64,000 nucleotides of DNA from Arthrobacter hankyongi (lineage in GTDB: Bacteria > Actinomycetota > Actinomycetes > Actinomycetales > Micrococcaceae). The stretch is from assembly GCF_022012395.1 (NCBI RefSeq), contig NZ_JAKLTQ010000001.1:558001-622000 (forward strand). The letters are read 5' to 3'. The notes beneath the pieces were generated by a model. It did not search any database. It was not told the DNA's origin and worked only from the letters and a program-made list of their open reading frames with translations. Position numbers and translations under genes: made by a program. Shown here piece after piece: positions 1 to 64,000 of this stretch (position 1 is the stretch's first letter; every line of letters begins with the position of its first letter).

Positions 1-50
1 CTGCCCATGCCGGTGAGGGCGACGGTCTCCGGGCCGGCGTGCTCAGACAC
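1..50 (-). CDS. Possible start of a further operon gene (partial)
   Basis: Sixteen codons are visible from a GTG at the right end, reading MSEHAGPETVALTGMG, before the window ends. The GTG overlaps the stop of the SDR gene by 8 bp, an arrangement also used elsewhere in this window. The reading looks like a natural protein start, but too little is present to assign a family, and no strong ribosome binding site is visible. It would be the third gene of the cyclase/SDR operon. Confidence 0.35.
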   Translation of the reverse strand, partial: MSEHAGPETVALTGMG

Positions 51-759
51 GCGAAAGCCCCACCGTCACACCGCCGCACACGTAGTGCGTCTGGCCGGTG
101 ACGAACCCGGACCGCTCGTCCAGCAGGTACGCGGCGGCGTGGGCCACATCCTCGGGCGTGCCGATCCGCTTGACCGGCACGCCGTCGATGATCGCCTGCG
201 TGCGCGGGCTGTCCGCGGGGTTGGCCTTTGCGAAGAGCTCGGTGGCAATCGGGCCGGGGGCGACGGCGTTGGCGGTGATCCCGTACTGGCCCAGCTCCAG
301 CGCCCAGACGCGCGTCAGCCCGAGCAGTCCGGCCTTGGTCGCCGCGTAGGCCGAGCGCAGCTCCTTGCCCAGCGCGGCGCGCGAGGAGATGGTCACGATG
401 CGGCCGAAGCCGGCGTCCTTCATGGACGGCAGCAGCGCCTGGGTGCACTGCATTGCCGAGCGCAGGTTCAGTTCCCAGGCCGCGGCCAGTTCGGCCAGGC
501 TCTGTTCTTCGGCCGCCGCGGGGAACACCGCGCCCACATTGTTCACGATGCTGGTGATCGGCCCGCCGGCGAGCGCCTGCTCGAGCGCGGCGGCGGTGGA
601 GTCCACATTGCTCAGGTCGGCGATGATCCCGTCGCCGGCCCGGTCGATGACGACCGCTTCCATGCCCTCGTCCCGGCAGCGCCGCGCGATGGCCGCGCCG
701 ATCCCGGCCGCTCCCCCGGTGACCAGGACGCGGCGGGCCGGAGTGGTTGTTTCAGTCAT
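43..759 (-). CDS. SDR family NAD(P)-dependent oxidoreductase
   Basis: A 238-residue classical short-chain dehydrogenase/reductase. The dinucleotide-binding motif TGGAAGIGAA lies at about residues 14-23, NNVGA at about 88, the catalytic Ser in TISSRAAL and the Tyr/Lys pair in YAATK. The ATG at the right end is chosen because it overlaps the stop of the cyclase gene by 1 bp (TAATG), which implies translational coupling. Paired with a cyclase-family hydrolase, it probably oxidises or reduces a hydroxy/keto intermediate in the same pathway. The substrate cannot be read from the sequence. Confidence 0.9.
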   Translation of the reverse strand: MTETTTPARRVLVTGGAAGIGAAIARRCRDEGMEAVVIDRAGDGIIADLSNVDSTAAALEQALAGGPITSIVNNVGAVFPAAAEEQSLAELAAAWELNLRSAMQCTQALLPSMKDAGFGRIVTISSRAALGKELRSAYAATKAGLLGLTRVWALELGQYGITANAVAPGPIATELFAKANPADSPRTQAIIDGVPVKRIGTPEDVAHAAAYLLDERSGFVTGQTHYVCGGVTVGLSRV

Positions 760-1841
760 TACACAGTTCCTATGGGGGTAACCGGGGATCCTGTCGCCCC
801 CGGAAGATTCAGCGGCGGCGCCGTGAGCAGGAAGCGGCTTCGGCCGGCGGCGCGCAGGTGGGCGGCCAGCGGGGCCAGCCGCCAGAGCTCGCCCAGATGG
901 ATCCCGAGCTTGAACAGGCAATGTTCGTGCAGCGGCAGGATCGACGCCGGCGCGGGCGCCGGGGCCGCCGGGTACATTTCGACGGCGTAGTTGTCGGCGG
1001 CGATCGCAGCCAGCCCGGACCGGGTGATCCAGTCCAGCAGCGCAGGGTCGCGCCCGTCCAGCACCGCGCCGAAATGGTGCAGCACCTCGGGGTCCGGCGT
1101 GCCGCCCATGGCCAGCACCTTTTCGGCATAGCCGGTGTGGAAGCAGACGATGTCGCCCTCTTCGACCACCACGTTGTCCGCGGCCATGATGTGCCCGATA
1201 GTGTCGAAGCCGACGACGGTGTGGGCGTCGCCGAGGTGGGCGTGCAGGTCGATCATCACCGCGCGGCCCTGGACCGGTTTCCCGGCCATGTTGTTGATAC
1301 CCAAGGCGCCGGCCGAGGAGGTGCTGGTGCCGTGCAGCGTGGCGAACCCGGCGTCGTCGGTGGATTCCGGACCGTTCACCTCGATGCCGGCGCGGAAGCC
1401 GTTGTAGTAGACCGGTTCCGGCACGCCGTCGCCGTCGGCGTCGAAGAGCGAGCCGACGTGGGCCAGCGAGTCCCACTGGGTGGAGTACTGCAGGTGCAGC
1501 ACCGCCAGGTCGTCGTTCATCACGTCGCTGGAGCCGGGCTGGAGGCCGTCCAGCCGGCAATTGAAGTTCACCAGCCCGCTGCGCAGGTTCGGCCGCAGCA
1601 CCGGCGGCATGCGATTGGCGTTCAGCGCGCTGCCGCCCGGGTAGTCCAGCGGCAGGCTCAGCGCGAAGGCGCGTCCCTCGCGGACCTCGGCCATCCCCTG
1701 CAGGACCTTCTGCGGGGTCAGCAGGTTCAGCCGGCCGAGATTGTCGTCCGGACCGAAGTCTCCCCAGTTCGATCCTTCCGGGCGGTTGACCCAGCGGGCA
1801 GACCGTACCGGACGATCTGCCGATTCTGGCGCTGCCGGCAT
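759..1841 (-). CDS. Cyclase family protein (putative metal-dependent hydrolase)
   Basis: A 360-residue member of the cyclase/kynurenine-formamidase-like superfamily (PF04199). The long bacterial subtype is recognised by TQWDSLAHVG near residue 110, YYNGF, DTIGHIMA and FHTGYAEKV. The family contains metal-dependent amidases and lactonases; the substrate here is unknown. An upstream in-frame extension exists, but the ATG at 1841 has GGAGG six bases upstream and is preferred. It is the first gene of a leftward operon with an SDR enzyme, divergent from a LysR regulator, which suggests inducible catabolism. Confidence 0.85.
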   Translation of the reverse strand: MPAAPESADRPVRSARWVNRPEGSNWGDFGPDDNLGRLNLLTPQKVLQGMAEVREGRAFALSLPLDYPGGSALNANRMPPVLRPNLRSGLVNFNCRLDGLQPGSSDVMNDDLAVLHLQYSTQWDSLAHVGSLFDADGDGVPEPVYYNGFRAGIEVNGPESTDDAGFATLHGTSTSSAGALGINNMAGKPVQGRAVMIDLHAHLGDAHTVVGFDTIGHIMAADNVVVEEGDIVCFHTGYAEKVLAMGGTPDPEVLHHFGAVLDGRDPALLDWITRSGLAAIAADNYAVEMYPAAPAPAPASILPLHEHCLFKLGIHLGELWRLAPLAAHLRAAGRSRFLLTAPPLNLPGATGSPVTPIGTV

Positions 1842-2014
1842 GGGTGCCTCCTTCGGGATTCGCGGCCAGGTTCCTGCCACCACGGTTCCGACGGTGTGCC
1901 TGCGGGCACAGCCCTCCGTTACGTGGAGCACAATAAGGGTGCACCCGGAGTTCGATTAGCGTCCAATAAACAATCGGAACCAATTCAATATCGATTGGGA
2001 TATAAATAGGGAGC
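1842..2014. promoter_or_regulatory. Divergent control region with LysR-type operator candidate
   Basis: This 173-bp gap separates the cyclase operon from the divergent LysR gene. Its right third is markedly AT-rich. An inverted repeat CCAAT-N9-ATTGG occupies 1980-1998, and CAATCG (1971-1976) pairs with CGATTG (1992-1997). Such AT-rich dyads beside a LysR gene are typical operators, so this is the likely site of both autoregulation and activation of the cyclase operon. Assignment as an operator is inference. Confidence 0.55.
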
Positions 2015-2932
2015 ATGGAGCTCAAACACCTGGCCGCCTTCACGATGGTGGCCGAAGAACTGCACTTCGGCCGGGCCGCCGACCGGCTCGGGATTGCGCA
2101 GCCGCAGCTGAGCCAGTGGATCCGGCGGCTGGAGACGGACCTGGGCGCGACGCTCTTCGACCGCAGCACCCGCACGGTCCTGCTGACCGAACACGGCCAG
2201 GCGATCCTCGAACCGGCCCGGGAGACCCTGGCCCGCGCCCGCCTGGTAGAGCGGGCCGCCCTGCTGGGCCGCTCCGGTGTCGTCGGACAGGTGCGCATCG
2301 GCTATGCCGGCGCCAGCAGCCGCGAGGTCATCCCACCCCTGGCCCGGGCGGTCCGGGCCGAGGAACCGGGCATCGAACTGGACCTGCGCTCCATGATCTA
2401 CGGCGGCTTCACCCCCGCCCTGGTGGCCTCGGGCCAGCTGGATATCGGCTTCTCCCGGCTGCCGGTGGTCAACTACGACGTACATGCGCGCATCTTCACC
2501 TACGAGCGCATCGTCGCCGCGCTGCCGGAGGACCATCCGCTCGCCGCCGGCGAGCGCGTCGAGATCAAGGACCTGGCCACCGAGCAGTTCGTCACCTTCC
2601 CGGCCACCCGGGGCTCGACCGTGCGCGACGCCTGCCTGCGGCTGGCCCACGAGGCGGGGTTCTCGCCGCGGATCGTTCAGGAGGCCCCGGATTCCTACGC
2701 GATCCTGGGCCTGGTCGCCGCCGGCGTCGGGGTCACCCTGACGGTCTCCTCGGTCCAGCACATCAATACCCCCGGGCTGGTTTACCGGGAACTCGCCGGG
2801 GATCCGACCTACCTGGCCGCCGTGGTCGTCTGGGCGAAGCACAACGCCGGCCGGGCCACCGGCCGGGTGATCGAGATCCTGGAGGACCTCATTCCGACCC
2901 CGCCCGAATGTCCGGGGCGGGTCCTGCTCTGA
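2015..2932 (+). CDS. LysR family transcriptional regulator
   Basis: A 305-residue LysR-type regulator. The N-terminal winged helix-turn-helix (residues 1-60) has the hallmark sequence LHFGRAADRLGIAQPQLSQ and the LFDRSTR wing, followed by a periplasmic-binding-like effector domain (about residues 90-295). It lies divergently from the cyclase/SDR operon and most likely controls it in response to a pathway metabolite; the effector is unknown. It converges on the PLP enzyme gene with 21 bp between the stops. Confidence 0.93.
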   Translation: MELKHLAAFTMVAEELHFGRAADRLGIAQPQLSQWIRRLETDLGATLFDRSTRTVLLTEHGQAILEPARETLARARLVERAALLGRSGVVGQVRIGYAGASSREVIPPLARAVRAEEPGIELDLRSMIYGGFTPALVASGQLDIGFSRLPVVNYDVHARIFTYERIVAALPEDHPLAAGERVEIKDLATEQFVTFPATRGSTVRDACLRLAHEAGFSPRIVQEAPDSYAILGLVAAGVGVTLTVSSVQHINTPGLVYRELAGDPTYLAAVVVWAKHNAGRATGRVIEILEDLIPTPPECPGRVLL

Positions 2933-2936
2933 CGCC

Positions 2937-2952
2937 CCGGCCGGAGGGCCGG
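2937..2952. terminator. Short bidirectional hairpin between convergent genes
   Basis: CCGGCC-GGAG-GGCCGG forms a perfect 6-bp stem in the 21-bp gap between the convergent LysR and PLP-enzyme stop codons. There is no T-run, as is common for GC-rich actinobacterial terminators. The short stem makes the call tentative. Confidence 0.4.
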
Positions 2953-2953
2953 C

Positions 2954-4066
2954 TCAGAACTCCGGGTGCCAGACTTCCGCCCTGGCGCCATCCACGGCGA
3001 CCACCTCGCGCCACCGGTCGAACACCGAACACGGGTGGGAAATGCCCAGGTCCACGACGTCGCCGACGGCCAGTCCCGCCGCCTCGGAGACCACCGCGTG
3101 GTGGTCGAACAGCCTGGCCACGGTGCCCGCCGCCCCGGCCAGCACCTCACTTCCGCGGTAGGCCGCCACGATCACCGGCAGTCCGGCGTCGTACGCCAGC
3201 TCCCGCTTGCCCGCGTTCAGCACCGCGAGGCCGGGTTCGGGCACGGAGACCACCAGCGCCCGCACCACCGCGGCGGCGGTGAGCCCGGGCACCGGCGAGA
3301 CCTCGGCGTAGGTACCGTGGTCATGCACCACGTAGCAGCCCGAACGCAGCACATTCAGCGCGCCGTCGGGCAGGAACCGCGCCGCCTGGTCCTGGAACGC
3401 GGAGCCGCCGATGCTGAACACCGGTTCGCCGGCTTCGCACTCCGGCCGCAGGGCCTCGAAGACCTCCTTTGCCAGTGCGCAGTGCGCGGCCACGCGGGCC
3501 AGGTTCTCCGCCGTCCGGACGTTGGGCGCCACCCCCTCGTACGCGCTGACCCCGGCCAGCAGCAGGCCCGGCGACGCCGCGATCCGCGCCGCCAGCGGAC
3601 CGGCTTCAGCCAAGGTCCGGATGCCGGTGCGCCCGCCGGGGGTGCCAACGTCGACCAGGACCCGCAGCGGCCGGGCCGCGCCGTCGAAAGCCGCAGCCAG
3701 CGCACGCACCCCGGCCGCAGAATCGGCCAGGCAGTAGATTTCCAGGCCGGCATCCGCTTCCAGCCAGCGGCGCAGGCGCTGCAGCTGGGGGCCGAAGACG
3801 ACCTCGTTGGCGATCAGGATCCGCGCGGCCCCCCACTCGATGGCTTTGGCGGCCTGTGCCACGGTGGCCACCGTGGCGCCCCAGCTGCCGGGCAGCTGCC
3901 GCCGGACGATCTGCTCGGTCATGGTGGTCTTGATGTGCGGGGCCAGCACCATGCGGTGCTCCCGCGCCCAGGCCTGTTTGAGCGCGATATTGTGCTCGAC
4001 GGCCGCCACGTCCACGAGCAGCTGCGGCAGCGAGTCCAGCGGCAGGGCAGGATCCAGGGGCGGCAC
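2954..4066 (-). CDS. D-threonine aldolase / D-serine dehydratase-like PLP enzyme (DSD1 family)
   Basis: A 370-residue fold-III PLP enzyme with an N-terminal alanine-racemase-type barrel and a C-terminal D-serine-dehydratase-like domain. The PLP lysine is Lys46 in PHIKTT. The C-terminal SHPCSVFDRW carries the His344-x-Cys346 pair that binds a divalent metal in this family. Known members cleave D-threonine to glycine and acetaldehyde or dehydrate D-serine; the exact substrate is not determined. A GTG start lies 4 bp after the TetR stop, so the two form an operon. Divergent amine oxidase and permease genes suggest a shared role in amine or amino-acid use. Confidence 0.85.
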   Translation of the reverse strand: MPPLDPALPLDSLPQLLVDVAAVEHNIALKQAWAREHRMVLAPHIKTTMTEQIVRRQLPGSWGATVATVAQAAKAIEWGAARILIANEVVFGPQLQRLRRWLEADAGLEIYCLADSAAGVRALAAAFDGAARPLRVLVDVGTPGGRTGIRTLAEAGPLAARIAASPGLLLAGVSAYEGVAPNVRTAENLARVAAHCALAKEVFEALRPECEAGEPVFSIGGSAFQDQAARFLPDGALNVLRSGCYVVHDHGTYAEVSPVPGLTAAAVVRALVVSVPEPGLAVLNAGKRELAYDAGLPVIVAAYRGSEVLAGAAGTVARLFDHHAVVSEAAGLAVGDVVDLGISHPCSVFDRWREVVAVDGARAEVWHPEF

Positions 4067-4070
4067 GGCG

Positions 4071-4661
4071 TCAGGCCTGCCCCGGCTGGGACGGCACGGC
4101 CAGCGGCTGGCCGGCCAGCAGTGCCCCGACCCGTGTCATGGCGTCCCGCGCCGCCTCGGGGCCGGCCACCGTCAGCAGCTGCAGGACAAGGCCGTCCAAT
4201 GCGGCGAACACGGCCCGGGCCAGCGGGCCGGTGTCCGCGTAACCGTGCTTGCGCAGCGCGTCTTCCATGGATCCGATGTAGGCCTCGTAGAAGGCCACGG
4301 CCGCGGGCCGCAGTTCCGGCCGGCGGCGGGACTCCAGGATCATCTCGTACTGGAACAGCTGGAGTTCGGGTTCGGCTTGGACAAAGTCCACCAGCGCGGC
4401 GGCGAAGTCCGCGTCGATTTCCTCGGTCGCGGACAGGTCGCTGATCCGGATCGAGCGTGCCGCGGCCCATTCCATGGCCGCATTCAGCAGGGCGTCGCGG
4501 GAGCCGAAGTGATGCGAGATGAGCGTGTTGTTCACCCCGGCCCGCTCGGCGACGGCCCGGTAGGTCAGCCCGCGCAGCCCTTTCTCCGCCACCACCTGGA
4601 CCACGGCCGCCAGCAGCGCCTCGCGCCCGTCACCGTACTTGTGAGCCCGCTCAGTAGCCAT
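4071..4661 (-). CDS. TetR family transcriptional regulator
   Basis: A 196-residue TetR-type repressor. The helix-turn-helix spans about residues 25-60 (LTYRAVAERAGVNNTLISHHFGSRDALL), followed by a helical ligand-binding domain. It is the first gene of a two-gene operon with the PLP enzyme and is divergent from the APC permease, cupin and amine oxidase genes. A dyad in the intergenic region is its probable operator. The ligand is unknown, probably the transported amine or amino acid. Confidence 0.92.
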   Translation of the reverse strand: MATERAHKYGDGREALLAAVVQVVAEKGLRGLTYRAVAERAGVNNTLISHHFGSRDALLNAAMEWAAARSIRISDLSATEEIDADFAAALVDFVQAEPELQLFQYEMILESRRRPELRPAAVAFYEAYIGSMEDALRKHGYADTGPLARAVFAALDGLVLQLLTVAGPEAARDAMTRVGALLAGQPLAVPSQPGQA

Positions 4662-4700
4662 GGTGCGAGTCTATCCAACCAAGGCCGCCGGAATTCCCTC

Positions 4701-4732
4701 TTGACGGATCAAACTAAGCAAGTGCATAGTTT
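4701..4732 (+). promoter_or_regulatory. Permease promoter overlapped by a TetR operator
   Basis: A -35 hexamer TTGACG (4701-4706) and a -10-like CATAGT (4725-4730) are separated by 18 bp. A 22-bp dyad at 4711-4732 has outer arms AAACTA and TAGTTT and inner arms GCA and TGC; 18 of 22 bases are symmetric. The dyad covers the spacer and -10, so binding would block transcription of the permease operon. Assignment to the adjacent TetR protein is inference. Confidence 0.65.
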
Positions 4733-4803
4733 TAAGCACGTGTTCCGGCTCACACCATTCGTTCGACGCGTATTCGCGGCACTTCCCTCCGAAAGGTCCT
4801 TCG

Positions 4804-6294
4804 ATGACCGACTCACCGACTTCGCCTGCCCGCGGGCAGGAGGCCGAAGCGACCCTGCACCAGAGCCTGCGCTGGCAGGACGCCTTTGCCCTGGCGATGG
4901 CTGTCTCCGGCGGCATCTTCGTCTCCTTCGGCGCCACCATGGCGGCCATCGGCGCACTCTCGGCGCTGGCCCTCTGGGCGCTGGCCTCCGCCATCGGCTG
5001 GCTGCAGAACAATCTGTTCGCCGAGATGGCCTCCATGTTCAAGGACAAGCCCGGCGGCGTACCCACCTACGCCTACGAGGCCTGGCGCGAACGCTTCGCC
5101 CCGGCCGGGGCCATCGCCTCCTTCGGCTACTGGTTCGGCTGGGCCGCGGTGCTCTCGATCGTCAGCGTCACCGCCGGCGGGGTGATCCAGGCCCGCTGGT
5201 TCCCGGAGCAGACCTGGGCGCTGGACGTCGGCATCGCCCAGCTGGGCCTGGGCCAGCTGCTGGGCATCGGCCTGATCCTGGCCATCCTGGTTCCGAACCT
5301 GTTCGGCGCCCAGCTGGCAGCCTGGGTGAACAAGGTGGTCGGTGCCGCGCTGCTGGTTCCACTGCTGATTTTCATCGCGGCGCCGGCCATCAGCGGGCAG
5401 TGGAGCGCCGCGAACCTCACCTGGGGACTGGGCGGCCCCGGGGCGGACGCCTGGGGCGGCTGGCAGAACGCGATCGCCTGGCTGTACCTGATCGGCTGGA
5501 CCGCCTACGGCACCGAGATGTGCGCGGCGTTCACCCCCGAGTACCGCTCCGCCAAGGATGCCCGCAAGGCGCTGTTCACCTCCGGCGGCTACACCTTCCT
5601 GATGTTCGCCCTGGTCCCCCTCGGCGTCGGCGGCCTGGTCAGCCAGGACGCCGCCGCGTCCGACGTCGGCGGCATCTTCGTCAACGCCTTCGCCGCCGTC
5701 ATCCCGATCGGGCCGGTCGCGGACATCATGCTCCTGATCCTGCTCGGCGCCCTGCTGATGGGCGTGAACACCGGCATGGCCGACGCGTCCCGGGCCCTGT
5801 ACGGGGCGGCCCTGGACGGCCTGGTGCCGCGCCAGCTGGAGAAGCTCAACCGGCACGGGGTCCCGGCACGCGCCCTGTGGACGGCGGTTGCGATGAACAT
5901 CGGCCTGATCGTGCTGGTCTCCAACCCGATCTCGATCCTGGTCGCCGCCAACCTGGGCTACCTGCTGGCCATCCTGCTGGCCGTGGCCGGCTTCCTGGTC
6001 CTGCGCCGGGACCACCCGGGCCTGGCGCGGTCCTTCCGCGCCGGCGCCTACGCCGTCCCGCTCGCCGCCGTACTCACCGTCTACGGCGCCGTCGTCCTCC
6101 TGGTCGGCGCCCTGTCCGCCGAAATCACCGGCTACGGCGGACCCGTGGAACTGGCCATCGGCGTCGGAATCCTGCTGCTCTCCCTGGTCCTGTTCGTGAT
6201 CCGCCGCCGGGTCCAGGACAACCTACCCCTGTTCCGCGATCCACGGCCGGCCCCGAACACCCTTCCCAGCCAATCCACCGCCGCAACCCAGTAA
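4804..6294 (+). CDS. APC family amino acid/amine permease
   Basis: A 496-residue integral membrane protein of the amino acid-polyamine-organocation superfamily with about 12 hydrophobic segments. The first helix carries the unwound glycine-rich stretch AMAVSGGIFVSFGAT typical of APC transporters. The ATG is preceded by GAAAGG. It is the first gene of an operon with a cupin and a flavin amine oxidase, so the likely substrate is an amine or amino acid oxidised by the downstream enzyme. Specificity cannot be read from sequence. Confidence 0.88.
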   Translation: MTDSPTSPARGQEAEATLHQSLRWQDAFALAMAVSGGIFVSFGATMAAIGALSALALWALASAIGWLQNNLFAEMASMFKDKPGGVPTYAYEAWRERFAPAGAIASFGYWFGWAAVLSIVSVTAGGVIQARWFPEQTWALDVGIAQLGLGQLLGIGLILAILVPNLFGAQLAAWVNKVVGAALLVPLLIFIAAPAISGQWSAANLTWGLGGPGADAWGGWQNAIAWLYLIGWTAYGTEMCAAFTPEYRSAKDARKALFTSGGYTFLMFALVPLGVGGLVSQDAAASDVGGIFVNAFAAVIPIGPVADIMLLILLGALLMGVNTGMADASRALYGAALDGLVPRQLEKLNRHGVPARALWTAVAMNIGLIVLVSNPISILVAANLGYLLAILLAVAGFLVLRRDHPGLARSFRAGAYAVPLAAVLTVYGAVVLLVGALSAEITGYGGPVELAIGVGILLLSLVLFVIRRRVQDNLPLFRDPRPAPNTLPSQSTAATQ

Positions 6295-6307
6295 AGGAAA
6301 CAGCACC

Positions 6308-6643
6308 ATGACCGCACCCGTCTTCCACACCGACCACGACGCCGCAGCCTCCGAACCCTTCGAGGTGGGCCAGGTCCAGTGGCTGCGCCGGCCCGGCGAT
6401 GGCGGCAACGACGCCCTGGCCGCCGGCATCTGGAGCGTCACGCCGCAGGACGCGCCGGAAACCTTCGACCTGCCGATCGAGGAGGACGAGACCGTCTACA
6501 TCGTCTCGGGCCACCTGCACATCGAAGTCATCGGCGGGGACTCCTTCGACCTGACGGCCGGCTCCATGGCCTCCTTCTCCAAGGGCGCCAAGACCCGCTG
6601 GACCGTCATGGAACCCACCATCGAATTCTTCGTCTACAGCTGA
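6308..6643 (+). CDS. Cupin domain protein
   Basis: A 111-residue single-domain cupin. The conserved beta-barrel core runs from about residue 45 (DLPIEEDETVYIVSGHLHIE) to the end. The usual metal-binding His of the first cupin motif is not conserved, so catalysis is uncertain. It starts 13 bp after the permease stop with AAAGGA upstream and is followed 20 bp later by the amine oxidase. Similar cupins often accompany ethanolamine- or amine-utilisation genes. Its role is unknown. Confidence 0.8.
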   Translation: MTAPVFHTDHDAAASEPFEVGQVQWLRRPGDGGNDALAAGIWSVTPQDAPETFDLPIEEDETVYIVSGHLHIEVIGGDSFDLTAGSMASFSKGAKTRWTVMEPTIEFFVYS

Positions 6644-6663
6644 CCGGGAAAGGAACCACCGCT

Positions 6664-7953
6664 ATGCAAACCACCGACGTCGTCGTCATCGGTGCCGGCT
6701 TTGCCGGCCTCACCGCCGCCCGGGAACTGACCGCCAAGGGCCGCTCCGTCACCCTCCTCGAGGCGCGCGACCGGATTGCCGGGCGCACCTGGGTGGAGCC
6801 CGGGCTCGGCCGGAACCTGGAACTCGGCGGCACCTGGGTCCACTGGGTCCAGCCGCATGTGTGGGCCGAACTGACCCGGTACGGCATCGGCGTCGTCACC
6901 GGTCCGGAATTCGAAAAGGCCTACTGGTGGGCCGACGGACAGCGCCGCGAAGGCCCGGCCGAACAGGTCCTGGAGCTGCTCGACGAGCCGAACCAGCGGC
7001 TGCTGGCCCAGGCCCGCGAGCTGATCCCGCTGCCCTACCAGCCGCTGGCCAACCCGGCGGTCAAGGGCGTGGACCACCAAAGCGTCGCCGAGTCCATCGA
7101 CGCCCTCGGCCTGCCCGAAGAGCAGCGCCAGCTGCTGCGCACCTTCTGGTCGCTGAACTTCAACGGCCGGATCCAGGACGCCGCCCTCACCCAGGCCCTG
7201 CGCTGGTGCTCGGCGGCCAGCGGCGACTGGAAGCTCATGTTCGAGGCCTGCGCCACCTACAAGGTGGAAGGCGGCACCGTGGCCCTGGCCGAGGCCATGC
7301 TCGCGGACGCGGGCGCCCAGCTGGAGCTCAACGCCGTGGTGCAGCAGGTGCGGCAGGACGGCGACGGCGTGGTGGTCACCACCGCGGACGGGCGCAGCTG
7401 GGCCGCGCGCGCCGTCGTCGCCACGCTGCCGCTGAACGCACTGGACACGGTCGAGTTTTCGCCGGCCCTGTCCGAGGGCAAACAGGCGGCCGCGGCCCGC
7501 GGCCAGGCCGGACGCGGCGCCAAGCTGTGGATCAAGGTCAAGGGCCGGCTGGAGCGGCTGGTCGCCTTCGGTGCCGAGGACTGGCCGCTGAACTTCGTCC
7601 AATCGGAGTACTTCGACGAGGATTCGACCACGCTGGTGGCCTTCGGCCCGGACGGCACCCAGGTTGACGTCGAGGACGCCGCCGCGGCGCAGGCCATCCT
7701 CGAGCGGCTCCTGCCGGGCGTCGAAGTCCTCGAGGTCGCCGGCCATGCCTGGGTCCAGGATGGATTCGCCAAGTCCACCTGGCCGATGCACTACACCGGC
7801 TACCTGTCGATGAGCCTCGGCGAACTGCAGCGGCCCGAGGACCGGGTCTTCCTGGCCGGCTCGGACTACGCCAACGGCTGGGGCGGCTTCATCGACGGCG
7901 CCATCGAGAGCGGATTCACCGCCGCCCGGGCCGTCGAGGCCCGGCTTAGCTGA
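6664..7953 (+). CDS. Flavin monoamine oxidase family FAD enzyme
   Basis: A 429-residue FAD-dependent amine oxidase (PF01593). The N-terminal Rossmann motif VVIGAGFAGLTAARE, the GGTWVHW segment near residue 58 and the C-terminal AGSDYANGWGGFIDGAIES flavin-contact motif are intact. The family oxidises amines or amino acids to imines with hydrogen peroxide release. The ATG at 6664 has an AAAGGA site upstream and begins exactly at the Rossmann fold. A longer upstream reading overlaps the cupin and is rejected. As last gene of the permease-cupin operon it probably acts on the imported compound. Confidence 0.9.
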   Translation: MQTTDVVVIGAGFAGLTAARELTAKGRSVTLLEARDRIAGRTWVEPGLGRNLELGGTWVHWVQPHVWAELTRYGIGVVTGPEFEKAYWWADGQRREGPAEQVLELLDEPNQRLLAQARELIPLPYQPLANPAVKGVDHQSVAESIDALGLPEEQRQLLRTFWSLNFNGRIQDAALTQALRWCSAASGDWKLMFEACATYKVEGGTVALAEAMLADAGAQLELNAVVQQVRQDGDGVVVTTADGRSWAARAVVATLPLNALDTVEFSPALSEGKQAAAARGQAGRGAKLWIKVKGRLERLVAFGAEDWPLNFVQSEYFDEDSTTLVAFGPDGTQVDVEDAAAAQAILERLLPGVEVLEVAGHAWVQDGFAKSTWPMHYTGYLSMSLGELQRPEDRVFLAGSDYANGWGGFIDGAIESGFTAARAVEARLS

Positions 7954-7959
7954 TCCCGG

Positions 7960-7989
7960 CTGCGGGCGGCCCGAGGAGGCCGCCCGCAG
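7960..7989 (+). terminator. Strong hairpin terminator after the amine oxidase
   Basis: A perfect 12-bp stem (CTGCGGGCGGCC, 7960-7971; complement 7978-7989) closes a 6-nt loop, starting 6 bp after the amine oxidase stop. No T-run follows. This ends the permease/cupin/oxidase operon. Confidence 0.8.
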
Positions 7990-8103
7990 ACGCCCGCCCG
8001 GCACCGTCCCGACATGGTCCGTAACCAGCGGGCGGCGGTGGATGACGCACCGGCCTGCTCCGATTAGGCTCAAAGACAATACGACCGAGTCCAGGAGCAC
8101 TTC

Positions 8104-8640
8104 GTGAACAACCATGCCGACACCGTCCCGGCGGCCCCGGCCCGGGACCTCCTCCCGCCGGAGGGCCTGACCTGGGGGGTCAAACGCAGCTTCGTCAGGT
8201 ACCTGACCAGCCTGCCCGACGGGGCGGTGGCTGCCGTCGAGGGCGCCTCGGTGCTGGAATCGGGTTTCTTCAATTTCCCGCCCGACGGCGGCAGTTTCGA
8301 TCCGGCGGCGGGGACCGGGATCCTGCGCTTCCGCGGCGACGTGCGCCTGGAGGGACATTTCGGCATGATGTTCGTCCAGATCGCCAATCCGTGGATCGAG
8401 CTCGGATCCGGCGGCGGCTTCCTGACCGTGGCCCTGGGCGAGCCCGGCGAGGCCGCGGAACGGATCCCGCTGATCAGCTTCGCTGCCGCCGTGCCCCAGA
8501 CGATCGGCGGCAGCCTCGTCTGGCAGGGACTCGAGACGCGCCTGACCCGGGAAGGCAGCGACGTCTTCAACCAGCAGTACGGTACCGGCCAGGAGATGGA
8601 CCCGCTGTCCATCCGGCTCCCGGCCCCGGACGCCGAGTAG
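8104..8640 (+). CDS. HtaA-domain protein without signal peptide
   Basis: A 178-residue protein that is almost entirely one HtaA domain (PF04213). Hallmarks are GLTWGVKRSFVRYL (about residues 21-34), GTGILRFRGDVRLEGHFGMM and IANPWIEL. HtaA domains bind haem in exported actinobacterial surface proteins, but here no signal peptide, sortase motif or membrane helix is present. The GTG start has AGGAG upstream. It is monocistronic between a terminator and the convergent idi gene. A cytosolic haem-binding or structural role is inference. Confidence 0.75.
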   Translation: MNNHADTVPAAPARDLLPPEGLTWGVKRSFVRYLTSLPDGAVAAVEGASVLESGFFNFPPDGGSFDPAAGTGILRFRGDVRLEGHFGMMFVQIANPWIELGSGGGFLTVALGEPGEAAERIPLISFAAAVPQTIGGSLVWQGLETRLTREGSDVFNQQYGTGQEMDPLSIRLPAPDAE

Positions 8641-8665
8641 GCTGTCCCGCCGGGAGCGGTGCCGG

Positions 8666-9187
8666 TCAGTCCAGCTGCGGCAGCTGCAGCACCAGCCACG
8701 GGCTGAATGCCCACGGAGCGGCGGCCACGGCGGTGCGCAGGTCCGAGGGATTCACCCAGCGGTATTCGGCCACCTCGTCCGGCCGCGGGTCCGGGGCCCC
8801 GGCGGCCAGCGCGGTGAAGACCGGGCAGAACTCGTTCTCCACGATCCCGGAGGCGTCCACGGCGCGGTAGCGGAACTGAGGCAGGACCAGCTTCAGATCC
8901 TCCAGCTCCAGCCCCAGCTCGTACCGGACCCGGCGGCGCACGGCATCCTCGAGGCGCTCGCCCGGGCCCGGGTGGCCGCAGGCGGAGTTGGTCCACACCC
9001 CCGGCCAGGCCTGCTTGGACAACGCCCGGCGGGTCACCAGCACGTGGCCGCGGGCATCGGAGATATGGCAGGAGAAAGCCAGGTGCAGCGGGGTTTCCCC
9101 GGTATGCACGCTGGCCTTGTCGGCCACCCCGATGGGCTTGAGGCCGCCGTCGAGCAGGACCACCTGCTCCGGCTTCGAAGTCTTCAT
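8666..9187 (-). CDS. idi: Isopentenyl-diphosphate delta-isomerase type I
   Basis: A 173-residue Nudix-fold type I isomerase that interconverts isopentenyl and dimethylallyl diphosphate in isoprenoid synthesis. The catalytic Cys70 is in TNSACGHPGPGE and the acidic pair Glu117/Glu119 is in VENEFCPVF. Metal-binding histidines are consistent (HLAFSCH region). Length is normal for bacterial IDI. It is a single gene, convergent with the HtaA gene and separated by 49 bp from the next leftward gene. Confidence 0.95.
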   Translation of the reverse strand: MKTSKPEQVVLLDGGLKPIGVADKASVHTGETPLHLAFSCHISDARGHVLVTRRALSKQAWPGVWTNSACGHPGPGERLEDAVRRRVRYELGLELEDLKLVLPQFRYRAVDASGIVENEFCPVFTALAAGAPDPRPDEVAEYRWVNPSDLRTAVAAAPWAFSPWLVLQLPQLD

Positions 9188-9236
9188 TGCCGCCTATTAT
9201 GCCGTGGTCCAAGGAACATCCCGTAGTCCGGCGGCC

Positions 9237-10100
9237 TCAGCGGCCGAATTCGATCCGCACCGAGTTGTCGTCCGGCAGCACCACCACCACGCCGTTGCGC
9301 ACGGTCCAGCCGTCGTGCAGGAAAAAGAAGCGGCCGCCGCTGACCTCCAGTAGGCGCAGCCCGTCGTAGCGGTAGAGCGGCGAGGCGGCGCTGCCGAGCC
9401 TGACCTCCCGCACCGCCGGACCGCCGATGCCCAGGGGTTTCACGCTGTACAGCTCGGCGTGGGGCAGGGTGGCCACGCGCTGCTCCAGGCTGGCAGCCAG
9501 TGACTGGCCCACGGCCTGGGCATGGTCCGCGGCGCCCCAGAACATCAGCAACGACACCAGCCCGAACACCAGCGCCGCCTCGGCCGCGCGCTGTTCCACC
9601 GGCGGCCGCTGCTCCGGGACGCTGCGCGCCAGCCGGCGCAGCCGCACTGCCCAGGCAGCCAGCAGCACGCCGCCCGCCATCACGTACGGCCCGAAGAGCG
9701 GTCCGTCCCCGGCCGCGGAGAGTTCCAGCAACAGCATCACGGCCGCCACCAGGACACCGGCAACGACGGCAACCAAGGTATAGCGGTGCACCGTTCCGCG
9801 TGTCGCCGGATCGTGGATCCGGCGCAGCAGCCAGCGGTCCAGCGTGAGCCAGATAAGGCCGGCGACGAGGGCAAAAACCAGCGGAATGAACAAATGGCTC
9901 AGGCTGAACAGGATCAGGTCCTGGGTGGTGTAGCCGAACAGCGTCACGTCCAGGCCCATGGCGCGGGCCTGGGCGTCGGCGCGGACCCAGCCGAAGTAGA
10001 TCAGCAGCGCGGTGGATAGGGTAATCGGCGGGCCGATGGCAGACACCACCGCCAGCACCCGGCCGCGGCGCGGGCGCTCCTCCTCGATCACTTCCTGCAC
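9237..10100 (-). CDS. Hypothetical membrane protein
   Basis: A 287-residue protein of no recognised family. Hydrophobic segments lie near residues 15-35, 62-88, 107-128, 138-155 and 172-187, followed by a soluble C-terminal domain (about 190-287) rich in beta-prone sequence. It has a GTG start with only a weak ribosome binding site, so the true start is uncertain. It lies divergent from the ABC-F gene. Function unknown. Confidence 0.7.
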   Translation of the reverse strand: MQEVIEEERPRRGRVLAVVSAIGPPITLSTALLIYFGWVRADAQARAMGLDVTLFGYTTQDLILFSLSHLFIPLVFALVAGLIWLTLDRWLLRRIHDPATRGTVHRYTLVAVVAGVLVAAVMLLLELSAAGDGPLFGPYVMAGGVLLAAWAVRLRRLARSVPEQRPPVEQRAAEAALVFGLVSLLMFWGAADHAQAVGQSLAASLEQRVATLPHAELYSVKPLGIGGPAVREVRLGSAASPLYRYDGLRLLEVSGGRFFFLHDGWTVRNGVVVVLPDDNSVRIEFGR

Positions 10101-10266
10101 GGGACCGGCCTGGCAGGGCGGGGATGGTGCATCCGGAACCTCGCTGTCTGCGGCTGCACAACCGGGGTCCTCCCGGACCTCCAGCGTAAGCCCGGCCCGC
10201 CGGTGCGGACCAGCCTGCCGGGCACACCCGTGCCGGTGCCGCCGGCGGGCTCCCTAGACTGGAGGG

Positions 10267-11919
10267 ATGACCGCAACACTCGTGGCAAAGGACCTCTCCG
10301 GCGGCCACGCCCACCGCACCCTCTTTTCCCACCTCGACCTGACCGTGGCCCCCGGGGACGTCGTCGGCGTCGTCGGCGCCAATGGTGCCGGCAAATCCAC
10401 CCTGCTGCGGATCCTGGCCGGGGTGGACCAGCCGCTGGCCGGCACCGTCAGTGCCGCGCCAGCCGATGCCTTCATCGGCTGGCTGCCGCAGGAGCACGAG
10501 CGGATTGCCGGCGAGAGCGTTGCGGCCTACCTGGCCCGGCGCACCGGTGCGGCCGCGGCCACCGCGGCGATGGAGGCGGCCGCGGAGGCGCTGGGCTCGG
10601 GCGGCAGGCCGGCCGAGGACGCCTATGCCTCCGCGCTGGAGCACTGGCTGGCCTGCGGCGCGGCGGACCTGGACGAGCGCATTCCCGGCATGCTGGCGGA
10701 GCTGGGCCTGGACACCGGGCCCGAGGCACCGATGACCGGGCTGTCCGGCGGGCAGGCCGCGCGCGTGGCACTGGCCGCCCTGCTGCTCAGCCGCTTCGAC
10801 ATCGTGCTGCTGGACGAGCCGACCAACGACCTGGACCTGGCCGGGCTGGCCCGGCTGGAGGAGTTCGTCCAGGGCCTGCGCGGCGGCGTCGTGCTGGTCT
10901 CCCATGACCGGGAATTCCTGGCCCGCTGCGTCAGCACCGTGGTGGAGCTGGACCTGGCCCAGGGCCAGGTGGCGGTGTACGACGGCGGCTACGATTCCTT
11001 CCTGGCCGAGCGCACGGTGGCCCGCCGGCACGCCCGCGAAGCCTACGAGGAATTCGCCGGGAAGAAGGCCGAGCTCGTCGGCCGGGCCCGGACGATGCGC
11101 GAATGGAGCTCCCAGGGTGTGCGCAACGCGCTGAAGAAGAGTCCGGACAATGACAAGATCCGCCGCCGGGCCAACACCGAGTCCTCGGAGAAGCAGGCCC
11201 AGAAGGTGCGCCAGATGGAATCGCGCATCGCCCGGCTGGACGAGGTCGAGGAGCCGCGCAAGGAATGGCAGCTGCAGTTCAGCATCGGCGCCGCCCCGCG
11301 GTCGAGTTCGGTGGTGGCCACCCTGAACCAGGCGGTGGCCCGGCGCGGGGACTTCACCCTCGGCCCGGTGTCGGTGCAGGTGGACGCCGGCGAGCGGATC
11401 GGCATCACCGGCCCCAACGGCGCGGGCAAGTCCACGCTGCTGCGCCTGCTGCTCGGCCATGAGGCGCCCGACGGCGGCGGAGCCACGCTGGGTGCCTCCG
11501 TCGCCGTCGGCGAAATCGACCAGGCTCGCCGGCTGCTGGCGCCGGAGCAGCCGCTGGCCGAGGCCTTCGAAGCCCAGGTCCCCGCGCTCAACCGTTCCGA
11601 GGTGCGCACGCTGCTGGCCAAGTTCGGTCTGAAGGCGGACCAGACCGGCAGCACCGTGGACCGCCTCTCCCCCGGCGAACGGACCCGCGCCGCGCTGGCG
11701 CTGCTGCAGGCGCGCGGGGTGAACCTGCTGGTGCTGGACGAGCCCACCAACCATCTGGACCTGCCCGCCATCGAACAGCTGGAACAGGCGCTGGAAACCT
11801 ACGACGGCGCCCTGCTGCTGGTCTCGCACGACCGCCGGCTGCTCGAAAACGTCCGGCTGGACACCCGCTGGGAGGTGGCGGCGGGACAGGTCGCCGTGCG
11901 GCCGCTGGGTCCGGCCTGA
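10267..11919 (+). CDS. ABC-F family ATP-binding protein
   Basis: A 550-residue soluble protein with two ABC domains. Walker A motifs are GANGAGKST (about residue 38) and GPNGAGKST (about 384); signature motifs are LSGGQ and LSPGE; Walker B segments are VLLDEPTND and LVLDEPTNH. A charged linker (about residues 250-330) separates them and there are no membrane helices, as in ABC-F translation factors. These act on the ribosome; some relieve antibiotic inhibition. The second signature (LSPGE) is atypical. GGAGGG precedes the ATG. Whether it is a housekeeping or resistance type is not resolved. Confidence 0.9.
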   Translation: MTATLVAKDLSGGHAHRTLFSHLDLTVAPGDVVGVVGANGAGKSTLLRILAGVDQPLAGTVSAAPADAFIGWLPQEHERIAGESVAAYLARRTGAAAATAAMEAAAEALGSGGRPAEDAYASALEHWLACGAADLDERIPGMLAELGLDTGPEAPMTGLSGGQAARVALAALLLSRFDIVLLDEPTNDLDLAGLARLEEFVQGLRGGVVLVSHDREFLARCVSTVVELDLAQGQVAVYDGGYDSFLAERTVARRHAREAYEEFAGKKAELVGRARTMREWSSQGVRNALKKSPDNDKIRRRANTESSEKQAQKVRQMESRIARLDEVEEPRKEWQLQFSIGAAPRSSSVVATLNQAVARRGDFTLGPVSVQVDAGERIGITGPNGAGKSTLLRLLLGHEAPDGGGATLGASVAVGEIDQARRLLAPEQPLAEAFEAQVPALNRSEVRTLLAKFGLKADQTGSTVDRLSPGERTRAALALLQARGVNLLVLDEPTNHLDLPAIEQLEQALETYDGALLLVSHDRRLLENVRLDTRWEVAAGQVAVRPLGPA

Positions 11920-11932
11920 CCGGGCCGGTCAG
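11916..11932. terminator. Bidirectional hairpin overlapping two stop codons
   Basis: CTGACC-GGGCC-GGTCAG forms a 6-bp stem that contains the TGA of the ABC-F gene on one arm and the TGA of the convergent phosphatase gene on the other. It probably stops transcription both ways. Confidence 0.5.
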
Positions 11933-12528
11933 CCGGCGGCGGCCGGGACGGCGGCCGGCTCTTCCGCTGCGGGGTACCGGCGCAGCAGCTCCAGGTCCAC
12001 CGGCACGGCCTGCGCGTTGGGCACCCGGGGATGCGGCCGGCCCAGCAGCGCGGACATGGTCAGCCGGATGAGGGTGCCGTGGGCGACGGCGACGATCCGG
12101 CGCCCGGGATGCCGGCCGGCCAGCTCGCGCAGCGCCGCGACGCCGCGGGCGGCCACCTCCGCCTCGGCCTCGGCCGCCCCGAAGATCGGGGTCATTTCCG
12201 GTTCGCTCAGGCCGTTGAGGTACTCGCCTTCGCACCGGCCGTAGTCGCGCTCGAGCAGTCCGGGCAGCGTCAGCGCCAGTTCGAGCCCCGCGGCGGCGCC
12301 GATGATCCGGGCGGTTTCGACGGCGCGCTGCAGCGGCGAGGACACCAGCAGGTCCCAGCCGCCGCCGGCCAGCGCCGCTCCGGCATCCCGGGCCTGGCCG
12401 CGGCCGACGTCGTTAAGCGGAATGTCGGTACGCCCCTGCAGGCGCCCGGCCGCATTCCAATCCGTCTCGCCGTGCCGGATCAGCACCAGCGCACCGTCGG
12501 TATCCGTCAGCCCATGGGCGTTGTCCAA
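11929..12528 (-). CDS. Histidine phosphatase family protein (phosphoglycerate mutase-like)
   Basis: A 199-residue branch-1 histidine phosphatase. The catalytic RHGETDWN motif is near residue 17, with the second catalytic His in VAHGTLIR and the Arg in SSPLQRAVETA. Substrate may be a sugar phosphate or nucleotide. Two TTG starts are possible. The inner one is chosen because GGAGG lies 5 bases upstream; the outer would overlap that site. The gene converges on the ABC-F gene and lies 27 bp downstream of the ribokinase gene, so it may be read from the same transcript. Confidence 0.85.
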   Translation of the reverse strand: MDNAHGLTDTDGALVLIRHGETDWNAAGRLQGRTDIPLNDVGRGQARDAGAALAGGGWDLLVSSPLQRAVETARIIGAAAGLELALTLPGLLERDYGRCEGEYLNGLSEPEMTPIFGAAEAEAEVAARGVAALRELAGRHPGRRIVAVAHGTLIRLTMSALLGRPHPRVPNAQAVPVDLELLRRYPAAEEPAAVPAAAG

Positions 12529-12555
12529 TGATTCCTCCTTCAAGCAATCCCCCTA

Positions 12556-13497
12556 TTATCCGCCAGCGGACGGCCGGCCCGGCTCCCCGGCCCATGGATA
12601 GGACTGCTGCGCCCCCGGGGCGGTGACCGTGCGGGCCGCTACCTCCGCCGCCAGTTCGCATGCCTGCTGCAGCGCCAGCCCGCTCGCCAGCCCTGCGGCC
12701 ATGGCCCCGACGAAGGCATCACCGGCGCCGGTGGTATCGACCGCCGCTACCGCCGGAGCCGGCACATGCACGGTGCCCCCGCCGTCGGCCAGTACGGCGC
12801 CCCGGGCGCCCAGTGTCACCACCACCGCGGCCAGCCCGGCGGCGGCCAGTGCCCGCGCCAGTGCGGTCCCGTCCGGCACCGGCTCCCCGGTCAGGTCCAG
12901 CCGGCCGCCGGTCAGGATGCGCAGGGCCTGCTCCGCCTCGTGTTCGTTGACCACCAGGACGGCTGCCCGCCGGATGGCCTCGGCCGCCAGCGGCACCACC
13001 GGCGCCAGGTTCAGCACGGTGCGGACACCGGCGGCGGCGAGCGCGTCCAGGGCGTACTCGACGGTCTGCGGCGGGACTTCGCCCTGCAGCACCACGACGT
13101 CGCAGCCGGCCAGGCGCGGCAGTGCCGCGGTGACCCGGGCGATGTCCACGGCCAGGTTGGCCCCGGGCACGACGACGATGCTGTTTTCGGCCTGCCGGTC
13201 CACGGTGACCACGGCCAGGCCGGTGGGGTCATCGGCCTCGGCCACCAGGGCCAGGTCCACCCGGCTTTGCCGCAGCAGTTCGGTGGCGGCGGCGGCATTG
13301 GCGTCCCTGCCCACCGCCCCGACCAGCAGCACGGCGGCGCCCTGCCTGGCCGCGGCGACGGCTTGGTTGGCGCCCTTGCCGCCGGGCGACAGGGTGCCCC
13401 CGGAACCCAGCAGCGTTTCGCCGGGGCCGGGGATCCGGTCCACCAGCAGGGTCAGGTCGACGTTGATGGATCCGATGACTCCTACGGTGCCGGGCAT
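12556..13497 (-). CDS. rbsK: Ribokinase-type PfkB carbohydrate kinase
   Basis: A 313-residue PfkB-family sugar kinase. The N-terminal signature GGKGANQAVAAARQG (about residues 40-54) and the C-terminal DTTGAGDAFVGA anion-hole and catalytic Asp motif (about 247-258) are intact. The ATG at 13497 has GGAAAGG upstream and matches the usual ribokinase start. It lies 34 bp after the DeoR gene in the same direction at the distal end of the polyol locus, so it may phosphorylate a sugar there rather than ribose. The symbol reflects family, not proven substrate. Confidence 0.85.
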   Translation of the reverse strand: MPGTVGVIGSINVDLTLLVDRIPGPGETLLGSGGTLSPGGKGANQAVAAARQGAAVLLVGAVGRDANAAAATELLRQSRVDLALVAEADDPTGLAVVTVDRQAENSIVVVPGANLAVDIARVTAALPRLAGCDVVVLQGEVPPQTVEYALDALAAAGVRTVLNLAPVVPLAAEAIRRAAVLVVNEHEAEQALRILTGGRLDLTGEPVPDGTALARALAAAGLAAVVVTLGARGAVLADGGGTVHVPAPAVAAVDTTGAGDAFVGAMAAGLASGLALQQACELAAEVAARTVTAPGAQQSYPWAGEPGRPSAGG

Positions 13498-13531
13498 GTG
13501 CGCGTTTCCTTTCCCCGGCCGGACCGGTGCC

Positions 13532-14362
13532 TCAGCTGTGCTTTGCCGCAGCCTCCCGGACATGGTTGCCAGCCACCACCACCGGAATGTTCCGGGATTC
13601 CAGGCGGGCGATGTCGTCGGGCTTGGTCCGCGAATCTACCACAACGGCGTCGAACCCGGACAACGGCGCCAGCGCGTGCAGCGCGCGCTTCTCGAACTTG
13701 GTGTGGTCCACCAGCAGCAGCCGCCTGGCTGAGGCCTCGAACATGGCCTTCTTGACGTCCACCGTCTCCTGGCTCTGGTGGAAACACACATCGTCGATGA
13801 CCGCGGCGGCGGACATCACAAACAGGTCCGCCCGCAGGTTCCGGATGGCCTCGGTGGTCATCCCGCCCATGAAGGAGCTGCACCAGTTGTAGTACGTCCC
13901 GCCGAGGGCCACCAGCGAGATGCCGCGGGCGCTCTTGAGCTCGTTGATGACGGTCAGGACATTGGTCAGCACCGTCAGCGGGGCGCGGGAGGGAAGCATC
14001 TTGGCCAGTTCCAGCACCGTCGTCGAATCGTCCACGAAAATGGCCTGCCCCGGTTCCACGAATTCGAGCGCGGCCTTGGCGATTTCCCTCTTCTCTTCGC
14101 GCTGCAGGCCGGACCGGTAGACGTCGCTGGATTCGACCAGGCTGGAGGACAGCGCCGTGGCCACGCCGCGCGACTTGCGCAGCAGCCCCCGGGCCTCCAG
14201 TTCGTCCAGGTCCCGGTGGACGGTCATCTGGCTGGTGCCGAACCGCTCGGCCAGTTCGTCGATCCGCACCGCGCCTTCGGCCATCACCATCTCCGAGATG
14301 GTCCGCTGCCGTTCCAGCTGCCGGGACAGCCGCGCCCGCGCGTTTCCCCCCTCGGTCTTCAT
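13532..14362 (-). CDS. DeoR/GlpR family transcriptional regulator
   Basis: A 276-residue DeoR-type repressor. The N-terminal winged helix (about residues 18-72, with RIDELAERFGTSQMTVHRDLDEL) precedes a sugar-phosphate-binding isomerase-like domain containing VDDSTTVLELA and VDHTKFEKRAL. It has AGGAGG at optimal spacing. It sits within the leftward polyol cluster, 83 bp after the TIM-like gene, and probably represses the locus until a phosphorylated intermediate such as an erythrulose phosphate accumulates. Confidence 0.92.
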   Translation of the reverse strand: MKTEGGNARARLSRQLERQRTISEMVMAEGAVRIDELAERFGTSQMTVHRDLDELEARGLLRKSRGVATALSSSLVESSDVYRSGLQREEKREIAKAALEFVEPGQAIFVDDSTTVLELAKMLPSRAPLTVLTNVLTVINELKSARGISLVALGGTYYNWCSSFMGGMTTEAIRNLRADLFVMSAAAVIDDVCFHQSQETVDVKKAMFEASARRLLLVDHTKFEKRALHALAPLSGFDAVVVDSRTKPDDIARLESRNIPVVVAGNHVREAAAKHS

Positions 14363-14390
14363 GCTTCCTCCTGAAAATCATCTCCTCCGG

Positions 14391-14412
14391 CGGCCGGTCC
14401 GTGGTCCGGCCG
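14391..14412 (-). promoter_or_regulatory. Hairpin between the isomerase and DeoR genes
   Basis: CGGCCGG and CCGGCCG pair as a 7-bp stem around an 8-nt loop in the 83-bp gap. It may end or attenuate the structural operon before the regulator gene. No clear T-run follows. Confidence 0.4.
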
Positions 14413-14445
14413 TTTCAACCCTATGTCGGTCCGCCCCGGCCCGGG

Positions 14446-15222
14446 TCATTGTGACCGGGCCGCGGCTTCATCGACAATGTCCGCCAGCGCCCCGACGTCG
14501 TGCGCGAAACGCCCCAGGAACAGCCCGTCCACCTCCTGGCCCAGCCGGGTCAGCAGGCCCGGCCCCGCGCTGCCGCCGTAGATCACCTGGTGCCGGGTGA
14601 ACCGGTCCTGGCCGGCGAGCCAGGCCTGCAGGAGGGCGCAGACGCCGCGGATGTGCTCCGCCGAGGCCGGCTCGCTGGCACCGATCGCCCAGACCGGCTC
14701 GTAGGCGGCGATGACCGGCAGGTCCTGCCGGCCCGGCACGCTCCGCACCGCCGCGGCCAGCTGGGCGGTGCAGACCCGGGCCGCTTCCTCCACCGGCAGC
14801 CGCTGCTCTTCGCCGATGCAGATGACGGGAGCCAGGCCGTTGCGCAGCGCGGCGGCGGTCTTGACGGCCACGGTCCGGTCATCCTCGGCGAAGAGCCGGC
14901 GCCGTTCGGCGTGGCCGACCTCCACATACCGGCAGCCGGCCTCCCGCAGCTGCGGCCCGCTGACCTCCCCCGTGTACGGCCCGCTGTCCTCCCAGTACAG
15001 GTTCTGCGCCCCGAGCCCCACCGGGCCGCCGGCGAAGGCCTGCCCGGCGGGGACCAGCGCCGGGAAGCTCGGCAGGATGAACAGCGCCACCTTGCCGCTG
15101 CCCAGGGCCGGGTGGTCCGCCGCCATCCGGGCAACGGCCCGGCACCAGTCCACGGTCTGCTGGTAGCCGAAGTACATCTTCAGGCTCACCCCCAGCAGGG
15201 TGGGAGCCGGCTCAGTGCTCAT
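14446..15222 (-). CDS. lerI: TIM-like isomerase, probable L-erythrulose-1-phosphate isomerase
   Basis: A 258-residue triosephosphate-isomerase-fold enzyme. The catalytic residues are present: Lys in SLKMYF (near residue 15), His in [11 protein letters not shown] and Glu in AYEPVWAIG; the phosphate loop YGGSAGP is near the C-terminus. The usual N-x-K start is S-x-K, as expected for a catabolic paralogue rather than glycolytic TIM. In characterised Brucella and Mycobacterium pathways, TIM paralogues next to RpiB and DhaK-type genes convert L-erythrulose-1-phosphate to D-erythrulose-4-phosphate. It overlaps the RpiB gene by 4 bp. The symbol is by context. Confidence 0.8.
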
Positions 15223-15725
15223 GCTTCCGTCGGCGCCCGGGAACCGGCCGGCGGCGCGGTCATGTTCTGCGTTTCATAGTCGGTCATCAGCTGGACCTTC
15301 TTCGCTGACGGAGAGGACTCGTCGAATTCGTAGGTGAGCCATTCCTGCGCCAGCCGGCGGGCCAGCTCGATGCCGACGACGCGCTGGCCGAAGGTCAGCA
15401 CCTGGGCGTTGTTGCTCAGCACAGCGCGCTCCACCGAGTAGCTGTCATGCGCGGTGACGGCGCGGATGCCCGGAACCTTGTTGGCCGCAATCGCCACCCC
15501 CAGCCCGGTGCCGCAGACCAGCAGCGCCCGGTCGGCCTCGCCCTTGGCGATCAGCTCGGCGGCGGCGATGGCAATGCTGGGGTAGGCGGTGTTCTCCTCG
15601 TCCCCGACGCCGACGTCGACGACCGATTCCACCCGCTCGTTGGACTGCAGGTCCGCCTTGATCTTCTCTTTGTAGTCCAGGCCTGCGTCGTCGCTGCCGA
15701 CGACGAGGCGAAGCTTCTTAGTCAT
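15219..15725 (-). CDS. derI: RpiB/LacAB family isomerase, probable D-erythrulose-4-phosphate isomerase
   Basis: A 168-residue RpiB-type sugar-phosphate isomerase. Family features are [14 protein letters not shown] at the start, [22 protein letters not shown] around residue 80 and an RNNAQVL-like [15 protein letters not shown] segment. In erythritol catabolism RpiB homologues convert D-erythrulose-4-phosphate to D-erythrose-4-phosphate. The start has AAGGAG upstream and overlaps the kinase stop by 8 bp; its own stop overlaps the TIM-like start by 4 bp. A ribose-5-phosphate role is the alternative, but context favours the tetrose one. Confidence 0.8.
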
Positions 15726-17502
15726 AAGTTTCTCCTTGATTGTTATATCCCCGCGGTTTCGCTCCGGGCCCGCCTTCCAAAAGCTTGCGTTCGATCGTGC
15801 GGGCCACCATGGCCATCGACACCGCCCCGGGATCGGGCGTGCCCACGCTTTTTTCGGCCAGCGGGCGGGCGCGGCCCATCTTCGGCACCATCTGTGCGGT
15901 GGCGTCCGCCGACCGCTGGGCGACGTCGGCCGCTGCCGACCAGGCGGCGCGCAGCGAGGACCCGGCACGGACGTGTTCACTGAGCGAGTCGCTGAAGGGC
16001 AGCAGCACGTCCAGCAGGGTCTTGTCGCCGAGGCTGGCCTTGCCGAATTGCTGGATTTTCTGCCCCGCCTCGGCGATGCCCGCGGACACGGAGACGGCGT
16101 CGGGCGGAACGTCGTTACCCACCCGGGCGCCGACGGTGTTCAACGCCATGCCCCACAGCGCCCCGGAGGTGCCGCCGGCCTTGTCCGCCCACGCGTCGCC
16201 GGCCAACTGCAGCAGGGAGCCGGCCCCGGCGCCGGCGGCCAGGGCGTCGCGTCCGGCGGCCACGGCGGCGGTGGCGCCGCGCTGCATGCCGATGCCATGG
16301 TCCCCGTCGCCGGCGACCGAATCGAGCCGGCCCAGTTCCGGAGCCTGTTCATCCAGCAGGTCCTTCATCGCTTCGAGAATGGCCTGGACCCCTTCGGCGG
16401 CCTCCCGTGAGGCGGCCGACGCCGCCGGCAGCTCCGCCGCCGCGGCCTCCTCCTGGTAGCCCTCGGCGGCGCCCTGCACGCTGGCGGCCACGGCGCCCTT
16501 CCGGAACGCCGGGGTACTCGCCGGCGCCGTCCAGTACCGTTCCAGCTCCTCGTCCAGCCAGAACAGGGTCAGTGAGGCGCCAGCCATCTGGAAACTGGTG
16601 ACCAGCTCGCCCACTTCGGGGTCCACAATGGTGATTCCGGCGTCGTCCAGCAGCTGGCGGACACGGCGGAAGACCACGAACAGTTCCTCGGACTTGACCG
16701 AGCCCAGCCCGTTGAGGACCAGCCCGACCCGGCTGCCCCGGACATCCCCAGCAGCGATGTCCGGGGGCAGGTCGGCCAGCAGGGTGTCCACGAACAGTTC
16801 GGCCGCCTCATCGGCGGTGGGCAGGCTCCGTTCGCTGATCCCGGGTTCGCCGTGGATCCCGAGGCCGACGGCCATCTTTCCGGCCGGCACGGTAAAGAGC
16901 GGTTCGCTCGAGCCGGGCAGGGTGCAGCCGGCGAAGGCCACGCCGAAGGAGCGCGTGCGGTCATTGGCCCGCGCAGCCACCCGGACCACTTCGTCCAGGT
17001 CGCCGCCGGCGTCCGCACAGGCGCCGGCCACCTTGAACACGGTCAGGTCGCCGGCCACCCCGCGCCGCTTGGCGGTCTCGGCCGGCGGAGCGCTGGAGAC
17101 GTCGTCGGTCACCGAGACGGTCCGGGCCTCAATGCCTTCGGCGATCAGCCGGTCCTGCGCCTGGGTGAAGTTCAGGACGTCCCCGGCATAGTTGCCGTAG
17201 CTGAACAGGACGCCGCCGCCGTTCTGGGCGGCCTTGGCCACCGAATAGATCTGTTGGGCCGAGGGCGAGGCGAAGATGTTGCCCATCGCCGCGCCGTGGG
17301 CCAGTCCCGGCCCGACGAGTCCGGCGAAGGCCGGGTAGTGGCCGGATCCTCCGCCGATCACGACCGCCACCTGGCCCGGAGCCGGCCGGGTGCTGCGGAC
17401 CACGCCGCCGGGCACCCGCCGGACCCACTGCGGGTAGGCGGCAACGAATCCCTCGGTCAGTTCGTCGGTGAAATCCTCGGGATTATTAAACAGGTAAGCC
17501 AT
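15718..17502 (-). CDS. lerK: DhaK-DhaL fusion kinase, probable L-erythrulose kinase
   Basis: A 594-residue ATP-dependent dihydroxyacetone-kinase-type enzyme. The DhaK domain (about 1-335) has [12 protein letters not shown] (50-61) and His217 in GIHGEPG, which binds the ketose covalently. The DhaL nucleotide domain (about 365-580) has the metal-binding [12 protein letters not shown] (398-409) and [11 protein letters not shown]. The same architecture in Mycobacterium LerK phosphorylates L-erythrulose. The gene sits between the transporter binding protein and two isomerases, so tetrose phosphorylation is more likely than dihydroxyacetone. Confidence 0.85.
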
Positions 17503-17536
17503 GGGAAAGCAGTCTCCTGGGCTGAAGTGATGGGGC

Positions 17537-17564
17537 GCGGGGCGGGCCGGCGGGCCCGCCCCGC
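17537..17564 (-). promoter_or_regulatory. GC-only hairpin after the binding-protein gene
   Basis: GCGGGGCGGGC (17537-17547) and its complement (17554-17564) form an 11-bp stem with a 6-nt loop, 7 bp after the binding-protein stop and before the kinase gene. Such intercistronic hairpins often protect the upstream message or partly terminate, keeping binding-protein levels above those of distal genes. Confidence 0.6.
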
Positions 17565-17571
17565 GGTGCTG

Positions 17572-18567
17572 CTACTGGCTGAGTGTGAACGGAGCGGTGA
17601 CCTTGTCCACGTTCTCCTTGGTGATCAGCGTGCAGTCGAACGCCTGCTTCTCGCTGTCGGAGCCGGTCTTGCCGGTCTTCAGGTAGGAATCGATTTCGTC
17701 CACGACCTTCTTGGAGAAGTCGGCCACCGGCTGGAGCACCGTGTAGCCCATCGAGCCGGCCTTGACCGCGTCCACGGCATCCGGGGAACCATCGAAGCCG
17801 CCGACCTTGACCGAGGTCTTGCCGGCTTCCTTCAGGGCCGCGATCGCGCCTAGGGCCATCTGGTCATTGCCCGAGAGCACGCCCTGGATGTCCGGATGGG
17901 CCTGGAGCATCGACTGCATCTTGTCGTGGCCCTGCTTCTGGTCCCAGTTCGCCACCTGGGCTTCCACCCGCTTCAGGTCCGGGTACTGCGACAGGACGGT
18001 CGCATAGCCGTTGGACCTGGTGGCCGCGTTGTTGTCCGAGGGTGCGCCGAGGAGTTCGACATAGGTCCCCTTGCCACCCATCGCCTTGACGAACTCCTGG
18101 GCGCCCAAAGCCGCACCTTGGGCATTGTCCGAGACCAGCTGGGCCTTGGCCAGGCCCTGCTGGTTGATCTCGGCGTTGACCAGGAAGACCGGGATACCGG
18201 CGTCGGTAGCCTTCTGCACAGCCCCCACCGAGCCGTCGGCGTTGGCCGGGTCCAGCACGATGGCCGCGGCCTTGTTGGTAATGGCCGTGTCGATCAGGTC
18301 GCTTTCGGCCTTGGTATCGCCCTTGTGTGCCGTGACGTCGACCGTGTAGCCGAGCTTCTCACCAGCCGCCTTGACGGTGTCCCCTTCGGTCTTCCAGTAC
18401 GGATTCGCCGGATCATTGACGATGGTGAAAATGAGCTTGCTGCCACTGCCACCGCCTGCGGTACCGGAGGCGGCACCGGTGGAGGTTCCGCCTCCCCCTC
18501 CGCCGCAGCCAGACAGTGCCGCAATGGTCATGCATGCAGCCAGTGCTGCGATCACCTTACGTTTCAT
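17572..18567 (-). CDS. CUT2 sugar ABC transporter substrate-binding lipoprotein
   Basis: A 331-residue RbsB-type binding protein. The N-terminus is a lipoprotein signal with lipobox ALSGC (Cys about residue 21) followed by a Gly/Ser linker. The mature protein has the type I periplasmic-binding fold, with IFTIVNDPANPYWKTE and SGNDQMALGAIAALKEAG typical of ribose-type proteins. The ATG at 18567 has GAAAGG upstream. It captures the polyol or sugar for the adjacent permease and ATPase. Erythritol or L-threitol is inferred from the enzymes nearby. Confidence 0.9.
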   Translation of the reverse strand: MKRKVIAALAACMTIAALSGCGGGGGGTSTGAASGTAGGGSGSKLIFTIVNDPANPYWKTEGDTVKAAGEKLGYTVDVTAHKGDTKAESDLIDTAITNKAAAIVLDPANADGSVGAVQKATDAGIPVFLVNAEINQQGLAKAQLVSDNAQGAALGAQEFVKAMGGKGTYVELLGAPSDNNAATRSNGYATVLSQYPDLKRVEAQVANWDQKQGHDKMQSMLQAHPDIQGVLSGNDQMALGAIAALKEAGKTSVKVGGFDGSPDAVDAVKAGSMGYTVLQPVADFSKKVVDEIDSYLKTGKTGSDSEKQAFDCTLITKENVDKVTAPFTLSQ

Positions 18568-18587
18568 GGACGTACCTTTCATCAGTG

Positions 18588-19754
18588 TCACGGTTTGGCA
18601 GGATTGGCGGTATCGGCAGCGTCGACGGCCGGCGGGGTGCCGGCAGGCGGGGAAGCGGTCCCGGCTGCCGACGGGCCGGGCGGAGCGGCTGCCGGCGCCT
18701 CAACGTGCTTGATCCGCCGGGAACGGCCCTCGATCCGGTTGAGCATGACGGCGACGACGATCACGGCGCCCTTGAAGACCATCTGCCAGTACTCGGAGAC
18801 ACCGATGATCACCAGGCCGTCGGAAAGGAAGCCGATCACGAACGCACCGAGCAGGGTGCCGCGGATGTTGCCGCGTCCGCCGGAGAGGGCGGCGCCGCCG
18901 ATGACGACGGCGGCAATGGCCGTCAGTTCGAAGGACGTGCCCGCCGTGGGATTGGCGGAGGTCAGTTCAGAGGCGATGATCACGCCGGCGATCGCGGCGC
19001 AGGTGCCGGAGGCCATGTAGATGCGGATCTGGACCTTCTTCACCGGGATGCCGGAGAGCTCGGCTGCCCGCTCGTTGCCGCCGGAGGCATAGAGCCAGCG
19101 GCCGAAGGCGGTGCGGTTGAGCAGGAAACTGCCCAGCAACGCAATGACGATCATGACCAGCACACCGGTGGGGATGCCCAGGATCCGGTTGAAGCCCAGG
19201 ACGTCGAATCCGGTGTTGCCCAGCGCGGCCTCGCCGCGCAGGTTCGGGTAGGTCAGGCCGCCGGTGATCAGCAGCGCGGTGCCGCGGACCACATACAGGG
19301 TGCCCAGCGTGGCCACGAACGGAGGGACGCCGAACTTGGCGATCAGGATGCCGTTGATCCAGCCGACGAATGCGCCGACCGCCAGCGCAATGACAGCGCA
19401 GACCCAGACCGCCGGGTAGAGCGTGACTTCCATGCCCGGCAGCTTGACTCCCTGCATCAGGAAGCCGGCGATGACACCCGCGAGGCCCACGGTGGAGCCC
19501 ACCGACAGGTCGATGCCGCCGTTGAGGATCACCATCAGCATGCCGACCGCCAGGATGGCGTAGACGGCCACGTGGGCCGACATGGTCAGCAGGTTGTTGA
19601 CGCTGAAATAGTTCGGCGACAGGAAGGAGAAAATCAGGATAATGACGATCAGGGCGAAGAATGCGCGGCCTTCAAGCAGGAGCTTGGGGATGTCGAGGCC
19701 GCCGGACGGGCGTCCGGTCTGGGCCGGGGTGGCCGCCGTCTGTGTTTGGCTCAT
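18588..19754 (-). CDS. CUT2 sugar ABC transporter permease
   Basis: A 388-residue RbsC-type permease with about eight to ten membrane helices. The family loop ELTSANPTAGTSFELTAIAA and GGISLSGG-like VIGGAALSGGRG (about residues 290-300) are clear. Both termini are long: the C-terminal 45 residues are Pro/Ala-rich and cytosolic. It starts 19 bp after the ATPase stop and ends 20 bp before the binding-protein start, so all three components are co-transcribed. Confidence 0.92.
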   Translation of the reverse strand: MSQTQTAATPAQTGRPSGGLDIPKLLLEGRAFFALIVIILIFSFLSPNYFSVNNLLTMSAHVAVYAILAVGMLMVILNGGIDLSVGSTVGLAGVIAGFLMQGVKLPGMEVTLYPAVWVCAVIALAVGAFVGWINGILIAKFGVPPFVATLGTLYVVRGTALLITGGLTYPNLRGEAALGNTGFDVLGFNRILGIPTGVLVMIVIALLGSFLLNRTAFGRWLYASGGNERAAELSGIPVKKVQIRIYMASGTCAAIAGVIIASELTSANPTAGTSFELTAIAAVVIGGAALSGGRGNIRGTLLGAFVIGFLSDGLVIIGVSEYWQMVFKGAVIVVAVMLNRIEGRSRRIKHVEAPAAAPPGPSAAGTASPPAGTPPAVDAADTANPAKP

Positions 19755-19773
19755 GTCCGGTTTTTCCGTTCCT

Positions 19774-21294
19774 CTAGAGGGCGACGGCAGCTTCGCCCGA
19801 AGCCGCCATAATCTGCTCTTTGGTGGTCTGGGCCGCGTCGAATTCGGCGGAAATGCGGCCCTTGCTCATCACGATGACGCGGTGGGCAATGCTGAGGCAC
19901 TCGCCGACTTCCGAGGTCGAGTAGAGGACCGCCAGGCCCTTCTCGGCCAGTTCGGCGAGCAGGCCGAAGACTTCGGATTTGGCGCCGATGTCGATCCCGC
20001 GGCTCGGCTCGTCGAGCAGGATGACCTTGGGATTGGTCGCCAGCATCTTCCCGATGACCACCTTCTGCTGGTTGCCGCCGCTGAGCGATCCGATGGGGGC
20101 ACCGGGGCCGGCGGTCTTGACCCGCACGTCCCGGATCATCTGCTGGATGAGCTGCTTTTCGTCGGCGCGTGAGAGCACCAGGCCTTTGAGGAACGAGCCC
20201 AGGCTGGCGAGCGAAAGGTTCCGGCCCACGGACATGGTCTGCACCAGGCCGTCCCGCTGCCGGTCCTCGGGAACCAGGCCGAGTCCGGCCTCGATGCGCT
20301 CGGCAATGGTCAGCCCCTCGACGTCGAAATCCTGGAGCAGCACCGTGCCGCCCACCAGCGGGACGCGGCCGGCCACAGCCTCCAGCAGCTCGGTCCGGCC
20401 TGCGCCCATGAGGCCGTAGATGCAGACAATCTCGCCGGCCCGCACCTCGATGGAGACGCCGTTGACGGCGAGCCGTTCCGGATTCGTGGGGTCGGCCACC
20501 ATCGCCTGCTGGATGGTCAGGGCCGGCCTGCCGAAGTGCTCGCGGCTGGGCGGGCTGCCCAGGTCGAAGCCGCGGCCGACCATGTTGCCCACGATCCAGT
20601 CCAGATCGACGTCGGCAATTTCGGCCTGCGCCACGATCGATCCGTCCCGCAGCACCACGGCGTGATCGGAGATTTCGATGGCCTCCTCCAGGTGGTGCGA
20701 AATGTAGACGATGGACACTCCCGAGGCGGTCAGGTCCCGGATCACCTTGAAGAGGACCTCCACTTCGGAGGCGCTTAGCGCCGACGTCGGCTCGTCCATG
20801 ATCAGGATCCGTGCATTGACCGACAGCGCCCGGGCGATTTCGACGATCTGCTGCTGGCCCAGCCGCAGATCGGCCACCTTGGTGTCCGGGTCGATGGGCT
20901 CCTCGAGCCGCTCCATCAGCTCCTTGCTGAGCTGTCGCTCGGCGGCATAGTCGACCATCCCGGCCTTGCCGGTGATCTCCCGGCCCATGAAGATGTTGTC
21001 CCGCACGCTCAGGTTCGGGCTCAGGCTCAGTTCCTGGTGGATGATGGAAATCCCGCGGTCCCGGGCTTCGACGGTGTTCGCGAACTCGACCGGTTCGCCG
21101 CGCAGTTCCAGGCTGCCCGACGTCGGCTGTTCGATCCCGGAGAGGATCTTCATCAGCGTGGACTTGCCGGCCCCGTTCTCGCCGAAGAGCGAGGTGACCT
21201 TGCCTTCGAGGACCTCGAAGTCCACTCCTTTGAGCGCCTGGGTCCCGCCGTAGCGCTTGGTCACATTCTGGGCACGGAGCACGACCTCGCTCAT
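19774..21294 (-). CDS. CUT2 sugar ABC transporter ATP-binding protein
   Basis: A 506-residue RbsA-type protein with two tandem ABC domains. The first has an intact Walker A (GENGAGKST, about residue 35), signature LRLGQQQ and Walker B LIMDEPTSAL. The second has the degenerate Walker A GLMGAGRTEL and signature LSGGNQQK, with VILLDEPSRGID. One intact and one degenerate site is normal for this family. It powers import by the adjacent permease and overlaps the DUF2291 gene by 4 bp. Confidence 0.94.
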   Translation of the reverse strand: MSEVVLRAQNVTKRYGGTQALKGVDFEVLEGKVTSLFGENGAGKSTLMKILSGIEQPTSGSLELRGEPVEFANTVEARDRGISIIHQELSLSPNLSVRDNIFMGREITGKAGMVDYAAERQLSKELMERLEEPIDPDTKVADLRLGQQQIVEIARALSVNARILIMDEPTSALSASEVEVLFKVIRDLTASGVSIVYISHHLEEAIEISDHAVVLRDGSIVAQAEIADVDLDWIVGNMVGRGFDLGSPPSREHFGRPALTIQQAMVADPTNPERLAVNGVSIEVRAGEIVCIYGLMGAGRTELLEAVAGRVPLVGGTVLLQDFDVEGLTIAERIEAGLGLVPEDRQRDGLVQTMSVGRNLSLASLGSFLKGLVLSRADEKQLIQQMIRDVRVKTAGPGAPIGSLSGGNQQKVVIGKMLATNPKVILLDEPSRGIDIGAKSEVFGLLAELAEKGLAVLYSTSEVGECLSIAHRVIVMSKGRISAEFDAAQTTKEQIMAASGEAAVAL

Positions 21295-21995
21295 TTGGCT
21301 TCCCCGATCTGCACCGGCGTGATGATGTAGGCGGACGGATTGATCAGGCTGAACGCGCCTACCGCGGCCACCTTCTTACCGGCCAGCGAGGCGGGATCCA
21401 CGTTGGCCAGGACCTTGTCCTTGACCTGCTTGTTCAACTCGGCTCCCACGTTCTGGTAGTCGATCTGGTTCTTGAACTGGGAGAACTGCACCTTCCCGGT
21501 GGCATCGCGGACCGCCGTGCCGTTGATGGCCGGGCCAGTCTGCACCAGGACCTTGATGTCCGCGGGCATGCCCGGAACCGTGACCGGCAGCTGCCCGTTG
21601 GCCTCCGGCTTGCCGGCCGTGCCGGTGAACTTGACCGAATAGACCGCGGGCGAGGAGCCGGAGACCACCCCGTACTTCTTGGCCGCCGCGGCCGGATCGG
21701 CCGCAATCGCCTTCTGCACGACCGCGAGTTCGGTGGCCCGCTTGACGATGTCCGGCGCGATTTCGGAGTCGAATTTCTCCTGAGCGTAGGACTGCGGACT
21801 GAAAGTGCCCGGGGCCGCTTCGGTGGCTTCCTTGCCGGTCAGGATCTTCGTGCTGAAGAACATCAGGATCAGCACCACCAGGATGACGCCGGCGGCAATC
21901 AGCCGCCCGGGCGTGAAGAATGATTTTTTGGGGGCTTTTTTGGGCGTGCCCGGCTTCGGGGTTTCGGAGGTGGGGGTACTTGTCGCTGTGCTCAT
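21291..21995 (-). CDS. DUF2291 family single-span exported protein
   Basis: A 234-residue protein with a Lys/Pro-rich cytosolic N-terminus, one membrane helix at about residues 31-48 (LIAAGVILVVLILMFFST) and an extracytoplasmic domain containing the DUF2291 pattern. DUF2291 proteins commonly neighbour RbsABC-type transporters, but their function is not established. It overlaps the dehydrogenase gene upstream and the ATPase gene downstream by 4 bp each, so it is a tightly coupled part of the transport operon. Confidence 0.8.
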   Translation of the reverse strand: MSTATSTPTSETPKPGTPKKAPKKSFFTPGRLIAAGVILVVLILMFFSTKILTGKEATEAAPGTFSPQSYAQEKFDSEIAPDIVKRATELAVVQKAIAADPAAAAKKYGVVSGSSPAVYSVKFTGTAGKPEANGQLPVTVPGMPADIKVLVQTGPAINGTAVRDATGKVQFSQFKNQIDYQNVGAELNKQVKDKVLANVDPASLAGKKVAAVGAFSLINPSAYIITPVQIGEAK

Positions 21996-23011
21996 TGCAG
22001 GACCTTGGATTCGGTGTCGTTGGGACGGATCTGCAGCTTGCGTCCGGAACCCTGGCGGAACATGTCCAGCGCGTCGGAATAGTCGTCCAGGGTGAAGGAA
22101 TGGCTGATCATCGGCACGCTCCTGATCGCGCCGGCTTCGAACATTTCCACCGCCCGGCCGAAGGTGTTCAGCACTGCCATGGTGCCGACGATGTTGAGTT
22201 CGTCCCGGTAGACCCGGAACGGGGAGTAGCCGGCCTTGGCTTCGGCCGGGGCGACGCCGAAGTGCTGGAAGGTGCCGCCGGCCTTGACCCGCGGCAACCC
22301 GTCCTCGATCGCCCGGACCACGCCGGTGCAGTCGATGACCACGTCCCACTGGCTCCGGTCCGCTTCGTCCGCGCTGCCGTATACCTGCTCGATGCCGACC
22401 TCGCCGGCGGCCTCCCGGCGCCCGGCGCTGAGGTCGACGACGGTGACGCTGGCCGCGCCGGCCCGCGGGGCCAGCTGGGCCATCAGCAGGCCCATCGTCC
22501 CGGCACCGTAGACCAGGTAGTGCTCGCCCATTTTCCGCGGCAGGATGTCGTAGCCGCGGATGGCGCAGGCCAGCGGCTCCACCAAGGCCGCCTGGTGCAG
22601 GTCGGTTTCGGGCTTCAGCCGGAAGACGTTGCTGACCGGGGCCTTCAGGTACTGCGCTGCCGCCCCGTCGCTGGCCACCACACCGAGTCCGTTCCAGCTC
22701 CGGCACAGGTTGGACTTGCCGTTGAGGCAAAATTCGCACTCGCCGCAGGTGGTGCTCGGGTTGACCACAACGTGGTCGCCGACCGCAAGGCGGGTCACCT
22801 CGCTGCCCGTCTCGACGACGACGCCGGAGGCCTCATGGCCGGGGATCAGGGGGAACACCGTCCCCTCGAACTCGCCGTCGAAGACGTGCGTGTCGGTGCC
22901 GCAAATACCCACCGCAGCCACCTCGATGACCACTTCGCGGGGGCCGGGAGCAGGGTCCGCGACGTCGCGGAGCGCCAACTCACCGGGGGCTTCGAAAACT
23001 ATGGCTCGCAT
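21992..23011 (-). CDS. Zinc-dependent alcohol/polyol dehydrogenase
   Basis: A 339-residue medium-chain dehydrogenase. Catalytic zinc ligands lie in VGICGTDTH and GHEAS; the structural zinc loop is CGECEFCLNGKSNLC; the NAD site is VYGAGTMGLLMAQ. It resembles sorbitol/threonine-dehydrogenase-type enzymes. It is the first gene of the roughly 10-kb leftward operon, so it probably oxidises a polyol entering the same pathway. The start at 23011 matches the family N-terminus (MRAIVF); an in-frame ATG 18 bp upstream is possible. Confidence 0.88.
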   Translation of the reverse strand: MRAIVFEAPGELALRDVADPAPGPREVVIEVAAVGICGTDTHVFDGEFEGTVFPLIPGHEASGVVVETGSEVTRLAVGDHVVVNPSTTCGECEFCLNGKSNLCRSWNGLGVVASDGAAAQYLKAPVSNVFRLKPETDLHQAALVEPLACAIRGYDILPRKMGEHYLVYGAGTMGLLMAQLAPRAGAASVTVVDLSAGRREAAGEVGIEQVYGSADEADRSQWDVVIDCTGVVRAIEDGLPRVKAGGTFQHFGVAPAEAKAGYSPFRVYRDELNIVGTMAVLNTFGRAVEMFEAGAIRSVPMISHSFTLDDYSDALDMFRQGSGRKLQIRPNDTESKVLQ

Positions 23012-23268
23012 ACGGATTGACGCTCCCATCCACAGGGTTGTTCGCCGTCGGAACCGCCGGCTGTCCGGCGACTTGCGGTGCCGGCGGAAAAGGAAGTCTG
23101 TGATTTTTGGGTTATCTTGTGACTTCCTCGTGTTATAAACATAATGTAACTGTGAGCCTGCTCACTGTCAACGAACCCAAAACGGCCTTCCGGATGCCGC
23201 CCGCGGCAGCCAGCGCAGGTGGGCCCGCCCCCAAGCCACACAACTTTCCACATCCTCCAGGAGGACCA
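23012..23268. promoter_or_regulatory. Divergent control region of the polyol locus
   Basis: This 257-bp gap serves the leftward dehydrogenase/transport operon and the rightward EltD-like gene. Its AT-rich core (23111-23150) contains GTTA-N11-TAAC at 23132-23150. Immediately after it, GTGAGC-CT-GCTCAC (23152-23165) is a perfect inverted repeat. These dyads are the best candidates for DeoR binding. An upstream ATG near 23107 is in frame with the right-hand gene but is rejected as start. Confidence 0.6.
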
Positions 23269-24393
23269 ATGTCCACCACCCCTGCCGCAGACGCCGCGGC
23301 CGCCGGACTGCCCGAGACGATGCAGGCCGTGATCTGCCATGGGCCGGAAAACTACATGCTCGAAGAATTGCCGGTTCCGGTGCCCGGACCGGGCCAGATG
23401 CTGATGAAGGTCGAGGCGGTCGGCGTGTGCGCCAGCGACCTGAAGTGCTACCACGGGGCGGCCAAGTTCTGGGGGGACGCGAACCGGCCAGCCTGGGCGC
23501 AAAAGGAGATCACGCCGGGCCATGAGTTCGCCGGCACCATCATCCAGGCCGACGAGGAGGCCACGTCCCACCACGGCGTGGCCGTCGGGGACCGCGTCAC
23601 CTGCGAGCAGATCGTCCCGTGCGGACGCTGCCGCTACTGTGTGCGCGGCGAGTACTGGATGTGCGGGCCGCACGACATGTTCGGCTTCCGCAACTTCCAC
23701 GGCGCGATGGCCGAATACCTGGTGGTACCCAAGCAGGCACGGGCGCACCGGATCTCCAAGGAACTGCCCCCGCAGCACGCAGCCTTCGCCGAACCGCTGT
23801 CCTGTTCGCTGCACGCCGTCGAGCGCGCCAACATCACCTTCGACGACGTCGTCGTGATCGCCGGCTGCGGTCCGATCGGGCTGGGCATGGTGGCGGGCGC
23901 AAAAGCCAAGAGTCCGCTGAAGGTCGTGGCGCTGGACATGTCGGACAACAAGCTCGCGCTGGCCCGCAAGTGCGGCGCCGACGCCACCATCAATGTGGGC
24001 CGGGAAGATGCGGTCCAGCTGATCAAGGACATGACCGACGGCTACGGTGCCGACGTCTACATCGAAGGCACCGGGCACCCCTCGGCCGTCGGCCAGGGAC
24101 TGAACCTGCTGCGCAAGCTGGGCACGTACGTGGAGTATTCGGTCTTCGGCTCCGACGTGACGGTGGACTGGTCCATCATCAGCGACGACAAGGAGCTGGA
24201 CGTGCGCGGCGCCCACCTGGGCCCGCACTGCTGGCCGGCCGCGATCAAGATGCTCGAATCCGGCATCCTGCCGATGGACGAGATCTGCACCGACCAGTTC
24301 GTGCTCAAGGACTTCCAGGCGGCACTGGACCTCGTCGCCGACACCACCGGGGCCTCGGTCAAGGTCTCGATCCTGCCCGGCGGCGAAGCCTAG
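23269..24393 (+). CDS. eltD: Probable erythritol/L-threitol dehydrogenase (Zn-dependent)
   Basis: A 374-residue medium-chain zinc dehydrogenase. Catalytic zinc ligands are in VGVCASDLKCYHG and GHEFAG; the structural zinc loop is CGRCRYCVRGEYWMC; the cofactor motif is VIAGCGPIGLGM. From memory, the segments CYHGAAKFWGD and EPLSCSLHAVERA closely match mycobacterial EltD, which oxidises erythritol or L-threitol to L-erythrulose. AGGAGG precedes the ATG. It is divergent from an operon carrying the matching kinase and isomerases, which supports the assignment. Alignment is needed for certainty. Confidence 0.85.
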   Translation: MSTTPAADAAAAGLPETMQAVICHGPENYMLEELPVPVPGPGQMLMKVEAVGVCASDLKCYHGAAKFWGDANRPAWAQKEITPGHEFAGTIIQADEEATSHHGVAVGDRVTCEQIVPCGRCRYCVRGEYWMCGPHDMFGFRNFHGAMAEYLVVPKQARAHRISKELPPQHAAFAEPLSCSLHAVERANITFDDVVVIAGCGPIGLGMVAGAKAKSPLKVVALDMSDNKLALARKCGADATINVGREDAVQLIKDMTDGYGADVYIEGTGHPSAVGQGLNLLRKLGTYVEYSVFGSDVTVDWSIISDDKELDVRGAHLGPHCWPAAIKMLESGILPMDEICTDQFVLKDFQAALDLVADTTGASVKVSILPGGEA

Positions 24394-24416
24394 CCACGCG
24401 GATCCAGGACGCGGGT

Positions 24417-24656
24417 CTAGGAGAAAATCAGGATCCCCGCATAGACCAGGAACATCACGGCGATCATTGCGGCGATCAACAGGATGATCGCGATCCACAG
24501 CCAGGGCACCCAGGCCTTCGGCCCACCTTCGCCATGGCCCTGGGTGAGGTTGGTCTGCGCCTCGGCCGGCGGCGTCTCCCCCGGCGGGACGCCACCGCCG
24601 GGCTCCAGCCCGGTGATGTTGATTTCCAGCGGATCGGGGTTCGCACTCAAGCTCAT
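24417..24656 (-). CDS. DUF6480-like small membrane protein
   Basis: A 79-residue protein with an N-terminal NPDP...GLEPGGGVPPGETPPAE pattern characteristic of DUF6480 and one C-terminal membrane helix (about residues 52-77). AGGAGG lies upstream of the ATG. It converges on the EltD-like gene with 23 bp between the stops. Function is unknown; the family is common in Actinobacteria. Confidence 0.75.
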   Translation of the reverse strand: MSLSANPDPLEINITGLEPGGGVPPGETPPAEAQTNLTQGHGEGGPKAWVPWLWIAIILLIAAMIAVMFLVYAGILIFS

Positions 24657-24794
24657 TGCCGCGCCTCCTCAGAATGGTGCCGGCCTCCAGTCCTACCCGG
24701 CCTGCACTTCCTAGGATAGTAAGGCTGCTGCCCAATGAGCCACCGGTGCGGGCCGGCTGCCGGACCAATACCGGACACGACGTCGTAAACAAGG

Positions 24795-24826
24795 CAGTCC
24801 CCGCGACCTGGTGGTCGCGGGGACTG
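24795..24826 (-). terminator. Perfect 14-bp hairpin terminator
   Basis: CAGTCCCCGCGACC and its complement pair perfectly around a TGGT loop. On the minus strand the stem is followed by a short T-rich stretch (TTGTTT). It would end the leftward monooxygenase transcript after the small 45-codon ORF. Confidence 0.8.
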
Positions 24827-24837
24827 CGGCGGACGTT

Positions 24838-24857
24838 CCCGGGCTCAGAGGCCCGGG
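24838..24857 (-). repeat. Inverted repeat overlapping a small ORF stop codon
   Basis: CCCGGGC and GCCCGGG flank TCAGAG. The minus-strand stop codon of the 45-codon ORF lies in the loop. It may form a second hairpin just upstream of the main terminator. Confidence 0.5.
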
Positions 24858-24982
24858 CATCCTTCGTGCCACCAGCCTGCCCAGGCAGAAGGTGAGATGT
24901 CCTCGACCCGGACAGCGGCTTCCTGCTGTCCGGCGCCGTCCGGAACGGCCTGCCAGCCGGACTCCTGCCACAGGGGGTCCAT
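24845..24982 (-). CDS. Small Trp-rich hypothetical protein (45 aa)
   Basis: The reading MDPLWQESGWQAVPDGAG continues to ISPSAWAGWWHEGCPGL. It begins at an ATG with GGAGG seven bases upstream and lies 34 bp downstream of the monooxygenase stop on the same strand, ending right at a hairpin pair. It has five tryptophans in 45 residues, one cysteine and an acidic character, and no membrane helix. The ribosome binding site, operon position and terminator placement support a real gene. Function is unknown; a partner of the hydroxylase is speculative. Confidence 0.55.
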   Translation of the reverse strand: MDPLWQESGWQAVPDGAGQQEAAVRVEDISPSAWAGWWHEGCPGL

Positions 24983-25016
24983 CCCGGCTCCTCCTTTGCC
25001 TGGATCGTGCCGGCGG

Positions 25017-26612
25017 TTATTTGCGGCCGAAGATGCTGACGTCGTGGTTGTTGATCAGGTCCGGAACGGTCCAGCCGTCCAGGTCATATTCGGCCATGCA
25101 GGTTTCGGCCATGCCGGTCATCATGCCGGTGGTGCCCTGGGCCTGGGCGGCGAAGAGGATTTCGGCCTTGACGTTCTCGTGGTTGCCCGCGTAATTGCGT
25201 TCGTAGAGTTCGTGCCGGCCGCCGAACTCGGTGCCAATCGCGTCCCAGAGCAGCTTCATCAGCTTCACCCGGTCCACCGCCTGGATCCCGTCGGAGCCGC
25301 GGACGTACTTGTCGAGGTAGGGCCGGATCTCGGGGGTCTTGAAGTCATGGGCGGAAGAGTTGAGGTAGATCAGCCCCGAGGCGACGTCCTGCTCGATGAT
25401 TTCCTTGATCCGCGGGTAGCCGGTGGCCATGAACATCCGGTAGGCCAGCCCGTAGTCGAGTTTCGGCAGCACCGTCCCGCCCGGGCCGGGGTCCGGGTTC
25501 AGGGCCATCGCGTCGGCCAGCGCGTAGAACATGTTCCGCCAGCCGATCACCTCCCCTGCCCTCGCCTGCACGCCGCGGAAGTCCTTGGTGCCGGTGATCT
25601 CCAGGGCCTTCAGGAGCAGCCCGGCGATGAAGTCCAGCTTCACGGCCAGGCGGATCACGCCCTGGAAGGTGAACCGGTTGAGGAACCCGGTCTGCGGCAG
25701 GAAGTTGTTGATCTTCTCCACGTCCCCGTAGGCGAACACGTTCTCCCACGGGATCAGCACCTTATCGAAGACGAACACCGAATCGTTCTCGTCCAGCCTG
25801 CTGGAGAGCGGGTAGTCGAACGGGGTGCCCATCACCGCCGCCTGGTGGGAGTAGGAGGCCCTCGAGATCAGCTTCACCCCCGGCGCGTCCATCGGCACCG
25901 AGCAGATCAGCGCGAACTCCTTCTTCTTGATCGGCAGCCCGTAGTGGGCGATGAAGTTGTACTGGGTGATCGCCGAGCCGGTGGCCACGACCTTGGCCCC
26001 GGAGACCACCAGGCCCGCGTCGGTCTCCTTCTCCACCTTCATGAACACGTCCCCCACCTGGTCCGGGGGCAGGTGCCGATCCACCGGCGGGTTGATGATC
26101 GCGTGGTTCCAGTACAGCACCTTCTCCTGGGACTCGCGGTACCAGCGCAGCGCGTTCTCGCTATACGGTTCGTAGAACTCCGGCATCCCGCCCAGGGTCC
26201 CCAGGAACGCGCCCTTGTAGTCCGGGGAGCGGCCCAGCCAGCCATAGGACATCCGCGCCCAGGTCTCGATCGCGGTCCGCGAGGCCTTCAGGTCCTCGAC
26301 GGACCGGGCGGCCTTGAAGAACGGGTGGGTCAGCCCGCCGGACCCGGTATCGGTGGGCACCAACAGCTTCGAGGCCGTCTCCGGGGCGTGGAACCCGTCA
26401 TAGAGCCGGGCGGCCATCCGCACCGAATTGCGGAACGCCGGATGGGTGGTGACATCCTTCACCCGCTCGCCGTAGATCCACACCTCCCGGCCGTCCCGCA
26501 GGGACTCGATGTACTCATCCCCGGTCTGCGGCTTGAGCGGATCAGCCGGCGTGGTCCGCACCGACATATCCGGCACCTCGGCTGCAAGGGGGGTTTCAAT
26601 GGTCTCGGTCAT
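25017..26612 (-). CDS. 4-hydroxyphenylacetate 3-hydroxylase family oxygenase component
   Basis: A 531-residue flavin-dependent phenol hydroxylase oxygenase subunit of the HpaB/PheA1/NphA1 family. It is recognised by [21 protein letters not shown] at the N-terminus, [12 protein letters not shown], and IPWENVF near residue 280. The enzyme uses FADH2 from a separate reductase to ortho-hydroxylate phenols. The ATG at 26612 has GGAAGGA upstream. With the flavin reductase and AraC regulator upstream, the set resembles phenol or 4-nitrophenol systems of Rhodococcus. The substrate is not fixed by sequence. Confidence 0.9.
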
Positions 26613-26694
26613 GGCAATTGTCCTTCCGGGAAGCCGCGGCATCCTTGCCGACGGCGGGGTTTTGGAATCTTGGGTCTGCTGAGTTGCTGGGCCG

Positions 26695-26737
26695 GCTAGC
26701 GTCTACCGGTCTCCACCGCTAGCGCCTACCGGCCTCC
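26695..26737. repeat. 20-bp tandem direct repeat upstream of the oxygenase gene
   Basis: Two copies of GCTAGCGYCTACCGGYCTCC start at 26695 and 26718 (23-bp period, 18 of 20 identical). A partial third copy starts near 26748. They lie 83-125 bp upstream of the oxygenase start in the 158-bp gap after the reductase gene. Direct repeats with about two-turn spacing are typical AraC-family sites, so a second activator-dependent promoter is possible. Confidence 0.5.
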
Positions 26738-26770
26738 CCGTTCGCAAGCTAGCGGCGGGGCCCTCGGCCG

Positions 26771-27343
26771 CTAGACTGGCGCCAGCACCCTGAGGGATTC
26801 GGCGCCGGCGAACCATTGCCCGCCGTGGCCGTCCCCGCACTGCTCCCAAGGGGAGCCACCGACCAGCCCGCCGAGGTGGTGGAACTTGCCGCCGAAGAAC
26901 AGCAGAGGCTCGACCGGGTTGATCTCCAGCGAGACCACCTCGCCGACCACGATCGCGTGGTCGCCTCCGTCGTAGACGTTCCACGGGCGGCACTCGAGCG
27001 TGGCAGCATTGCCGGCCAGTACCGGTACGCCGGTGGTACCTGCGCCCCAGGCCGGACTGCCCGCCATGGGCTTGCCGGCAAAATGCAGGCAGGTGTCCAG
27101 TTGGCTCAGGCTCATGACATTGATGGCGAACGGCCTGCCCTCGACATAGCGGGACAGCTTCGAGCTGCGCATCAGGGTGACCTGCGCAAGCGGCGGGTCC
27201 AACGAGACGGCGGTGAACGCGCTGACGGTGGCGCCGTGCGCCTCGCCGTCGTCGGCCCGGGTGGTCACAACCGTGACGCCGGTGCCAAAGCGGCCGAACG
27301 CGTGGCGCAGGTCCCGCGGATCAATGGCTGGTGCTTCGGACAT
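26771..27343 (-). CDS. Flavin reductase component (HpaC-like)
   Basis: A 190-residue flavin reductase domain protein (PF01613). Family features are FGRFGTGVTVVTT (about residues 16-28), GATVSAFTAVSLDPPL and the FAINVMS segment. It reduces free FAD with NAD(P)H and hands it to the oxygenase encoded next. The ATG has AGGAG upstream. It lies between the AraC regulator and the oxygenase, all on the same strand. Sequence alone cannot choose between NADH and NADPH. Confidence 0.9.
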   Translation of the reverse strand: MSEAPAIDPRDLRHAFGRFGTGVTVVTTRADDGEAHGATVSAFTAVSLDPPLAQVTLMRSSKLSRYVEGRPFAINVMSLSQLDTCLHFAGKPMAGSPAWGAGTTGVPVLAGNAATLECRPWNVYDGGDHAIVVGEVVSLEINPVEPLLFFGGKFHHLGGLVGGSPWEQCGDGHGGQWFAGAESLRVLAPV

Positions 27344-27442
27344 TGTGTGCTCCTGGTCTGAGGTGCGGCGTCTGCCGCTGTCACCCCAGAGTGCCGTGGA
27401 TCACAATCACAGTGGGCGGCTGACAAGCAGCCTGTCCGTTGC

Positions 27443-27472
27443 GTGCCAAAAAGTGTCGGCTGAGTGCAAAAA
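27443..27472 (-). promoter_or_regulatory. Direct repeat, candidate AraC-family site before the reductase gene
   Basis: GTGCCAAAAA (27443-27452) and GTGCAAAAA (27464-27472) are spaced by 21 bp, two helical turns, about 100 bp upstream of the reductase start. On the minus strand they read as TTTTT(G)GCAC half-sites. Tandem half-sites of this spacing are typical for AraC/XylS activators, and the AraC gene ends just upstream. Confidence 0.55.
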
Positions 27473-27478
27473 CCGCCG

Positions 27479-28504
27479 CTAGAGGATCACGCCGAGGAGG
27501 GCGTCCCTGCGCAGCTGCAGCGGCGTCATGCCGAACCTGACCTTGAAGGCCCTGGCGAAATAGCTCTGCGAGGCAAAGCCGCACATCGCCGCGACCCGGC
27601 CCACCGGCGTCGTCCGCTGATGCGGGTCGGTGAGGATGCCGCGTGCCGTTTCCAGCCGGCGGCTCAGCACGAAGGCGCTCGGGGCCTCGCCCGCCTCCGT
27701 GAAGATGCGTGCCAGATGGCGTTCGCTTACGCCCACCGCGGCGGCAACCTCGCCTGCGGTCAGCGCCGGGTCCGAGAGCCGGTCCTCGATATAGCAGCGG
27801 GCGGCGGCCAGGTAGCCGGCACCGGCGCCGCCGCGGTCCCCGGCCACCAGCAGGCTGAGCAGCTCCATCACGGAGCCCTCGGTTCGTTCCGGGTCCCCCG
27901 GCTGCTCCAGCGTGCTGCGCACCAGCCGGGCCAGTGCCATCATCTGGCGGTTGGCCGGAGCCGCCTCGTTGAAGTCGAACACCAGAGGCCGGGTCAACGG
28001 CCTGCCGCCGGCCAACTCCAGGTACTCCCCGCGCGGGATGGTCAGCACCATCTCACGTAAGCCGCGGCTGAACCCGCGCATGAAGGGACGGTCGGCATCG
28101 TAGATCACGGCTTGGCCGGGCTTGAGCGACTCGTGGCCGCCCTGGTGGTAGAAGAACGCCTCGCCCTCGAGCGCGAAGAACACCGCGATCACGTCCATCG
28201 GGTTCTGCCGGATGTACCGTTCGTTGCGCTCCACCACCTGCGCGCTGCCCTTGACCTCAGCGAACTTCAGCGACGGAAAATGCAGGTTGATCTCGGCGGC
28301 CTGCAGCGGCTGCTCGTCCATGGTGCGGATGTCCAGGGAGATCAAGGCCTTGGCATTGTGGTGTGCCCAAAGCTGCATGCGGTTGACCGCCGGAATGCCG
28401 CGGGTCGTGAACTTCAAGGTCTTGGCCTGCCTGTGCGGTGGCTCGATGGAGCGTTCAGGGCGCGGGTCCGCCGGGCGCGCCTCATGGCTCAGGTGCTGGG
28501 TCAT
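27479..28504 (-). CDS. AraC family transcriptional regulator
   Basis: A 341-residue AraC/XylS-type activator. The C-terminal DNA-binding domain (about residues 240-338) has two helix-turn-helix units, with AAAVGVSERHLARIFTEAG and VAAMCGFASQSYFARAFKVRFG. The N-terminal part resembles the AraC-binding-domain-like sensors of NphR/PheR-type regulators (GQAVIYDADRPF). It precedes the monooxygenase genes on the same strand and probably activates them with a phenolic inducer. The ATG start lacks a strong ribosome binding site; a TTG 57 bp upstream is an alternative. Confidence 0.88.
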   Translation of the reverse strand: MTQHLSHEARPADPRPERSIEPPHRQAKTLKFTTRGIPAVNRMQLWAHHNAKALISLDIRTMDEQPLQAAEINLHFPSLKFAEVKGSAQVVERNERYIRQNPMDVIAVFFALEGEAFFYHQGGHESLKPGQAVIYDADRPFMRGFSRGLREMVLTIPRGEYLELAGGRPLTRPLVFDFNEAAPANRQMMALARLVRSTLEQPGDPERTEGSVMELLSLLVAGDRGGAGAGYLAAARCYIEDRLSDPALTAGEVAAAVGVSERHLARIFTEAGEAPSAFVLSRRLETARGILTDPHQRTTPVGRVAAMCGFASQSYFARAFKVRFGMTPLQLRRDALLGVIL

Positions 28505-28678
28505 GGTCCAGCCAGTGTAGTTTGCGTCACACGGATCCGGGTAGGTTCCTGCGGCTGACAAAAAGTTTTCCGGCGGGCGTAACCTGCGGGCCGGCTCCTT
28601 CGATTAGTTGCGTGTACGGGCCCCGCACAGCCATCATCCGGCCGGCGGCTGCCGTCGCTACTACGCATGAGGGAAGTA

Positions 28679-29245
28679 ATGATTAACCGTTTCCGCACAC
28701 TGAGCCTGCCCGTCAAGGGCGCCGCACTCGCCGCACTCATCGCCGTCGGAGGTGCCGGTGCCGCCGTCGCCGCGCCGGGCCTGACTTCCACTGCCGATAC
28801 CGAAAGCTCCGTCACCACCCCGGCCACCCCGGCCGTGCCCGCCGTTCCGGCAGCCGACGGCGAAAGCGCCGTCCCGGCCACTCCCGCGGTTCCCGCCGTT
28901 CCGGCCGCCGATGACGCCGTGGACCGCAAGGCCGACGTCGACGCCGAGGCGAAGGCCGGGGTCGAGGCGGACACGAAGGCCGCCGGCGCCGCTGCCGACG
29001 CATCTGTCAACGGCGGCGAGGCCGGTGTGAAGGCGAAGGTCGACACCGGCGCCGTCGTGACCCCCGCCGTGCCCGCCGTCCCGGCGACGGACGGCAAGTC
29101 CGCCGTACCCGCCGTGCCGGCCCTGCCGAAGGTGCCGGCCACCAGCGCCGAGGCGCAGGCGCATCTGGATGCAGCTGCCGAGGCGGCCAAGGCGCGCGTC
29201 GATGCCCGCCTGGACGTGTCTGCCGAGGACGCAGCCGGAAAGTAG
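28679..29245 (+). CDS. Secreted Ala/Pro-repeat protein
   Basis: A 188-residue exported protein. The signal peptide (about residues 1-32) ends AVAAPG. The mature part has proline-alanine repeats of the form TPAVPAVPA at about 48-56, 67-75 and later, alternating with charged Ala/Lys/Asp helices. No anchor or sortase motif is seen. The ATG at 28679 has GAGGGA upstream. It lies directly before an ECF sigma/anti-sigma-like pair, so it may be an envelope target of that system. The specific function is unknown. Confidence 0.75.
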   Translation: MINRFRTLSLPVKGAALAALIAVGGAGAAVAAPGLTSTADTESSVTTPATPAVPAVPAADGESAVPATPAVPAVPAADDAVDRKADVDAEAKAGVEADTKAAGAAADASVNGGEAGVKAKVDTGAVVTPAVPAVPATDGKSAVPAVPALPKVPATSAEAQAHLDAAAEAAKARVDARLDVSAEDAAGK

Positions 29246-29316
29246 ACTCTTGAGGCGAGGGTGCGGCGGCCGCGACGGCGGCGGCCGCACCCGGCCGCAA
29301 CCTGAAGGAAACCATC

Positions 29317-29868
29317 TTGGCCCATGCCCTCCCGGATGACGTGCTGTCCGCTGCGCAAAGCGGGGACCCCGCAGCCTTCAGCAGCATCTACACCACCCTG
29401 GCCCCCGGCGTCACCGGCTATTTAAGGGCACGAGGCATGGAGGACACCGAAGCTTCGGTCCAGGAGGTCTTCCTCACCGTCTTCTCCCGCATCGGCACCG
29501 TACGCGGCGGCTGGCAGGGACTGCGGACCTTTACCTTCTCGGTGGCCCACGCCCGCTATGTCGACGAAGTCCGCCGGCGTGCCCGCCACCCCGGCTTCGC
29601 GGACTACGATCCCGGAGCCGACCCCCGGACCACCGGCTCTGCCGAGGAGGCGGTGCTGGATTCATTAGCCGCAAGCGACGTGGGAAAGCAGTTGAAGGCG
29701 CTGAACCCGGATCAGCGCGAGGTCCTGCTGCTGCGGATCGTGGCCGATCTGTCGCTGGAGCAGGTCGCGGAGATCATGGGCAAATCGACCGGGTCCATCA
29801 AACAGCTTCAGCGGCGTGGCCTGCTGAAACTCAAGTCGCTGATCGAAAGGAAGGAGGCACTGGTGTGA
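29317..29868 (+). CDS. ECF-type RNA polymerase sigma factor
   Basis: A 183-residue sigma-70-family factor with region 2 (about residues 20-85) and region 4 (about 125-175: LNPDQREVLLLRIVADLSLEQVAEIMGKSTGSIKQ). Regions 1.1 and 3 are missing, as in ECF factors. A TTG start is used, with AAGGAA upstream. It overlaps the next gene by 4 bp (GTGA), the usual layout of a sigma/anti-sigma pair. It may regulate the secreted protein gene upstream. Confidence 0.92.
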   Translation: MAHALPDDVLSAAQSGDPAAFSSIYTTLAPGVTGYLRARGMEDTEASVQEVFLTVFSRIGTVRGGWQGLRTFTFSVAHARYVDEVRRRARHPGFADYDPGADPRTTGSAEEAVLDSLAASDVGKQLKALNPDQREVLLLRIVADLSLEQVAEIMGKSTGSIKQLQRRGLLKLKSLIERKEALV

Positions 29869-30605
29869 CTGCGGTTCCCCCGAACGACGAACAGTTCATC
29901 CGGCAGCTGCTGGACGAATCCGGTGTCGGCACCTCGCTGCCCCTTCAGGCTTCACTGCTGGAAATGCGCGCGGCCGGCTCGGCCCCGGTTCCGGCACCGT
30001 CCGCCGAACTTGCCGCGTTCATGATCCCGGCAACCACGGCCCCGGCCGTCGTGCCGCTGCGCGGCCGGCGACGGACCACCAAGGGGCTGGTGATCGGCCT
30101 GGCCGTCGCCGCCGCGACGGGCCTGGGCGTCTCCGGCGTTGCCGCCGCCAATCCCCAGTTCCACGCGGCGGCGGACCAGGCGGTCCGGCACGTCGTCGGA
30201 ATCTTCGCCCCGGCGGCCGGCCCCCAGACACCCGTGCAGCCGGTACCGGACGCCACCACGCCCGGCCACGGCGACCAGGCCCAGCCGACCCCCACCAAAG
30301 CCGGCACACAGACCCCGGCCCCGGACCGGCAGTCCGCAAGCCCTGCAGGCACCGCGACGGCTCCGGCAGCTGGCACCGGGAAACCCTCCACCCCGCCCGG
30401 AGAGGCAGCCAAGGAGTCCGCGAAGGAGCGGAACGAGCTGCCGCTGGTCCCTGACCTGCCGGCGCCCTCCGGCGTTCCCGGAGTGGGCAGTGAAAAGTCC
30501 GGCCACCCCGGACCGAAGGTGCCGGTCCTCCCCCGGCCGACAGGGCCGGCCGACCTGCCGGAGGTGCCCGTGCTGCCGGTGTTGCCGGCGGGCCCGGAGC
30601 ACTAG
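29865..30605 (+). CDS. Anti-sigma-like membrane protein with Pro-rich tail
   Basis: A 246-residue protein with a short cytosolic N-terminal domain, one membrane helix (about residues 73-95, GLVIGLAVAAATGLGVSGVA) and an extracytoplasmic Pro/Ala/Gly-rich tail ending in PVLPVLPAGPEH. Translational coupling to the ECF factor and the topology suggest an anti-sigma factor. However, no zinc-binding HxxxCxxC motif is present, so this is inference. The tail resembles the repeats of the secreted protein two genes upstream. Confidence 0.75.
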   Translation: MTAVPPNDEQFIRQLLDESGVGTSLPLQASLLEMRAAGSAPVPAPSAELAAFMIPATTAPAVVPLRGRRRTTKGLVIGLAVAAATGLGVSGVAAANPQFHAAADQAVRHVVGIFAPAAGPQTPVQPVPDATTPGHGDQAQPTPTKAGTQTPAPDRQSASPAGTATAPAAGTGKPSTPPGEAAKESAKERNELPLVPDLPAPSGVPGVGSEKSGHPGPKVPVLPRPTGPADLPEVPVLPVLPAGPEH

Positions 30606-30919
30606 GGTTCGTTACTAAAGCCACCGGGCCTGCAGGCGCCGCAATGCTGCTTCAACAGACTTAGCGGATGGGACGCAGCCGCAGCGTTGAGTAGTGGCTA
30701 CGAGAACGGTCCGGATCAAAGACGAAACGAAAACTATTTATCGAGCTTCGCCACTATGCCAGCGTTTGAGTGTGTCGATCATTTCCGGCCCCGTTCAGAT
30801 GCCCGGGGTGGCTGGGATACGCTCGCTTCGGACCGGATCAAGAATTGATTCCAACGGTAAGGGGCGGGGAATTCCTTGGATCTACTGGGCGGCATGAGCC
30901 GCGACGAACTTCGCATCTT

Positions 30920-31477
30920 GTGTTGGATTGCGGCCGCGGCCTTCGCGCTTGGGCCGGCGTCTGGCGTCCGCGCGGGCTTCATTGGACTGCGCTTGGTTCG
31001 GTCCTGCTCTTCGCGGCCCTGAACGCGGGTGCCGGGATCTACGTCCTGAATCATTTCGGTGATTCGCGCTGGTCCGCGGGTGGAGAACCGCCGCTGAGCG
31101 CTCCGTCGTTTTCCGGGACGCCTGTCGTGGGGCGGTTCCTGGGTCCTCTGGACTCCGCGCTGAACTCAGTGGTCGGTGGGGTGAACGATTTCCTGGCATT
31201 CAAGCAGGCACTTCCCGTGGCGCTGGACTTCCTGGCCGCGTCCGGCTGGGCCCTGCTGGTGTCGTTCCCGCTGGCCATTCTCGCCGCCGGCATCCGTTAC
31301 ACCGTGGCCAGGCGCCGAACGGCGGACTTCGAAAAATACCGTGCCACCGTTGACCTGCTCAAGGATGAGCTTGAGCAAGTCAAACGGCAGATCTCGTCAG
31401 GGAACTGCGTCAACACGGCGCTTCCTGCAGAGGACGAGCTTTCGGATGTGCGGCCCATGCTGACGCGCAGAGTGTGA
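30920..31477 (+). CDS. Hypothetical two-helix membrane protein, start uncertain
   Basis: Hydrophobic segments lie around HWTALGSVLLFAALNAGAG and LDFLAASGWALLVSFPLAIL, followed by a charged coiled-coil-like region (RRRTADFEKYRATVDLLKDE). No family is recognised. The start is unclear: a GTG at 30920 fits this frame without a ribosome binding site, while an ATG at 30895 in another frame opens a plausible helix (MSRDELRILCWIAAAAFALG) that stops after 43 codons. A frameshift joining the two is possible. The 289-bp gap upstream (30606-30894) is comparatively AT-rich and shows no other gene. Confidence 0.5.
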   Translation: MLDCGRGLRAWAGVWRPRGLHWTALGSVLLFAALNAGAGIYVLNHFGDSRWSAGGEPPLSAPSFSGTPVVGRFLGPLDSALNSVVGGVNDFLAFKQALPVALDFLAASGWALLVSFPLAILAAGIRYTVARRRTADFEKYRATVDLLKDELEQVKRQISSGNCVNTALPAEDELSDVRPMLTRRV

Positions 31478-31487
31478 TTCAGGCGGG

Positions 31488-31733
31488 CTGCCTCCGACGC
31501 ACTGGCACGCCAACACCGTGACCGTGCTCGGGAAGCGCATGGAGGTCGTAAACCTGCTGCCGGCCAGCATGGTGGTGGCCGACATGATTCCCGACGACGT
31601 GGGCACCTGGCTGTTCCGCTGCCACGTCAACGACCACATCAGCGCCGGCATGCAGGTCCGGTACCGCGTCACTGACGCCTCGAGCCCCGGCAGCGGCAGC
31701 GGTAACAGCGGCCATGCCAGCCACTCGCCGTAG
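31488..31733 (+). pseudogene. 3' remnant of a multicopper oxidase gene
   Basis: The frame encodes THWHANTVTVLGKRMEVV, then MIPDDVGTWLFRCHVNDHISAGMQVRY, and ends in a Ser/Gly tail. This is the C-terminal copper-binding end of a hephaestin-like multicopper oxidase. Only about 80 of the several hundred residues expected remain; no start or earlier domains exist upstream, where an unrelated membrane gene ends 10 bp away. The normal HCH of the type 1/type 3 site reads RCH. It is therefore a truncated and mutated relic. Confidence 0.8.
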
Positions 31734-31800
31734 CAACTGCACGACACTACTGCGCCGCCGTCGCACTCCCCCTTGATCTGCCCGGCAGACAGGCGTAGCG

Positions 31801-31840
31801 TTGTATTCAATCGAAAGGTTGATAAAGAAAGAAGTTGAAT
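31801..31840 (+). promoter_or_regulatory. ArsR-gene promoter with dyad
   Basis: TTGTAT (31801-31806) and TAAAGA (31823-31828) are separated by 16 bp, 17 bp before the ArsR start. ATTCAA (31805-31810) pairs with TTGAAT (31835-31840), and TCAA-N8-TTGA overlaps the spacer. These AT-rich dyads suit an autoregulated ArsR operator. Confidence 0.55.
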
Positions 31841-31844
31841 AGGG

Positions 31845-32207
31845 ATGGACTCCGGCGACGACGAACTGCTCGACAAGGCCTTCCTGGCCTTGGCCGATCC
31901 GGTCCGCCGCCGCATCATCGCCCGGCTCAGCCGCGGTCCGGCCACGGTCAATGAGCTGGCGGAACCCTTCGCGATCACCACCCAGGCGGTCTCGAAGCAC
32001 ATCCAGGTCCTCGAGCAGGCACAACTGGTCACGCGCACCCGCGAGGCCCAGCGCCGGCCCGTCCACCTCAATCCCGCACGGCTGGAAGCGCTCACCGCGT
32101 GGATCGACCAGTACCGGCTGGTCCGCGAACGGCAGTTCCGCGCCCTCGACGCCGTGCTCGGCAGCCAATCCGCCGCAGGCGGCACCGACCCGAAGGACAC
32201 GCCATGA
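31845..32207 (+). CDS. ArsR family transcriptional regulator
   Basis: A 120-residue winged-helix repressor. The DNA-binding core is ADPVRRRIIARLSRGPATVNELAEPFAITTQAVSKHIQVLE (about residues 17-57). It lacks the CxC metal site of arsenic sensors. Its stop overlaps the first SRPBCC gene by 4 bp. ArsR/AHSA1-type pairs are a common actinobacterial arrangement in which the regulator controls the adjacent START-like proteins. The signal is unknown. Confidence 0.92.
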   Translation: MDSGDDELLDKAFLALADPVRRRIIARLSRGPATVNELAEPFAITTQAVSKHIQVLEQAQLVTRTREAQRRPVHLNPARLEALTAWIDQYRLVRERQFRALDAVLGSQSAAGGTDPKDTP

Positions 32208-32692
32208 GCAACGCCCTGCAACTGACCGTCCCCGACGGCGTCCCGTTCATTGATTACGAGCGGGACTTCGACTATCCCGTCGGCGACATCTTCCGCGCCC
32301 ACGCCGACCCTGCGCTGGTTGCCCAGTGGCTGGGCCCCCGGGGCATGACCGTGGACATCGACACCTACGATTTCCGTACCGGCGGCAGCTATCTCTACCA
32401 CCACACCGGCCCGGACGGCATCTCCTACGGGTTCAGCGGCGTCTTCCACACCGTCCGCGAGAACGACTTCGCCGTCCAGACCTTCGAGTTCAGCGGCTAC
32501 CCGGATGTGGTCAGCATCGAGTTCCTCACCTTCGAGGATCTGGGCAACGGGCGCAGCAGGCTGCGCGGCCACTGCGTGTATCCGAGCCAGGAAGCGCGCG
32601 ACGGGATGGCAGCCTCCGGCATGGAATCGGGCCTGTCCGAGTGTTATGAACGGCTCGAGGAAGTCCTGGCCCGGCTCACCCAGGCACGCTAA
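32204..32692 (+). CDS. SRPBCC (AHSA1-like) domain protein, copy 1
   Basis: A 162-residue START/Bet v 1-like protein of the AHSA1 group. It shows the family order: DFDYPVGDIFRAHADPALVAQWLGPRG (about residues 20-46), TGGSYLYHH, GVFHTVRENDF and a C-terminal GMESGLSECYERLEEVL helix. The fold forms a hydrophobic pocket for small ligands; no enzyme activity is known for this subgroup. It is translationally coupled to ArsR and followed by a paralogue. Confidence 0.88.
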   Translation: MSNALQLTVPDGVPFIDYERDFDYPVGDIFRAHADPALVAQWLGPRGMTVDIDTYDFRTGGSYLYHHTGPDGISYGFSGVFHTVRENDFAVQTFEFSGYPDVVSIEFLTFEDLGNGRSRLRGHCVYPSQEARDGMAASGMESGLSECYERLEEVLARLTQAR

Positions 32693-32702
32693 GGAGGCCG
32701 CC

Positions 32703-33182
32703 GTGAACAATGCACTGCAGCTGACCAGTCCGCAGGCCGCCCCGTATAGCGACTACAAGCGCGAATTCGACTTCCCCGCCGCGGCGGTTTTCCGCGCCCA
32801 CGCTGACCCTGCCCTGTACGGGCAGTGGATCGGGCCGCGAGGGCTGACCACCCGCGTCGAGCAGTTGGACTGCCGCAGCGGCGGATCCTTCCGCTTCGTC
32901 CAGCACGGGGACGACGGCGTCGAGCACGCCTTCCACGGTGTCTTCCACACGGTCCGCGACAACGAGTTCATCCTGATGACATTCGAGTACGAAGGCTTTC
33001 CGGACGTGGTCACCTTGGAGTACACGCGGTTCGAGGACCTGGCCGGCGGCCGCTGCCGGCTCGCCGGACACTCCGTCTTCCCCACCCTCGAGGACCGCGA
33101 ACGCTACCTCGCCGGCGGCATGGAGTCCGGCATGGCCGAAGGCTACGACCGGCTGGAGGAACTGCTCGGCAGGGCCGGCTGA
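32703..33182 (+). CDS. SRPBCC (AHSA1-like) domain protein, copy 2
   Basis: A 159-residue paralogue of the preceding protein with the same landmarks: NNALQLTSPQAAPYSDYKRE, FRAHADPALYGQWIGPRGL, GVFHTVRDNEF and GMESGMAEGYDRLEELL. A GTG start has AAGGAGG upstream, 10 bp after copy 1. The tandem copies clearly arose by duplication and now differ at many surface positions. Both are probably controlled by the ArsR protein. Ligand unknown. Confidence 0.88.
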   Translation: MNNALQLTSPQAAPYSDYKREFDFPAAAVFRAHADPALYGQWIGPRGLTTRVEQLDCRSGGSFRFVQHGDDGVEHAFHGVFHTVRDNEFILMTFEYEGFPDVVTLEYTRFEDLAGGRCRLAGHSVFPTLEDRERYLAGGMESGMAEGYDRLEELLGRAG

Positions 33183-33190
33183 GCCAGGCG

Positions 33191-33225
33191 GGGATCCGCG
33201 GCCGGCGGCTGCCTCCCCGGATCCC
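33191..33225. terminator. Hairpin between convergent genes
   Basis: GGGATCCG (33191-33198) and CGGATCCC (33218-33225) form a perfect 8-bp stem with a GC-rich 19-nt loop, in the 52-bp gap between the convergent SRPBCC gene and the small coiled-coil gene. Confidence 0.5.
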
Positions 33226-33234
33226 GAGCCGGCC

Positions 33235-33444
33235 TTAGGCCGGCTCCTCGCTCAACGGCGCGTCGTCCTGCCCGACATCCAGCGGGGCCAGATTTGCCGC
33301 GCCGCTGACGGCCTCCGGAGCCACGCCAGCCTGCACCGCTTCATCAATCGCAGCATCCAGCCGCGCCTTGGCCTGGTCCATTTCGACCTGCAGTGTCTCG
33401 ACTGCCGCCGAGGCCGCCCACACCTGCTTCAAGCGGTCTTCCAT
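33235..33444 (-). CDS. Small hypothetical protein with coiled coil
   Basis: A 69-residue acidic protein. Residues 10-40 (AAVETLQVEMDQAKARLDAAIDEAV) have heptad-like spacing, followed by an Ala/Pro-rich end. AGGAAG lies upstream of the ATG. It is divergent from a TetR gene, and the gap between them holds one copy of the shared operator-like palindrome. No family recognised. Confidence 0.6.
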   Translation of the reverse strand: MEDRLKQVWAASAAVETLQVEMDQAKARLDAAIDEAVQAGVAPEAVSGAANLAPLDVGQDDAPLSEEPA

Positions 33445-33497
33445 CTTGCACTTCCTATCTGCTGCGTGCGACGGCCGAGAGCCTGCCGGGCACTGTA

Positions 33498-33510
33498 TTT
33501 ACATTGTAAG
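33498..33510. promoter_or_regulatory. Operator-like palindrome before TetR paralogue 1
   Basis: TTTACATTGTAAG contains TTAC-ATT-GTAA. It matches the CTTACATCGTAAG palindromes found downstream of both TetR paralogues. It lies about 95 bp upstream of this TetR gene and 54 bp upstream of the divergent small gene. Confidence 0.55.
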
Positions 33511-33604
33511 CCTCCAACCTTGGCGTCCTCCGTAAAGAGGCTGGCGTTTCCACTTTTCCGGACCGGGCGTAGGCTGGACGGCAAGCCTGAGGGAGGCACG
33601 GAAC

Positions 33605-34318
33605 ATGCTCGAATCCAATCCAAGCCCCGGGCCGGAGCCGGACCGCGCGGGTCCCGAAAAACCCCGGCTGGAGCGGCAGCGGATCCTCCAGGCCGGCGTG
33701 GACTTCATCGAGCAGCACGGCGCCCGGCAACTGACCATGCGGCGGCTGGGCTCCGCACTCGGCGTCGAAGCGATGTCGCTGTACCGCTACGTCCCCTCGC
33801 GCGAAAGCCTGCTCGACGGCATTGTCGAGACGGTCATCGACGAGCTCTACGGTGATCCCGAAGTCTACGTGGAACCGCGCCACGGCTGGCAGGACTACCT
33901 GCTGCGCCTGGCCCACGGCCTGCGCCGCCTGGCATTGAAGCACCCCCAGGTCTTCCCGTTAGTGGCCACCCGGCCCACCGAGGCACCGTGGGTGCGGCCG
34001 CCGCTGCGCAGCCTGCGCTGGGTTGAATCTTTCCTGGCGGCCCTGACCTCGTCAGGCTTCTCCGACCGCGCGGCAGTGGCCACCTACCGGGCTTTCAGCA
34101 GCTTCCTGCTCGGCCACCTGCTGTTGGAAGTCGCAGCCCTGGGTGCCGACGTCGGCCCGGTCGAGGAGGCCGACCCCCACCCTCCGGCAAGCGCGGACTT
34201 GGACGGCTATCCCCTGCTGCAGCAACTGCAGGACCTGCTCTCCGAGGACCGCTCGGCACAGGAGTTCGAGGAATCCCTGGAAAACCTGATGGACCGGCTG
34301 GAAGCCCTCGCACCCTGA
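33605..34318 (+). CDS. TetR family regulator (TetR_C_1 type), paralogue 1
   Basis: A 237-residue TetR-type repressor with helix-turn-helix RRLGSALGVEAMSLYRYVPSRESLLDGI (about residues 43-72) and a long ligand domain. The hydrophobic middle includes LVATRPTEAPWVRPPLRSLRW and ends with an acidic tail LLSEDRSAQEFEESLENL. GGAGG lies upstream of the ATG. A close paralogue lies near 51.7 kb with the same tail. The family of Tet-like C-terminal domains responds to small molecules; the ligand is unknown. Confidence 0.92.
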   Translation: MLESNPSPGPEPDRAGPEKPRLERQRILQAGVDFIEQHGARQLTMRRLGSALGVEAMSLYRYVPSRESLLDGIVETVIDELYGDPEVYVEPRHGWQDYLLRLAHGLRRLALKHPQVFPLVATRPTEAPWVRPPLRSLRWVESFLAALTSSGFSDRAAVATYRAFSSFLLGHLLLEVAALGADVGPVEEADPHPPASADLDGYPLLQQLQDLLSEDRSAQEFEESLENLMDRLEALAP

Positions 34319-34382
34319 GCCCGGCGACGCAATCCCCGGCGCGCAACACGCCCGGTGGGGATTTAAGCTTGGCACACAGATA

Positions 34383-34412
34383 CTAAGCATGCTTTTCTTA
34401 CATCGTAAGCAA
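34383..34412. promoter_or_regulatory. Shared 30-bp operator-like element, copy 1
   Basis: AAGCATGCTT (34385-34394) and CTTACATCGTAAG (34397-34409) are two adjacent perfect palindromes. The 30-bp block matches 52478-52507 at 28 of 30 positions. It lies 64 bp upstream of the GNAT-like gene and after TetR paralogue 1. Confidence 0.7.
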
Positions 34413-34476
34413 TCTGATCATGTCGGAGCCCGGCCCCACCCTCCAAAGGGCCGGGGCACAAGATGAGGAGAGATGC

Positions 34477-34878
34477 ATGCCCGTTATCCGCAATAACTTT
34501 GACGAGTCCAAGTTCGACGCGTACGTCGACGGAGCGGTGGCCGGGTCCTTGCATTACCGGATCCTGAACGGCCAGATGTGGCTGCTTGATCTGGTGGTCG
34601 ACGCCGAATACCACGGGTCCCGGTCGTCAGGGTTGAAGGACGCTCTGGTCCAGAAGGCGCTGACCGACGCGCACCGCAGGCGCCTGTCAGTGCTGCCGTT
34701 CTGCCACGAAAGCAGGAAGCATATCGTGTCCCATCCGGCGTACATCCGGCTCGTCCCGTCCACGCAGCGCAAGCGTTTCCTCAAATCCGTCGACTCCCGG
34801 CACCAGACCGGTACCCGCCGGTTCCGGCAGCAATCCGGCGGACGGACAGCGGTCCCGGCTTCGACAGGCGGGCGATGA
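34477..34878 (+). CDS. Small GNAT-like acetyltransferase (YjdJ type)
   Basis: A 133-residue protein resembling the short GNAT-like family PF14542. DAYVDGAVAGSLHYRIL, LLDLVVDAEYHG and LSVLPFCHESRKHIVSHPAY fit the family, but the acetyl-CoA loop, normally GxGxxG/A, reads GSRSSG. About 30 basic residues extend past the domain. GAGGAGAG precedes the chosen ATG. It follows the shared operator-like element, so it is a probable TetR target. Enzymatic activity is uncertain. Confidence 0.7.
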   Translation: MPVIRNNFDESKFDAYVDGAVAGSLHYRILNGQMWLLDLVVDAEYHGSRSSGLKDALVQKALTDAHRRRLSVLPFCHESRKHIVSHPAYIRLVPSTQRKRFLKSVDSRHQTGTRRFRQQSGGRTAVPASTGGR

Positions 34879-34969
34879 GCGGCAAGCCCAAGTTCCGGAC
34901 GCAGCCGGCCCGGGAAACCGCTGCCGGCACACTGTCCGGGGCGATGCCGGCGGCCTGAAGCGCGCGGCA

Positions 34970-35434
34970 GTGGACCGCACCGGGATCCGGCGGACCCGCA
35001 CCGGCCGGGCAGCAGCCCGGCCGGTGCTCGCCGCCGCCATGCTGCTGCTGATTGCCGCCTGCAGCAGCGGGATTTCCGGCCCGCTGGGCAAGTCCGCGGA
35101 CGAAGCCTCGTCCGCGGCGTCGTCGTTGGCGCTCGCGCTGCGGCTCGAGACCAGCGGCCGGGCCACCGCTGCAGTGGCGGAGACTACCGCCGAAAACATG
35201 CTGGACGAGACGGTCAAGGCCTACCAGTCTGCCGCTTCCCAGGAACCCTCCGACGGCACCGAACTGGCCCGGCAGCAGGAGGTGCTGCAGGCCTTGGACC
35301 GCACACTGCACAGCCTGCAGGCGGCCCGGTTGACGCTGGCCGGCGGGAGCGCGGCAGAGCGGGAAGCCGCCGTGCTGGACCTGGAGCACCAGGCCGCCGA
35401 GCTGTCCCGGCTGGGCAAGGAGCTGAAGCCGTGA
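34970..35434 (+). CDS. Small putative lipoprotein
   Basis: A 154-residue protein with an Arg-rich N-terminus, hydrophobic segment PVLAAAMLLLIAAC and a lipobox LIAAC with Cys at about residue 32. The mature part is Ala-rich and helical, with regular Leu/Ala spacing suggesting a coiled coil. A GTG start is used. Its stop overlaps the NRAMP-like gene by 4 bp, so it belongs to that cassette. No family recognised; a periplasmic partner of the transporter is possible. Confidence 0.7.
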   Translation: MDRTGIRRTRTGRAAARPVLAAAMLLLIAACSSGISGPLGKSADEASSAASSLALALRLETSGRATAAVAETTAENMLDETVKAYQSAASQEPSDGTELARQQEVLQALDRTLHSLQAARLTLAGGSAAEREAAVLDLEHQAAELSRLGKELKP

Positions 35435-36660
35435 AGAAGCTGCTCGGCCTGGCACTGGGCATCCTGACCGCCATCGGCGGGTTCGTGGACATTGGCGACC
35501 TGGTCACCAACGCCGTCGTCGGCTCCCGCTTCGGCCTGGGCCTGGTCTGGGTGACGTTGCTCGGCATCGTGGGCATCTGCCTGTTCGCGCAGATGTCCGG
35601 CCGGGTGGCGGCGGTCAGCGGCCGCACTACCTTCGAAATCATCCGCGAGCGGCTCGGCCCGCGCGCCTCGGCGTCGAACCTGGCCGCCTCGTTCCTGATC
35701 AACCTGATGACCCTTACGGCCGAAGTCGGCGGCATCGCACTGACCCTGCAGCTGGCCAGCAGCGTGCACTACCTGGCCTGGGTTCCGGTGGCCGCCGTCG
35801 CCGTCTGGCTGGTGGTCTGGCGGGTGAAGTTCAAGATCCTGGAAAATGTCGCCGGGCTGCTGGGCCTGACCCTGATTGTCTTCGCCGTCGCCCTGTTCAT
35901 GCTGAATCCGGATTGGCCGCAACTGGCCGGCCAGGCGGCCGCGCCCACCGTGCCGGAAGGCGAGGAGCCGGCCACCTACTGGTACTACGCCGTCGCCCTG
36001 TTCGGCGCGGCGATGACCCCGTATGAGGTGTTCTTCTTCTCCTCGGGAGCGGTGGAGGAGAAGTGGACGGTGAAGGACCTGAACCAGTCCCGGGTCAACG
36101 TCCTGGTCGGCTTCCCGCTCGGCGGCCTGCTCTCCATCGCCATTGCGGGCTGTGCCGCCGTCGTGCTGCTTCCGGCGCAGATCGGCGTCACCTCGCTGTC
36201 GCAGGTCGTGCTGCCGGTGGCCCAGGCCGGCGGCAAGCTGGCCCTGGCCTTCGTGCTGGTGGGCATCCTGGCGGCCACCTTCGGTGCGGCGCTGGAGACC
36301 ACGCTCTCCAGCGGCTACACGCTGGCGCAGTACTTCGGCTGGTCCTGGGGCAAATTCCGCCGTCCGGTGCAGGCTGCCCGGTTCCACCTGACCATGATCG
36401 TGGGCCTGCTGATCGGCGTTGCCGTGCTGATGACCGGGGTGGATCCGGTCCAGGTGACCGAATACTCGGTGGTCTTTTCCGCCATCGCGCTGCCGCTGAC
36501 CTACATCCCCATCCTGATCATCGCCAACGACCCGGAATATATGGGCGAACGGGTCAACGGCCGGACCACCAACCTCCTGGGCACGGTGTTCCTGGTGGTC
36601 ATCCTGGCCGCCGCGGTGGCGGCCGTTCCCCTGATGATTGTGACGGGAGCAGGCTCATGA
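35431..36660 (+). CDS. NRAMP-related divalent-metal transporter-like protein
   Basis: A 409-residue protein with about 11 membrane helices and NRAMP-like organisation. In helix 1 the canonical DPGN metal motif reads GFVDIGDLV, and in helix 6 the MPH motif reads MTPYEVFFFSS. These key changes mean manganese/iron specificity cannot be assumed; magnesium-like or other substrates are possible. A GTG start overlaps the lipoprotein stop. It is followed by two overlapping PRC-barrel-type genes. Confidence 0.8.
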   Translation: MKKLLGLALGILTAIGGFVDIGDLVTNAVVGSRFGLGLVWVTLLGIVGICLFAQMSGRVAAVSGRTTFEIIRERLGPRASASNLAASFLINLMTLTAEVGGIALTLQLASSVHYLAWVPVAAVAVWLVVWRVKFKILENVAGLLGLTLIVFAVALFMLNPDWPQLAGQAAAPTVPEGEEPATYWYYAVALFGAAMTPYEVFFFSSGAVEEKWTVKDLNQSRVNVLVGFPLGGLLSIAIAGCAAVVLLPAQIGVTSLSQVVLPVAQAGGKLALAFVLVGILAATFGAALETTLSSGYTLAQYFGWSWGKFRRPVQAARFHLTMIVGLLIGVAVLMTGVDPVQVTEYSVVFSAIALPLTYIPILIIANDPEYMGERVNGRTTNLLGTVFLVVILAAAVAAVPLMIVTGAGS

Positions 36661-37031
36661 CCGGTGGCGGCAAGACCTTCGACGCGGTGCTGCACATCCT
36701 TGACCGGCAGGTGCTGGATGTGGACAAACTGCCGGTCACCGCGGTGGACGACATCGAGCTTTCGGACCTCCCCGAGGGCCCCTTTCCCGACGGCACGCCG
36801 GCGCCGGTGATCACCAACCTGGTGGCCGGGGCGGTACTGGCCACGCGCATGTTCGGCGGCCGGCCGCCGTCGTCGCGGCTGAAGCGGATTGCCTGGCGCC
36901 ATGTGGCGGAACTGGGCACGGTACTGCGGCTGAACATCCACGGCGAGGACCTGGACCTGCTTTGGACCGAACGCTGGGTGCACCGGCATATCATCGGCAG
37001 GATTCCCGGAGGCAGCCATGATCCTCAGTGA
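36657..37031 (+). CDS. PRC-barrel-like protein, first of pair
   Basis: A 124-residue soluble protein. VLDRQVLDVDKLPVTAVDDIEL (about residues 13-34) follows the PRC-barrel beta pattern, in which a property of the barrel is to bind partner domains. The C-terminus has a basic amphipathic stretch (WRHVAELGTVLRLNIH). It overlaps the NRAMP-like gene by 4 bp and the next gene by 14 bp. The function is probably linked to the transporter; no experimental precedent is known to me. Confidence 0.65.
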   Translation: MTGGGKTFDAVLHILDRQVLDVDKLPVTAVDDIELSDLPEGPFPDGTPAPVITNLVAGAVLATRMFGGRPPSSRLKRIAWRHVAELGTVLRLNIHGEDLDLLWTERWVHRHIIGRIPGGSHDPQ

Positions 37032-37359
37032 CCTGCTGGGCCGGGACGTGCTGGACGGGACCGGCGCCAAGGTGGGCAAGGTCACCGACGCGCGGTTCGT
37101 GCTGGACGGCCTCCCGGCCTCCGAAGCCTCGCTCGCGCAGGCCCGGTTGTACGGCTTCCTGGTCAACCCCAGGTTCCACCGAGCCTCCTACCTGGGCTAT
37201 GAGCGCCGAGGCCTGACCGCCCCGTGGCCGATCGGCAGGCTCGAGCGGTGGTGGAGCAGGGGGACCTTCCTGGTCCTCTGGGAGGATGTAGCCGGCATCG
37301 GCGACGACGGCGTGCGGCTGAGGCCGGGCTACACCCGGCGCAGCCCAGTGCTCCCCTAG
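37018..37359 (+). CDS. PRC-barrel domain protein, second of pair
   Basis: A 113-residue protein beginning directly with MILSDLLGRDVLDGTGAKVGKVTDARFVLDG-type PRC-barrel sequence (the GRDV and GKVTDARF strands), then an Arg/Trp-rich C-terminal part. It overlaps the previous gene by 14 bp, so both are likely made from one message with the NRAMP-like transporter and lipoprotein. The partner or regulatory function is unknown. Confidence 0.75.
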   Translation: MILSDLLGRDVLDGTGAKVGKVTDARFVLDGLPASEASLAQARLYGFLVNPRFHRASYLGYERRGLTAPWPIGRLERWWSRGTFLVLWEDVAGIGDDGVRLRPGYTRRSPVLP

Positions 37360-37486
37360 CTCCGGCCCTGCACCCTTCCTGACCGGCACCGGATGTGCGG
37401 GCGCTGTCCGCGCCGCGCAGGCACCGAACGTCGACACTCCCTAGGATGGAAGTGAATCGTACAACCAAGGGGAAGGCGGAGCCGGT

Positions 37487-37504
37487 ATGCCGGCAACACC
37501 ATGA
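37487..37504 (+). CDS. Possible 5-codon leader ORF coupled to the GGDEF-EAL gene
   Basis: ATG CCG GCA ACA CCA TGA reads MPATP. It has GGAG 6 bases upstream, whereas the downstream GGDEF-EAL ATG has no good site of its own and overlaps this stop by ATGA. Ribosomes ending here could restart on the large gene. It is very short, so this is a tentative call. Confidence 0.35.
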   Translation: MPATP

Positions 37505-39867
37505 CGGCTTCGGGACCGGCAGCAGCCCCGGGCCAGCCGGCGACGAGGCCGGGCCGGGCGGCAACTGTGCTGTGCCGCGCGGCAGCCTCCGCCATCGCCG
37601 GCGCCGGGTTGGTGCTGCTGGGACTGGCAGGCCTGCGGACCATCGCCGAGCCGCCGCAGCTGGAGCTGGCCGCGGCAGCCTCGCTGGCCGTGCTGGTGCT
37701 GGCCTGGCAGCTGCGCATGGATACTCCGATCATGCAGCGGCAAAGCACCGTTGCCCTGGGCGCCGCCGTCCTGGTCTGCAACCACCCGGCGGCCCCGTGG
37801 CACCAGCCGCTGGCGGTGTTTGCCGGCGGCATGCTGGCAGCGCTGCTGGTCTTCCGCCGCTGGAAACCGATGGACCTGTACTGGCTCCTGAGCAAGGTGG
37901 CCTCCGCCGCCGTCTTCATCGCCGTGTTCCAGATTCTGCTGGCCGCGCCGGTGTGGTGGCCTGCGGCAGTGACCGCCGCCTGGGCGGCCTACATGGCCGC
38001 CGCCGTTGCCACCGACCGGGTCCTCGCCACCGCCGCCGGCATGCCCGCCACGTTCCGCAACGGCGTCGACGCCAGGTACGCGGCCGGCACCCTCGGCGTG
38101 AACCTGCTGATCTGCCTGGGCGGCTACTACCTCACGGCCCTGCCGCATGCGGCCGCGGACCCGGAACTGCTCGAGGTGCTGTTCCTGACGTCGGTCTGCC
38201 TGCTGGCCCTGGCGGTCACCGGCTGGCTGCGGAACCGGGAACTGCGCCGCAGGCTGACCGGCCTGGTCGGGGCCGCCCGTCAGCTGCCCTGGACCAATGA
38301 GGGGGCCGAGCGGATCCTGCTTGAAGCGGTCAGTGCCTCGGTGCGGGCGGACCAGGTGGCGCTCCGGGACGAGGGGCCCGGGGCCAGGGAAATCGGCGTC
38401 GAAATGGACCGGTGGAACGGATCCGGCGGCTACCTGGTGGCGTCCCGCGCCGGCGGCGCACAATTCGCCGAAGAGGACGAGCAGGTCCTGGACGCGCTGG
38501 CGCATCTGGGCAACGGCATGGTCCGGCAGCGCGAACTGATCAGCGAACTCACCTACCAGGCGGAAACGGACGCACTCACCGGACTGGGCAACCGCCGGAC
38601 CCTGTGGAAGCGGCTGGAGGAAATCAACGCCGGCCGGGACGCCGGCGAGGCGATTGCCGTCGTCTATCTGGATCTGGACGAGTTCAAGGCCGTCAATGAC
38701 CGGTACGGGCACGACGCCGGGGACCAGGTCCTGGTCACCACCGCGCAGCGGATCCGGGCGGCGATCCGCCCCGGGGACGTGGCCGCCCGGATCGGCGGCG
38801 ACGAGTTCGTTGTGGTCCTGCGGCATCTGGCCACCGAGGCCGATGCGCAGGCGGCCGCCATCCGGATCGCCGAAGAGATCGCCCGCCCGATGTGGATAGC
38901 CAATGGCCGGCTGCAGGTGCAGGCCAGCGCCGGCACTGCCTTCTCGGCGCGGCCCGCCGCGGATTTCGAGGAGCTGATGCAGGGCGCAGACTCCCGAATG
39001 TACGCCACCAAGCGGCTCCAGCAGCAGCTACGTGAGGACGGGCTGTCCGGCGCGGAACCTGCCGTGGGCCTCACCGCCGCCGTGGAACGCGGCGTCCGCC
39101 AGGGTCTGCTGCGGGTTGCGCTCCAGCCCGTCATCGCCCTGGATCTGGACGCGATCGTCGGCTTCGAGGCGCTGGTGCGCTACGAGGACGAGCAGCTGGG
39201 CAGTATTCCGGCCGACCGGCTGGTGGCCGAGGCCCGCCGGCTCGGGCTGCTCGACGAGCTCACCGGCCAGGTGATAGACGGCACGCTCGAAGCCATGCGG
39301 GCGGTCACGGCCGTCAGCGCAATCCGCTCAATCTCCCTCAACGTCGAGCTCGGCCAGCTCGAACCGGGCTCGGCGGTGCTGAAGCGGCTGCAGCAACTGC
39401 GCGCCGAGGCACCGGAACTGAACGTCATCGTGGAGCTGACCGAGAACTCGCTCGACACCCTCTCGGACCAGGCGCGCCTGGAACTGGCCTGGCTGCGCCG
39501 GGAGGGCTTCCGCATCGCCGTGGACGATTTCGGCTCGGGCTATTCGTCGATGAATGCCCTGACCGAGTTCGACTTCGACATTGTCAAGGTGGACCGTTCG
39601 CTGATCCGCGAGGACGCCGGCAGTGCCCGGAATATCGTGGTCAGCCACCTGATCTCGATGTTCCGGGCGCTGCAGGTGGATGTGGTGATCGAGGGTGTCG
39701 AGACCGCGCAGACGGTTCAGTGGCTGGCCGGCTGCCACGGCCTGAATGCCCAGGGCTTCTACTTCGGTCGTCCGATGTGGCCCGAGGAGGTCATCGTGCG
39801 GCTGGAGCAGTCCGGGACCGCGGCACTGGCGGATTCGCTGCGCCGCAGTTCCCGGGCGGCCCGGTAG
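37501..39867 (+). CDS. Membrane diguanylate cyclase/phosphodiesterase (GGDEF-EAL)
   Basis: A 788-residue protein. About eight membrane helices fill residues 20-255, followed by a GAF-like region (about 260-345), a GGDEF domain (about 355-520) with intact GGDEF (RIGGDEFVVV, about 430) and an EAL domain (about 530-775). The EAL domain keeps FEALVRYED (about 553), LTENSL, DDFGSGYSS, KVDRSL and EGVET. Both domains look catalytically competent, so it could make and break cyclic-di-GMP in response to an envelope signal. The membrane sensor is not an obvious named domain. Confidence 0.92.
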   Translation: MTASGPAAAPGQPATRPGRAATVLCRAAASAIAGAGLVLLGLAGLRTIAEPPQLELAAAASLAVLVLAWQLRMDTPIMQRQSTVALGAAVLVCNHPAAPWHQPLAVFAGGMLAALLVFRRWKPMDLYWLLSKVASAAVFIAVFQILLAAPVWWPAAVTAAWAAYMAAAVATDRVLATAAGMPATFRNGVDARYAAGTLGVNLLICLGGYYLTALPHAAADPELLEVLFLTSVCLLALAVTGWLRNRELRRRLTGLVGAARQLPWTNEGAERILLEAVSASVRADQVALRDEGPGAREIGVEMDRWNGSGGYLVASRAGGAQFAEEDEQVLDALAHLGNGMVRQRELISELTYQAETDALTGLGNRRTLWKRLEEINAGRDAGEAIAVVYLDLDEFKAVNDRYGHDAGDQVLVTTAQRIRAAIRPGDVAARIGGDEFVVVLRHLATEADAQAAAIRIAEEIARPMWIANGRLQVQASAGTAFSARPAADFEELMQGADSRMYATKRLQQQLREDGLSGAEPAVGLTAAVERGVRQGLLRVALQPVIALDLDAIVGFEALVRYEDEQLGSIPADRLVAEARRLGLLDELTGQVIDGTLEAMRAVTAVSAIRSISLNVELGQLEPGSAVLKRLQQLRAEAPELNVIVELTENSLDTLSDQARLELAWLRREGFRIAVDDFGSGYSSMNALTEFDFDIVKVDRSLIREDAGSARNIVVSHLISMFRALQVDVVIEGVETAQTVQWLAGCHGLNAQGFYFGRPMWPEEVIVRLEQSGTAALADSLRRSSRAAR

Positions 39868-39901
39868 CGGACGGGACCGGGCCCTGCGGACGGGACCGGG
39901 C
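39867..39901. repeat. 16-bp direct repeat after the GGDEF-EAL gene
   Basis: GCGGACGGGACCGGGC occurs at 39867-39882 and 39886-39901, in the 41-bp gap between convergent genes. The origin is probably slippage. Confidence 0.7.
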
Positions 39902-39908
39902 GGCCGGA

Positions 39909-41180
39909 CTAGCCTCGGCTGGAACTCCGGGCGGCCAGCCGGCGCTGCGAGAGGCTGCGGACCCGGGTGCGCAGGGCCACGCCGCTGCGCCGGCTGAGCA
40001 GGACCAGCGCACACAGCCCCGCCAGCAACGGGATGATGCCGCAGACCGCCACGGCCCAGCGGGCTCCGAACTCGGTGCCGATCCAGCCGATCAGCGGAGC
40101 CCCGAACGGCGTACCGCCCTGCATCACCGCCATGTACAGCGCCAGCACCCGGCCCCGGAAGTGCGGCTCGACCGAGAGCTGGATGCTGGTGTTGGCGCTG
40201 TTGAGCGCAGTCAGCATGGCCAGCCCCACGGGGACCAGCGACACCATGTAGAACCAGTAGCCGGGCATCAGGCAGGAGACGATGGCGAAGATCCCGAAAG
40301 CGATCACCCCGCCCACCAGGTACGGCATCCGCGGACCCTTCCGCCGGGCCGCCAGCAGCGCTGCCGCCAGTGTACCCACGGCCATCACGGACCCCAGCAG
40401 CCCGTATTCGCCCGATCCCTTACCGAACACGGAAGTCGCCATCAGCGCATTGGTGATCTGGAAGTTCATACCAAAGGTACCCATCAGCCCGACCAGGACG
40501 AAGATCAGCATCAGGTCCGGCCGGCCGCGCACATACTGCAGGCCTTCGACGACTTGGTGCTTACCTCGTTTGGCGCGTACCGACGGGAACAGTTCGGCCG
40601 TGCGCATCCGCCAGAGGGACAGGATGACGGCGGCGAAGCTGGCGGCGTTGACCAGGAAGGCCGGTCCGGTGCCCAGCCAGGCGATCAACAGCCCGGCCAG
40701 ACCCGGACCCGCGAGCCGGGCCAGGTTGAAGGACGCGGCGTTGAGGGCGACGGCGTTGGGCACGTCCTCCTGTCCGACCACCTCTGAGACGAAGGCCTGG
40801 CGGGCCGGCGCATCGAAGGCGCTGCCGATGCCCAATGCCAGGGCGATGGCGTAGACATGCCACAACTGCGCGGCACCGGTGACTACCAGCAGCCCGAGCA
40901 CCAGGGCGCACAGGCCCATGGCCGTCTGGGTGACGAGCAGCATCCGGCGCTTGGAGTGCCGGTCCGCCATCAGTCCGGCGTACGGGCCAAGGAAGAGGAT
41001 CGGCAGGAACTGCAGGCCGGTGGTGATGCCCACGGCGGTGCCGGAATGGTCCGTCAGCACCGTCAGCACCAGCCAGTCCTGCGCCACCCGCTGCATCCAG
41101 GTGCCCACGTTGGACACCAAGGCGCCGGAGACCCAAAGCCGGTAGTTGCGCACCGCCAAGGCGCGGAAGGTGCTGCTCAT
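39909..41180 (-). CDS. MFS transporter (multidrug/efflux type)
   Basis: A 423-residue major-facilitator protein with 12 predicted helices of the MFS_3/enterobactin-exporter-like class. Motif A-like DRHSKRRML is between helices 2 and 3 and the first helix has NYRLWVSGALVSNVGTWMQ. The C-terminus is an Arg/Ser-rich cytosolic tail. It overlaps the upstream MarR gene by 4 bp, a classic regulator/efflux pair. Substrates are unknown; export of toxic organics is likely. Confidence 0.9.
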   Translation of the reverse strand: MSSTFRALAVRNYRLWVSGALVSNVGTWMQRVAQDWLVLTVLTDHSGTAVGITTGLQFLPILFLGPYAGLMADRHSKRRMLLVTQTAMGLCALVLGLLVVTGAAQLWHVYAIALALGIGSAFDAPARQAFVSEVVGQEDVPNAVALNAASFNLARLAGPGLAGLLIAWLGTGPAFLVNAASFAAVILSLWRMRTAELFPSVRAKRGKHQVVEGLQYVRGRPDLMLIFVLVGLMGTFGMNFQITNALMATSVFGKGSGEYGLLGSVMAVGTLAAALLAARRKGPRMPYLVGGVIAFGIFAIVSCLMPGYWFYMVSLVPVGLAMLTALNSANTSIQLSVEPHFRGRVLALYMAVMQGGTPFGAPLIGWIGTEFGARWAVAVCGIIPLLAGLCALVLLSRRSGVALRTRVRSLSQRRLAARSSSRG

Positions 41181-41632
41181 CTGGCGCTCATCTCCTGCAT
41201 CAGGTGGGCCGCCCGGCTCAGGATCCGGCGGTCGTCGTCGTCGAATTCGGCCAGCCGCCGGGCCAGCCAGGCGGTCCGGTGGCTGCGGGCCTCGGACAGC
41301 ACCGCCTCGCCGGAGCCGGTAATGCGGACCAGGATCTGCCGCCCGTCCGCGGGGTGCGGCTCGCGGGCCACATAGCCCTGCTCCACCAGGCCGTTGACAA
41401 TCCGGGTCATCGACGGCGCCTGCACCTGCTCCCGCTCGGCCAGCTCACGCAGGGTCCGCGGGCCGCCGGTGAGATGGGCCAGGACCGCGTATTGGCCGGG
41501 CGGAACGATATCGCCGCTGGCCTCGGTGCGCAGCCGCCGGGACGTGCGCATCACCGCGATCCGCAGATCCACGGCCAGGACATCGGGCCGGAGAGCATCC
41601 TCCGAGCCTAGGGAAACGGGTTGCACGTTCAT
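41177..41632 (-). CDS. MarR family transcriptional regulator
   Basis: A 151-residue winged-helix repressor. The DNA-binding region is TLRELAEREQVQAPSMTRIVNGLVEQGYV, followed by the wing REPHPADGRQILVRIT. It controls the efflux gene with which it overlaps by 4 bp. The ATG at 41632 has GGGAGG upstream; a longer reading lacks such a site. A strong dyad lies 30 bp upstream. Ligand probably an aromatic acid or drug. Confidence 0.92.
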   Translation of the reverse strand: MNVQPVSLGSEDALRPDVLAVDLRIAVMRTSRRLRTEASGDIVPPGQYAVLAHLTGGPRTLRELAEREQVQAPSMTRIVNGLVEQGYVAREPHPADGRQILVRITGSGEAVLSEARSHRTAWLARRLAEFDDDDRRILSRAAHLMQEMSAR

Positions 41633-41661
41633 TGGACCTCCCGGCGGATCGGGCGAATTTA

Positions 41662-41687
41662 TTAGCACTGCTTATTAGCAATGCTAA
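41662..41687 (-). promoter_or_regulatory. MarR operator candidate
   Basis: A 26-bp dyad with outer arms TTAGCA and TGCTAA and inner arms TGCT and AGCA; 22 of 26 bases are symmetric. It lies 30-55 bp upstream of the MarR start and overlaps promoter-like TTGTTA and TAATAA sequences on the minus strand, fitting autorepression. Confidence 0.7.
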
Positions 41688-41711
41688 CAAACTTCGCCGG
41701 GTTAGGTCGCC

Positions 41712-42057
41712 GCCACCGCCGTCGTGTCTGTCGCCGTGTGCCGCCGCGCCCACTTTCGGGCCGCCGCGCCCTGCTTTACGCGTCAAGCAAAGGGCTGACG
41801 TGGGACGATGCGGCAGCTCCGATTCAACAGTGGGCGGGAAGGCACGCGGGCCCGCGGCACGCCGGCGGAGGCTGCAGCCCGCTTCACCGCGCCCATCTGA
41901 AGCCACCGCCGTCGTGCCTGTCGCCACGTGCCGCCGCGCCCACTTTCGGGCCTCCGCCCCCTGCTTTACGCGTCAAGCAACGGGCTGACGTGGGACGATG
42001 CGGCAGCTCCGATTCAACAGTGGGCAGGAAGGCACGCGGGTCCGCGGCACGCCGGCG
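41712..42057. repeat. Two direct copies of a 156-bp non-coding repeat
   Basis: The blocks at 41712-41867 and 41902-42057 are nearly identical (period 190 bp) and are separated by a 34-bp spacer. Both begin GCCACCGCCGTCGTG and end CGCGGCACGCCGGCG, and share TTTACGCGTCAAGCAA. They lie between the MarR control region and the end of an LLM-enzyme gene. The stretch is open in several frames, but no reading resembles a protein. No other gene is seen in the 428-bp gap 41633-42060. Confidence 0.85.
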
Positions 42058-42060
42058 CGC

Positions 42061-43077
42061 TCAGGCCTTGGCGACCACGTGCTCGCGCAGCGCTGGCATG
42101 ATGGTCTCGCCGTAGACCCGCAGGGTTTCCTCCTTGTTGTCGTGCTGCAGGTAGCCGGCGAACTGGGTCACCCCCAGCTCCTTGAGCTGCTTGAGCTTGC
42201 CGATGTGCTCCTCCGCGCTGCCGAGCACGCAGAACCGGTCCACGATCTCGTCCGGGACGAAGGCCGTGTGGATGTTGCCGGCCTGGCCGTGCTCGTTGTA
42301 GTCGTAGCCTTCGCGGCCGGCGATGTAATCCGTGAGCGCCCGCGGCACGGCGCCGCTGTCCCCGTATTTCGCCACGATGTCTGCCACGTGATTGCCCACC
42401 ATGCCGCCGAACCAGCGGCACTGGTCGCGCATGTGTCCCCAGTCCTCGCCGACGTACATCGGGGCGGCCACACAGAATTCGAGGGCCTGCGGGTCCCGTC
42501 CGGCGTTGGCGGCAGCCTGGCGGACGCTCTGGATCATCCACTCGGCAATGTCCACGTCCGCCAGCTGCAGGATGAAGCCGTCCCCCACCTCGCCGGCCAG
42601 CTTCAGCGCCAGCGGCCCGTAAGCGGCCACCCACAGCTCCAGCTCGGAGCCTTGGCTCCACGGGAACTGCAAGGTGGCGCCCTTGTAGTCGACCGGGCGG
42701 GAATTGGCCAGCTCGCGGATCACATGGATGGATTCGCGCAGCGTCTTCAGTGTGGCCGGCGCGCCATTGGTCACCCGGACCGCCGAGTCCCCGCGGCCGA
42801 TGCCGCACACCGTCCGGTTCCCGTACATCTGGTTCAGCGTGGCGAAGATCGACGCCGTCACGGTCCAGTCCCGGGTGGCCGGGTTGGTGACCATCGGGCC
42901 GACCTTGACGGTGCGTGTTTCAGCCAGGATCTGGCTGTAGATCACATACGGTTCCTGCCAGAGCAGGTGCGAGTCGAAGGTCCACACGTAGTCGAACCCG
43001 TGTTCCTCGGCCCGCTTCGCCAACGCCACCGTGCGGGCCGCCGGCGGGTTGCACTGCAGTACCACTCCAAACTCCAT
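42061..43077 (-). CDS. LLM class oxidoreductase (probably F420- or flavin-dependent)
   Basis: A 338-residue luciferase-like TIM-barrel enzyme. MEFGVVLQCNPPAARTV at the N-terminus and GNRTVCGIGRGDSAVR near residue 87 are typical of the TIGR03842-type LLM group that occurs beside dihydropyrimidinase genes. It uses reduced F420 or flavin. It is the last gene of the set with dihydropyrimidinase and carbamoylase, 9 bp downstream of the former. Its exact reaction there is not established; a reductive step on a pyrimidine or hydantoin is possible. Confidence 0.85.
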   Translation of the reverse strand: MEFGVVLQCNPPAARTVALAKRAEEHGFDYVWTFDSHLLWQEPYVIYSQILAETRTVKVGPMVTNPATRDWTVTASIFATLNQMYGNRTVCGIGRGDSAVRVTNGAPATLKTLRESIHVIRELANSRPVDYKGATLQFPWSQGSELELWVAAYGPLALKLAGEVGDGFILQLADVDIAEWMIQSVRQAAANAGRDPQALEFCVAAPMYVGEDWGHMRDQCRWFGGMVGNHVADIVAKYGDSGAVPRALTDYIAGREGYDYNEHGQAGNIHTAFVPDEIVDRFCVLGSAEEHIGKLKQLKELGVTQFAGYLQHDNKEETLRVYGETIMPALREHVVAKA

Positions 43078-43086
43078 GGCTGCCCC

Positions 43087-44508
43087 CTAGATCAAGTACT
43101 GGCTCAAGGCTCGTTTGACGTATTGTCCGTGGCCCTTGCTGCCCAGGTACTGGTTGTCGTCGATGATGACGCGGCCGCGCGAGAGGACCGTGTCCACGTG
43201 GCCGTCGATTTCGTAGCCTTCCCAGGCCGAATAGTCCATGTTCATGTGGTGTGTCTTGCCCACCCCTATCGAGGTGTGGCCGTTTGGGTCATAAATCACG
43301 ACGTCGGCGTCCGCGCCGGGGGCGATCACGCCCTTGCGGCCGTACAGGCCGAACATCCGTGCCGGCGTGGTACTGGTGATCTCCACCCAGCGCTCGAGCG
43401 AGATCCTGCCGTCCACCACGCCCTGGTACATCAGGTCCAGCCGGTGCTCCACCCCGCCGATGCCATTGGGGATCTTGGAGAAGTCCCCCACACCCATGTC
43501 CTTCTGGCCCTTCATGCAGAACGGGCAGTGGTCGGTGGCGACCGTCTGCACATCGTTGGTGCGCAGCGCCTGCCACAGCTGGTCCTGGTGGTGCTCCTGC
43601 TTCGAGCGCAGCGGGGTGGAGCAGACCCATTTGGCCCCTTCGAACCCTGCGGCGCCGAGCTGGTCCTCCAGCGAGAGGTAGAGGTAATGCGGGCAGGTCT
43701 CGGCGAAGACGTTCTGCCCGTGGTTGCGCGCCGCCGCCACCTGCTCGACGGCCTGCTTGGCGGAGACATGGACCACGTACAGCGGGGCGCCGGTCAGGTT
43801 GGCCAGCATGATCGCCCGGTGGGTGGCCTCCTCCTCCATCTGCCAGGCCCGGGCCACGCCGTGGTAGTACGGGTCCGTCTTGCCCTGGGCCAGCAGCTCC
43901 GCCACCATCGCGTCGATGGCCGGGCCGTTCTCGGCGTGCATCATGGTCAGCAGGCCGGTTCCGGCGCCCACCCGCATCGCCTTGTAGATCTGTGCGTCGT
44001 CACTGTAGAAAACGCCGGGGTACGCCATGAACAGCTTGAAGCTGGAGACGCCCTCGTCCACCAGGGATTCCATCGCCTTGAGCGAATCATCATTCACGTC
44101 GCCGATGATCTGGTGGAAGCCGTAGTCGATGGCGCACTCCCCGGCGGCTTTCTCGTGCCAGGCGCCGAGGCCGTCCATCACCCGCTCGCCGTATCTCTGG
44201 ATGGCGAAGTCCACAATCGTCGTCGTGCCGCCGAAGGCCGCCGCCCGGGTGCCGGTCTCGAAGGTGTCGCTGGCCATGGTGCCGCCGAACGGCATTTCCA
44301 TGTGGGTGTGGGCGTCGATGCCCCCGGGGATCACGTACTTGCCCGTGGCGTCCAAGACGGTGTCCACCGAGGACTTCAGGTCGCTGCCCAGCAGGACCGA
44401 GCCGGGGGCCAGCACCGCGGCGATCTTCCCGCCGTCCACCAGCACATCGGCTTCGCTGCGGCCGGTGGAGCTGACCACGGTGCCGCCGGTAATCAGGGTC
44501 GTAGGCAT
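43087..44508 (-). CDS. hydA: Dihydropyrimidinase / hydantoinase
   Basis: A 473-residue cyclic amidohydrolase. The binuclear zinc ligands are present: HTH in DAHTHMEMP (about residue 66), the carbamylated Lys in SSFKLFMAYPG, His in MMHAENG and YVVHVSAK, and Asp in VATDHCPF. It opens dihydrouracil, dihydrothymine or hydantoin rings to N-carbamoyl amino acids. The neighbour nitrilase-type enzyme would hydrolyse the product, so the pair forms the reductive pyrimidine or hydantoin route. Confidence 0.94.
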   Translation of the reverse strand: MPTTLITGGTVVSSTGRSEADVLVDGGKIAAVLAPGSVLLGSDLKSSVDTVLDATGKYVIPGGIDAHTHMEMPFGGTMASDTFETGTRAAAFGGTTTIVDFAIQRYGERVMDGLGAWHEKAAGECAIDYGFHQIIGDVNDDSLKAMESLVDEGVSSFKLFMAYPGVFYSDDAQIYKAMRVGAGTGLLTMMHAENGPAIDAMVAELLAQGKTDPYYHGVARAWQMEEEATHRAIMLANLTGAPLYVVHVSAKQAVEQVAAARNHGQNVFAETCPHYLYLSLEDQLGAAGFEGAKWVCSTPLRSKQEHHQDQLWQALRTNDVQTVATDHCPFCMKGQKDMGVGDFSKIPNGIGGVEHRLDLMYQGVVDGRISLERWVEITSTTPARMFGLYGRKGVIAPGADADVVIYDPNGHTSIGVGKTHHMNMDYSAWEGYEIDGHVDTVLSRGRVIIDDNQYLGSKGHGQYVKRALSQYLI

Positions 44509-44547
44509 CAGAGCTTCTCCTCTCGGGTCGGGATTCCGGCCGGCAGG

Positions 44548-45396
44548 TTAGGGGGCAACAATCGGCGCGTAGGTGTCCGGCCGGCGGTCCCGGTAGAACT
44601 GCCAGCTGTTGCGCGCGATGCGCACCAGGTCCATTTCCAGGTCCCGGATCAGTATTTCCTCGTCCTGCCCGCTGCCACGCTCGCCGACGTAGTTTCCCTG
44701 CGGGTCCGCAACATAGGAGGTGCCGTAGAAGTTCACCGCCTCTTCACCGAATTCGTTCGACTCGGAGCCCACCCGGTTCGGCACCACAACGTAGTAGCCG
44801 TTGGCCGCGGCGGCGGTGGGCTGCTCGAGTTCCCACAGCCGGTTGGACAGGCCGGGCTTGGAGGCATTGGGGTTGAACACGATCTGCGCCCCGTTCAGGC
44901 CCAGCACCCGCCAGCCTTCCGGGAAGTGCCGGTCATAGCAGATGGCCACGCCGATGGTGCCCACGGCGGTCTCGAAGACCGGCCAGCCCAGGTTGCCCGG
45001 GCGGAAGTAGAACTTTTCCCAGAACTTCTCCACATGCGGCAGGTGGTTCTTGCGGTACTTGCCCAGATAGGTCCCGTCCGCATCGATCACCGCCGCGGTG
45101 TTGTAGTAGATCCCCGGCTGTTCCTCTTCGTAGACCGGCAGGATGATCACCATGTGGTGCTCGGCGGCGAGCCTGCCGAAGCGCTCGGTCAGCGGGCCGG
45201 GCACCTTCTGCGCGAAGTCGTAGTACTTGGCGTCCTGCACGATCCCGAAGTACGGGCCGTGGAAGAGTTCCTGGAAGCAGATCACCTGGGCGCCTTCGGC
45301 CGCTGCCTTGCGGACGAAGTCCTCGTGTTTGCGGATCATCGATTCCTCGTCACCGGTCCAGCTGGTCTGGGTCAGTGCAACGCGAACGATCGCCAT
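44548..45396 (-). CDS. Nitrilase-superfamily N-carbamoyl amidase (beta-ureidopropionase type)
   Basis: A 282-residue carbon-nitrogen hydrolase. The catalytic triad is Glu in FQELFHGPYFG (about residue 43), Lys in GKYRKNHLPH (about 114) and Cys in AICYDRHFPEG (about 151). It removes carbamoyl from N-carbamoyl-beta-alanine or N-carbamoyl amino acids, releasing CO2 and ammonia. It begins the leftward three-gene catabolic operon, 39 bp before dihydropyrimidinase. The family also includes amidases, but context favours the carbamoylase role. Confidence 0.9.
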   Translation of the reverse strand: MAIVRVALTQTSWTGDEESMIRKHEDFVRKAAAEGAQVICFQELFHGPYFGIVQDAKYYDFAQKVPGPLTERFGRLAAEHHMVIILPVYEEEQPGIYYNTAAVIDADGTYLGKYRKNHLPHVEKFWEKFYFRPGNLGWPVFETAVGTIGVAICYDRHFPEGWRVLGLNGAQIVFNPNASKPGLSNRLWELEQPTAAAANGYYVVVPNRVGSESNEFGEEAVNFYGTSYVADPQGNYVGERGSGQDEEILIRDLEMDLVRIARNSWQFYRDRRPDTYAPIVAP

Positions 45397-45506
45397 CTTT
45401 CCTCCCTGTGGTCAGTGGTGCGGCTGACTCTATCCCTTGATCGACGGCGTCGACAGGCCCCGGCCGGTGCCAATTCGCCACCGCGCGCATTTCCCGCAGG
45501 GCCGCC

Positions 45507-45686
45507 ATGGACCTGTTCGCCGATCTGGCGGGCGGCGGGATGACTGTGCGGGCCGTGTCCGGCTCCACGGCGGCGGTACTGACGCCGGAGCTGGTCCGGA
45601 ACGTCTACGGAGTCGACGCGGTGGTGCTCGAGCACCCGGCCACCGGCAGGCCGCTGGTCGCGGTCAGCCCGCTGCCGGCGGCATAG
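45507..45686 (+). pseudogene. 3' remnant of an iron/siderophore ABC transporter ATPase gene
   Basis: The frame reads [19 protein letters not shown], then [20 protein letters not shown] and ends in PAA. This is the characteristic C-terminus of FepC/FecE-type ATPases (the LTPELVRDVYGVDA region). No Walker or signature motifs lie upstream, and only about 60 codons survive. It overlaps the 3' end of cofE on the opposite strand, so it marks a past rearrangement between the nitrilase and cofE operons. Confidence 0.7.
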
Positions 45687-46465
45687 CCGGCGTCGTATCC
45701 CTCCTGCCAGCCCGCGGCCTTCGCCTCCGCCGTCCCGAGCCGGAACATGTCCTGTTCGGCCGGCCGGATCAGCTCCGCGGCCCCGGCCTCCTGCGGCCGG
45801 ACGCCGTCGGCCGGGGCTGCCACCAGCCGCGCCAGCCCGCGCAGCACCGCCACCGGGCAGCCGCTGGTCTTGCCCTTGACCAGGTCCGCCGCCGCGGCAA
45901 CCTCGTCCGCGACCGCCGTCACGGTCGCGCTCAGCCGGCGGCCGGCACTGTCCATGCCGCCGCGCAGGTCCAGCAGCGGCGCCATGCCCGCCACCCCGAT
46001 CGCAGCGTCCGTCTGGCCCCGCCGCCAGGGCCGGCCGAGCGTATCGGTGATGACGACGGCGACATTCACCCCGCAGCGCCGGCCCAGCTCCGCCCGGAGC
46101 CGGCGCGCCGAGGCGTCCGGATCGACCGGCAGCAGCAGGACAGTACCCTTCGGGGTATTGCTGGCATCCACCCCGGCGGCGGCGGCCACAATGCCCAGCC
46201 GGTTCTCCACGATCCGGGTCACCCCGCCGGGATACTCGCGGGTGGCCACCACACGGACGGTTTCGGCCGTGATGGCCTCCTCCCGGTCTGCCGCCGGCAG
46301 CATCCGCCCTTCGGCTTTGGAGACGATCTTCGAGGTGACGGCCAGGATGTCCCCATCCGCCAGATCGTCCCCGCAGGCGACGGCGAGGATGGTGGCCAGA
46401 TCGTCGCCAGCCGATATTTCGCCGATACCTTCGACGGCGAAGACAGTCAGCGCGCGCAGGCTCAC
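45605..46465 (-). CDS. cofE: Coenzyme F420-0:L-glutamate ligase (CofE-like)
   Basis: A 286-residue CofE/FbiB-N-terminal-type enzyme adding gamma-glutamates to F420-0 in F420 synthesis. Family patterns are [18 protein letters not shown] (about 35-52), [26 protein letters not shown] and [21 protein letters not shown] start overlaps the LLM gene stop by 4 bp. The last ~27 residues (after about SGLTATSGL) run antisense through a dead transporter gene and look non-native, so the original C-terminus may have been replaced. The nitroreductase domain of FbiB is absent. Confidence 0.9.
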
Positions 46466-47466
46466 CGGACCAGCCCCGGCAGCACGTGGGCGGCGAAGGC
46501 ATCGATCCACTCGCGCTGGTTGCGCCCCACGTTGTGCAGGTAGATCCGATCGAAGCCCAGGTCCGCGAACTTCTGGATGTAGGCCCGGTGCACATCCGGT
46601 TCCTCGGAAATCACCAGCCGGCCCTCGAAGTCCTCGGGCCGGACAAGTTTGGCCATCTGCTCCATTTCGAAGGGCGAGCGGATATCGCCCTTCGGGAACT
46701 TCATGCCGCCATTGGGCCATTCGGTCAGGGCATTGGCCAGGGCTTCCTCGTAGGTCGGCGCCCAGCTGAGGTGCAACTGCAGCACCTTCGGCATCGCCGA
46801 AGGATCCTTCCCCGCTTCCCGTGCTCCGGCGTCGAACCGGTCGAAGAGCATCGAAACCTTCTCCAGCGGCGCCCCCACCGTGATCAGCCCGTCCGCGTAT
46901 CGGCCCGCCCGCTTGGCCGTGACCGGCCCCGAGGTGGCGACCAGGATTTCCGGCGGCACCTCGGGCATGGTCCACAGCCGGGTGGACTCCATCCTGTAGT
47001 AGGTGCCGTGATGCCGCACGTCCTTGCCGGCCAGGGAGGCGGAGAACAGCTTGGTGATGATCTCGATCGCCTCGAACAGCCGGTTGATCCGCTCCGGCGG
47101 CTCCGGCCAGTACTGGGCCGTGATGTGCTCGTTCAGCGCCTCGCCCGAGCCCAGTCCGAGCCAGTGCCGGCCCGGATACATCGCCGCCAGCGTGGCCGAG
47201 GCCTGCGCCACCATCGCCGGATGCCAGCGGAAGGTGGGGCAGGTGACCCCGGGCCCCATATCGCCCCGGGTCCGCTCGCCGATGGCGGTGAGCACGTTCC
47301 AGACAAAGGCCGACTGTCCCTGGGCCGGAACCCAGGGCTGGAAGTGGTCCGCGGCCATGACACCCGAGAAGCCGCGCTGCTCCGCATACTCGGACAGCGC
47401 CACGGCCTCGCTCGGATGGAACTGCTCCAGCATCGCGGCGTAACCGATGGTCAATGAGGTACCCAT
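46462..47466 (-). CDS. F420-dependent LLM oxidoreductase, G6PDH-related group
   Basis: A 334-residue luciferase-like enzyme of the FGD-related group. [20 protein letters not shown] (about residues 37-56), [17 protein letters not shown] and PILVATSGP-like [16 protein letters not shown] fit F420-dependent dehydrogenases. Its translational coupling to cofE supports F420 as cofactor. The substrate may be a sugar phosphate or an unrelated alcohol; true FGD identity is not proven. Confidence 0.9.
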
Positions 47467-47552
47467 GGCCCAATCCTGCCACCATCATGTGCCGGAATGT
47501 TTGGCTTTTAAGGACGCGAATGCCGCCTGTTCCGGTCGGGTAAATTGACAAT

Positions 47553-48062
47553 ATGGCAACGGAAGACCGCGTTTCCGAGGAATCGAACGGCCGGCACGAG
47601 TCCTTCGAAGAAAAACTGGACCGCAACTGGAACGACCTGCTGCAGGAACTGCGGGTCATGCAGACCGGGGCCCAGATCATCACGGCCTTCCTGATGACGC
47701 TGTCCTTCCAGAATCGGTTCGATGACCTGGAGGCCTACCAGGTGGGCCTGTACATCACCTTGCTGGCCTTCTCGGCCCTGCTCACCGGCCTGATCATGAT
47801 GCCGGTGGCCATCCACCGCCAGCTGTTCGGCCTGCATGTGAAGGATTCCACGGTGGCGCAGGGCCACCGGATCGTCAAGGCCGCGGTCCTGGGCATCGGG
47901 CTGATGGCCACCGGCTGCGTGGCGTTCATCGTGGACGTTGTCGCCGGAGACCGGCCGGCCTTCATCATTGGCGGCATCGTGCTGGCGATCATGCTGGTCA
48001 TGCTCTGGCTGTTGCCCCGGCTGCTCAAGCGCGCCGTCCGGTCCCAGCGGGCAGAGGACTGA
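47553..48062 (+). CDS. DUF6328-type membrane protein
   Basis: A 169-residue protein. A charged N-terminus ([23 protein letters not shown]) precedes four membrane helices, the pattern of DUF6328. The helices lie at about 40-60, 72-92, 105-125 and 133-153. There is no clear ribosome binding site. It is divergent from the LLM/cofE operon. Function unknown. Confidence 0.8.
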
Positions 48063-48201
48063 CCCGCCGGATCCAGGCACAGCCGCAGCACCGGCAATCC
48101 GCATTAGCGCCCACCGCTGGTAGGCGACGTAAAATGCGGGTATCGGCGGTCTTCGGGGCGCGGACAGTTGGTACGCGTCGCCGCCGGTCCAGGGAACAGC
48201 C

Positions 48202-49137
48202 ATGAATTCCACGGTCATCGCCGCCGTCATCATCATCATTGTCGTGATCATCCTGCTGCTGCTGTCTGTCCGGGTCGTAATGCAGTACGAAATGGGCGTC
48301 TTGTTCCGGCTCGGCCGGATCATCGGCACCCGGGATCCCGGCCTGCGGTTGATCATTCCGGTCATCGAGCGGTTGCGGCGGATTTCGCTGCGCGTCGTCA
48401 CGCTGCCGATCCAGTCCCAGGGCATCATCACCCGGGACAACGTCAGCGTGGACATCTCCGCAGTCGCGTATTACCGCGTCATCGACGCGGTCAAATCCGT
48501 GGTGGCCATCGAAAACGTCCAGACGGCCATCGGCCAGATCGCCCAGACCACACTGCGCAAGATTGTCGGCCAGCACACTCTCGACGAGACCCTTGCCGAG
48601 ACGGAGGTGATCAATGCGGACCTGCGCAAGATCCTGGACACCACCACCCTCGAGTGGGGCGTGGAAGTTACCCTCGTTGAGCTGAAGGACATCCAACTGC
48701 CGGACGCCATGAAGCGCGCCATGGCCAAGCAGGCCGAGGCCGAGCGGGAGAAGCGCGCCAAGATCATCGCCGCAGAGGGCGAGGCCCAGGCAGCCGCGGG
48801 GCTGGGGCGTGCCTCGGATACCATGATGGCCCACCCACTGGCCCTGCAGCTGCGCAACCTACAGACCCTGATCGAACTCGGCGTGGACAAGAACTCCACT
48901 GTGGTCTTCCCCGCCCCGCTGATGAGCACCATCACCGAGCTCGGCGCGTTCCTGGCCCGCGAAACCGCGACCGCGGCGGCGGTCGCAGCTGGGGCGCCCG
49001 GCGCCGATCCGGCGGTATCCCCCGCCGGCACCTCCCCGCCGTCCGTCGTCGCCCGCCGGCAACCCGCCCGCAGCGGCCACCAATCCGGCACGGGAGCGGC
49101 AGCAGCGGCGGCTGCAGGACCGCCCCGCACTGGTTAA
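48202..49137 (+). CDS. SPFH/stomatin-like band 7 protein
   Basis: A 311-residue stomatin/prohibitin-family protein. One N-terminal helix (about residues 5-26) is followed by a band 7 domain with QYEMGVLFRLGR, GIITRDNVSVDISAVAYYRV and TLDETLAETEVINADLRKILD, then a coiled-coil AEAEREKRAKIIAAEGEAQAA. The C-terminus is a low-complexity Ala/Pro tail. Such proteins organise membrane microdomains. No NfeD partner is adjacent. Confidence 0.92.
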   Translation: MNSTVIAAVIIIIVVIILLLLSVRVVMQYEMGVLFRLGRIIGTRDPGLRLIIPVIERLRRISLRVVTLPIQSQGIITRDNVSVDISAVAYYRVIDAVKSVVAIENVQTAIGQIAQTTLRKIVGQHTLDETLAETEVINADLRKILDTTTLEWGVEVTLVELKDIQLPDAMKRAMAKQAEAEREKRAKIIAAEGEAQAAAGLGRASDTMMAHPLALQLRNLQTLIELGVDKNSTVVFPAPLMSTITELGAFLARETATAAAVAAGAPGADPAVSPAGTSPPSVVARRQPARSGHQSGTGAAAAAAAGPPRTG

Positions 49138-49158
49138 GGACATCCCTGGCCCACAGCC

Positions 49159-49186
49159 TTGTAATTGAGAACTGTTCTCATATAGA
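49159..49186 (+). promoter_or_regulatory. Zur-box-like operator over the rpmJ promoter
   Basis: TGAGAAC-T-GTTCTCA (49166-49180) is a perfect 15-bp palindrome between TTGTAA (49159-49164) and TATAGA (49181-49186), spaced 16 bp. Actinobacterial Zur sites are AT-rich dyads of this size around TGA...TCA, and the gene downstream encodes a zinc-free ribosomal protein, the classic Zur target. Confidence 0.75.
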
Positions 49187-49239
49187 ATGGTCCCTCCGGG
49201 AAATCGCCGGGCATTCACAACCCGATGGAAGGAAGCATC

Positions 49240-49362
49240 ATGAAGGTACGCAACTCACTGCGCTCGTTGAAGCAGGCCCCCGGCGCCCAACTGGTCCGCC
49301 GCCGCGGCAAGACCCTTGTCATCAACAAGAAGAACCCGCGGCTAAAGGCCCGCCAGGGCTAA
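49240..49362 (+). CDS. rpmJ: 50S ribosomal protein L36, zinc-independent paralogue
   Basis: A 40-residue ribosomal protein beginning [21 protein letters not shown] and ending NPRLKARQG. It is a type B L36 that lacks the CxxC...C..H zinc ligands of the standard form; no cysteine is present. Such C-minus paralogues replace the zinc form during zinc limitation. It is preceded by GGAAG and by a palindromic Zur-like operator. Too short to be found by length-limited gene calling, but the match is clear. Confidence 0.93.
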
Positions 49363-49434
49363 AGGACCTACCCTGCAGCCATAGCTGCGGACCGGCTAGA
49401 CTCGATGCCAGCACCAAGGGACAGGAGTACGGAC

Positions 49435-50130
49435 ATGTCCAGGATCCTGATGGTAGTTTCCGCCGCGGATTCGCTGACCATGAAGGACGGCACCCGGCAC
49501 CCGACCGGCTACTGGGCCGAGGAACTGGCCGTCAGCCACCGCCTGCTGCGTGAGGCCGGCCACAGCATCGACATCGCCACGCCGGGCGGCGCCAAGCCCA
49601 CGGTGGACGCCATCAGCCTGAGCCCGGACACCGTGGGCCGGGACAAGGCCGAGGAACTGGGCGCCTACCTGCGGGAGATCGAGGCGGACCTCGCTTCGCC
49701 GCTGGTCCTGGCCGACGTCGGCGGCGACTACGACGCCATCGTCCTGCCCGGCGGCCACGGCCCCATGGCGGACCTCTACCAGGATCCGGACCTCGGCAGG
49801 ATCCTGCTCGACGCGGACGACGACGGCCTGATCATCGCCCCGTTCTGCCACGGCCCGGCGGGACTGCTCAGCGCAGTGGACAGCGAGGGCAACTGCGGCT
49901 TCGCAGGACGGCGCCTGACCGTCTTCACGAACGAGGAAGAACTGGGCGGTGGAACCGGCGAAAACACGCCCTGGCTGGTCGAATCCGCCCTCCGCGAGAA
50001 GGGCGCCGAGGTCGAGACCGGCCCGGCCTGGACCAGCCATGTGGTGGTGGACGGGAACCTGATCAGCGGCCAGAACCCCCAGTCCAGCGCGGCCGTGGCC
50101 CACAAGGTGCTCGCGGCCCTGGGCGGTTAG
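49435..50130 (+). CDS. DJ-1/PfpI family protein (type 1 glutamine amidotransferase-like)
   Basis: A 231-residue protein of the Hsp31/PfpI class. The nucleophile elbow APFCHGPAGLL has Cys at about residue 138, with DAIVLPGGHGPMADL and GQNPQSS typical of Hsp31-type members. These have glyoxalase-like, deglycase-like or chaperone activities. CAGGAG lies upstream of the ATG at 49435, preferred over a longer start. The methyltransferase gene follows after 5 bp. Confidence 0.9.
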   Translation: MSRILMVVSAADSLTMKDGTRHPTGYWAEELAVSHRLLREAGHSIDIATPGGAKPTVDAISLSPDTVGRDKAEELGAYLREIEADLASPLVLADVGGDYDAIVLPGGHGPMADLYQDPDLGRILLDADDDGLIIAPFCHGPAGLLSAVDSEGNCGFAGRRLTVFTNEEELGGGTGENTPWLVESALREKGAEVETGPAWTSHVVVDGNLISGQNPQSSAAVAHKVLAALGG

Positions 50131-50135
50131 CGGCC

Positions 50136-50771
50136 GTGAGCCTGGGCAGCGCGGTCTTCGCGGCCCTGTACGACGCGTCGTCGCGCCAGGCCGAGGAAAC
50201 CGAACTGGCGCCCCGCCGGGCCGCCCTGCTGTCCGGACTGGCCGGCAGCGTGTTCGACGTCGGTGCGGGCACCGGGGCGAACCTTCCGCATTTTCCGGCC
50301 GCCTGTACGGTCACCGCGGTGGAGCCGGATCCGCACATGCGACGGCGCCTGGCCGCCAAGCTTAATACCGCTGCGGCTACCGTCACGGTTGCCGATGCCA
50401 GCGCGGAGGCGCTGCCCGCACCGGATGCCAGCGTCGACGCCGTCGTCTTCACCCTGGTGCTGTGCACCGTACCCGACCCGGCGGCGGCACTGGCGGAGGC
50501 CGCACGGGTACTGAAGCCGGGCGGGCGGCTGCTCTTCCTCGAACACGTCCGCGGCTCCGGCCGGCACGCGAAGCTGCAGGACTTCGTCCAGCCGCTCTGG
50601 TCCGTCGCAGTTCAGGGCTGCCATCCCAATCGGGACACGCTCACGGCCCTGGCCGCAGCAGGATTCAGCGCTACGGTCCAGGAAGAGTTCGGCGTCGGCC
50701 CGGGCTGGAACCCCGTCAACCCGTTGGTCGTCGGCTCGGCTGTGCCGGACCGGCGGCAGGCCGGTCAGTAG
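50136..50771 (+). CDS. Class I SAM-dependent methyltransferase
   Basis: A 211-residue Rossmann methyltransferase. Motif I is FDVGAGTGANLPHF (about residues 40-53), followed by AVEPDPHMRRRL and the post-I region VFTLVLCTVPDPAAAL. It resembles the small membrane/lipid-type methyltransferase (METTL7-like) group. A GTG start is used 5 bp after the PfpI gene. It converges on and overlaps the stop of a small acidic gene by 7 bp. Substrate unknown. Confidence 0.88.
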   Translation: MSLGSAVFAALYDASSRQAEETELAPRRAALLSGLAGSVFDVGAGTGANLPHFPAACTVTAVEPDPHMRRRLAAKLNTAAATVTVADASAEALPAPDASVDAVVFTLVLCTVPDPAAALAEAARVLKPGGRLLFLEHVRGSGRHAKLQDFVQPLWSVAVQGCHPNRDTLTALAAAGFSATVQEEFGVGPGWNPVNPLVVGSAVPDRRQAGQ

Positions 50772-50971
50772 CCGTAGCCGCCGCTCTCCTCCGCGTTCCT
50801 GGCCTGCGCCGCGCCGTCGACGTTTTCCGAGTCCGGTCCGCCCTCGGCCTCGAGCGGTTCGCCCGTCTCCTCGTCGGCTCCGGCGGCATTCCCGGGGTCC
50901 CTGGGATGCACCGCCTGGTCCTCGAGAAGTTCGTCCGGGGATTCGGTCTGTCCGTTGCCTTCGGTGGTCAT
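50765..50971 (-). CDS. Small acidic hypothetical protein
   Basis: A 68-residue, strongly acidic, low-complexity protein rich in Glu, Asp, Gly and Ala (ends EESGGYGY). AGGAGG precedes the ATG. It is probably disordered. It lies 16 bp downstream of the zinc-ribbon gene, with which it forms a leftward pair. Confidence 0.65.
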   Translation of the reverse strand: MTTEGNGQTESPDELLEDQAVHPRDPGNAAGADEETGEPLEAEGGPDSENVDGAAQARNAEESGGYGY

Positions 50972-50987
50972 GGTGTTCCTCCTGCTG

Positions 50988-51221
50988 TTAGCGCGCCGCC
51001 AGCAGGTCCTTCTGCTGCCGCGACAGTTCGGTCCGGCATCCGCAGTTCAGGCATTCGGAGAAGTAGTGCCTCCGGGTGGTCAGAACCGGAATGAAGAAGA
51101 ATGTCAGCCTTGAGGCCTGCTCCAGCACCTGGTGCGGCCCGGCCACCCGGCAGCGCGGACAGGAGCCGGGCCGGGCAAAAAGGAGCCGCTGGGTCCTCGT
51201 GATGCCGAAAATAACCAGCAT
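50988..51221 (-). CDS. Small zinc-ribbon domain protein
   Basis: A 77-residue protein with two CxxC-type knuckles: SCPRCR (about residues 20-25) and ECLNCGC (about 56-62). The hydrophobic stretch RLTFFFIPVLTT links them, as in the small zinc-ribbon family related to YnfU. It probably binds one zinc and acts as an adapter. It is 16 bp upstream of the acidic small gene on the same strand. Confidence 0.8.
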   Translation of the reverse strand: MLVIFGITRTQRLLFARPGSCPRCRVAGPHQVLEQASRLTFFFIPVLTTRRHYFSECLNCGCRTELSRQQKDLLAAR

Positions 51222-51251
51222 CGTCGCCCCGCCAGGATCCCGGCCGGTGGG

Positions 51252-51479
51252 CTAGAGGCCCATCCCGCCCAGCTTGTCCCCCAGGCCGCCCAGTTTCTCG
51301 CCCAGGCCGCCAGGAAGCTTGTCGAGCAGGTCATTGACGTTGATGCCCAGGTTCGAGAGCAGCCCCGAATCGCGCTCGGTATCCACCTGCTGGGGCAGTT
51401 CCGATTCCGCCTGCGATGCCTTGTCGCCCTGCCCCATGGACTTGAGGATGTCGATGATCTGCTGCTTGTCGATCTGCAT
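51252..51479 (-). CDS. Small hypothetical protein with Gly-rich tail
   Basis: A 75-residue protein: a short helical head MQIDKQQIIDILKSMGQGDK, an acidic linker and a repeat-like tail LPGGLGEKLGGLGDKLGG. The ATG has GGGAGA upstream. It resembles small actinobacterial proteins of unknown function. It may belong to the same transcript as the zinc-ribbon gene, 30 bp downstream. Confidence 0.65.
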   Translation of the reverse strand: MQIDKQQIIDILKSMGQGDKASQAESELPQQVDTERDSGLLSNLGINVNDLLDKLPGGLGEKLGGLGDKLGGMGL

Positions 51480-51564
51480 GAGGATTCTCCCTTGCTTGTC
51501 CCGATATCCTGCCCGCGATGGCAACCGCGGGTAAGTGTGCTGCCTGCTGCCCGGCCGCAAAGCC

Positions 51565-51574
51565 AAGCATGCTT
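51565..51574. promoter_or_regulatory. AAGCATGCTT palindrome upstream of TetR paralogue 2
   Basis: The same 10-bp palindrome found in both 30-bp elements, here followed by AC and lying 114 bp upstream of the second TetR gene. The companion CTTACATCGTAAG palindrome is absent. Autoregulation is possible. Confidence 0.45.
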
Positions 51575-51687
51575 ACCACTGTCCCCGAACGCACGCCGGG
51601 GAACAAGCCCCGCCGGCAGAACCGTCGATTGGCACCGCCGACGGCGGTGCGTAGGCTGAGGGGCGTTAGCTCACGGAGGGAACTTTC

Positions 51688-52401
51688 ATGCGAGAGTCCG
51701 GAAGTAAGGCAACACAAATCCACACCCATCAGCCTTCAGGCAAAACCAAGCTGGACCGGCGCACCATCCTCGAAGCAGGCGCCGACTTTATCGACCAACA
51801 TGGCGTGCGGGAACTTTCCATGCGCCGGCTGGGGGCGGCCCTGGGCGTCGAGGCGATGTCCCTCTACCGGCACGTACCATCGCGGGAAAACCTGCTGGAC
51901 GGGATTGTGGAGCTGATCATGGACCAGCTCTACGGCGATCCCGAGGTGTACCTGGAACCGCGGAACGGCTGGCAGGACTATTTGTTCCGGCTGGCCCACG
52001 GCCTGCGGCGGATGGCGCTGGCACATCCCCGGATCTTCCCCCTGGTGGCCACCCGGCCCCCAGAAGCACCGTGGGTGCGCCCGCCGCTGCGGAGCCTGCG
52101 CTGGATCGACTCCTTCCTCGGCGCACTGACCTCCTCCGGCTTCCGCCCCGAGGCGGCCGTCGCCGCTTACCGGGCATTCAGCAGCTTCCTGTTGGGCCAC
52201 CTGCTCCTGGAAGTGGCGGCCCTGGGCGCCGAAATCGGCCCGGTCGAGACTGATGACGGGCAGGCGCAGGAAACCGGTGACCTCAGCGAATACCCGCAGG
52301 TCCTGCAGCTGCAGGACCTGCTGTCCGAGGACCGGTCTGCGGACGAGTTCGAGGAGTCCCTGGAGAATTTGCTGGAGCGCCTCGGCACCTTGATTCGGTA
52401 G
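51688..52401 (+). CDS. TetR family regulator (TetR_C_1 type), paralogue 2
   Basis: A 237-residue repressor, the same length as the paralogue near 33.6 kb and sharing long blocks, including RRLGAALGVEAMSLYRHVPSREN, LVATRPPEAPWVRPP and the tail QLQDLLSEDRSADEFEESLENLL. GGAGGG lies upstream of the ATG. Downstream is the shared 30-bp element, then a rightward run of membrane and stress-type genes. It probably represses that set. Ligand unknown. Confidence 0.92.
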   Translation: MRESGSKATQIHTHQPSGKTKLDRRTILEAGADFIDQHGVRELSMRRLGAALGVEAMSLYRHVPSRENLLDGIVELIMDQLYGDPEVYLEPRNGWQDYLFRLAHGLRRMALAHPRIFPLVATRPPEAPWVRPPLRSLRWIDSFLGALTSSGFRPEAAVAAYRAFSSFLLGHLLLEVAALGAEIGPVETDDGQAQETGDLSEYPQVLQLQDLLSEDRSADEFEESLENLLERLGTLIR

Positions 52402-52477
52402 CGAGCCGCACCCCAGATCCGCCGCGCGGCACCTGCCCACCACATATCCCCACGAAACGCAACGTTGCACCGAGATG

Positions 52478-52507
52478 CTAAGCATGCTTTGCTTACATCG
52501 TAAACAA
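52478..52507. promoter_or_regulatory. Shared 30-bp operator-like element, copy 2
   Basis: AAGCATGCTT (52480-52489) and CTTACATCGTAAA (52492-52504) lie side by side. Identity with the element at 34383-34412 is 28 of 30. It is 71 bp upstream of the next gene. Surrounding non-coding sequence is much less conserved, which argues for selection. Confidence 0.7.
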
Positions 52508-52577
52508 GCTTTCCCGATGAATTTCGGAGCGGACCCCGGCCAGCCCGGCGGGTCCGCGGAAAAGGCAGGAGGAAGAG

Positions 52578-52892
52578 ATGGTTACTCTTGATGAGCCCCC
52601 GGCGCTGCAGCCCGCAGACCTCGGCGCAGACCGCGATATGGCGGCCGATGCGGAAGCGGACGACGCGCTGCTGACCACGCTGGCTACCCGGATGCACTGC
52701 CGCCGGCCCATGCAGGTGGTGGAAGATGCCGAGGTTCCTCCCCTGAGCCAGCCGCTCACCATCGGGATTCTGGCTCCCGATGAAGCCCCGCGCAAAGGCC
52801 AAGCACCCGGACAAGGCACCGTCACCTACCGCTGCGCCTGCGGGTTCACCATCGATGTCCCGGCGATGACCGGGCAGACGGTCGCCGCCTGA
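52578..52892 (+). CDS. Hypothetical protein with C-terminal CxC motif
   Basis: A 104-residue protein. The acidic N-terminal half (DEPPALQPADLGADRDMAA) gives way to THE variable LATRMHCRRPMQV and a C-terminal TYRCACGFTIDVPAM. The two cysteines and one upstream could bind metal, but no family is recognised. AGGAGG lies upstream. It is first in the rightward run controlled by the shared element. Confidence 0.65.
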   Translation: MVTLDEPPALQPADLGADRDMAADAEADDALLTTLATRMHCRRPMQVVEDAEVPPLSQPLTIGILAPDEAPRKGQAPGQGTVTYRCACGFTIDVPAMTGQTVAA

Positions 52893-52927
52893 GCCGGTTC
52901 CATTTCAACTAGCCACCGGAGAGTTCC

Positions 52928-54034
52928 ATGCCGAGTAGCAGTTTTTTGCCCAACGCCAGCACCAGCGCCAGCGCCACCGAGCAGGACGAATCTTCCGCCG
53001 CCAACCGGCACGCCCCGGCTCCGGATGATGAGCGGAAACCTGACAGCCCCACCGACATCCAGAAACCGGCATGGAAATACGTCCTCAAGCGCACCTTCCG
53101 GGAATTCTCCCGGGACCAGTGCACGGACCTTGCGGCGGCGCTGACGTACTTCGGTGTCCTGTCCCTGTTCCCCGCGCTCCTGGCCCTGGTATCCCTGTTG
53201 GGCGTCGTTGGCCAGGCCGAACAGACCACCCAGACGATGATGCGGGTAGTGCAAGGAGTGGCCAGCCCCGAAGTGGCCCAGGCCCTGCGGCAGCCGATCG
53301 AGCAACTGGCCAGTGCGCCGTCGGCCGGCTTTGCCCTGATCGCCGGTCTGGCTGGCGCCATCTGGTCCGCCTCCGGCTACGTCGGCGCCTTCGGGCGGGC
53401 GATGAACCGGATCTATGAAATCGACGAGGGCAGGCCGTTCTGGAAGCTGCGTCCGGTGATCCTGCTGATCACCGTGGTGATGCTGCTGCTGGCAGTGATC
53501 GCGGCCATCCTGCTGATCGTTTCGGGCCCGCTCGCGGAAACCCTCGGCAACGCCATCGGCTTGGGCGGACCTGCCCTGGCGGCGTGGAACATCGCCAAAT
53601 GGCCGGTCCTGCTGGCCTTCGCCGTCCTGATGATTGCGGTGCTGTACTACGCGACCCCGAACGTGAAACAGCCCAAGTTCCGCTGGATGAGCCTGGGTTC
53701 GCTGATCGCGCTGGTGTTGTTGGGCCTGGCGACCTTGGGCTTTTTCTTCTACGTGTCCAACTTCGGCCATTACAACAAGACCTATGGTGCCATCGGCGGT
53801 GTGATCGTCCTGCTGCTTTGGCTTTGGATCGCCAACAACTCCCTGCTGTTCGGCGCCGAGTTCGACGCCGAAATGGAGCGCGGACGCCAATTGCAGGCCG
53901 GAATCGAGGCCGAGGACGCCATCCAGCTGCCGCCACGGGACACCAAGGCGAGCGACAAGCGACTCGAAAAGGAAAAGGAGGATATCCACCGCGGCCGTGC
54001 TCTCCGGCAGGAGAACGGCAACAGCGAGCACTAG
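52928..54034 (+). CDS. YihY/virulence factor BrkB family membrane protein
   Basis: A 368-residue protein of the YihY family. A charged N-terminus (about 1-45) precedes six membrane helices; DLAAALTYFGVLSLFPALLAL, IWSASGYVGAFGRAMNRIYE and YATPNVKQPKFRWMSLG are typical landmarks. The C-terminal tail is charged. Despite old naming as RNase BN, the family is an inner-membrane transporter-like protein of unclear role. GGAGAG lies upstream of the ATG. It lies 35 bp after the preceding gene. Confidence 0.9.
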   Translation: MPSSSFLPNASTSASATEQDESSAANRHAPAPDDERKPDSPTDIQKPAWKYVLKRTFREFSRDQCTDLAAALTYFGVLSLFPALLALVSLLGVVGQAEQTTQTMMRVVQGVASPEVAQALRQPIEQLASAPSAGFALIAGLAGAIWSASGYVGAFGRAMNRIYEIDEGRPFWKLRPVILLITVVMLLLAVIAAILLIVSGPLAETLGNAIGLGGPALAAWNIAKWPVLLAFAVLMIAVLYYATPNVKQPKFRWMSLGSLIALVLLGLATLGFFFYVSNFGHYNKTYGAIGGVIVLLLWLWIANNSLLFGAEFDAEMERGRQLQAGIEAEDAIQLPPRDTKASDKRLEKEKEDIHRGRALRQENGNSEH

Positions 54035-54075
54035 GACTTGAGGCAGCTAGTACATGCCCCGGAATGGAGAAGGCT

Positions 54076-54834
54076 ATGACCACCCAGAACTGGCAGGAAC
54101 CGGCAACGCTCGGAACTGAAAACCTCGCGGTCCAGGAAACCGAACTGACCGGAAGCCCCTCGGCGGCTTCCACCGCCAAGGATGAAGCAAAGGACGTAGC
54201 GCGGGAAGGCGCAGGCGCCACGAAGCACGTAGCGGGCACCGCCGCGGCAGAGGCCAGGAATATTGCCCAGGAGACCGGAACGCAGGCCAAAAATCTGGCG
54301 GACCAGTTCGGAACGCACCTGAAGGACCAGGCCGGGGCGCAGCAACAGAAAGTCGCCGAAGGCCTGAGGTCCATCAGTGACGAGCTGCGCAACATGGCGC
54401 AGGGCTCACAGGACTACGGCCCCGCGGCGAGTCTGGTCGACCAGGCTGCCCGGCGCACCGAGAACGTGGCCAACTGGCTCGAGGCCCGGGACCCGGGATC
54501 GCTGCTGGCAGAAGTTGAGGATTTTGGTCGCAGGCGGCCGGGAGCCTTCCTGGCCATCGCTGCCGGTGCGGGCCTGCTGGCAGGCCGGCTCACCCGCGGC
54601 ATCGCCGGTGTACAGTCCGCCGGACAGCCTGCTCCGGCGGTACGGGCACCGCAGCCCGCGGCGCCCGTAGTCGAAGAACGGACGGCAGGCGGATTCGGAG
54701 CCCCGGCCACCGCCGTCGGCAGCCAACCGACCGCCACCGGCAGCGGGCCGTTCAACGACCCCTCGGGGGATGAGCTAACGATCCTGCCGGGCGCCCCGCT
54801 GCAGGCCACAGATCCTGACAGGAGGCTTCCATAG
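54076..54834 (+). CDS. Hypothetical protein with coiled coil and membrane segment
   Basis: A 252-residue protein. An Ala/Lys/Glu-rich amphipathic region (residues 30-100: KDEAKDVAREGAGATKHVAG and similar) resembles LEA/coiled-coil proteins, followed by a membrane segment at about 155-175 (FLAIAAGAGLLAGRLTRG) and a Pro/Ala-rich tail. GGAGAAGG precedes the ATG. It lies between YihY and the holin-like gene. Function unknown; a membrane-protective role is a guess. Confidence 0.65.
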   Translation: MTTQNWQEPATLGTENLAVQETELTGSPSAASTAKDEAKDVAREGAGATKHVAGTAAAEARNIAQETGTQAKNLADQFGTHLKDQAGAQQQKVAEGLRSISDELRNMAQGSQDYGPAASLVDQAARRTENVANWLEARDPGSLLAEVEDFGRRRPGAFLAIAAGAGLLAGRLTRGIAGVQSAGQPAPAVRAPQPAAPVVEERTAGGFGAPATAVGSQPTATGSGPFNDPSGDELTILPGAPLQATDPDRRLP

Positions 54835-54836
54835 CC

Positions 54837-55286
54837 ATGACCGAACCCCACCCCACCGGAGCCCACGCCTACCAGCCCGCGCCGACCGAAGCGGAGCTGA
54901 AAGCCGAGACCCAGTCGCTGGGCGACATCATGGGCGACGTGACCCGGGATGTTTCCACGCTCATGCGTCAGGAAGTCGAACTGGCTAAAGCCGAGCTGAA
55001 GGAATCAGCCAGCAAAGCAGGCAAAGGCGCAGGCATGTACGCCGGCGCCGGCATCGCCGGCCATTTCACCCTGCTTTTCCTGTCCGTGGCCCTGATGTGG
55101 GCGCTGGCCTACCTGATCGGCCTCGGCTTGGCGGCCGTGGTGGTCGCCGTGATCTGGGCGATCATCGCCGCCGTCCTGGCTGCCAGGGGCAAAACGGCAA
55201 TGCAGGCGGTGCGCGGCATGCCGCAGACGGCGGAAACGATCCAGGAAATCCCCCCTACTCTGAAACCAAGTGCGGAAACCCCATGA
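54837..55286 (+). CDS. Phage-holin-3-6-type (DUF1469) membrane protein
   Basis: A 149-residue protein. The N-terminal amphipathic region DVSTLMRQEVELAKAELKE is the hallmark of the family, followed by two hydrophobic segments at about 75-95 and 100-120. The family is named for phage holins but is widespread in Actinobacteria on chromosomes with no phage. No lysis genes are near. It lies 2 bp after the preceding gene and overlaps the next by 4 bp. Confidence 0.85.
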   Translation: MTEPHPTGAHAYQPAPTEAELKAETQSLGDIMGDVTRDVSTLMRQEVELAKAELKESASKAGKGAGMYAGAGIAGHFTLLFLSVALMWALAYLIGLGLAAVVVAVIWAIIAAVLAARGKTAMQAVRGMPQTAETIQEIPPTLKPSAETP

Positions 55287-55903
55287 CACAGACTCCAGAA
55301 GAAATCCGGGCCGAGATCGAACGTACCCGTGCCGGGCTCGGGACAAACGTCGACGCCCTCGCAGACAAGGTCAGTCCCTCCAGTATCGCCCAGCGCCAGG
55401 GCCGGAAAGTCCGCGACACCGTGAACAAAGTCAAGAGCAGCGTCATGGGCGCGGCCGACGACACCGCTGGATCGGCGAAGGCCGGCGTCCATAAGGCCGC
55501 GAACACCGTCTCGGATGCGGCCCGCCAGACGGGCGAAGCGGTCCAGGACGCCCCGCACCGGATCGCGGACCAGGCCCGGGGCAATCCCCTGGCTGCCGGG
55601 TTAATTGCCTTCGGCGCCGGCCTGCTGGCCTCCTCGCTCGTCCCGGCCAGCGAGAAAGAGAAGGAACTGGCTGCCGCGCTGCAGGAGAAGGTCGAGCCGC
55701 TGAAGTCCGAAGTCACCGACGCCGTCAAGCAAGTGGCCCGGGACCTGAAGGAACCGGCGCAGGACGCCGTGCAGTCGGTTAAGGAAACCGCCACCGACGG
55801 GGCACAGCACGTCAAGGAGGAGGGCACCTCCGCCGCCAGGGACGTGAAGGACCGTGCGCAGGAGGCCAAGGCCAACGTCCAGGACACCGGCACCCCCGCC
55901 TGA
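55283..55903 (+). CDS. DUF3618 family protein
   Basis: A 206-residue protein. The N-terminus TPEEIRAEIERTRAGLGTNVDALADKV is the DUF3618 signature. The middle has a membrane segment at about 104-124 and the rest is charged, Ala/Lys/Asp-rich repeats (KETATDGAQHVKEEGTSAARD) resembling stress-type LEA proteins. DUF3618 genes are usually next to holin-3-6 genes, as here. Function unknown. Confidence 0.88.
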   Translation: MTQTPEEIRAEIERTRAGLGTNVDALADKVSPSSIAQRQGRKVRDTVNKVKSSVMGAADDTAGSAKAGVHKAANTVSDAARQTGEAVQDAPHRIADQARGNPLAAGLIAFGAGLLASSLVPASEKEKELAAALQEKVEPLKSEVTDAVKQVARDLKEPAQDAVQSVKETATDGAQHVKEEGTSAARDVKDRAQEAKANVQDTGTPA

Positions 55904-56024
55904 TGCGGTAGCTCCACCAGCACCTCGCACCATAGCCACCCTGGAACCGACCGGCGGCACCTGCATGGCGCCGCCGGGAACCACGCCGGGCGCGTCTGCG
56001 CCTGGCGGAAACGAAGGAAGTGCA

Positions 56025-56870
56025 ATGATCGCAAGAGAACACATTGACCGTCTTGTCGGCAGCAACGCCAACGTGGTCGATTCCGAAGGCAACAAGATCG
56101 GCTCCCTCGGACAGCTCTATCTGGACGACCAGACCGACATACCGAACTGGGCCACGGTTAAGACCGGCCTGTTTGGTATGTCCGAAACCTTCTTCCCTCT
56201 CAACGACGCCATGACCGACGGCGACGACGTCCGAGTTCCCTACAGCAAGGACCAAATCAAGGACGCCCCGCGCGTGGATCCGGACGACCATCTCAGCGAG
56301 GCCGACGAGGACCGGCTGTATCAGCACTACGGCCTGGCCGGTGCCCGTTCCGCCAGCACTGGCGACACCGGTACCGCCGGGTACGCCGACACTGACGGAA
56401 TGGCCGGCACCGAAGGCTACGAAGCCACATCCGGAACCGCCGGGACCGGCCACGACACCTCCGGCCCCACCACCGACGATGCGATGACCCGTTCCGTGGA
56501 ACAGCTCCACGTCGGCAGGGAAACCCGGGAAACCGGCCGGGCCCGGCTGCGCAAGTACGTCGTGACCGAGAACGTCACCCAGACGGTCCCGGTCAGCCAT
56601 GAAGAGGTCGTCGTCGAGCGCGAGCCCATTACCGGCGCCAATCGCGGTGCCGCCGTGTCCGGCTCGGAGCTGAGCGAGGAAGAGCACGAGGTCATCCTGC
56701 ACGAGGAACGCCCCGTGGTCGAGAAGGAAACCGTCCCGGTTGAGCGCGTCCGTCTCGGTACCGAGACCGTCACCGACGAAGAGACCGTCTCCGAGCAGGT
56801 CCGCAAGGAGCAGATCGAGGCCGACGGCACCGGCCGGCGCAGCACCGACCGCCGGGACCGCGAGCTCTAA
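56025..56870 (+). CDS. PRC-barrel plus DUF2382 stress-type protein
   Basis: A 281-residue protein. The N-terminal PRC barrel (about residues 1-85) precedes a low-complexity Gly/Ala/Thr linker (about 105-150) and a C-terminal DUF2382 domain (about 160-265: RLRKYVVTENVTQTVPVSHEEVVVEREPI). This pairing is typical of actinobacterial and deinococcal stress proteins. AAGGAAG precedes the ATG; a 121-bp gap separates it from DUF3618. A strong hairpin terminator follows. Confidence 0.92.
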   Translation: MIAREHIDRLVGSNANVVDSEGNKIGSLGQLYLDDQTDIPNWATVKTGLFGMSETFFPLNDAMTDGDDVRVPYSKDQIKDAPRVDPDDHLSEADEDRLYQHYGLAGARSASTGDTGTAGYADTDGMAGTEGYEATSGTAGTGHDTSGPTTDDAMTRSVEQLHVGRETRETGRARLRKYVVTENVTQTVPVSHEEVVVEREPITGANRGAAVSGSELSEEEHEVILHEERPVVEKETVPVERVRLGTETVTDEETVSEQVRKEQIEADGTGRRSTDRRDREL

Positions 56871-56885
56871 AACGCATCGGCGTTT

Positions 56886-56919
56886 GGGAGGGGAAGGGCA
56901 CACCGGCCCTTCCCCTCCC
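56886..56919 (+). terminator. Strong hairpin terminator
   Basis: A perfect 14-bp stem (GGGAGGGGAAGGGC, 56886-56899; complement 56906-56919) with loop ACACCG begins 16 bp after the PRC-barrel/DUF2382 stop. It ends the stress-gene run. Confidence 0.85.
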
Positions 56920-56987
56920 TGACTAGTGTCCCTGTACCACAACGAGCCCGAAGCTCCCCCCCCTCGCGGCGTACTACCCGGACCGCG

Positions 56988-57224
56988 ATGCTCTGGACGG
57001 CGACCATCGGCGCCCTGGTGCTGCTGATACTGCTCATCATCTTCATCGCCCAGAACCAGCACACCGTCCCGCTGCACTACTTCGCATTCGACGGAACGGT
57101 CTCGCTCGGCCTGGCCCTGTTCATTGCCGCCGTCCGCGGCGGGGTGCTGGGGGTCATTGTGGGCGCCGCCCGGATCATCCAGCTGCGGCTGCAGGCCCGC
57201 TCGGGCCACCGCCGGAAGCCATAA
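56988..57224 (+). CDS. LapA family (DUF1049) small membrane protein
   Basis: A 78-residue protein with two helices at about 3-22 and 37-60 and the QNQHTVPLHYFAFDG motif between them, typical of LapA/DUF1049. The C-terminus is basic. It lies between a terminator and the quinone oxidoreductase gene. In other bacteria LapA works with LapB on lipopolysaccharide synthesis, which does not apply in Actinobacteria, so the role is unknown. Confidence 0.82.
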   Translation: MLWTATIGALVLLILLIIFIAQNQHTVPLHYFAFDGTVSLGLALFIAAVRGGVLGVIVGAARIIQLRLQARSGHRRKP

Positions 57225-57263
57225 CTCCGCCACGACCGCGGACCCGCGGGTTAGCATGCGGTT

Positions 57264-58196
57264 ATGAAGGCAATCGGAGTCACAGAGTTCGGCGGGCCGG
57301 AGGCCCTGCACGTCCATGATCTGCCCGATCCCCATCCGGGCCCGGGCGAGGCGCGCCTGAGGGTGGCGGCCGCCTCCGTCAACCCCACGGACACCGTGGT
57401 CCGCACCGGGGTGCGCGGCCGCGGCGACCAGCAGCCACCGCACATCCCCGGCATGGATGCCGCCGGCGTCGTCGACGAGGTCGGCGAGGGCAGCCGCTGG
57501 CAGGTCGGCGACCTGGTCATGGCCATCGCCCTGCCCTTCGGCGAGCACCGCGGCGCCTACGCCGAATACCTCGTGGGCCCGGACGACTCCATGGCGCGCA
57601 GCCCCGCCGGCATGGACTTTCCCCATGCCGCCACCCTGCCGATGAACGGCCTGACCGCCATGCAGATCCTGGAACGGCTTGACCTGCGTCCGGGACAGGT
57701 GCTGGCCGTGACCGGCGCTGCCGGCACCCTGGGCAACTACCTGGTCCAACTGGCCAAGCACGCCGGCCTGACCGTCGTCGCCGACGCGGCGGAGCATGAC
57801 CGGATCCTCGTAGCCGGTTTGGGCCCGGACCACATTGTCCGCCGCGGCGATGACGTCGCGGAGCGGATCCGCGAACTGTTCCCGGACGGCGTCGACGGCC
57901 TCGCCGATGCCGCCGTTCTGCTCGGCAAGGCTGCCCCGGCCGTGAAGGACGACGGCGGCATCGCCGCCGTACGGGAATGGCACGACGCCGAGCCCGGCCG
58001 CGGTATCACCGTCCATCCGATCCGGGTGGCGCTGGAGTACCACTCCGGCGAAAAGCTGGACCGGATCCGGGCCCTGGCCGAGGAAGGCGTGCTTATCCCC
58101 CGCGTCGCCGTCACCCTGCCGGCCGAGGAAGCGGCCGAGGCGCACCGGCGGCTCGAGGCAGGCGGCTTGCGCGGCCGGATCGTGCTGACCTTCTGA
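57264..58196 (+). CDS. NADPH:quinone oxidoreductase-type (zinc-free MDR) protein
   Basis: A 310-residue medium-chain reductase. Landmarks are KAIGVTEFGGPEAL, AAASVNPTDTVVRTG, PGMDAAGVVDEVGEG and the NADPH site VTGAAGTLGNYLVQLA (about residue 152). Zinc-binding residues are missing, as in QOR/zeta-crystallin types. It probably reduces quinones or enones. A weak site precedes the ATG, which fits the family N-terminus. Confidence 0.9.
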   Translation: MKAIGVTEFGGPEALHVHDLPDPHPGPGEARLRVAAASVNPTDTVVRTGVRGRGDQQPPHIPGMDAAGVVDEVGEGSRWQVGDLVMAIALPFGEHRGAYAEYLVGPDDSMARSPAGMDFPHAATLPMNGLTAMQILERLDLRPGQVLAVTGAAGTLGNYLVQLAKHAGLTVVADAAEHDRILVAGLGPDHIVRRGDDVAERIRELFPDGVDGLADAAVLLGKAAPAVKDDGGIAAVREWHDAEPGRGITVHPIRVALEYHSGEKLDRIRALAEEGVLIPRVAVTLPAEEAAEAHRRLEAGGLRGRIVLTF

Positions 58197-58207
58197 CCCC
58201 CCAAGAA

Positions 58208-58267
58208 ATCGACCTGACGGATAACGCCCTTCCCAGCCTTGATAACGGCGTCATCTGGCCAGTCGAT
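58208..58267. repeat. 60-bp palindromic element, copy 1
   Basis: ATCGACC...GTCGAT ends are inverted; inner CGGAT and ATC(T/C)G segments continue the symmetry, so the element could fold into an imperfect hairpin. It is 77% identical (46/60) to 59182-59241, in the same orientation. It lies between the quinone oxidoreductase stop and the AroE-like stop. Confidence 0.75.
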
Positions 58268-58340
58268 CGGCATGCGGTGCGCGGCCTTGTCCGCCGCCGG
58301 GTCGCCTGCCAGGCCGCCGGCAGCCGTCCGGCTCCCGCGC

Positions 58341-59153
58341 TCAGGCCCGGGAAAACTCGCCCGCCGCGGCGACCTGTTCCGGCGTCGGGCGGACACCGGT
58401 GTACAGGACGAACTGCTCGGCGGCCTGCAGGGTGATCACCTCCGCGCCCGTGATCACGTTTTTGCCTGCCGCGCGGGCGGCCCGGATCAGCGGCGTCTCG
58501 GCCGGGAAGGCGACGACGTCGAACACCGTCTGTGCCGCGGCGACGGCTTCCGTGCTGTAGGCCAAGGCGTCCTCGTCCGGCCCGGCCATGCCCAGCGGCG
58601 TCACATTGATGAGCAGGTCGGCCCGGCCCTCCCCCGGGTCCGGCCGCCAGCCAAAACCGTACAGTCCCGCCAGGCTCCGGCCGGCCTGCTCGTTGCGGGC
58701 CACAATCGTGACGTCGGCGAACCCGTTGTCGCGGAGTGCGGCCGCCACCGCCTTGGCCATGCCGCCGGAACCCCGCAGCATCACGCTGGAGGCTGCCGGC
58801 ACCCTGTGCTGCTGCAGCAGGCTGGCGACCGCCAGGTAGTCGGTGTTGTACGCGGTCAGCACGCCGTCGTCGTTCACGATGGTGTTCACCGACTCGATCG
58901 CGGACGCGGACAGATCCATCCGGTCCACCAGCGGAATGACGTCCTCCTTGAACGGCATCGACACCGAGCAGCCGCGGATCCCCAGCGCCCGGATACCGCC
59001 GATCGCCGCCGGCAGGTCCGTGGTGGTGAAGGCCTTGTAGATAAAGTTCAGACCTAGCTCGCCGTAGAGGTAGTTGTGGAAGCGCGTCCCGATATTGCTC
59101 GGACGGGCAGCGAGCGAGATGCACAGCGTCATGTCTTTATTCAGGATCGGCAC
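58341..59153 (-). CDS. Shikimate 5-dehydrogenase-like protein
   Basis: A 270-residue AroE-family protein. The substrate domain has SVSMPFKEDVIPL (about residues 62-74, containing the catalytic-type Lys) and SVNTIV; the nucleotide domain has RGSGGMAKAVAAAL, in place of the usual GAGGA. INVTPLGM and the C-terminal LQAAEQF are conserved. A true AroE probably lies elsewhere; this subclass may act on quinate or another hydroxy acid. It is flanked on both sides by the 60-bp palindromic element. The GTG start lacks good spacing; an ATG at 59135 is an alternative. Confidence 0.82.
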   Translation of the reverse strand: MPILNKDMTLCISLAARPSNIGTRFHNYLYGELGLNFIYKAFTTTDLPAAIGGIRALGIRGCSVSMPFKEDVIPLVDRMDLSASAIESVNTIVNDDGVLTAYNTDYLAVASLLQQHRVPAASSVMLRGSGGMAKAVAAALRDNGFADVTIVARNEQAGRSLAGLYGFGWRPDPGEGRADLLINVTPLGMAGPDEDALAYSTEAVAAAQTVFDVVAFPAETPLIRAARAAGKNVITGAEVITLQAAEQFVLYTGVRPTPEQVAAAGEFSRA

Positions 59154-59181
59154 GCTCCAAGGCTACCCGCCCCACCCCGCC

Positions 59182-59241
59182 ATCGACCGGGCGGATGACG
59201 ACCTTTTCGGCGTTGAAAACGGAGTTATCCGTCGAGTCGAT
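59182..59241. repeat. 60-bp palindromic element, copy 2
   Basis: The element is the same length as copy 1 and begins ATCGACC, ends AGTCGAT, with conserved CGGAT, ACG, TTGA and AACGG blocks. It lies upstream of the AroE-like gene and downstream of the antiporter gene. Confidence 0.75.
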
Positions 59242-59283
59242 TGGAGGGATGGGGAGGGTGGGGTGGTTAGTCCTGCTTCATCC

Positions 59284-60858
59284 TTAGTCGGGCATCATCA
59301 TGGTGCGCAGGTCGAGTTGTCGGAGGACCCGGTCTGCCACTTCGGGGTCCGTATCGGGCTCGTTGCGCGCCTCCAGCACTTCCTGGCGCGCCGCTGCCAG
59401 CGCGATGGTCTGCACCGCAATGACCAGCTCCCGGTCCTCGTCGCGCTGTTTGCGCTTCACCCCCACCGGGATGGCGCCCATCAGGTCCGCGCGCAGGCGC
59501 TTCATCCGGACCCGCACCAGGTCCAGCTTCTCCTCGGGCAGGTCCTGGACCACGTCGGCGTCCTGCAGCGCCGCGACCGCCGCGTCCTGCGCCCGGCTGG
59601 CCAGCACCAGCGCCGCCTCACGTTCCTCCTGGCCGGTGGTGTGCGCCTTGAGCACCTTCATCAGCCAGGGCAGCGTCAGGCCGGGCAGCACCAGCGTGGC
59701 CAGCAGTACCGCGCAGGCGATCACGATGATCTCGTGCCGGGCCCGGAACTCCTCGCCGGTGGCCAGTGTGGCCGGCAGGGACAGCGCCAGCGCCAGCGTG
59801 GCCAGGCCGCGCATCCCGCACCAGGACAGGATCAGCACGTCCTTCCAGCGCGTCGGCGGCAGCGACCCTTCCCGCCGGCGGCCGAACCACATGGCCAGGT
59901 ACATCCAGCCGAAGCGCACGGCGACCACCAGCACGCAGACCGTCACGGCGGTGCCGATCATGCCGAAGATCGCGGTGCCCTCCGCTTCGATGACCTTGTG
60001 CATCTCCAGCCCCATCAGGCCGAAGGCCAGCCCGGTGACGAGCATCTCCACCACGTCCCAGAAGGCGGTGCGCGTGATCCGCTCGGCGGCGTCCTGCGGC
60101 CGCGCGCGGCGCTTGATCTCCAGCGCGGTGACGACGACGGCGATCACGCCGGAGGCATGCAGCTCCTCGGCCAGGATGTAGACCGCGAACGGCACCACCA
60201 GGGTGACGGCGCTGCGCGCCACCAGCGAATGGATGAAGCGGGTGACCGCCTTCGTCAGCCAGCCCGCCGCGTAGCCGAGCACGACGGCGATGGCCGCGCC
60301 GAGCAGGAAGCGCAGCAGTACGTCGGGCCCGATCTCGGTCCCGGCGACCGTGGCCCCGGCGGCGGCCTGGAAGATCACGATCGCCGCGGCGTCGTTGAAC
60401 AGGCCCTCGCTCTGCAGCGTGGTCAGCAGCCGGCGCGGCATGTGCACACGCCCGGCCACGGACTCCACCGCCACCGGGTCCGGCGGCGCCACCATCGCGC
60501 CCAGCGCAATCGCCCCCGCAAGCCCGATTCCCGGGATCAGCAGCCACGCCGCCGACGCCACGAACGCCACCGTCACCACCACCAGCGCGACTGCGAACAT
60601 CAGGATGGTCCGCCAGCGGATCCGGAACACGGACCAGGAACTGCGCTGCGCCGTCGCGAACAGCAGCGGCGGCAGGAACAAAGGCAGGATCAGCTCCGGC
60701 TTGATATGCAACGCCGGGAACCCGGGGATGAACGTCACGGCCGCGGCCAGCAGCAGCATCAGCACCGGATATGGCAGCCGCAGCCGTTCGCCCAGGCCCA
60801 CCGCCAGCACGGTGGCAAACAACAGTCCGATTATGAGCGCAAGCTGCTCCAAGGGCAC
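59284..60858 (-). CDS. CPA1 family Na+/H+ antiporter
   Basis: A 524-residue cation:proton antiporter with about 12 helices. The ion-binding motif is in SEGLFNDAAAIVIF (about residues 150-163, ND pair), with GAMVAPPDPVAVES upstream. The C-terminal cytosolic tail (about 410-524) is charged and helical. The family exchanges Na+ or K+ for H+. GGGAGG lies close to the GTG; a TTG two codons later has better spacing. Confidence 0.9.
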   Translation of the reverse strand: MPLEQLALIIGLLFATVLAVGLGERLRLPYPVLMLLLAAAVTFIPGFPALHIKPELILPLFLPPLLFATAQRSSWSVFRIRWRTILMFAVALVVVTVAFVASAAWLLIPGIGLAGAIALGAMVAPPDPVAVESVAGRVHMPRRLLTTLQSEGLFNDAAAIVIFQAAAGATVAGTEIGPDVLLRFLLGAAIAVVLGYAAGWLTKAVTRFIHSLVARSAVTLVVPFAVYILAEELHASGVIAVVVTALEIKRRARPQDAAERITRTAFWDVVEMLVTGLAFGLMGLEMHKVIEAEGTAIFGMIGTAVTVCVLVVAVRFGWMYLAMWFGRRREGSLPPTRWKDVLILSWCGMRGLATLALALSLPATLATGEEFRARHEIIVIACAVLLATLVLPGLTLPWLMKVLKAHTTGQEEREAALVLASRAQDAAVAALQDADVVQDLPEEKLDLVRVRMKRLRADLMGAIPVGVKRKQRDEDRELVIAVQTIALAAARQEVLEARNEPDTDPEVADRVLRQLDLRTMMMPD

Positions 60859-60930
60859 GGCCTCCCGATGGTAGGCAAGGGGTTCCCGTTAAACCTACCG
60901 GTGGTGCCTGTGTGTTCCCCGGCAGGTCGG

Positions 60931-61605
60931 TCAGCGACCGCGCGCCGCCTCGGCCGCATAACCACCGAGGCCGTTTTCCAGCAGGCTGATGGCGCGTTCG
61001 GCCTGGCCGTCAACCTCCTGGGCCAGACGCTGCAGGTCCGTGCCCTGCAGGATGCCGCGCCGGGTGGCGGCGACCAGCATCCGGTGCACTCCCATCATCG
61101 CGTTGGCGGCCACCCACGGGACGGCGTCGTCCGCCCCGGCGCTGGTTTCCTCGGCGAGCAGGCCGGCGAGCGCCGCCGTGTGCGTGACGAAGACCTGTTC
61201 CTCGCGCCGCTGCAGCGCCGGACTCGCCGCGATCAGCCGGGCGATCCCGGCCAGCTGCTCGCGTGCCCCGGCGCCGCCCTCATGCAGCAGCCCCCGGCCG
61301 CCGCGCAGGAACCGGCCGAAGGCGGCGAGCGCGCTCTCCCCCGCACCGCGCTCCCGGATGGCCGCGAGCAGTTGAGCCTCGAAGACCTCCAGCCCCCGGT
61401 AGACCAGATCCTCCTTGGTCCGGAAATGGTTGAATACCGTCTGCTCCGAGACGTCGGCCGCCGCGGCGATCTGGGCCACCGTCACGCCGTCGAACCCGTG
61501 CTCAAGGAACAGCCCCCTAGCAGTTTCGGCAATCCGCTCCATGGTCTGCTGCTTCTTGCGCGCCCGCCGGCCGGTCTCCGGCGGCGTGGTCGGGGCCTCG
61601 GTCAT
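60931..61605 (-). CDS. TetR family transcriptional regulator
   Basis: A 224-residue repressor. The helix-turn-helix FDGVTVAQIAAAADVSEQTVFNHFRTKEDLV spans about residues 39-69. It is divergent from a small membrane protein and 72 bp downstream of nothing else on its strand; an imperfect AT-rich dyad (CTAAAATTATAG, 61638-61649) lies in the 85-bp gap. The ATG is preceded by a TTG that could also serve as start. The membrane protein is its likely target. Confidence 0.92.
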   Translation of the reverse strand: MTEAPTTPPETGRRARKKQQTMERIAETARGLFLEHGFDGVTVAQIAAAADVSEQTVFNHFRTKEDLVYRGLEVFEAQLLAAIRERGAGESALAAFGRFLRGGRGLLHEGGAGAREQLAGIARLIAASPALQRREEQVFVTHTAALAGLLAEETSAGADDAVPWVAANAMMGVHRMLVAATRRGILQGTDLQRLAQEVDGQAERAISLLENGLGGYAAEAARGR

Positions 61606-61690
61606 CAACTGGGTCCTTCCCTCATTGCTGTAGCTACTCTAAAATTATAGTCACCCTAAGTTTAAATGTCGGCACACCAGGAGCAACCAC
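61606..61690. promoter_or_regulatory. Divergent control region between TetR and membrane protein genes
   Basis: The 85-bp gap is AT-rich and contains TACTCTAAAATTATAGTCACC around 61633-61653, in which CTAAAATTATAG is symmetric at 10 of 12 bases. This fits a TetR operator over divergent promoters. Confidence 0.5.
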
Positions 61691-62221
61691 ATGAACAACG
61701 TGACCGGAACCTCCCCCGCCACGCAAGAGCTGCCGGTGCGGCGCCGCCGGCTGGGACGGCGCACCCTGCTGACCCTGCTGACCGCCCACATCGTCGTGTC
61801 GGTCGGACTGCTCGGCGACTCGGCGGGATTCCTCGCCGTCGCCATCCGCCGGGCCACCTCGGACAACCCGGCCGTCGTCGAGGCCTCACACGAACTGCTC
61901 GGCATGTTCGCCCTGGTCTTCGGCATTCCGCTCAGTTTCCTCGCGCTGCTCACCGGCACCGCACTGGGCCTGGGCACCCGCTGGGGCGTGTTCCGCTACC
62001 CATGGGTGATCGCCAAGCTGCTGCTGATCGTGTCCGTGATTGTGGTCGGCGCGACCGTGCTGCGCCCGGTCCTCGCCGGCGGCGCGCAACTCGACGGCGG
62101 CACCCTGATCGCCGGGGCGGCGTACGACGTCGTGGCGCTCACCGTGGCGACGGCGCTGGGCGTGTTCAAGCCCGGACGGACGCTGCGCCGACGTCAGCCC
62201 GTTCCCACCGCCGCCTCCTGA
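61691..62221 (+). CDS. DUF2269-like four-helix membrane protein
   Basis: A 176-residue protein with an Arg-rich N-terminus and four helices at about 25-50, 65-92, 105-125 and 140-160. WGVFRYPWVIAKLLLIV resembles DUF2269/YnfA-like small membrane proteins. AGGAG precedes the ATG. Its divergent TetR neighbour probably represses it, a pattern seen for small stress- or drug-induced membrane proteins. Function unknown. Confidence 0.75.
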   Translation: MNNVTGTSPATQELPVRRRRLGRRTLLTLLTAHIVVSVGLLGDSAGFLAVAIRRATSDNPAVVEASHELLGMFALVFGIPLSFLALLTGTALGLGTRWGVFRYPWVIAKLLLIVSVIVVGATVLRPVLAGGAQLDGGTLIAGAAYDVVALTVATALGVFKPGRTLRRRQPVPTAAS

Positions 62222-62312
62222 CCGATGCCGGCGGCGGCTGCATGCTGATCGTGGACGCGTCCAACGCCCAGCGGTACCATCAGCAGAACCGACGGGATTT
62301 CCAGAGGTTCCT

Positions 62313-64000
62313 ATGTCAAGCGTTACTACGTGGGCCCTCTTGCGGCGGGTTGTCTTCCTGCTGGCCGCGGTGGCTCTTGTGCCCGTAACGGCTGCGTTTT
62401 CCTTGGGCGCCGCCTCCTCCGCTGTCGCCCGCTCCCCTATCTCCCAAACCGCCGACGGCTGGACTCCGGAACGTTGGCAACCACGCGATGACGGGGTGGA
62501 CTGGGACCCAGCCAAGGTGACCCCGTTCACCGCGGCGCAACTGGGGACCTGCGAGGCCGGGGGCCACGCTGAGTGGTCCGCTGCCGACGGTCATCAGGCC
62601 GGCCTGTCGTGGGCCCGCTGCCGGGATGCCGCATCGGCGGCGGCGTTCATCCCCAATACGATGCTTGCCTACCTTCGGTTTCCGGACCGGGAGGTGCCAC
62701 CCGTCTTCGGCCCGGAGATCGACGTCGCGGCATACACCGACCAAGGCGCATACCTCGAGCGATACTGGAGCCAGGGTCCCGTCTATCTGTCGGTGGCCCG
62801 TGAATGCCGCGCCGGGACCGATTGTGCCGCGGCCACGAAGCGCTACGTACGTGAACTGTCGGCCCTCCGCGACGAAGCCGTCAACCGGCTGCCCGTCATC
62901 AAAGCGCCGCCGGGTGACCCGCTGTCCCGGTTCCGGCCCGCCGGGGCGCCGGAGGACTGGGTCCTCGTGGAGGCCAAGCCGTTGCAGGGGTCCGACTACG
63001 TGGACACGGAGTGCGAAAACGGCGGCAGCGAATCGTGGGTGGGGCGGAACACTACCCGCACTACCGTGTTCTGGATGCAATGCGCCAACCCGACATTGGC
63101 ATTCCAGGCGTACTCCACAAAATGGGCCGCGGCGAGCGACTTCGCGGCGCGGCCCCAGCTGTCCGGCGCACTCGGCCCAGGTCTCGACCAGGCCGGCGTG
63201 TACGCAGGCGGCCGGGGCATCAGCCGGTCCTGGGTACAGGGCTCCAGCTACATCAACGTGGACCGTTACTGCGCCAACCCGCCGTTCGACGCCTGTACCG
63301 AAGGCTCGCGCCTCGATGCCCAGACCTTGCGCGCACTGCTCCCGGGGTCAGTGCAGCCCGACACCCGGGGCTCCGATCTGGTACGTGATGCGGCACTGTT
63401 CTTCGTGGTGCTTCCCCTGCTCACGCTGCTGTTGCTCTTCCTGCCGCGCTGGTGGTGGAACCGACGGCGCCAGAGCGGCTACGCAACGGGGCCGACGACG
63501 GCGCGTTTCTCCGCCGTCGACCGCCTCGCCGGGCGCGCCCGCCGCGGCCTCCTGGCCAGGCGGGGCGTACTCACCGTTGTCGTCGTGGGCGGTTGGCTAG
63601 GAGGTCTCTTCGCCCTTTCGCCGTATAATAATTACTGGCTACTCGCATGGTTCTTCTGCGGGCCCTTTGTCCTGGCCATCGCGGTCAGTGGCCTGCTATG
63701 GCTGGTCTGGCGCCCTGGGCCGCTGCTGCGAATCGCCTCCGGCCCGGCGGGGCCGCCGACGCCGGCCTCGGTCGCGGGCGCACTACTTCGCGCTCTGGCC
63801 CGTGGTATTGCCGCATTCGCCATCTTCTACTACCTGATCTGCACTCTTATGCTCCTGCTGGTGCGCAGCCGGACCCCGGTGACGAACGAACGAGTGATCC
63901 GGGGTTTGTTCGAAGGCGGACCATTGCAAATAGCGATGGGAGCGACGCAATGGCTTGCGGTTCGCCTGGACGCCAGGGGCGGCTACGGGCTCCTGTTCCT
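62313..64000 (+). CDS. Large hypothetical secreted/membrane protein, 3' end cut
   Basis: At least 562 codons run open to the window end. An N-terminal signal-like helix (about residues 8-30) precedes a soluble region to about residue 355 with many cysteines (GTCEAGG, ARECRAGTDCAAA, DTECENGG, YCANPPFDACTEG). The C-terminal part holds at least four helices separated by basic loops (LLLFLPRWWWNRRRQ). AGAGG lies upstream of the ATG. No family recognised. The disulfide-rich domain faces outside by this topology. Confidence 0.75.
   Translation, partial: MSSVTTWALLRRVVFLLAAVALVPVTAAFSLGAASSAVARSPISQTADGWTPERWQPRDDGVDWDPAKVTPFTAAQLGTCEAGGHAEWSAADGHQAGLSWARCRDAASAAAFIPNTMLAYLRFPDREVPPVFGPEIDVAAYTDQGAYLERYWSQGPVYLSVARECRAGTDCAAATKRYVRELSALRDEAVNRLPVIKAPPGDPLSRFRPAGAPEDWVLVEAKPLQGSDYVDTECENGGSESWVGRNTTRTTVFWMQCANPTLAFQAYSTKWAAASDFAARPQLSGALGPGLDQAGVYAGGRGISRSWVQGSSYINVDRYCANPPFDACTEGSRLDAQTLRALLPGSVQPDTRGSDLVRDAALFFVVLPLLTLLLLFLPRWWWNRRRQSGYATGPTTARFSAVDRLAGRARRGLLARRGVLTVVVVGGWLGGLFALSPYNNYWLLAWFFCGPFVLAIAVSGLLWLVWRPGPLLRIASGPAGPPTPASVAGALLRALARGIAAFAIFYYLICTLMLLLVRSRTPVTNERVIRGLFEGGPLQIAMGATQWLAVRLDARGGYGLLF

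Follow-up and report, generated by a model that had tools for sequence, protein, structure and literature searches.

A conserved 30-bp element behind two paralogous TetR genes may join the operators of two different regulators

Promoters in which the operators of two regulators abut, giving two inputs at a fixed spacing, are a general kind of regulatory arrangement. Among described stress regulons, that of sigma-H in Actinoplanes includes gene families that recur below: according to the excerpted text of PMC11205660, YihY, holin-X and DUF3618 genes rise when sigma-H is expressed, and its promoter consists of GTTT followed about 14-15 bases on by GGGTA. A different kind of site is SRE1 (TTTTAAGCATACTTAACA) of Streptococcus mutans mntH, assigned by gel shift to SloR, a manganese regulator of the DtxR family; the excerpt of PMC12096823 has it overlapping the -35 and calls it a 6-6-6 motif. 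In the open-licence part of PubMed Central, titles and the opening lines of abstracts gave no paper on either of the two motifs (O1 and O2) described here in actinobacteria.

The window analysed, a stretch of 64,000 nucleotides, holds two TetR genes, each followed by a copy of a 30-bp element. The initial annotation had located both copies correctly, and the TetR proteins are, as it claimed, paralogues of equal length (237 aa each). The first region comprises:

33235..33444, minus strand: divergent small ORF by TetR1; homologues adjoin TetR in congeners
33498..33511, plus strand: O2-type site TTTACATTGTAAGC, between TetR1 and the divergent small ORF
33605..34318, plus strand: TetR1, 237 aa, Pfam TetR_N and TetR_C_1
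34383-34412: composite element 1, after the TetR1 gene and upstream of the GNAT gene
34383..34395, plus strand: O1 copy 1, CTAAGCATGCTTT, left half of composite element 1
34397..34409, plus strand: O2 copy 1, CTTACATCGTAAG, right half of composite element 1, proposed TetR operator
34477..34878, plus strand: GNAT-like protein (Pfam Acetyltransf_CG), first gene 3' of composite element 1

The second region comprises:

51252..51479, minus strand: divergent small ORF by TetR2, 75 aa, no Pfam match
51563..51575, plus strand: O1-type site CCAAGCATGCTTA, between TetR2 and the divergent small ORF
51688..52401, plus strand: TetR2, 237 aa, Pfam TetR_N and TetR_C_1, 75% identical to TetR1 over 217 aa
52478-52507: composite element 2, after the TetR2 gene and before the 52578 gene
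52478..52490, plus strand: O1 copy 2, CTAAGCATGCTTT, left half of composite element 2
52492..52505, plus strand: O2 copy 2, CTTACATCGTAAAC, right half of composite element 2, right arm GTAAA
52578..52892, plus strand: small protein with an HCRRPMQ...YRCACGF motif, no Pfam match, first gene 3' of composite element 2
52928..54034, plus strand: YihY/BrkB family membrane protein
54076..54834, plus strand: protein without Pfam match, whose homologues come after O1 sites in other genomes
54837..55286, plus strand: actinobacterial holin-X (Phage_holin_3_6)
55283..55903, plus strand: DUF3618 protein
56025..56870, plus strand: PRC-barrel/DUF2382 protein

The two copies agree at 28 of 30 bases. The pattern CTAAGCATGCTTTNCTTACATCGTAARCAA, which was derived from these same two copies, has 2 matches in the window at three mismatches or fewer, whereas 100 shuffles averaged 0.00. 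Genome-wide, exact matches to AAGCATGCTTN{0,20}CTTAC and matches to AAGCATGCTTNNCTTACNNNGTAA with up to two mismatches occur at the two composite elements only, and the genome search gave no third copy of the 30-bp element. Both copies had been described as a pair of perfect palindromes; this holds for copy 1, but the right palindrome of copy 2 (TTACATCGTAA) is perfect only to 4-base arms, the next base being A instead of G. The composite is present in 10/10 genomes of the genus, with the spacing between O1 and O2 constant at 2 bases. The 30-bp unit appears to be two abutting palindromes with different histories (O1 on the left, O2 on the right) rather than a single TetR site, and we give a probability of roughly 70% to the reading that each element is a composite promoter control region, in which the two palindromes would be operators for two different regulators. 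That there are two motifs, that they are distributed separately, that they lie upstream of genes and that their target families recur can be read directly from the sequence.

The right half, O2 (consensus CTTAC-NNN-GTAAG), seems to serve these TetR proteins as operator. Both exceed the Pfam cut-offs for TetR_N and TetR_C_1, and solved chains related to them by sequence include tetracycline repressors, SimReg2 and ActR, the best match being a distant one (3bqy, E 4.6e-18). Among 80 actinobacterial loci with a TetR match, TTACNNNGTAA lies within 450 bp upstream of it in 42, as against 19 of 1472 control windows, and has no exact upstream occurrence in 38; TetR1 shares with these 42 relatives a palindromic candidate operator near its own gene. 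Decoys at the same loci, namely seven palindromes of the same composition and two other spacings, gave 0/80 upstream. In loci L016-L088, 68 of 71 O2 sites are 5' of a called start, with TetR behind them in 31 loci, PRC/DUF2382 in 14, MscS-like genes in 10 and CsbD in 8; since many O2 and O1 sites are orthologous across genomes, such counts, here and below, are not counts of independent sites. When the order was searched by motif only, matches appeared in 26/119 genomes and a TetR1 homologue was found in 20 of the 25 loci read outside our own genome, the excess over the control being modest (46 forward matches, as against 19 control matches spread over 17 genomes). O2 accompanies TetR genes without O1 in many actinobacteria, and ten TetR loci of other Micrococcaceae genera contain O2 in nine cases and O1 in none. 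An O2-like site at G000:C16:15551, with CTAAGCATACT nearby, was set aside because the called genes on its two sides both end towards it.

Partial sites had also been noted before the TetR genes, at 33498 and 51565. Both are there, but they differ in type, 33498-33511 being O2-type and 51565-51574 (AAGCATGCTT) O1-type, and one motif common to the two was therefore rejected. The O2-type site is the probable autoregulation site of TetR1; TTACNNNGTAA is also found 5' of TetR in 6 of 7 Arthrobacter loci (L009-L015). TetR2 has only O1 upstream, TTACNNNGTAA being absent from 51563..51575, and its O2 is downstream. Another small ORF (G000:C5:31947-32174), alike by eye to that at 33235..33444, has an O1-like site of its own.

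The left half, O1 (TAAGCATGCTTA), appears to be a separate Micrococcaceae promoter motif, common to a wider set of stress genes. The genome scan proposed in the initial annotation bears out an enrichment of O1 (7 places vs 0 for the reversed control; 12 strand matches vs 0) but not of O2 alone, for which TTACNNNGTAAG gave 7 strand matches vs 8 in the control and the other count was 4 vs 3. Across the family, O1 occurs in 32 of 120 genomes and in 12 of the 32 genera sampled, with 157 strand matches; the reversed pattern, a control that does not keep dinucleotides, gives 14. Of the 91 sites read, none falls inside a called gene, where 69 would be expected, and 81 have a start no more than 300 bp downstream, as is true of 31% of random positions; 10 have no target gene. 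The targets include genes of general-stress and envelope type (Transgly_assoc, CsbD, YihY, DUF2382, DUF1508, Mn catalase, DUF892, and in three congeners a sigma factor); about 45 of the roughly 105 target genes are singletons. Mn catalase is among them, but the majority of targets are not known metal genes. The O1 factor was also sought via autoregulation: genes near O1 include no recurrent repressor, the regulators there being single MarR-like genes, one PaaX-like gene (by eye) and the three sigma genes.

These targets resemble a stress-sigma regulon, sigma gene included, and O1 might accordingly be the core promoter of an alternative stress sigma factor, its palindrome a by-product of the -10 region. 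The response of the Actinoplanes YihY, holin-X and DUF3618 genes to sigma-H (PMC11205660, excerpt) would fit this, as would a weak orientation bias (among 57 single-target sites, 17 have TAAGTATGCTTA and 7 have TAAGCATACTTA, while 33 are symmetric). Nonetheless, the palindrome of O1 extends as far as AT on either side, and the GTTT-GGGTA promoter given in that excerpt is unlike it: the oriented profile of 81 O1 sites has TTGCC and TANNAT columns and no GGGTA column. We therefore regard a sigma promoter as rather unlikely. Against the composite reading, the two window promoters have poor boxes at the -10 position (TTTCTT and TTGCTT), and a scan of them with the sigma-70 consensus gave no match.

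Could the 30 bp instead be one extended TetR operator, with two dimers side by side on O1 and O2 in a single cross-talking regulon? The half-sites have letters in common (TAAGCA / GTAAGCA), so that one protein might touch both; the 2-base spacing is fixed in 10/10 congeners, and each half stands alone again at one of the two TetR genes. However, the half-sites differ in orientation (opposite) and in spacing, O2 lacks O1 at 9/10 TetR loci of other Micrococcaceae genera, and O1 is frequent in genera without a close TetR: 25 of 32 O1 genomes have none at E<=1e-40, a strict cut-off, among at most 23 candidates scored per genome. A single extended operator is thus quite unlikely. The initial annotation proposed one regulon with cross-talk between the paralogues, and that both TetRs serve a common regulon is plausible. 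In the congener G006, only one TetR passes E<=1e-40, yet two composites are retained, one before GNAT and the other before the orthologue of the 52578 gene, which makes cross-regulation plausible. Operator letters specific to each paralogue (GTAAGC at TetR1 promoters, GTAAAC at TetR2) were dropped for too few cases; the split is seen in G000 and G009, but GTAAAC persists in G006, where there is no second close TetR.

The flanking intergenic DNA is less conserved, as had been claimed, with 41 of 81 aligned columns identical on the 5' side, where 99/500 shuffles reach the score and the likeness is thus at chance level, and 47 of 79 on the 3' side, where 0/500 do. The 3' flanks therefore seem to keep a trace of common descent, and with TetR genes that are themselves paralogous the two regions probably share ancestry. 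That the likeness is a mere trace of this duplication, the element being free of constraint, is nevertheless very improbable: equal placement after each TetR gene would fit it, but flank comparison and conservation in 10/10 congeners set duplication aside as sole cause, shared descent and constraint being compatible.

The composite reading suggests the following mechanism. The element looks regulatory, and part of it seems to pertain to the TetR genes: TetR1 or TetR2, which are nearly alike in their helix-turn-helix segments, would bind O2 as a dimer and repress by masking the region just 3' of the -10. O1 (ATNNTAAGYATGCTTANNAT) would be flanked by a -35-like box (TTGCC) and a -10-like box (TANNAT), and would be read by a second, non-TetR factor, whose identity and sign we can only infer, serving general-stress and envelope genes in some of the Micrococcaceae. 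Double control would then apply to the GNAT gene and to the 52578-YihY-holin-X-DUF3618 run, perhaps with the PRC-barrel gene: O1 would bring in a wide stress signal, and O2 that of a TetR ligand. TetR1, for its part, also has an O2 without O1 in front of its gene and of the divergent small ORF.

One sequence oddity hence leads to two testable regulons. In the first, an actinobacterial TetR with a conserved candidate operator appears to govern PRC/DUF2382, MscS-like, CsbD, holin-X and YihY, which are poorly understood envelope-stress genes. The second centres on a promoter palindrome that stress-type genes share in some of the Micrococcaceae. The composite promoters would amount to a small two-input switch found in nature. 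At about even odds, TAAGCATGCTTA is the operator of an undescribed general-stress/envelope master regulator of Micrococcaceae, and in one genus (the Arthrobacter crystallopoietes/mobilis group) TetR has been wired onto two such promoters through an abutting second operator.

How does this compare with known systems? With TetR_C_1-type repressors our locus shares the domains and a short inverted-repeat site beside the regulator's own gene, but in relatives the site often precedes envelope-stress genes. SRE1, as its sequence is given in the excerpt, contains TAAGCATACTTA, and this analogy would make a DtxR-type metal regulator a candidate reader of O1; we treat this as a lead, SRE1 being a single site from an unrelated genus. 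The target families YihY, holin-X and DUF3618 overlap with those excerpted for the sigma-H stress regulon of Actinoplanes, which has a homologue in Streptomyces, whereas the common element of the O1 genes is the palindrome and not GTTT/GGGTA. Finally, with abutting two-regulator operators in general, the composite element would share two sites, two inputs and a fixed spacing.

The reading we favour is that both 30-bp elements are composite promoters, in which a putative TetR operator (O2, the right-hand palindrome, CTTAC-NNN-GTAAG) stands beside the operator or promoter palindrome (O1, left-hand, CTAAGCATGCTTA-like) that serves a broader set of stress genes. Comparison of relatives underlies the TetR part of this reading, and we infer the factor at O1 and all binding steps. 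The features concerned are:

33605-34318 (+), TetR1
34383-34412, composite element before the GNAT gene
51688-52401 (+), TetR2
52478-52507, composite element before the run from the small-protein gene 52578 through YihY, holin-X and DUF3618 to PRC

The near-identity reported in the initial annotation is real: 28 of the 30 bases agree, a window scan at up to 3 mismatches returned exactly two places (shuffles mean 0.00), and these two alone carry AAGCATGCTT...CTTAC pairs in the whole 5.19 Mb genome. Each lies, as described there, between one TetR gene and the gene set that follows. The TetR proteins are indeed paralogues of equal length (237 aa apiece, 75% identity across 217 aa), both matching Pfam TetR_N and TetR_C_1, with helix-turn-helix segments VEAMSLYRYVPSRESLLDGIVE in TetR1 and VEAMSLYRHVPSRENLLDGIVE in TetR2. 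In a tree, with weak support throughout, TetR2 pairs with a protein of the congener G009 that likewise precedes YihY, and TetR1 falls among the remaining congeners' proteins. The flanks were said to be much less conserved, which holds (41/81 columns 5' and 47/79 columns 3', against 28/30); the 5' flanks do no better than shuffles, and the 3' score was reached by none of 500 shuffles. Because of this 3' likeness the two regions are probably of shared descent, and the idea that the elements resemble each other solely as a trace of duplication gains slightly, though we still consider it highly improbable.

Treating the 30 bp as a single site was not supported, since O1 and O2 taken alone behave quite differently. 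A genome scan for enrichment, which finds the composite at only two places, bears fruit for one half: O1 (CTAAGCATRCTTA, up to 1 mismatch) gives 12 strand matches at 10 distinct places against 0 in the control, whereas O2 alone (TTACNNNGTAAG) is not enriched, with 7 strand matches against 8. Across the family, TAAGCATRCTTA occurs in 32 of 120 genomes and 12 of 32 genera, and O1 strand matches sum to 157 against 14 for the reversed pattern, in counts that take symmetric sites on both strands and use a control with altered dinucleotides. TetR at E<=1e-40 was found in just 16 of the 120 genomes; 25 of the 32 O1 genomes lie outside this set, and among the ten TetR genomes outside the genus O1 is present in G036 only (23 or fewer candidates scored per genome throughout). 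To judge from these genomes, O1 does not follow TetR.

We read 91 O1 sites among the matches listed, leaving out G040:C5:1314020 and the own-genome site. Called genes contain none of them, where a coding fraction of 76% would predict 69; 81 are at most 300 bp 5' of a start, a placement shared by 31% of random positions, and 10 have no target. Aligned towards the nearest gene, the 81 sites share a weak TTGCC about 14 bases ahead of O1 and AT on both of its outer edges (ATNNTAAGYATGCTTANNAT); TTGCC(N) and TANNAT may be read as promoter boxes with an 18-base spacer, O1 overlapping the -10. In the composites O2 would then cover the expected start region, a usual place for a repressor. The -10 letters of the window promoters are poor (TTTCTT, TTGCTT), and a consensus promoter scan of the two found nothing.

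The genes adjacent to the 91 sites, many of them orthologous, some merely divergent neighbours, and named from Pfam, cluster as GlsB/YeaQ-like (Transgly_assoc, 14), short-chain dehydrogenase (9), proteins like that of gene 54076 in the window run (7), PRC/DUF2382 (6), DUF1508, sigma factor, YihY, iron-containing redox enzyme and two unnamed families (3 each), and Mn catalase, GNAT and another unnamed family (2 each), with some 45 singletons, CsbD and DUF892 included. Three of the ten own-genome places fall in the window; those elsewhere are as follows.

O1 places elsewhere in the A. hankyongi genome (contig:position)
C5:36670, before a second YihY run
C5:32251, before a small ORF resembling 33235, the ORF divergent from TetR1
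C1:212863, before a Transgly_assoc-like gene
C45:107636, before a Transgly_assoc-like gene, just below the Pfam cut-off
C34:225631, before CsbD
C45:104295, before a polyketide-cyclase-fold protein
C12:444287, no clear target

The second YihY/54076-like run (G000:C5:33585-36517, L140) has a perfect TAAGCATGCTTA in front, without O2, and its next genes look holin-X- and DUF3618-like by eye. Three congeners (L223, L237, L171) have a gene for a sigma-70-type factor with O1 62-66 bases before its start, and the O1 set may therefore include its own sigma factor. A small unnamed HCR.PM...YRCACGF-like protein heads O1 promoters in two genera (window 52578-52892; L257-L262; L119), the window copy having no Pfam match. 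By eye, a small STAS-like protein (anti-sigma antagonist) follows the GNAT region of congeners at L009:6287-6613, L010:6297-6635, L013:6263-6652 and L014:6304-6627; the window lacks it there, and a similar one follows a Transgly_assoc-like gene at G000:C45:108282.

O2, on the other hand, keeps company with TetR. Of 172 named relatives found with the TetR1 protein we took the best 80. In 42 of these (36/73 without the seven Arthrobacter loci) the 450 bp upstream of the TetR match contain TTACNNNGTAA; elsewhere in these loci it turned up in 19 of 1472 windows. Upstream counts were 0/80 for the seven palindromes used as decoys and for the two alternative spacings. With starts from our own gene caller, 68 of 71 O2 sites in L016-L088 are 5' of a called start. 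The loci in which O2 fronts a given gene number 31 for TetR, 14 for PRC/DUF2382, 10 for MscS-like, 8 for CsbD, 5 for an unnamed FGGV membrane protein, 2 each for holin-X and Asp23-like, 1 each for 54076-like and YihY, and 23 for other genes; at least one such envelope-stress gene lies near TetR in 51/73. When 119 genomes of the order were searched for CTTACRNYGTAAG without regard to TetR, 26 had a match (reversed control 17), with 46 forward matches in sum (control 19), a modest raw excess; a TetR1 homologue (27-60% identity) lay within the ~3 kb stretch at 20 of 25 non-own O2 loci, one per genome. O2 thus seems to be an operator type shared across a broad TetR subfamily, beyond these orthologues. 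Ten TetR loci of other Micrococcaceae genera (~3.6 kb each) have O2 in nine and O1 in none. Paired O2 sites 14-34 bases apart (L018, L019, L041, L045, L050, L053, L058, L081, L082, L086, L087) suggest paired TetR dimers in several families. A lone perfect O2 palindrome, CTTACACTGTAAG, stands at G000:C22:25219 with no TetR noticed nearby; judged by eye, the small genes of its contig resemble those of a plasmid.

The composite is, on the genomes sampled, a genus trait: AAGCATGCTTNNCTTACNNNGTAA is present in 10/10 genomes at 14 exact places, and one extra 2-mismatch place in G002 looks like chance. A looser pattern over 395 family genomes returned the same ten and six others, all of genus g9, with O1 intact, the O2 left arm minus a letter in 5/6 (TTATGGGGTAA) and a downstream gene that looks to be of 52578 type (five of the printed starts show YRCACG and the remaining one HCRTPM). 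No TetR at E<=1e-40 was found in the sampled g9 genomes, a sample separate from these six. Two composites accompany two TetRs in three genomes of the genus (G000, which is our own, G005 and G009), and G006 has two composites with one TetR at E<=1e-40, in an assembly of 110 contigs where a gap is possible. By eye, its second composite precedes a 52578 orthologue and also a short PRC-protein-like gene without Pfam match. Should the O2 of this second composite be functional, the lone TetR would have to act on it in trans, which lends support to the proposed shared regulon.

A search of open-licence PubMed Central, by titles and abstract beginnings, found no paper on O1 or O2 in actinobacteria. 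In Actinoplanes, according to PMC11205660, sigma-H expression raises YihY, holin-X and DUF3618 genes from GTTT/GGGTA promoters; these genes, common to both systems, therefore form a stress set elsewhere, with other promoter letters. Of sites with demonstrated binding, the literature gave one match to O1, the SRE1 element of the S. mutans gene mntH (TTTTAAGCATACTTAACA), to which SloR, a manganese regulator of the DtxR family, binds (PMC12096823); the match may be chance, and it names the DtxR family as a candidate reader of O1.
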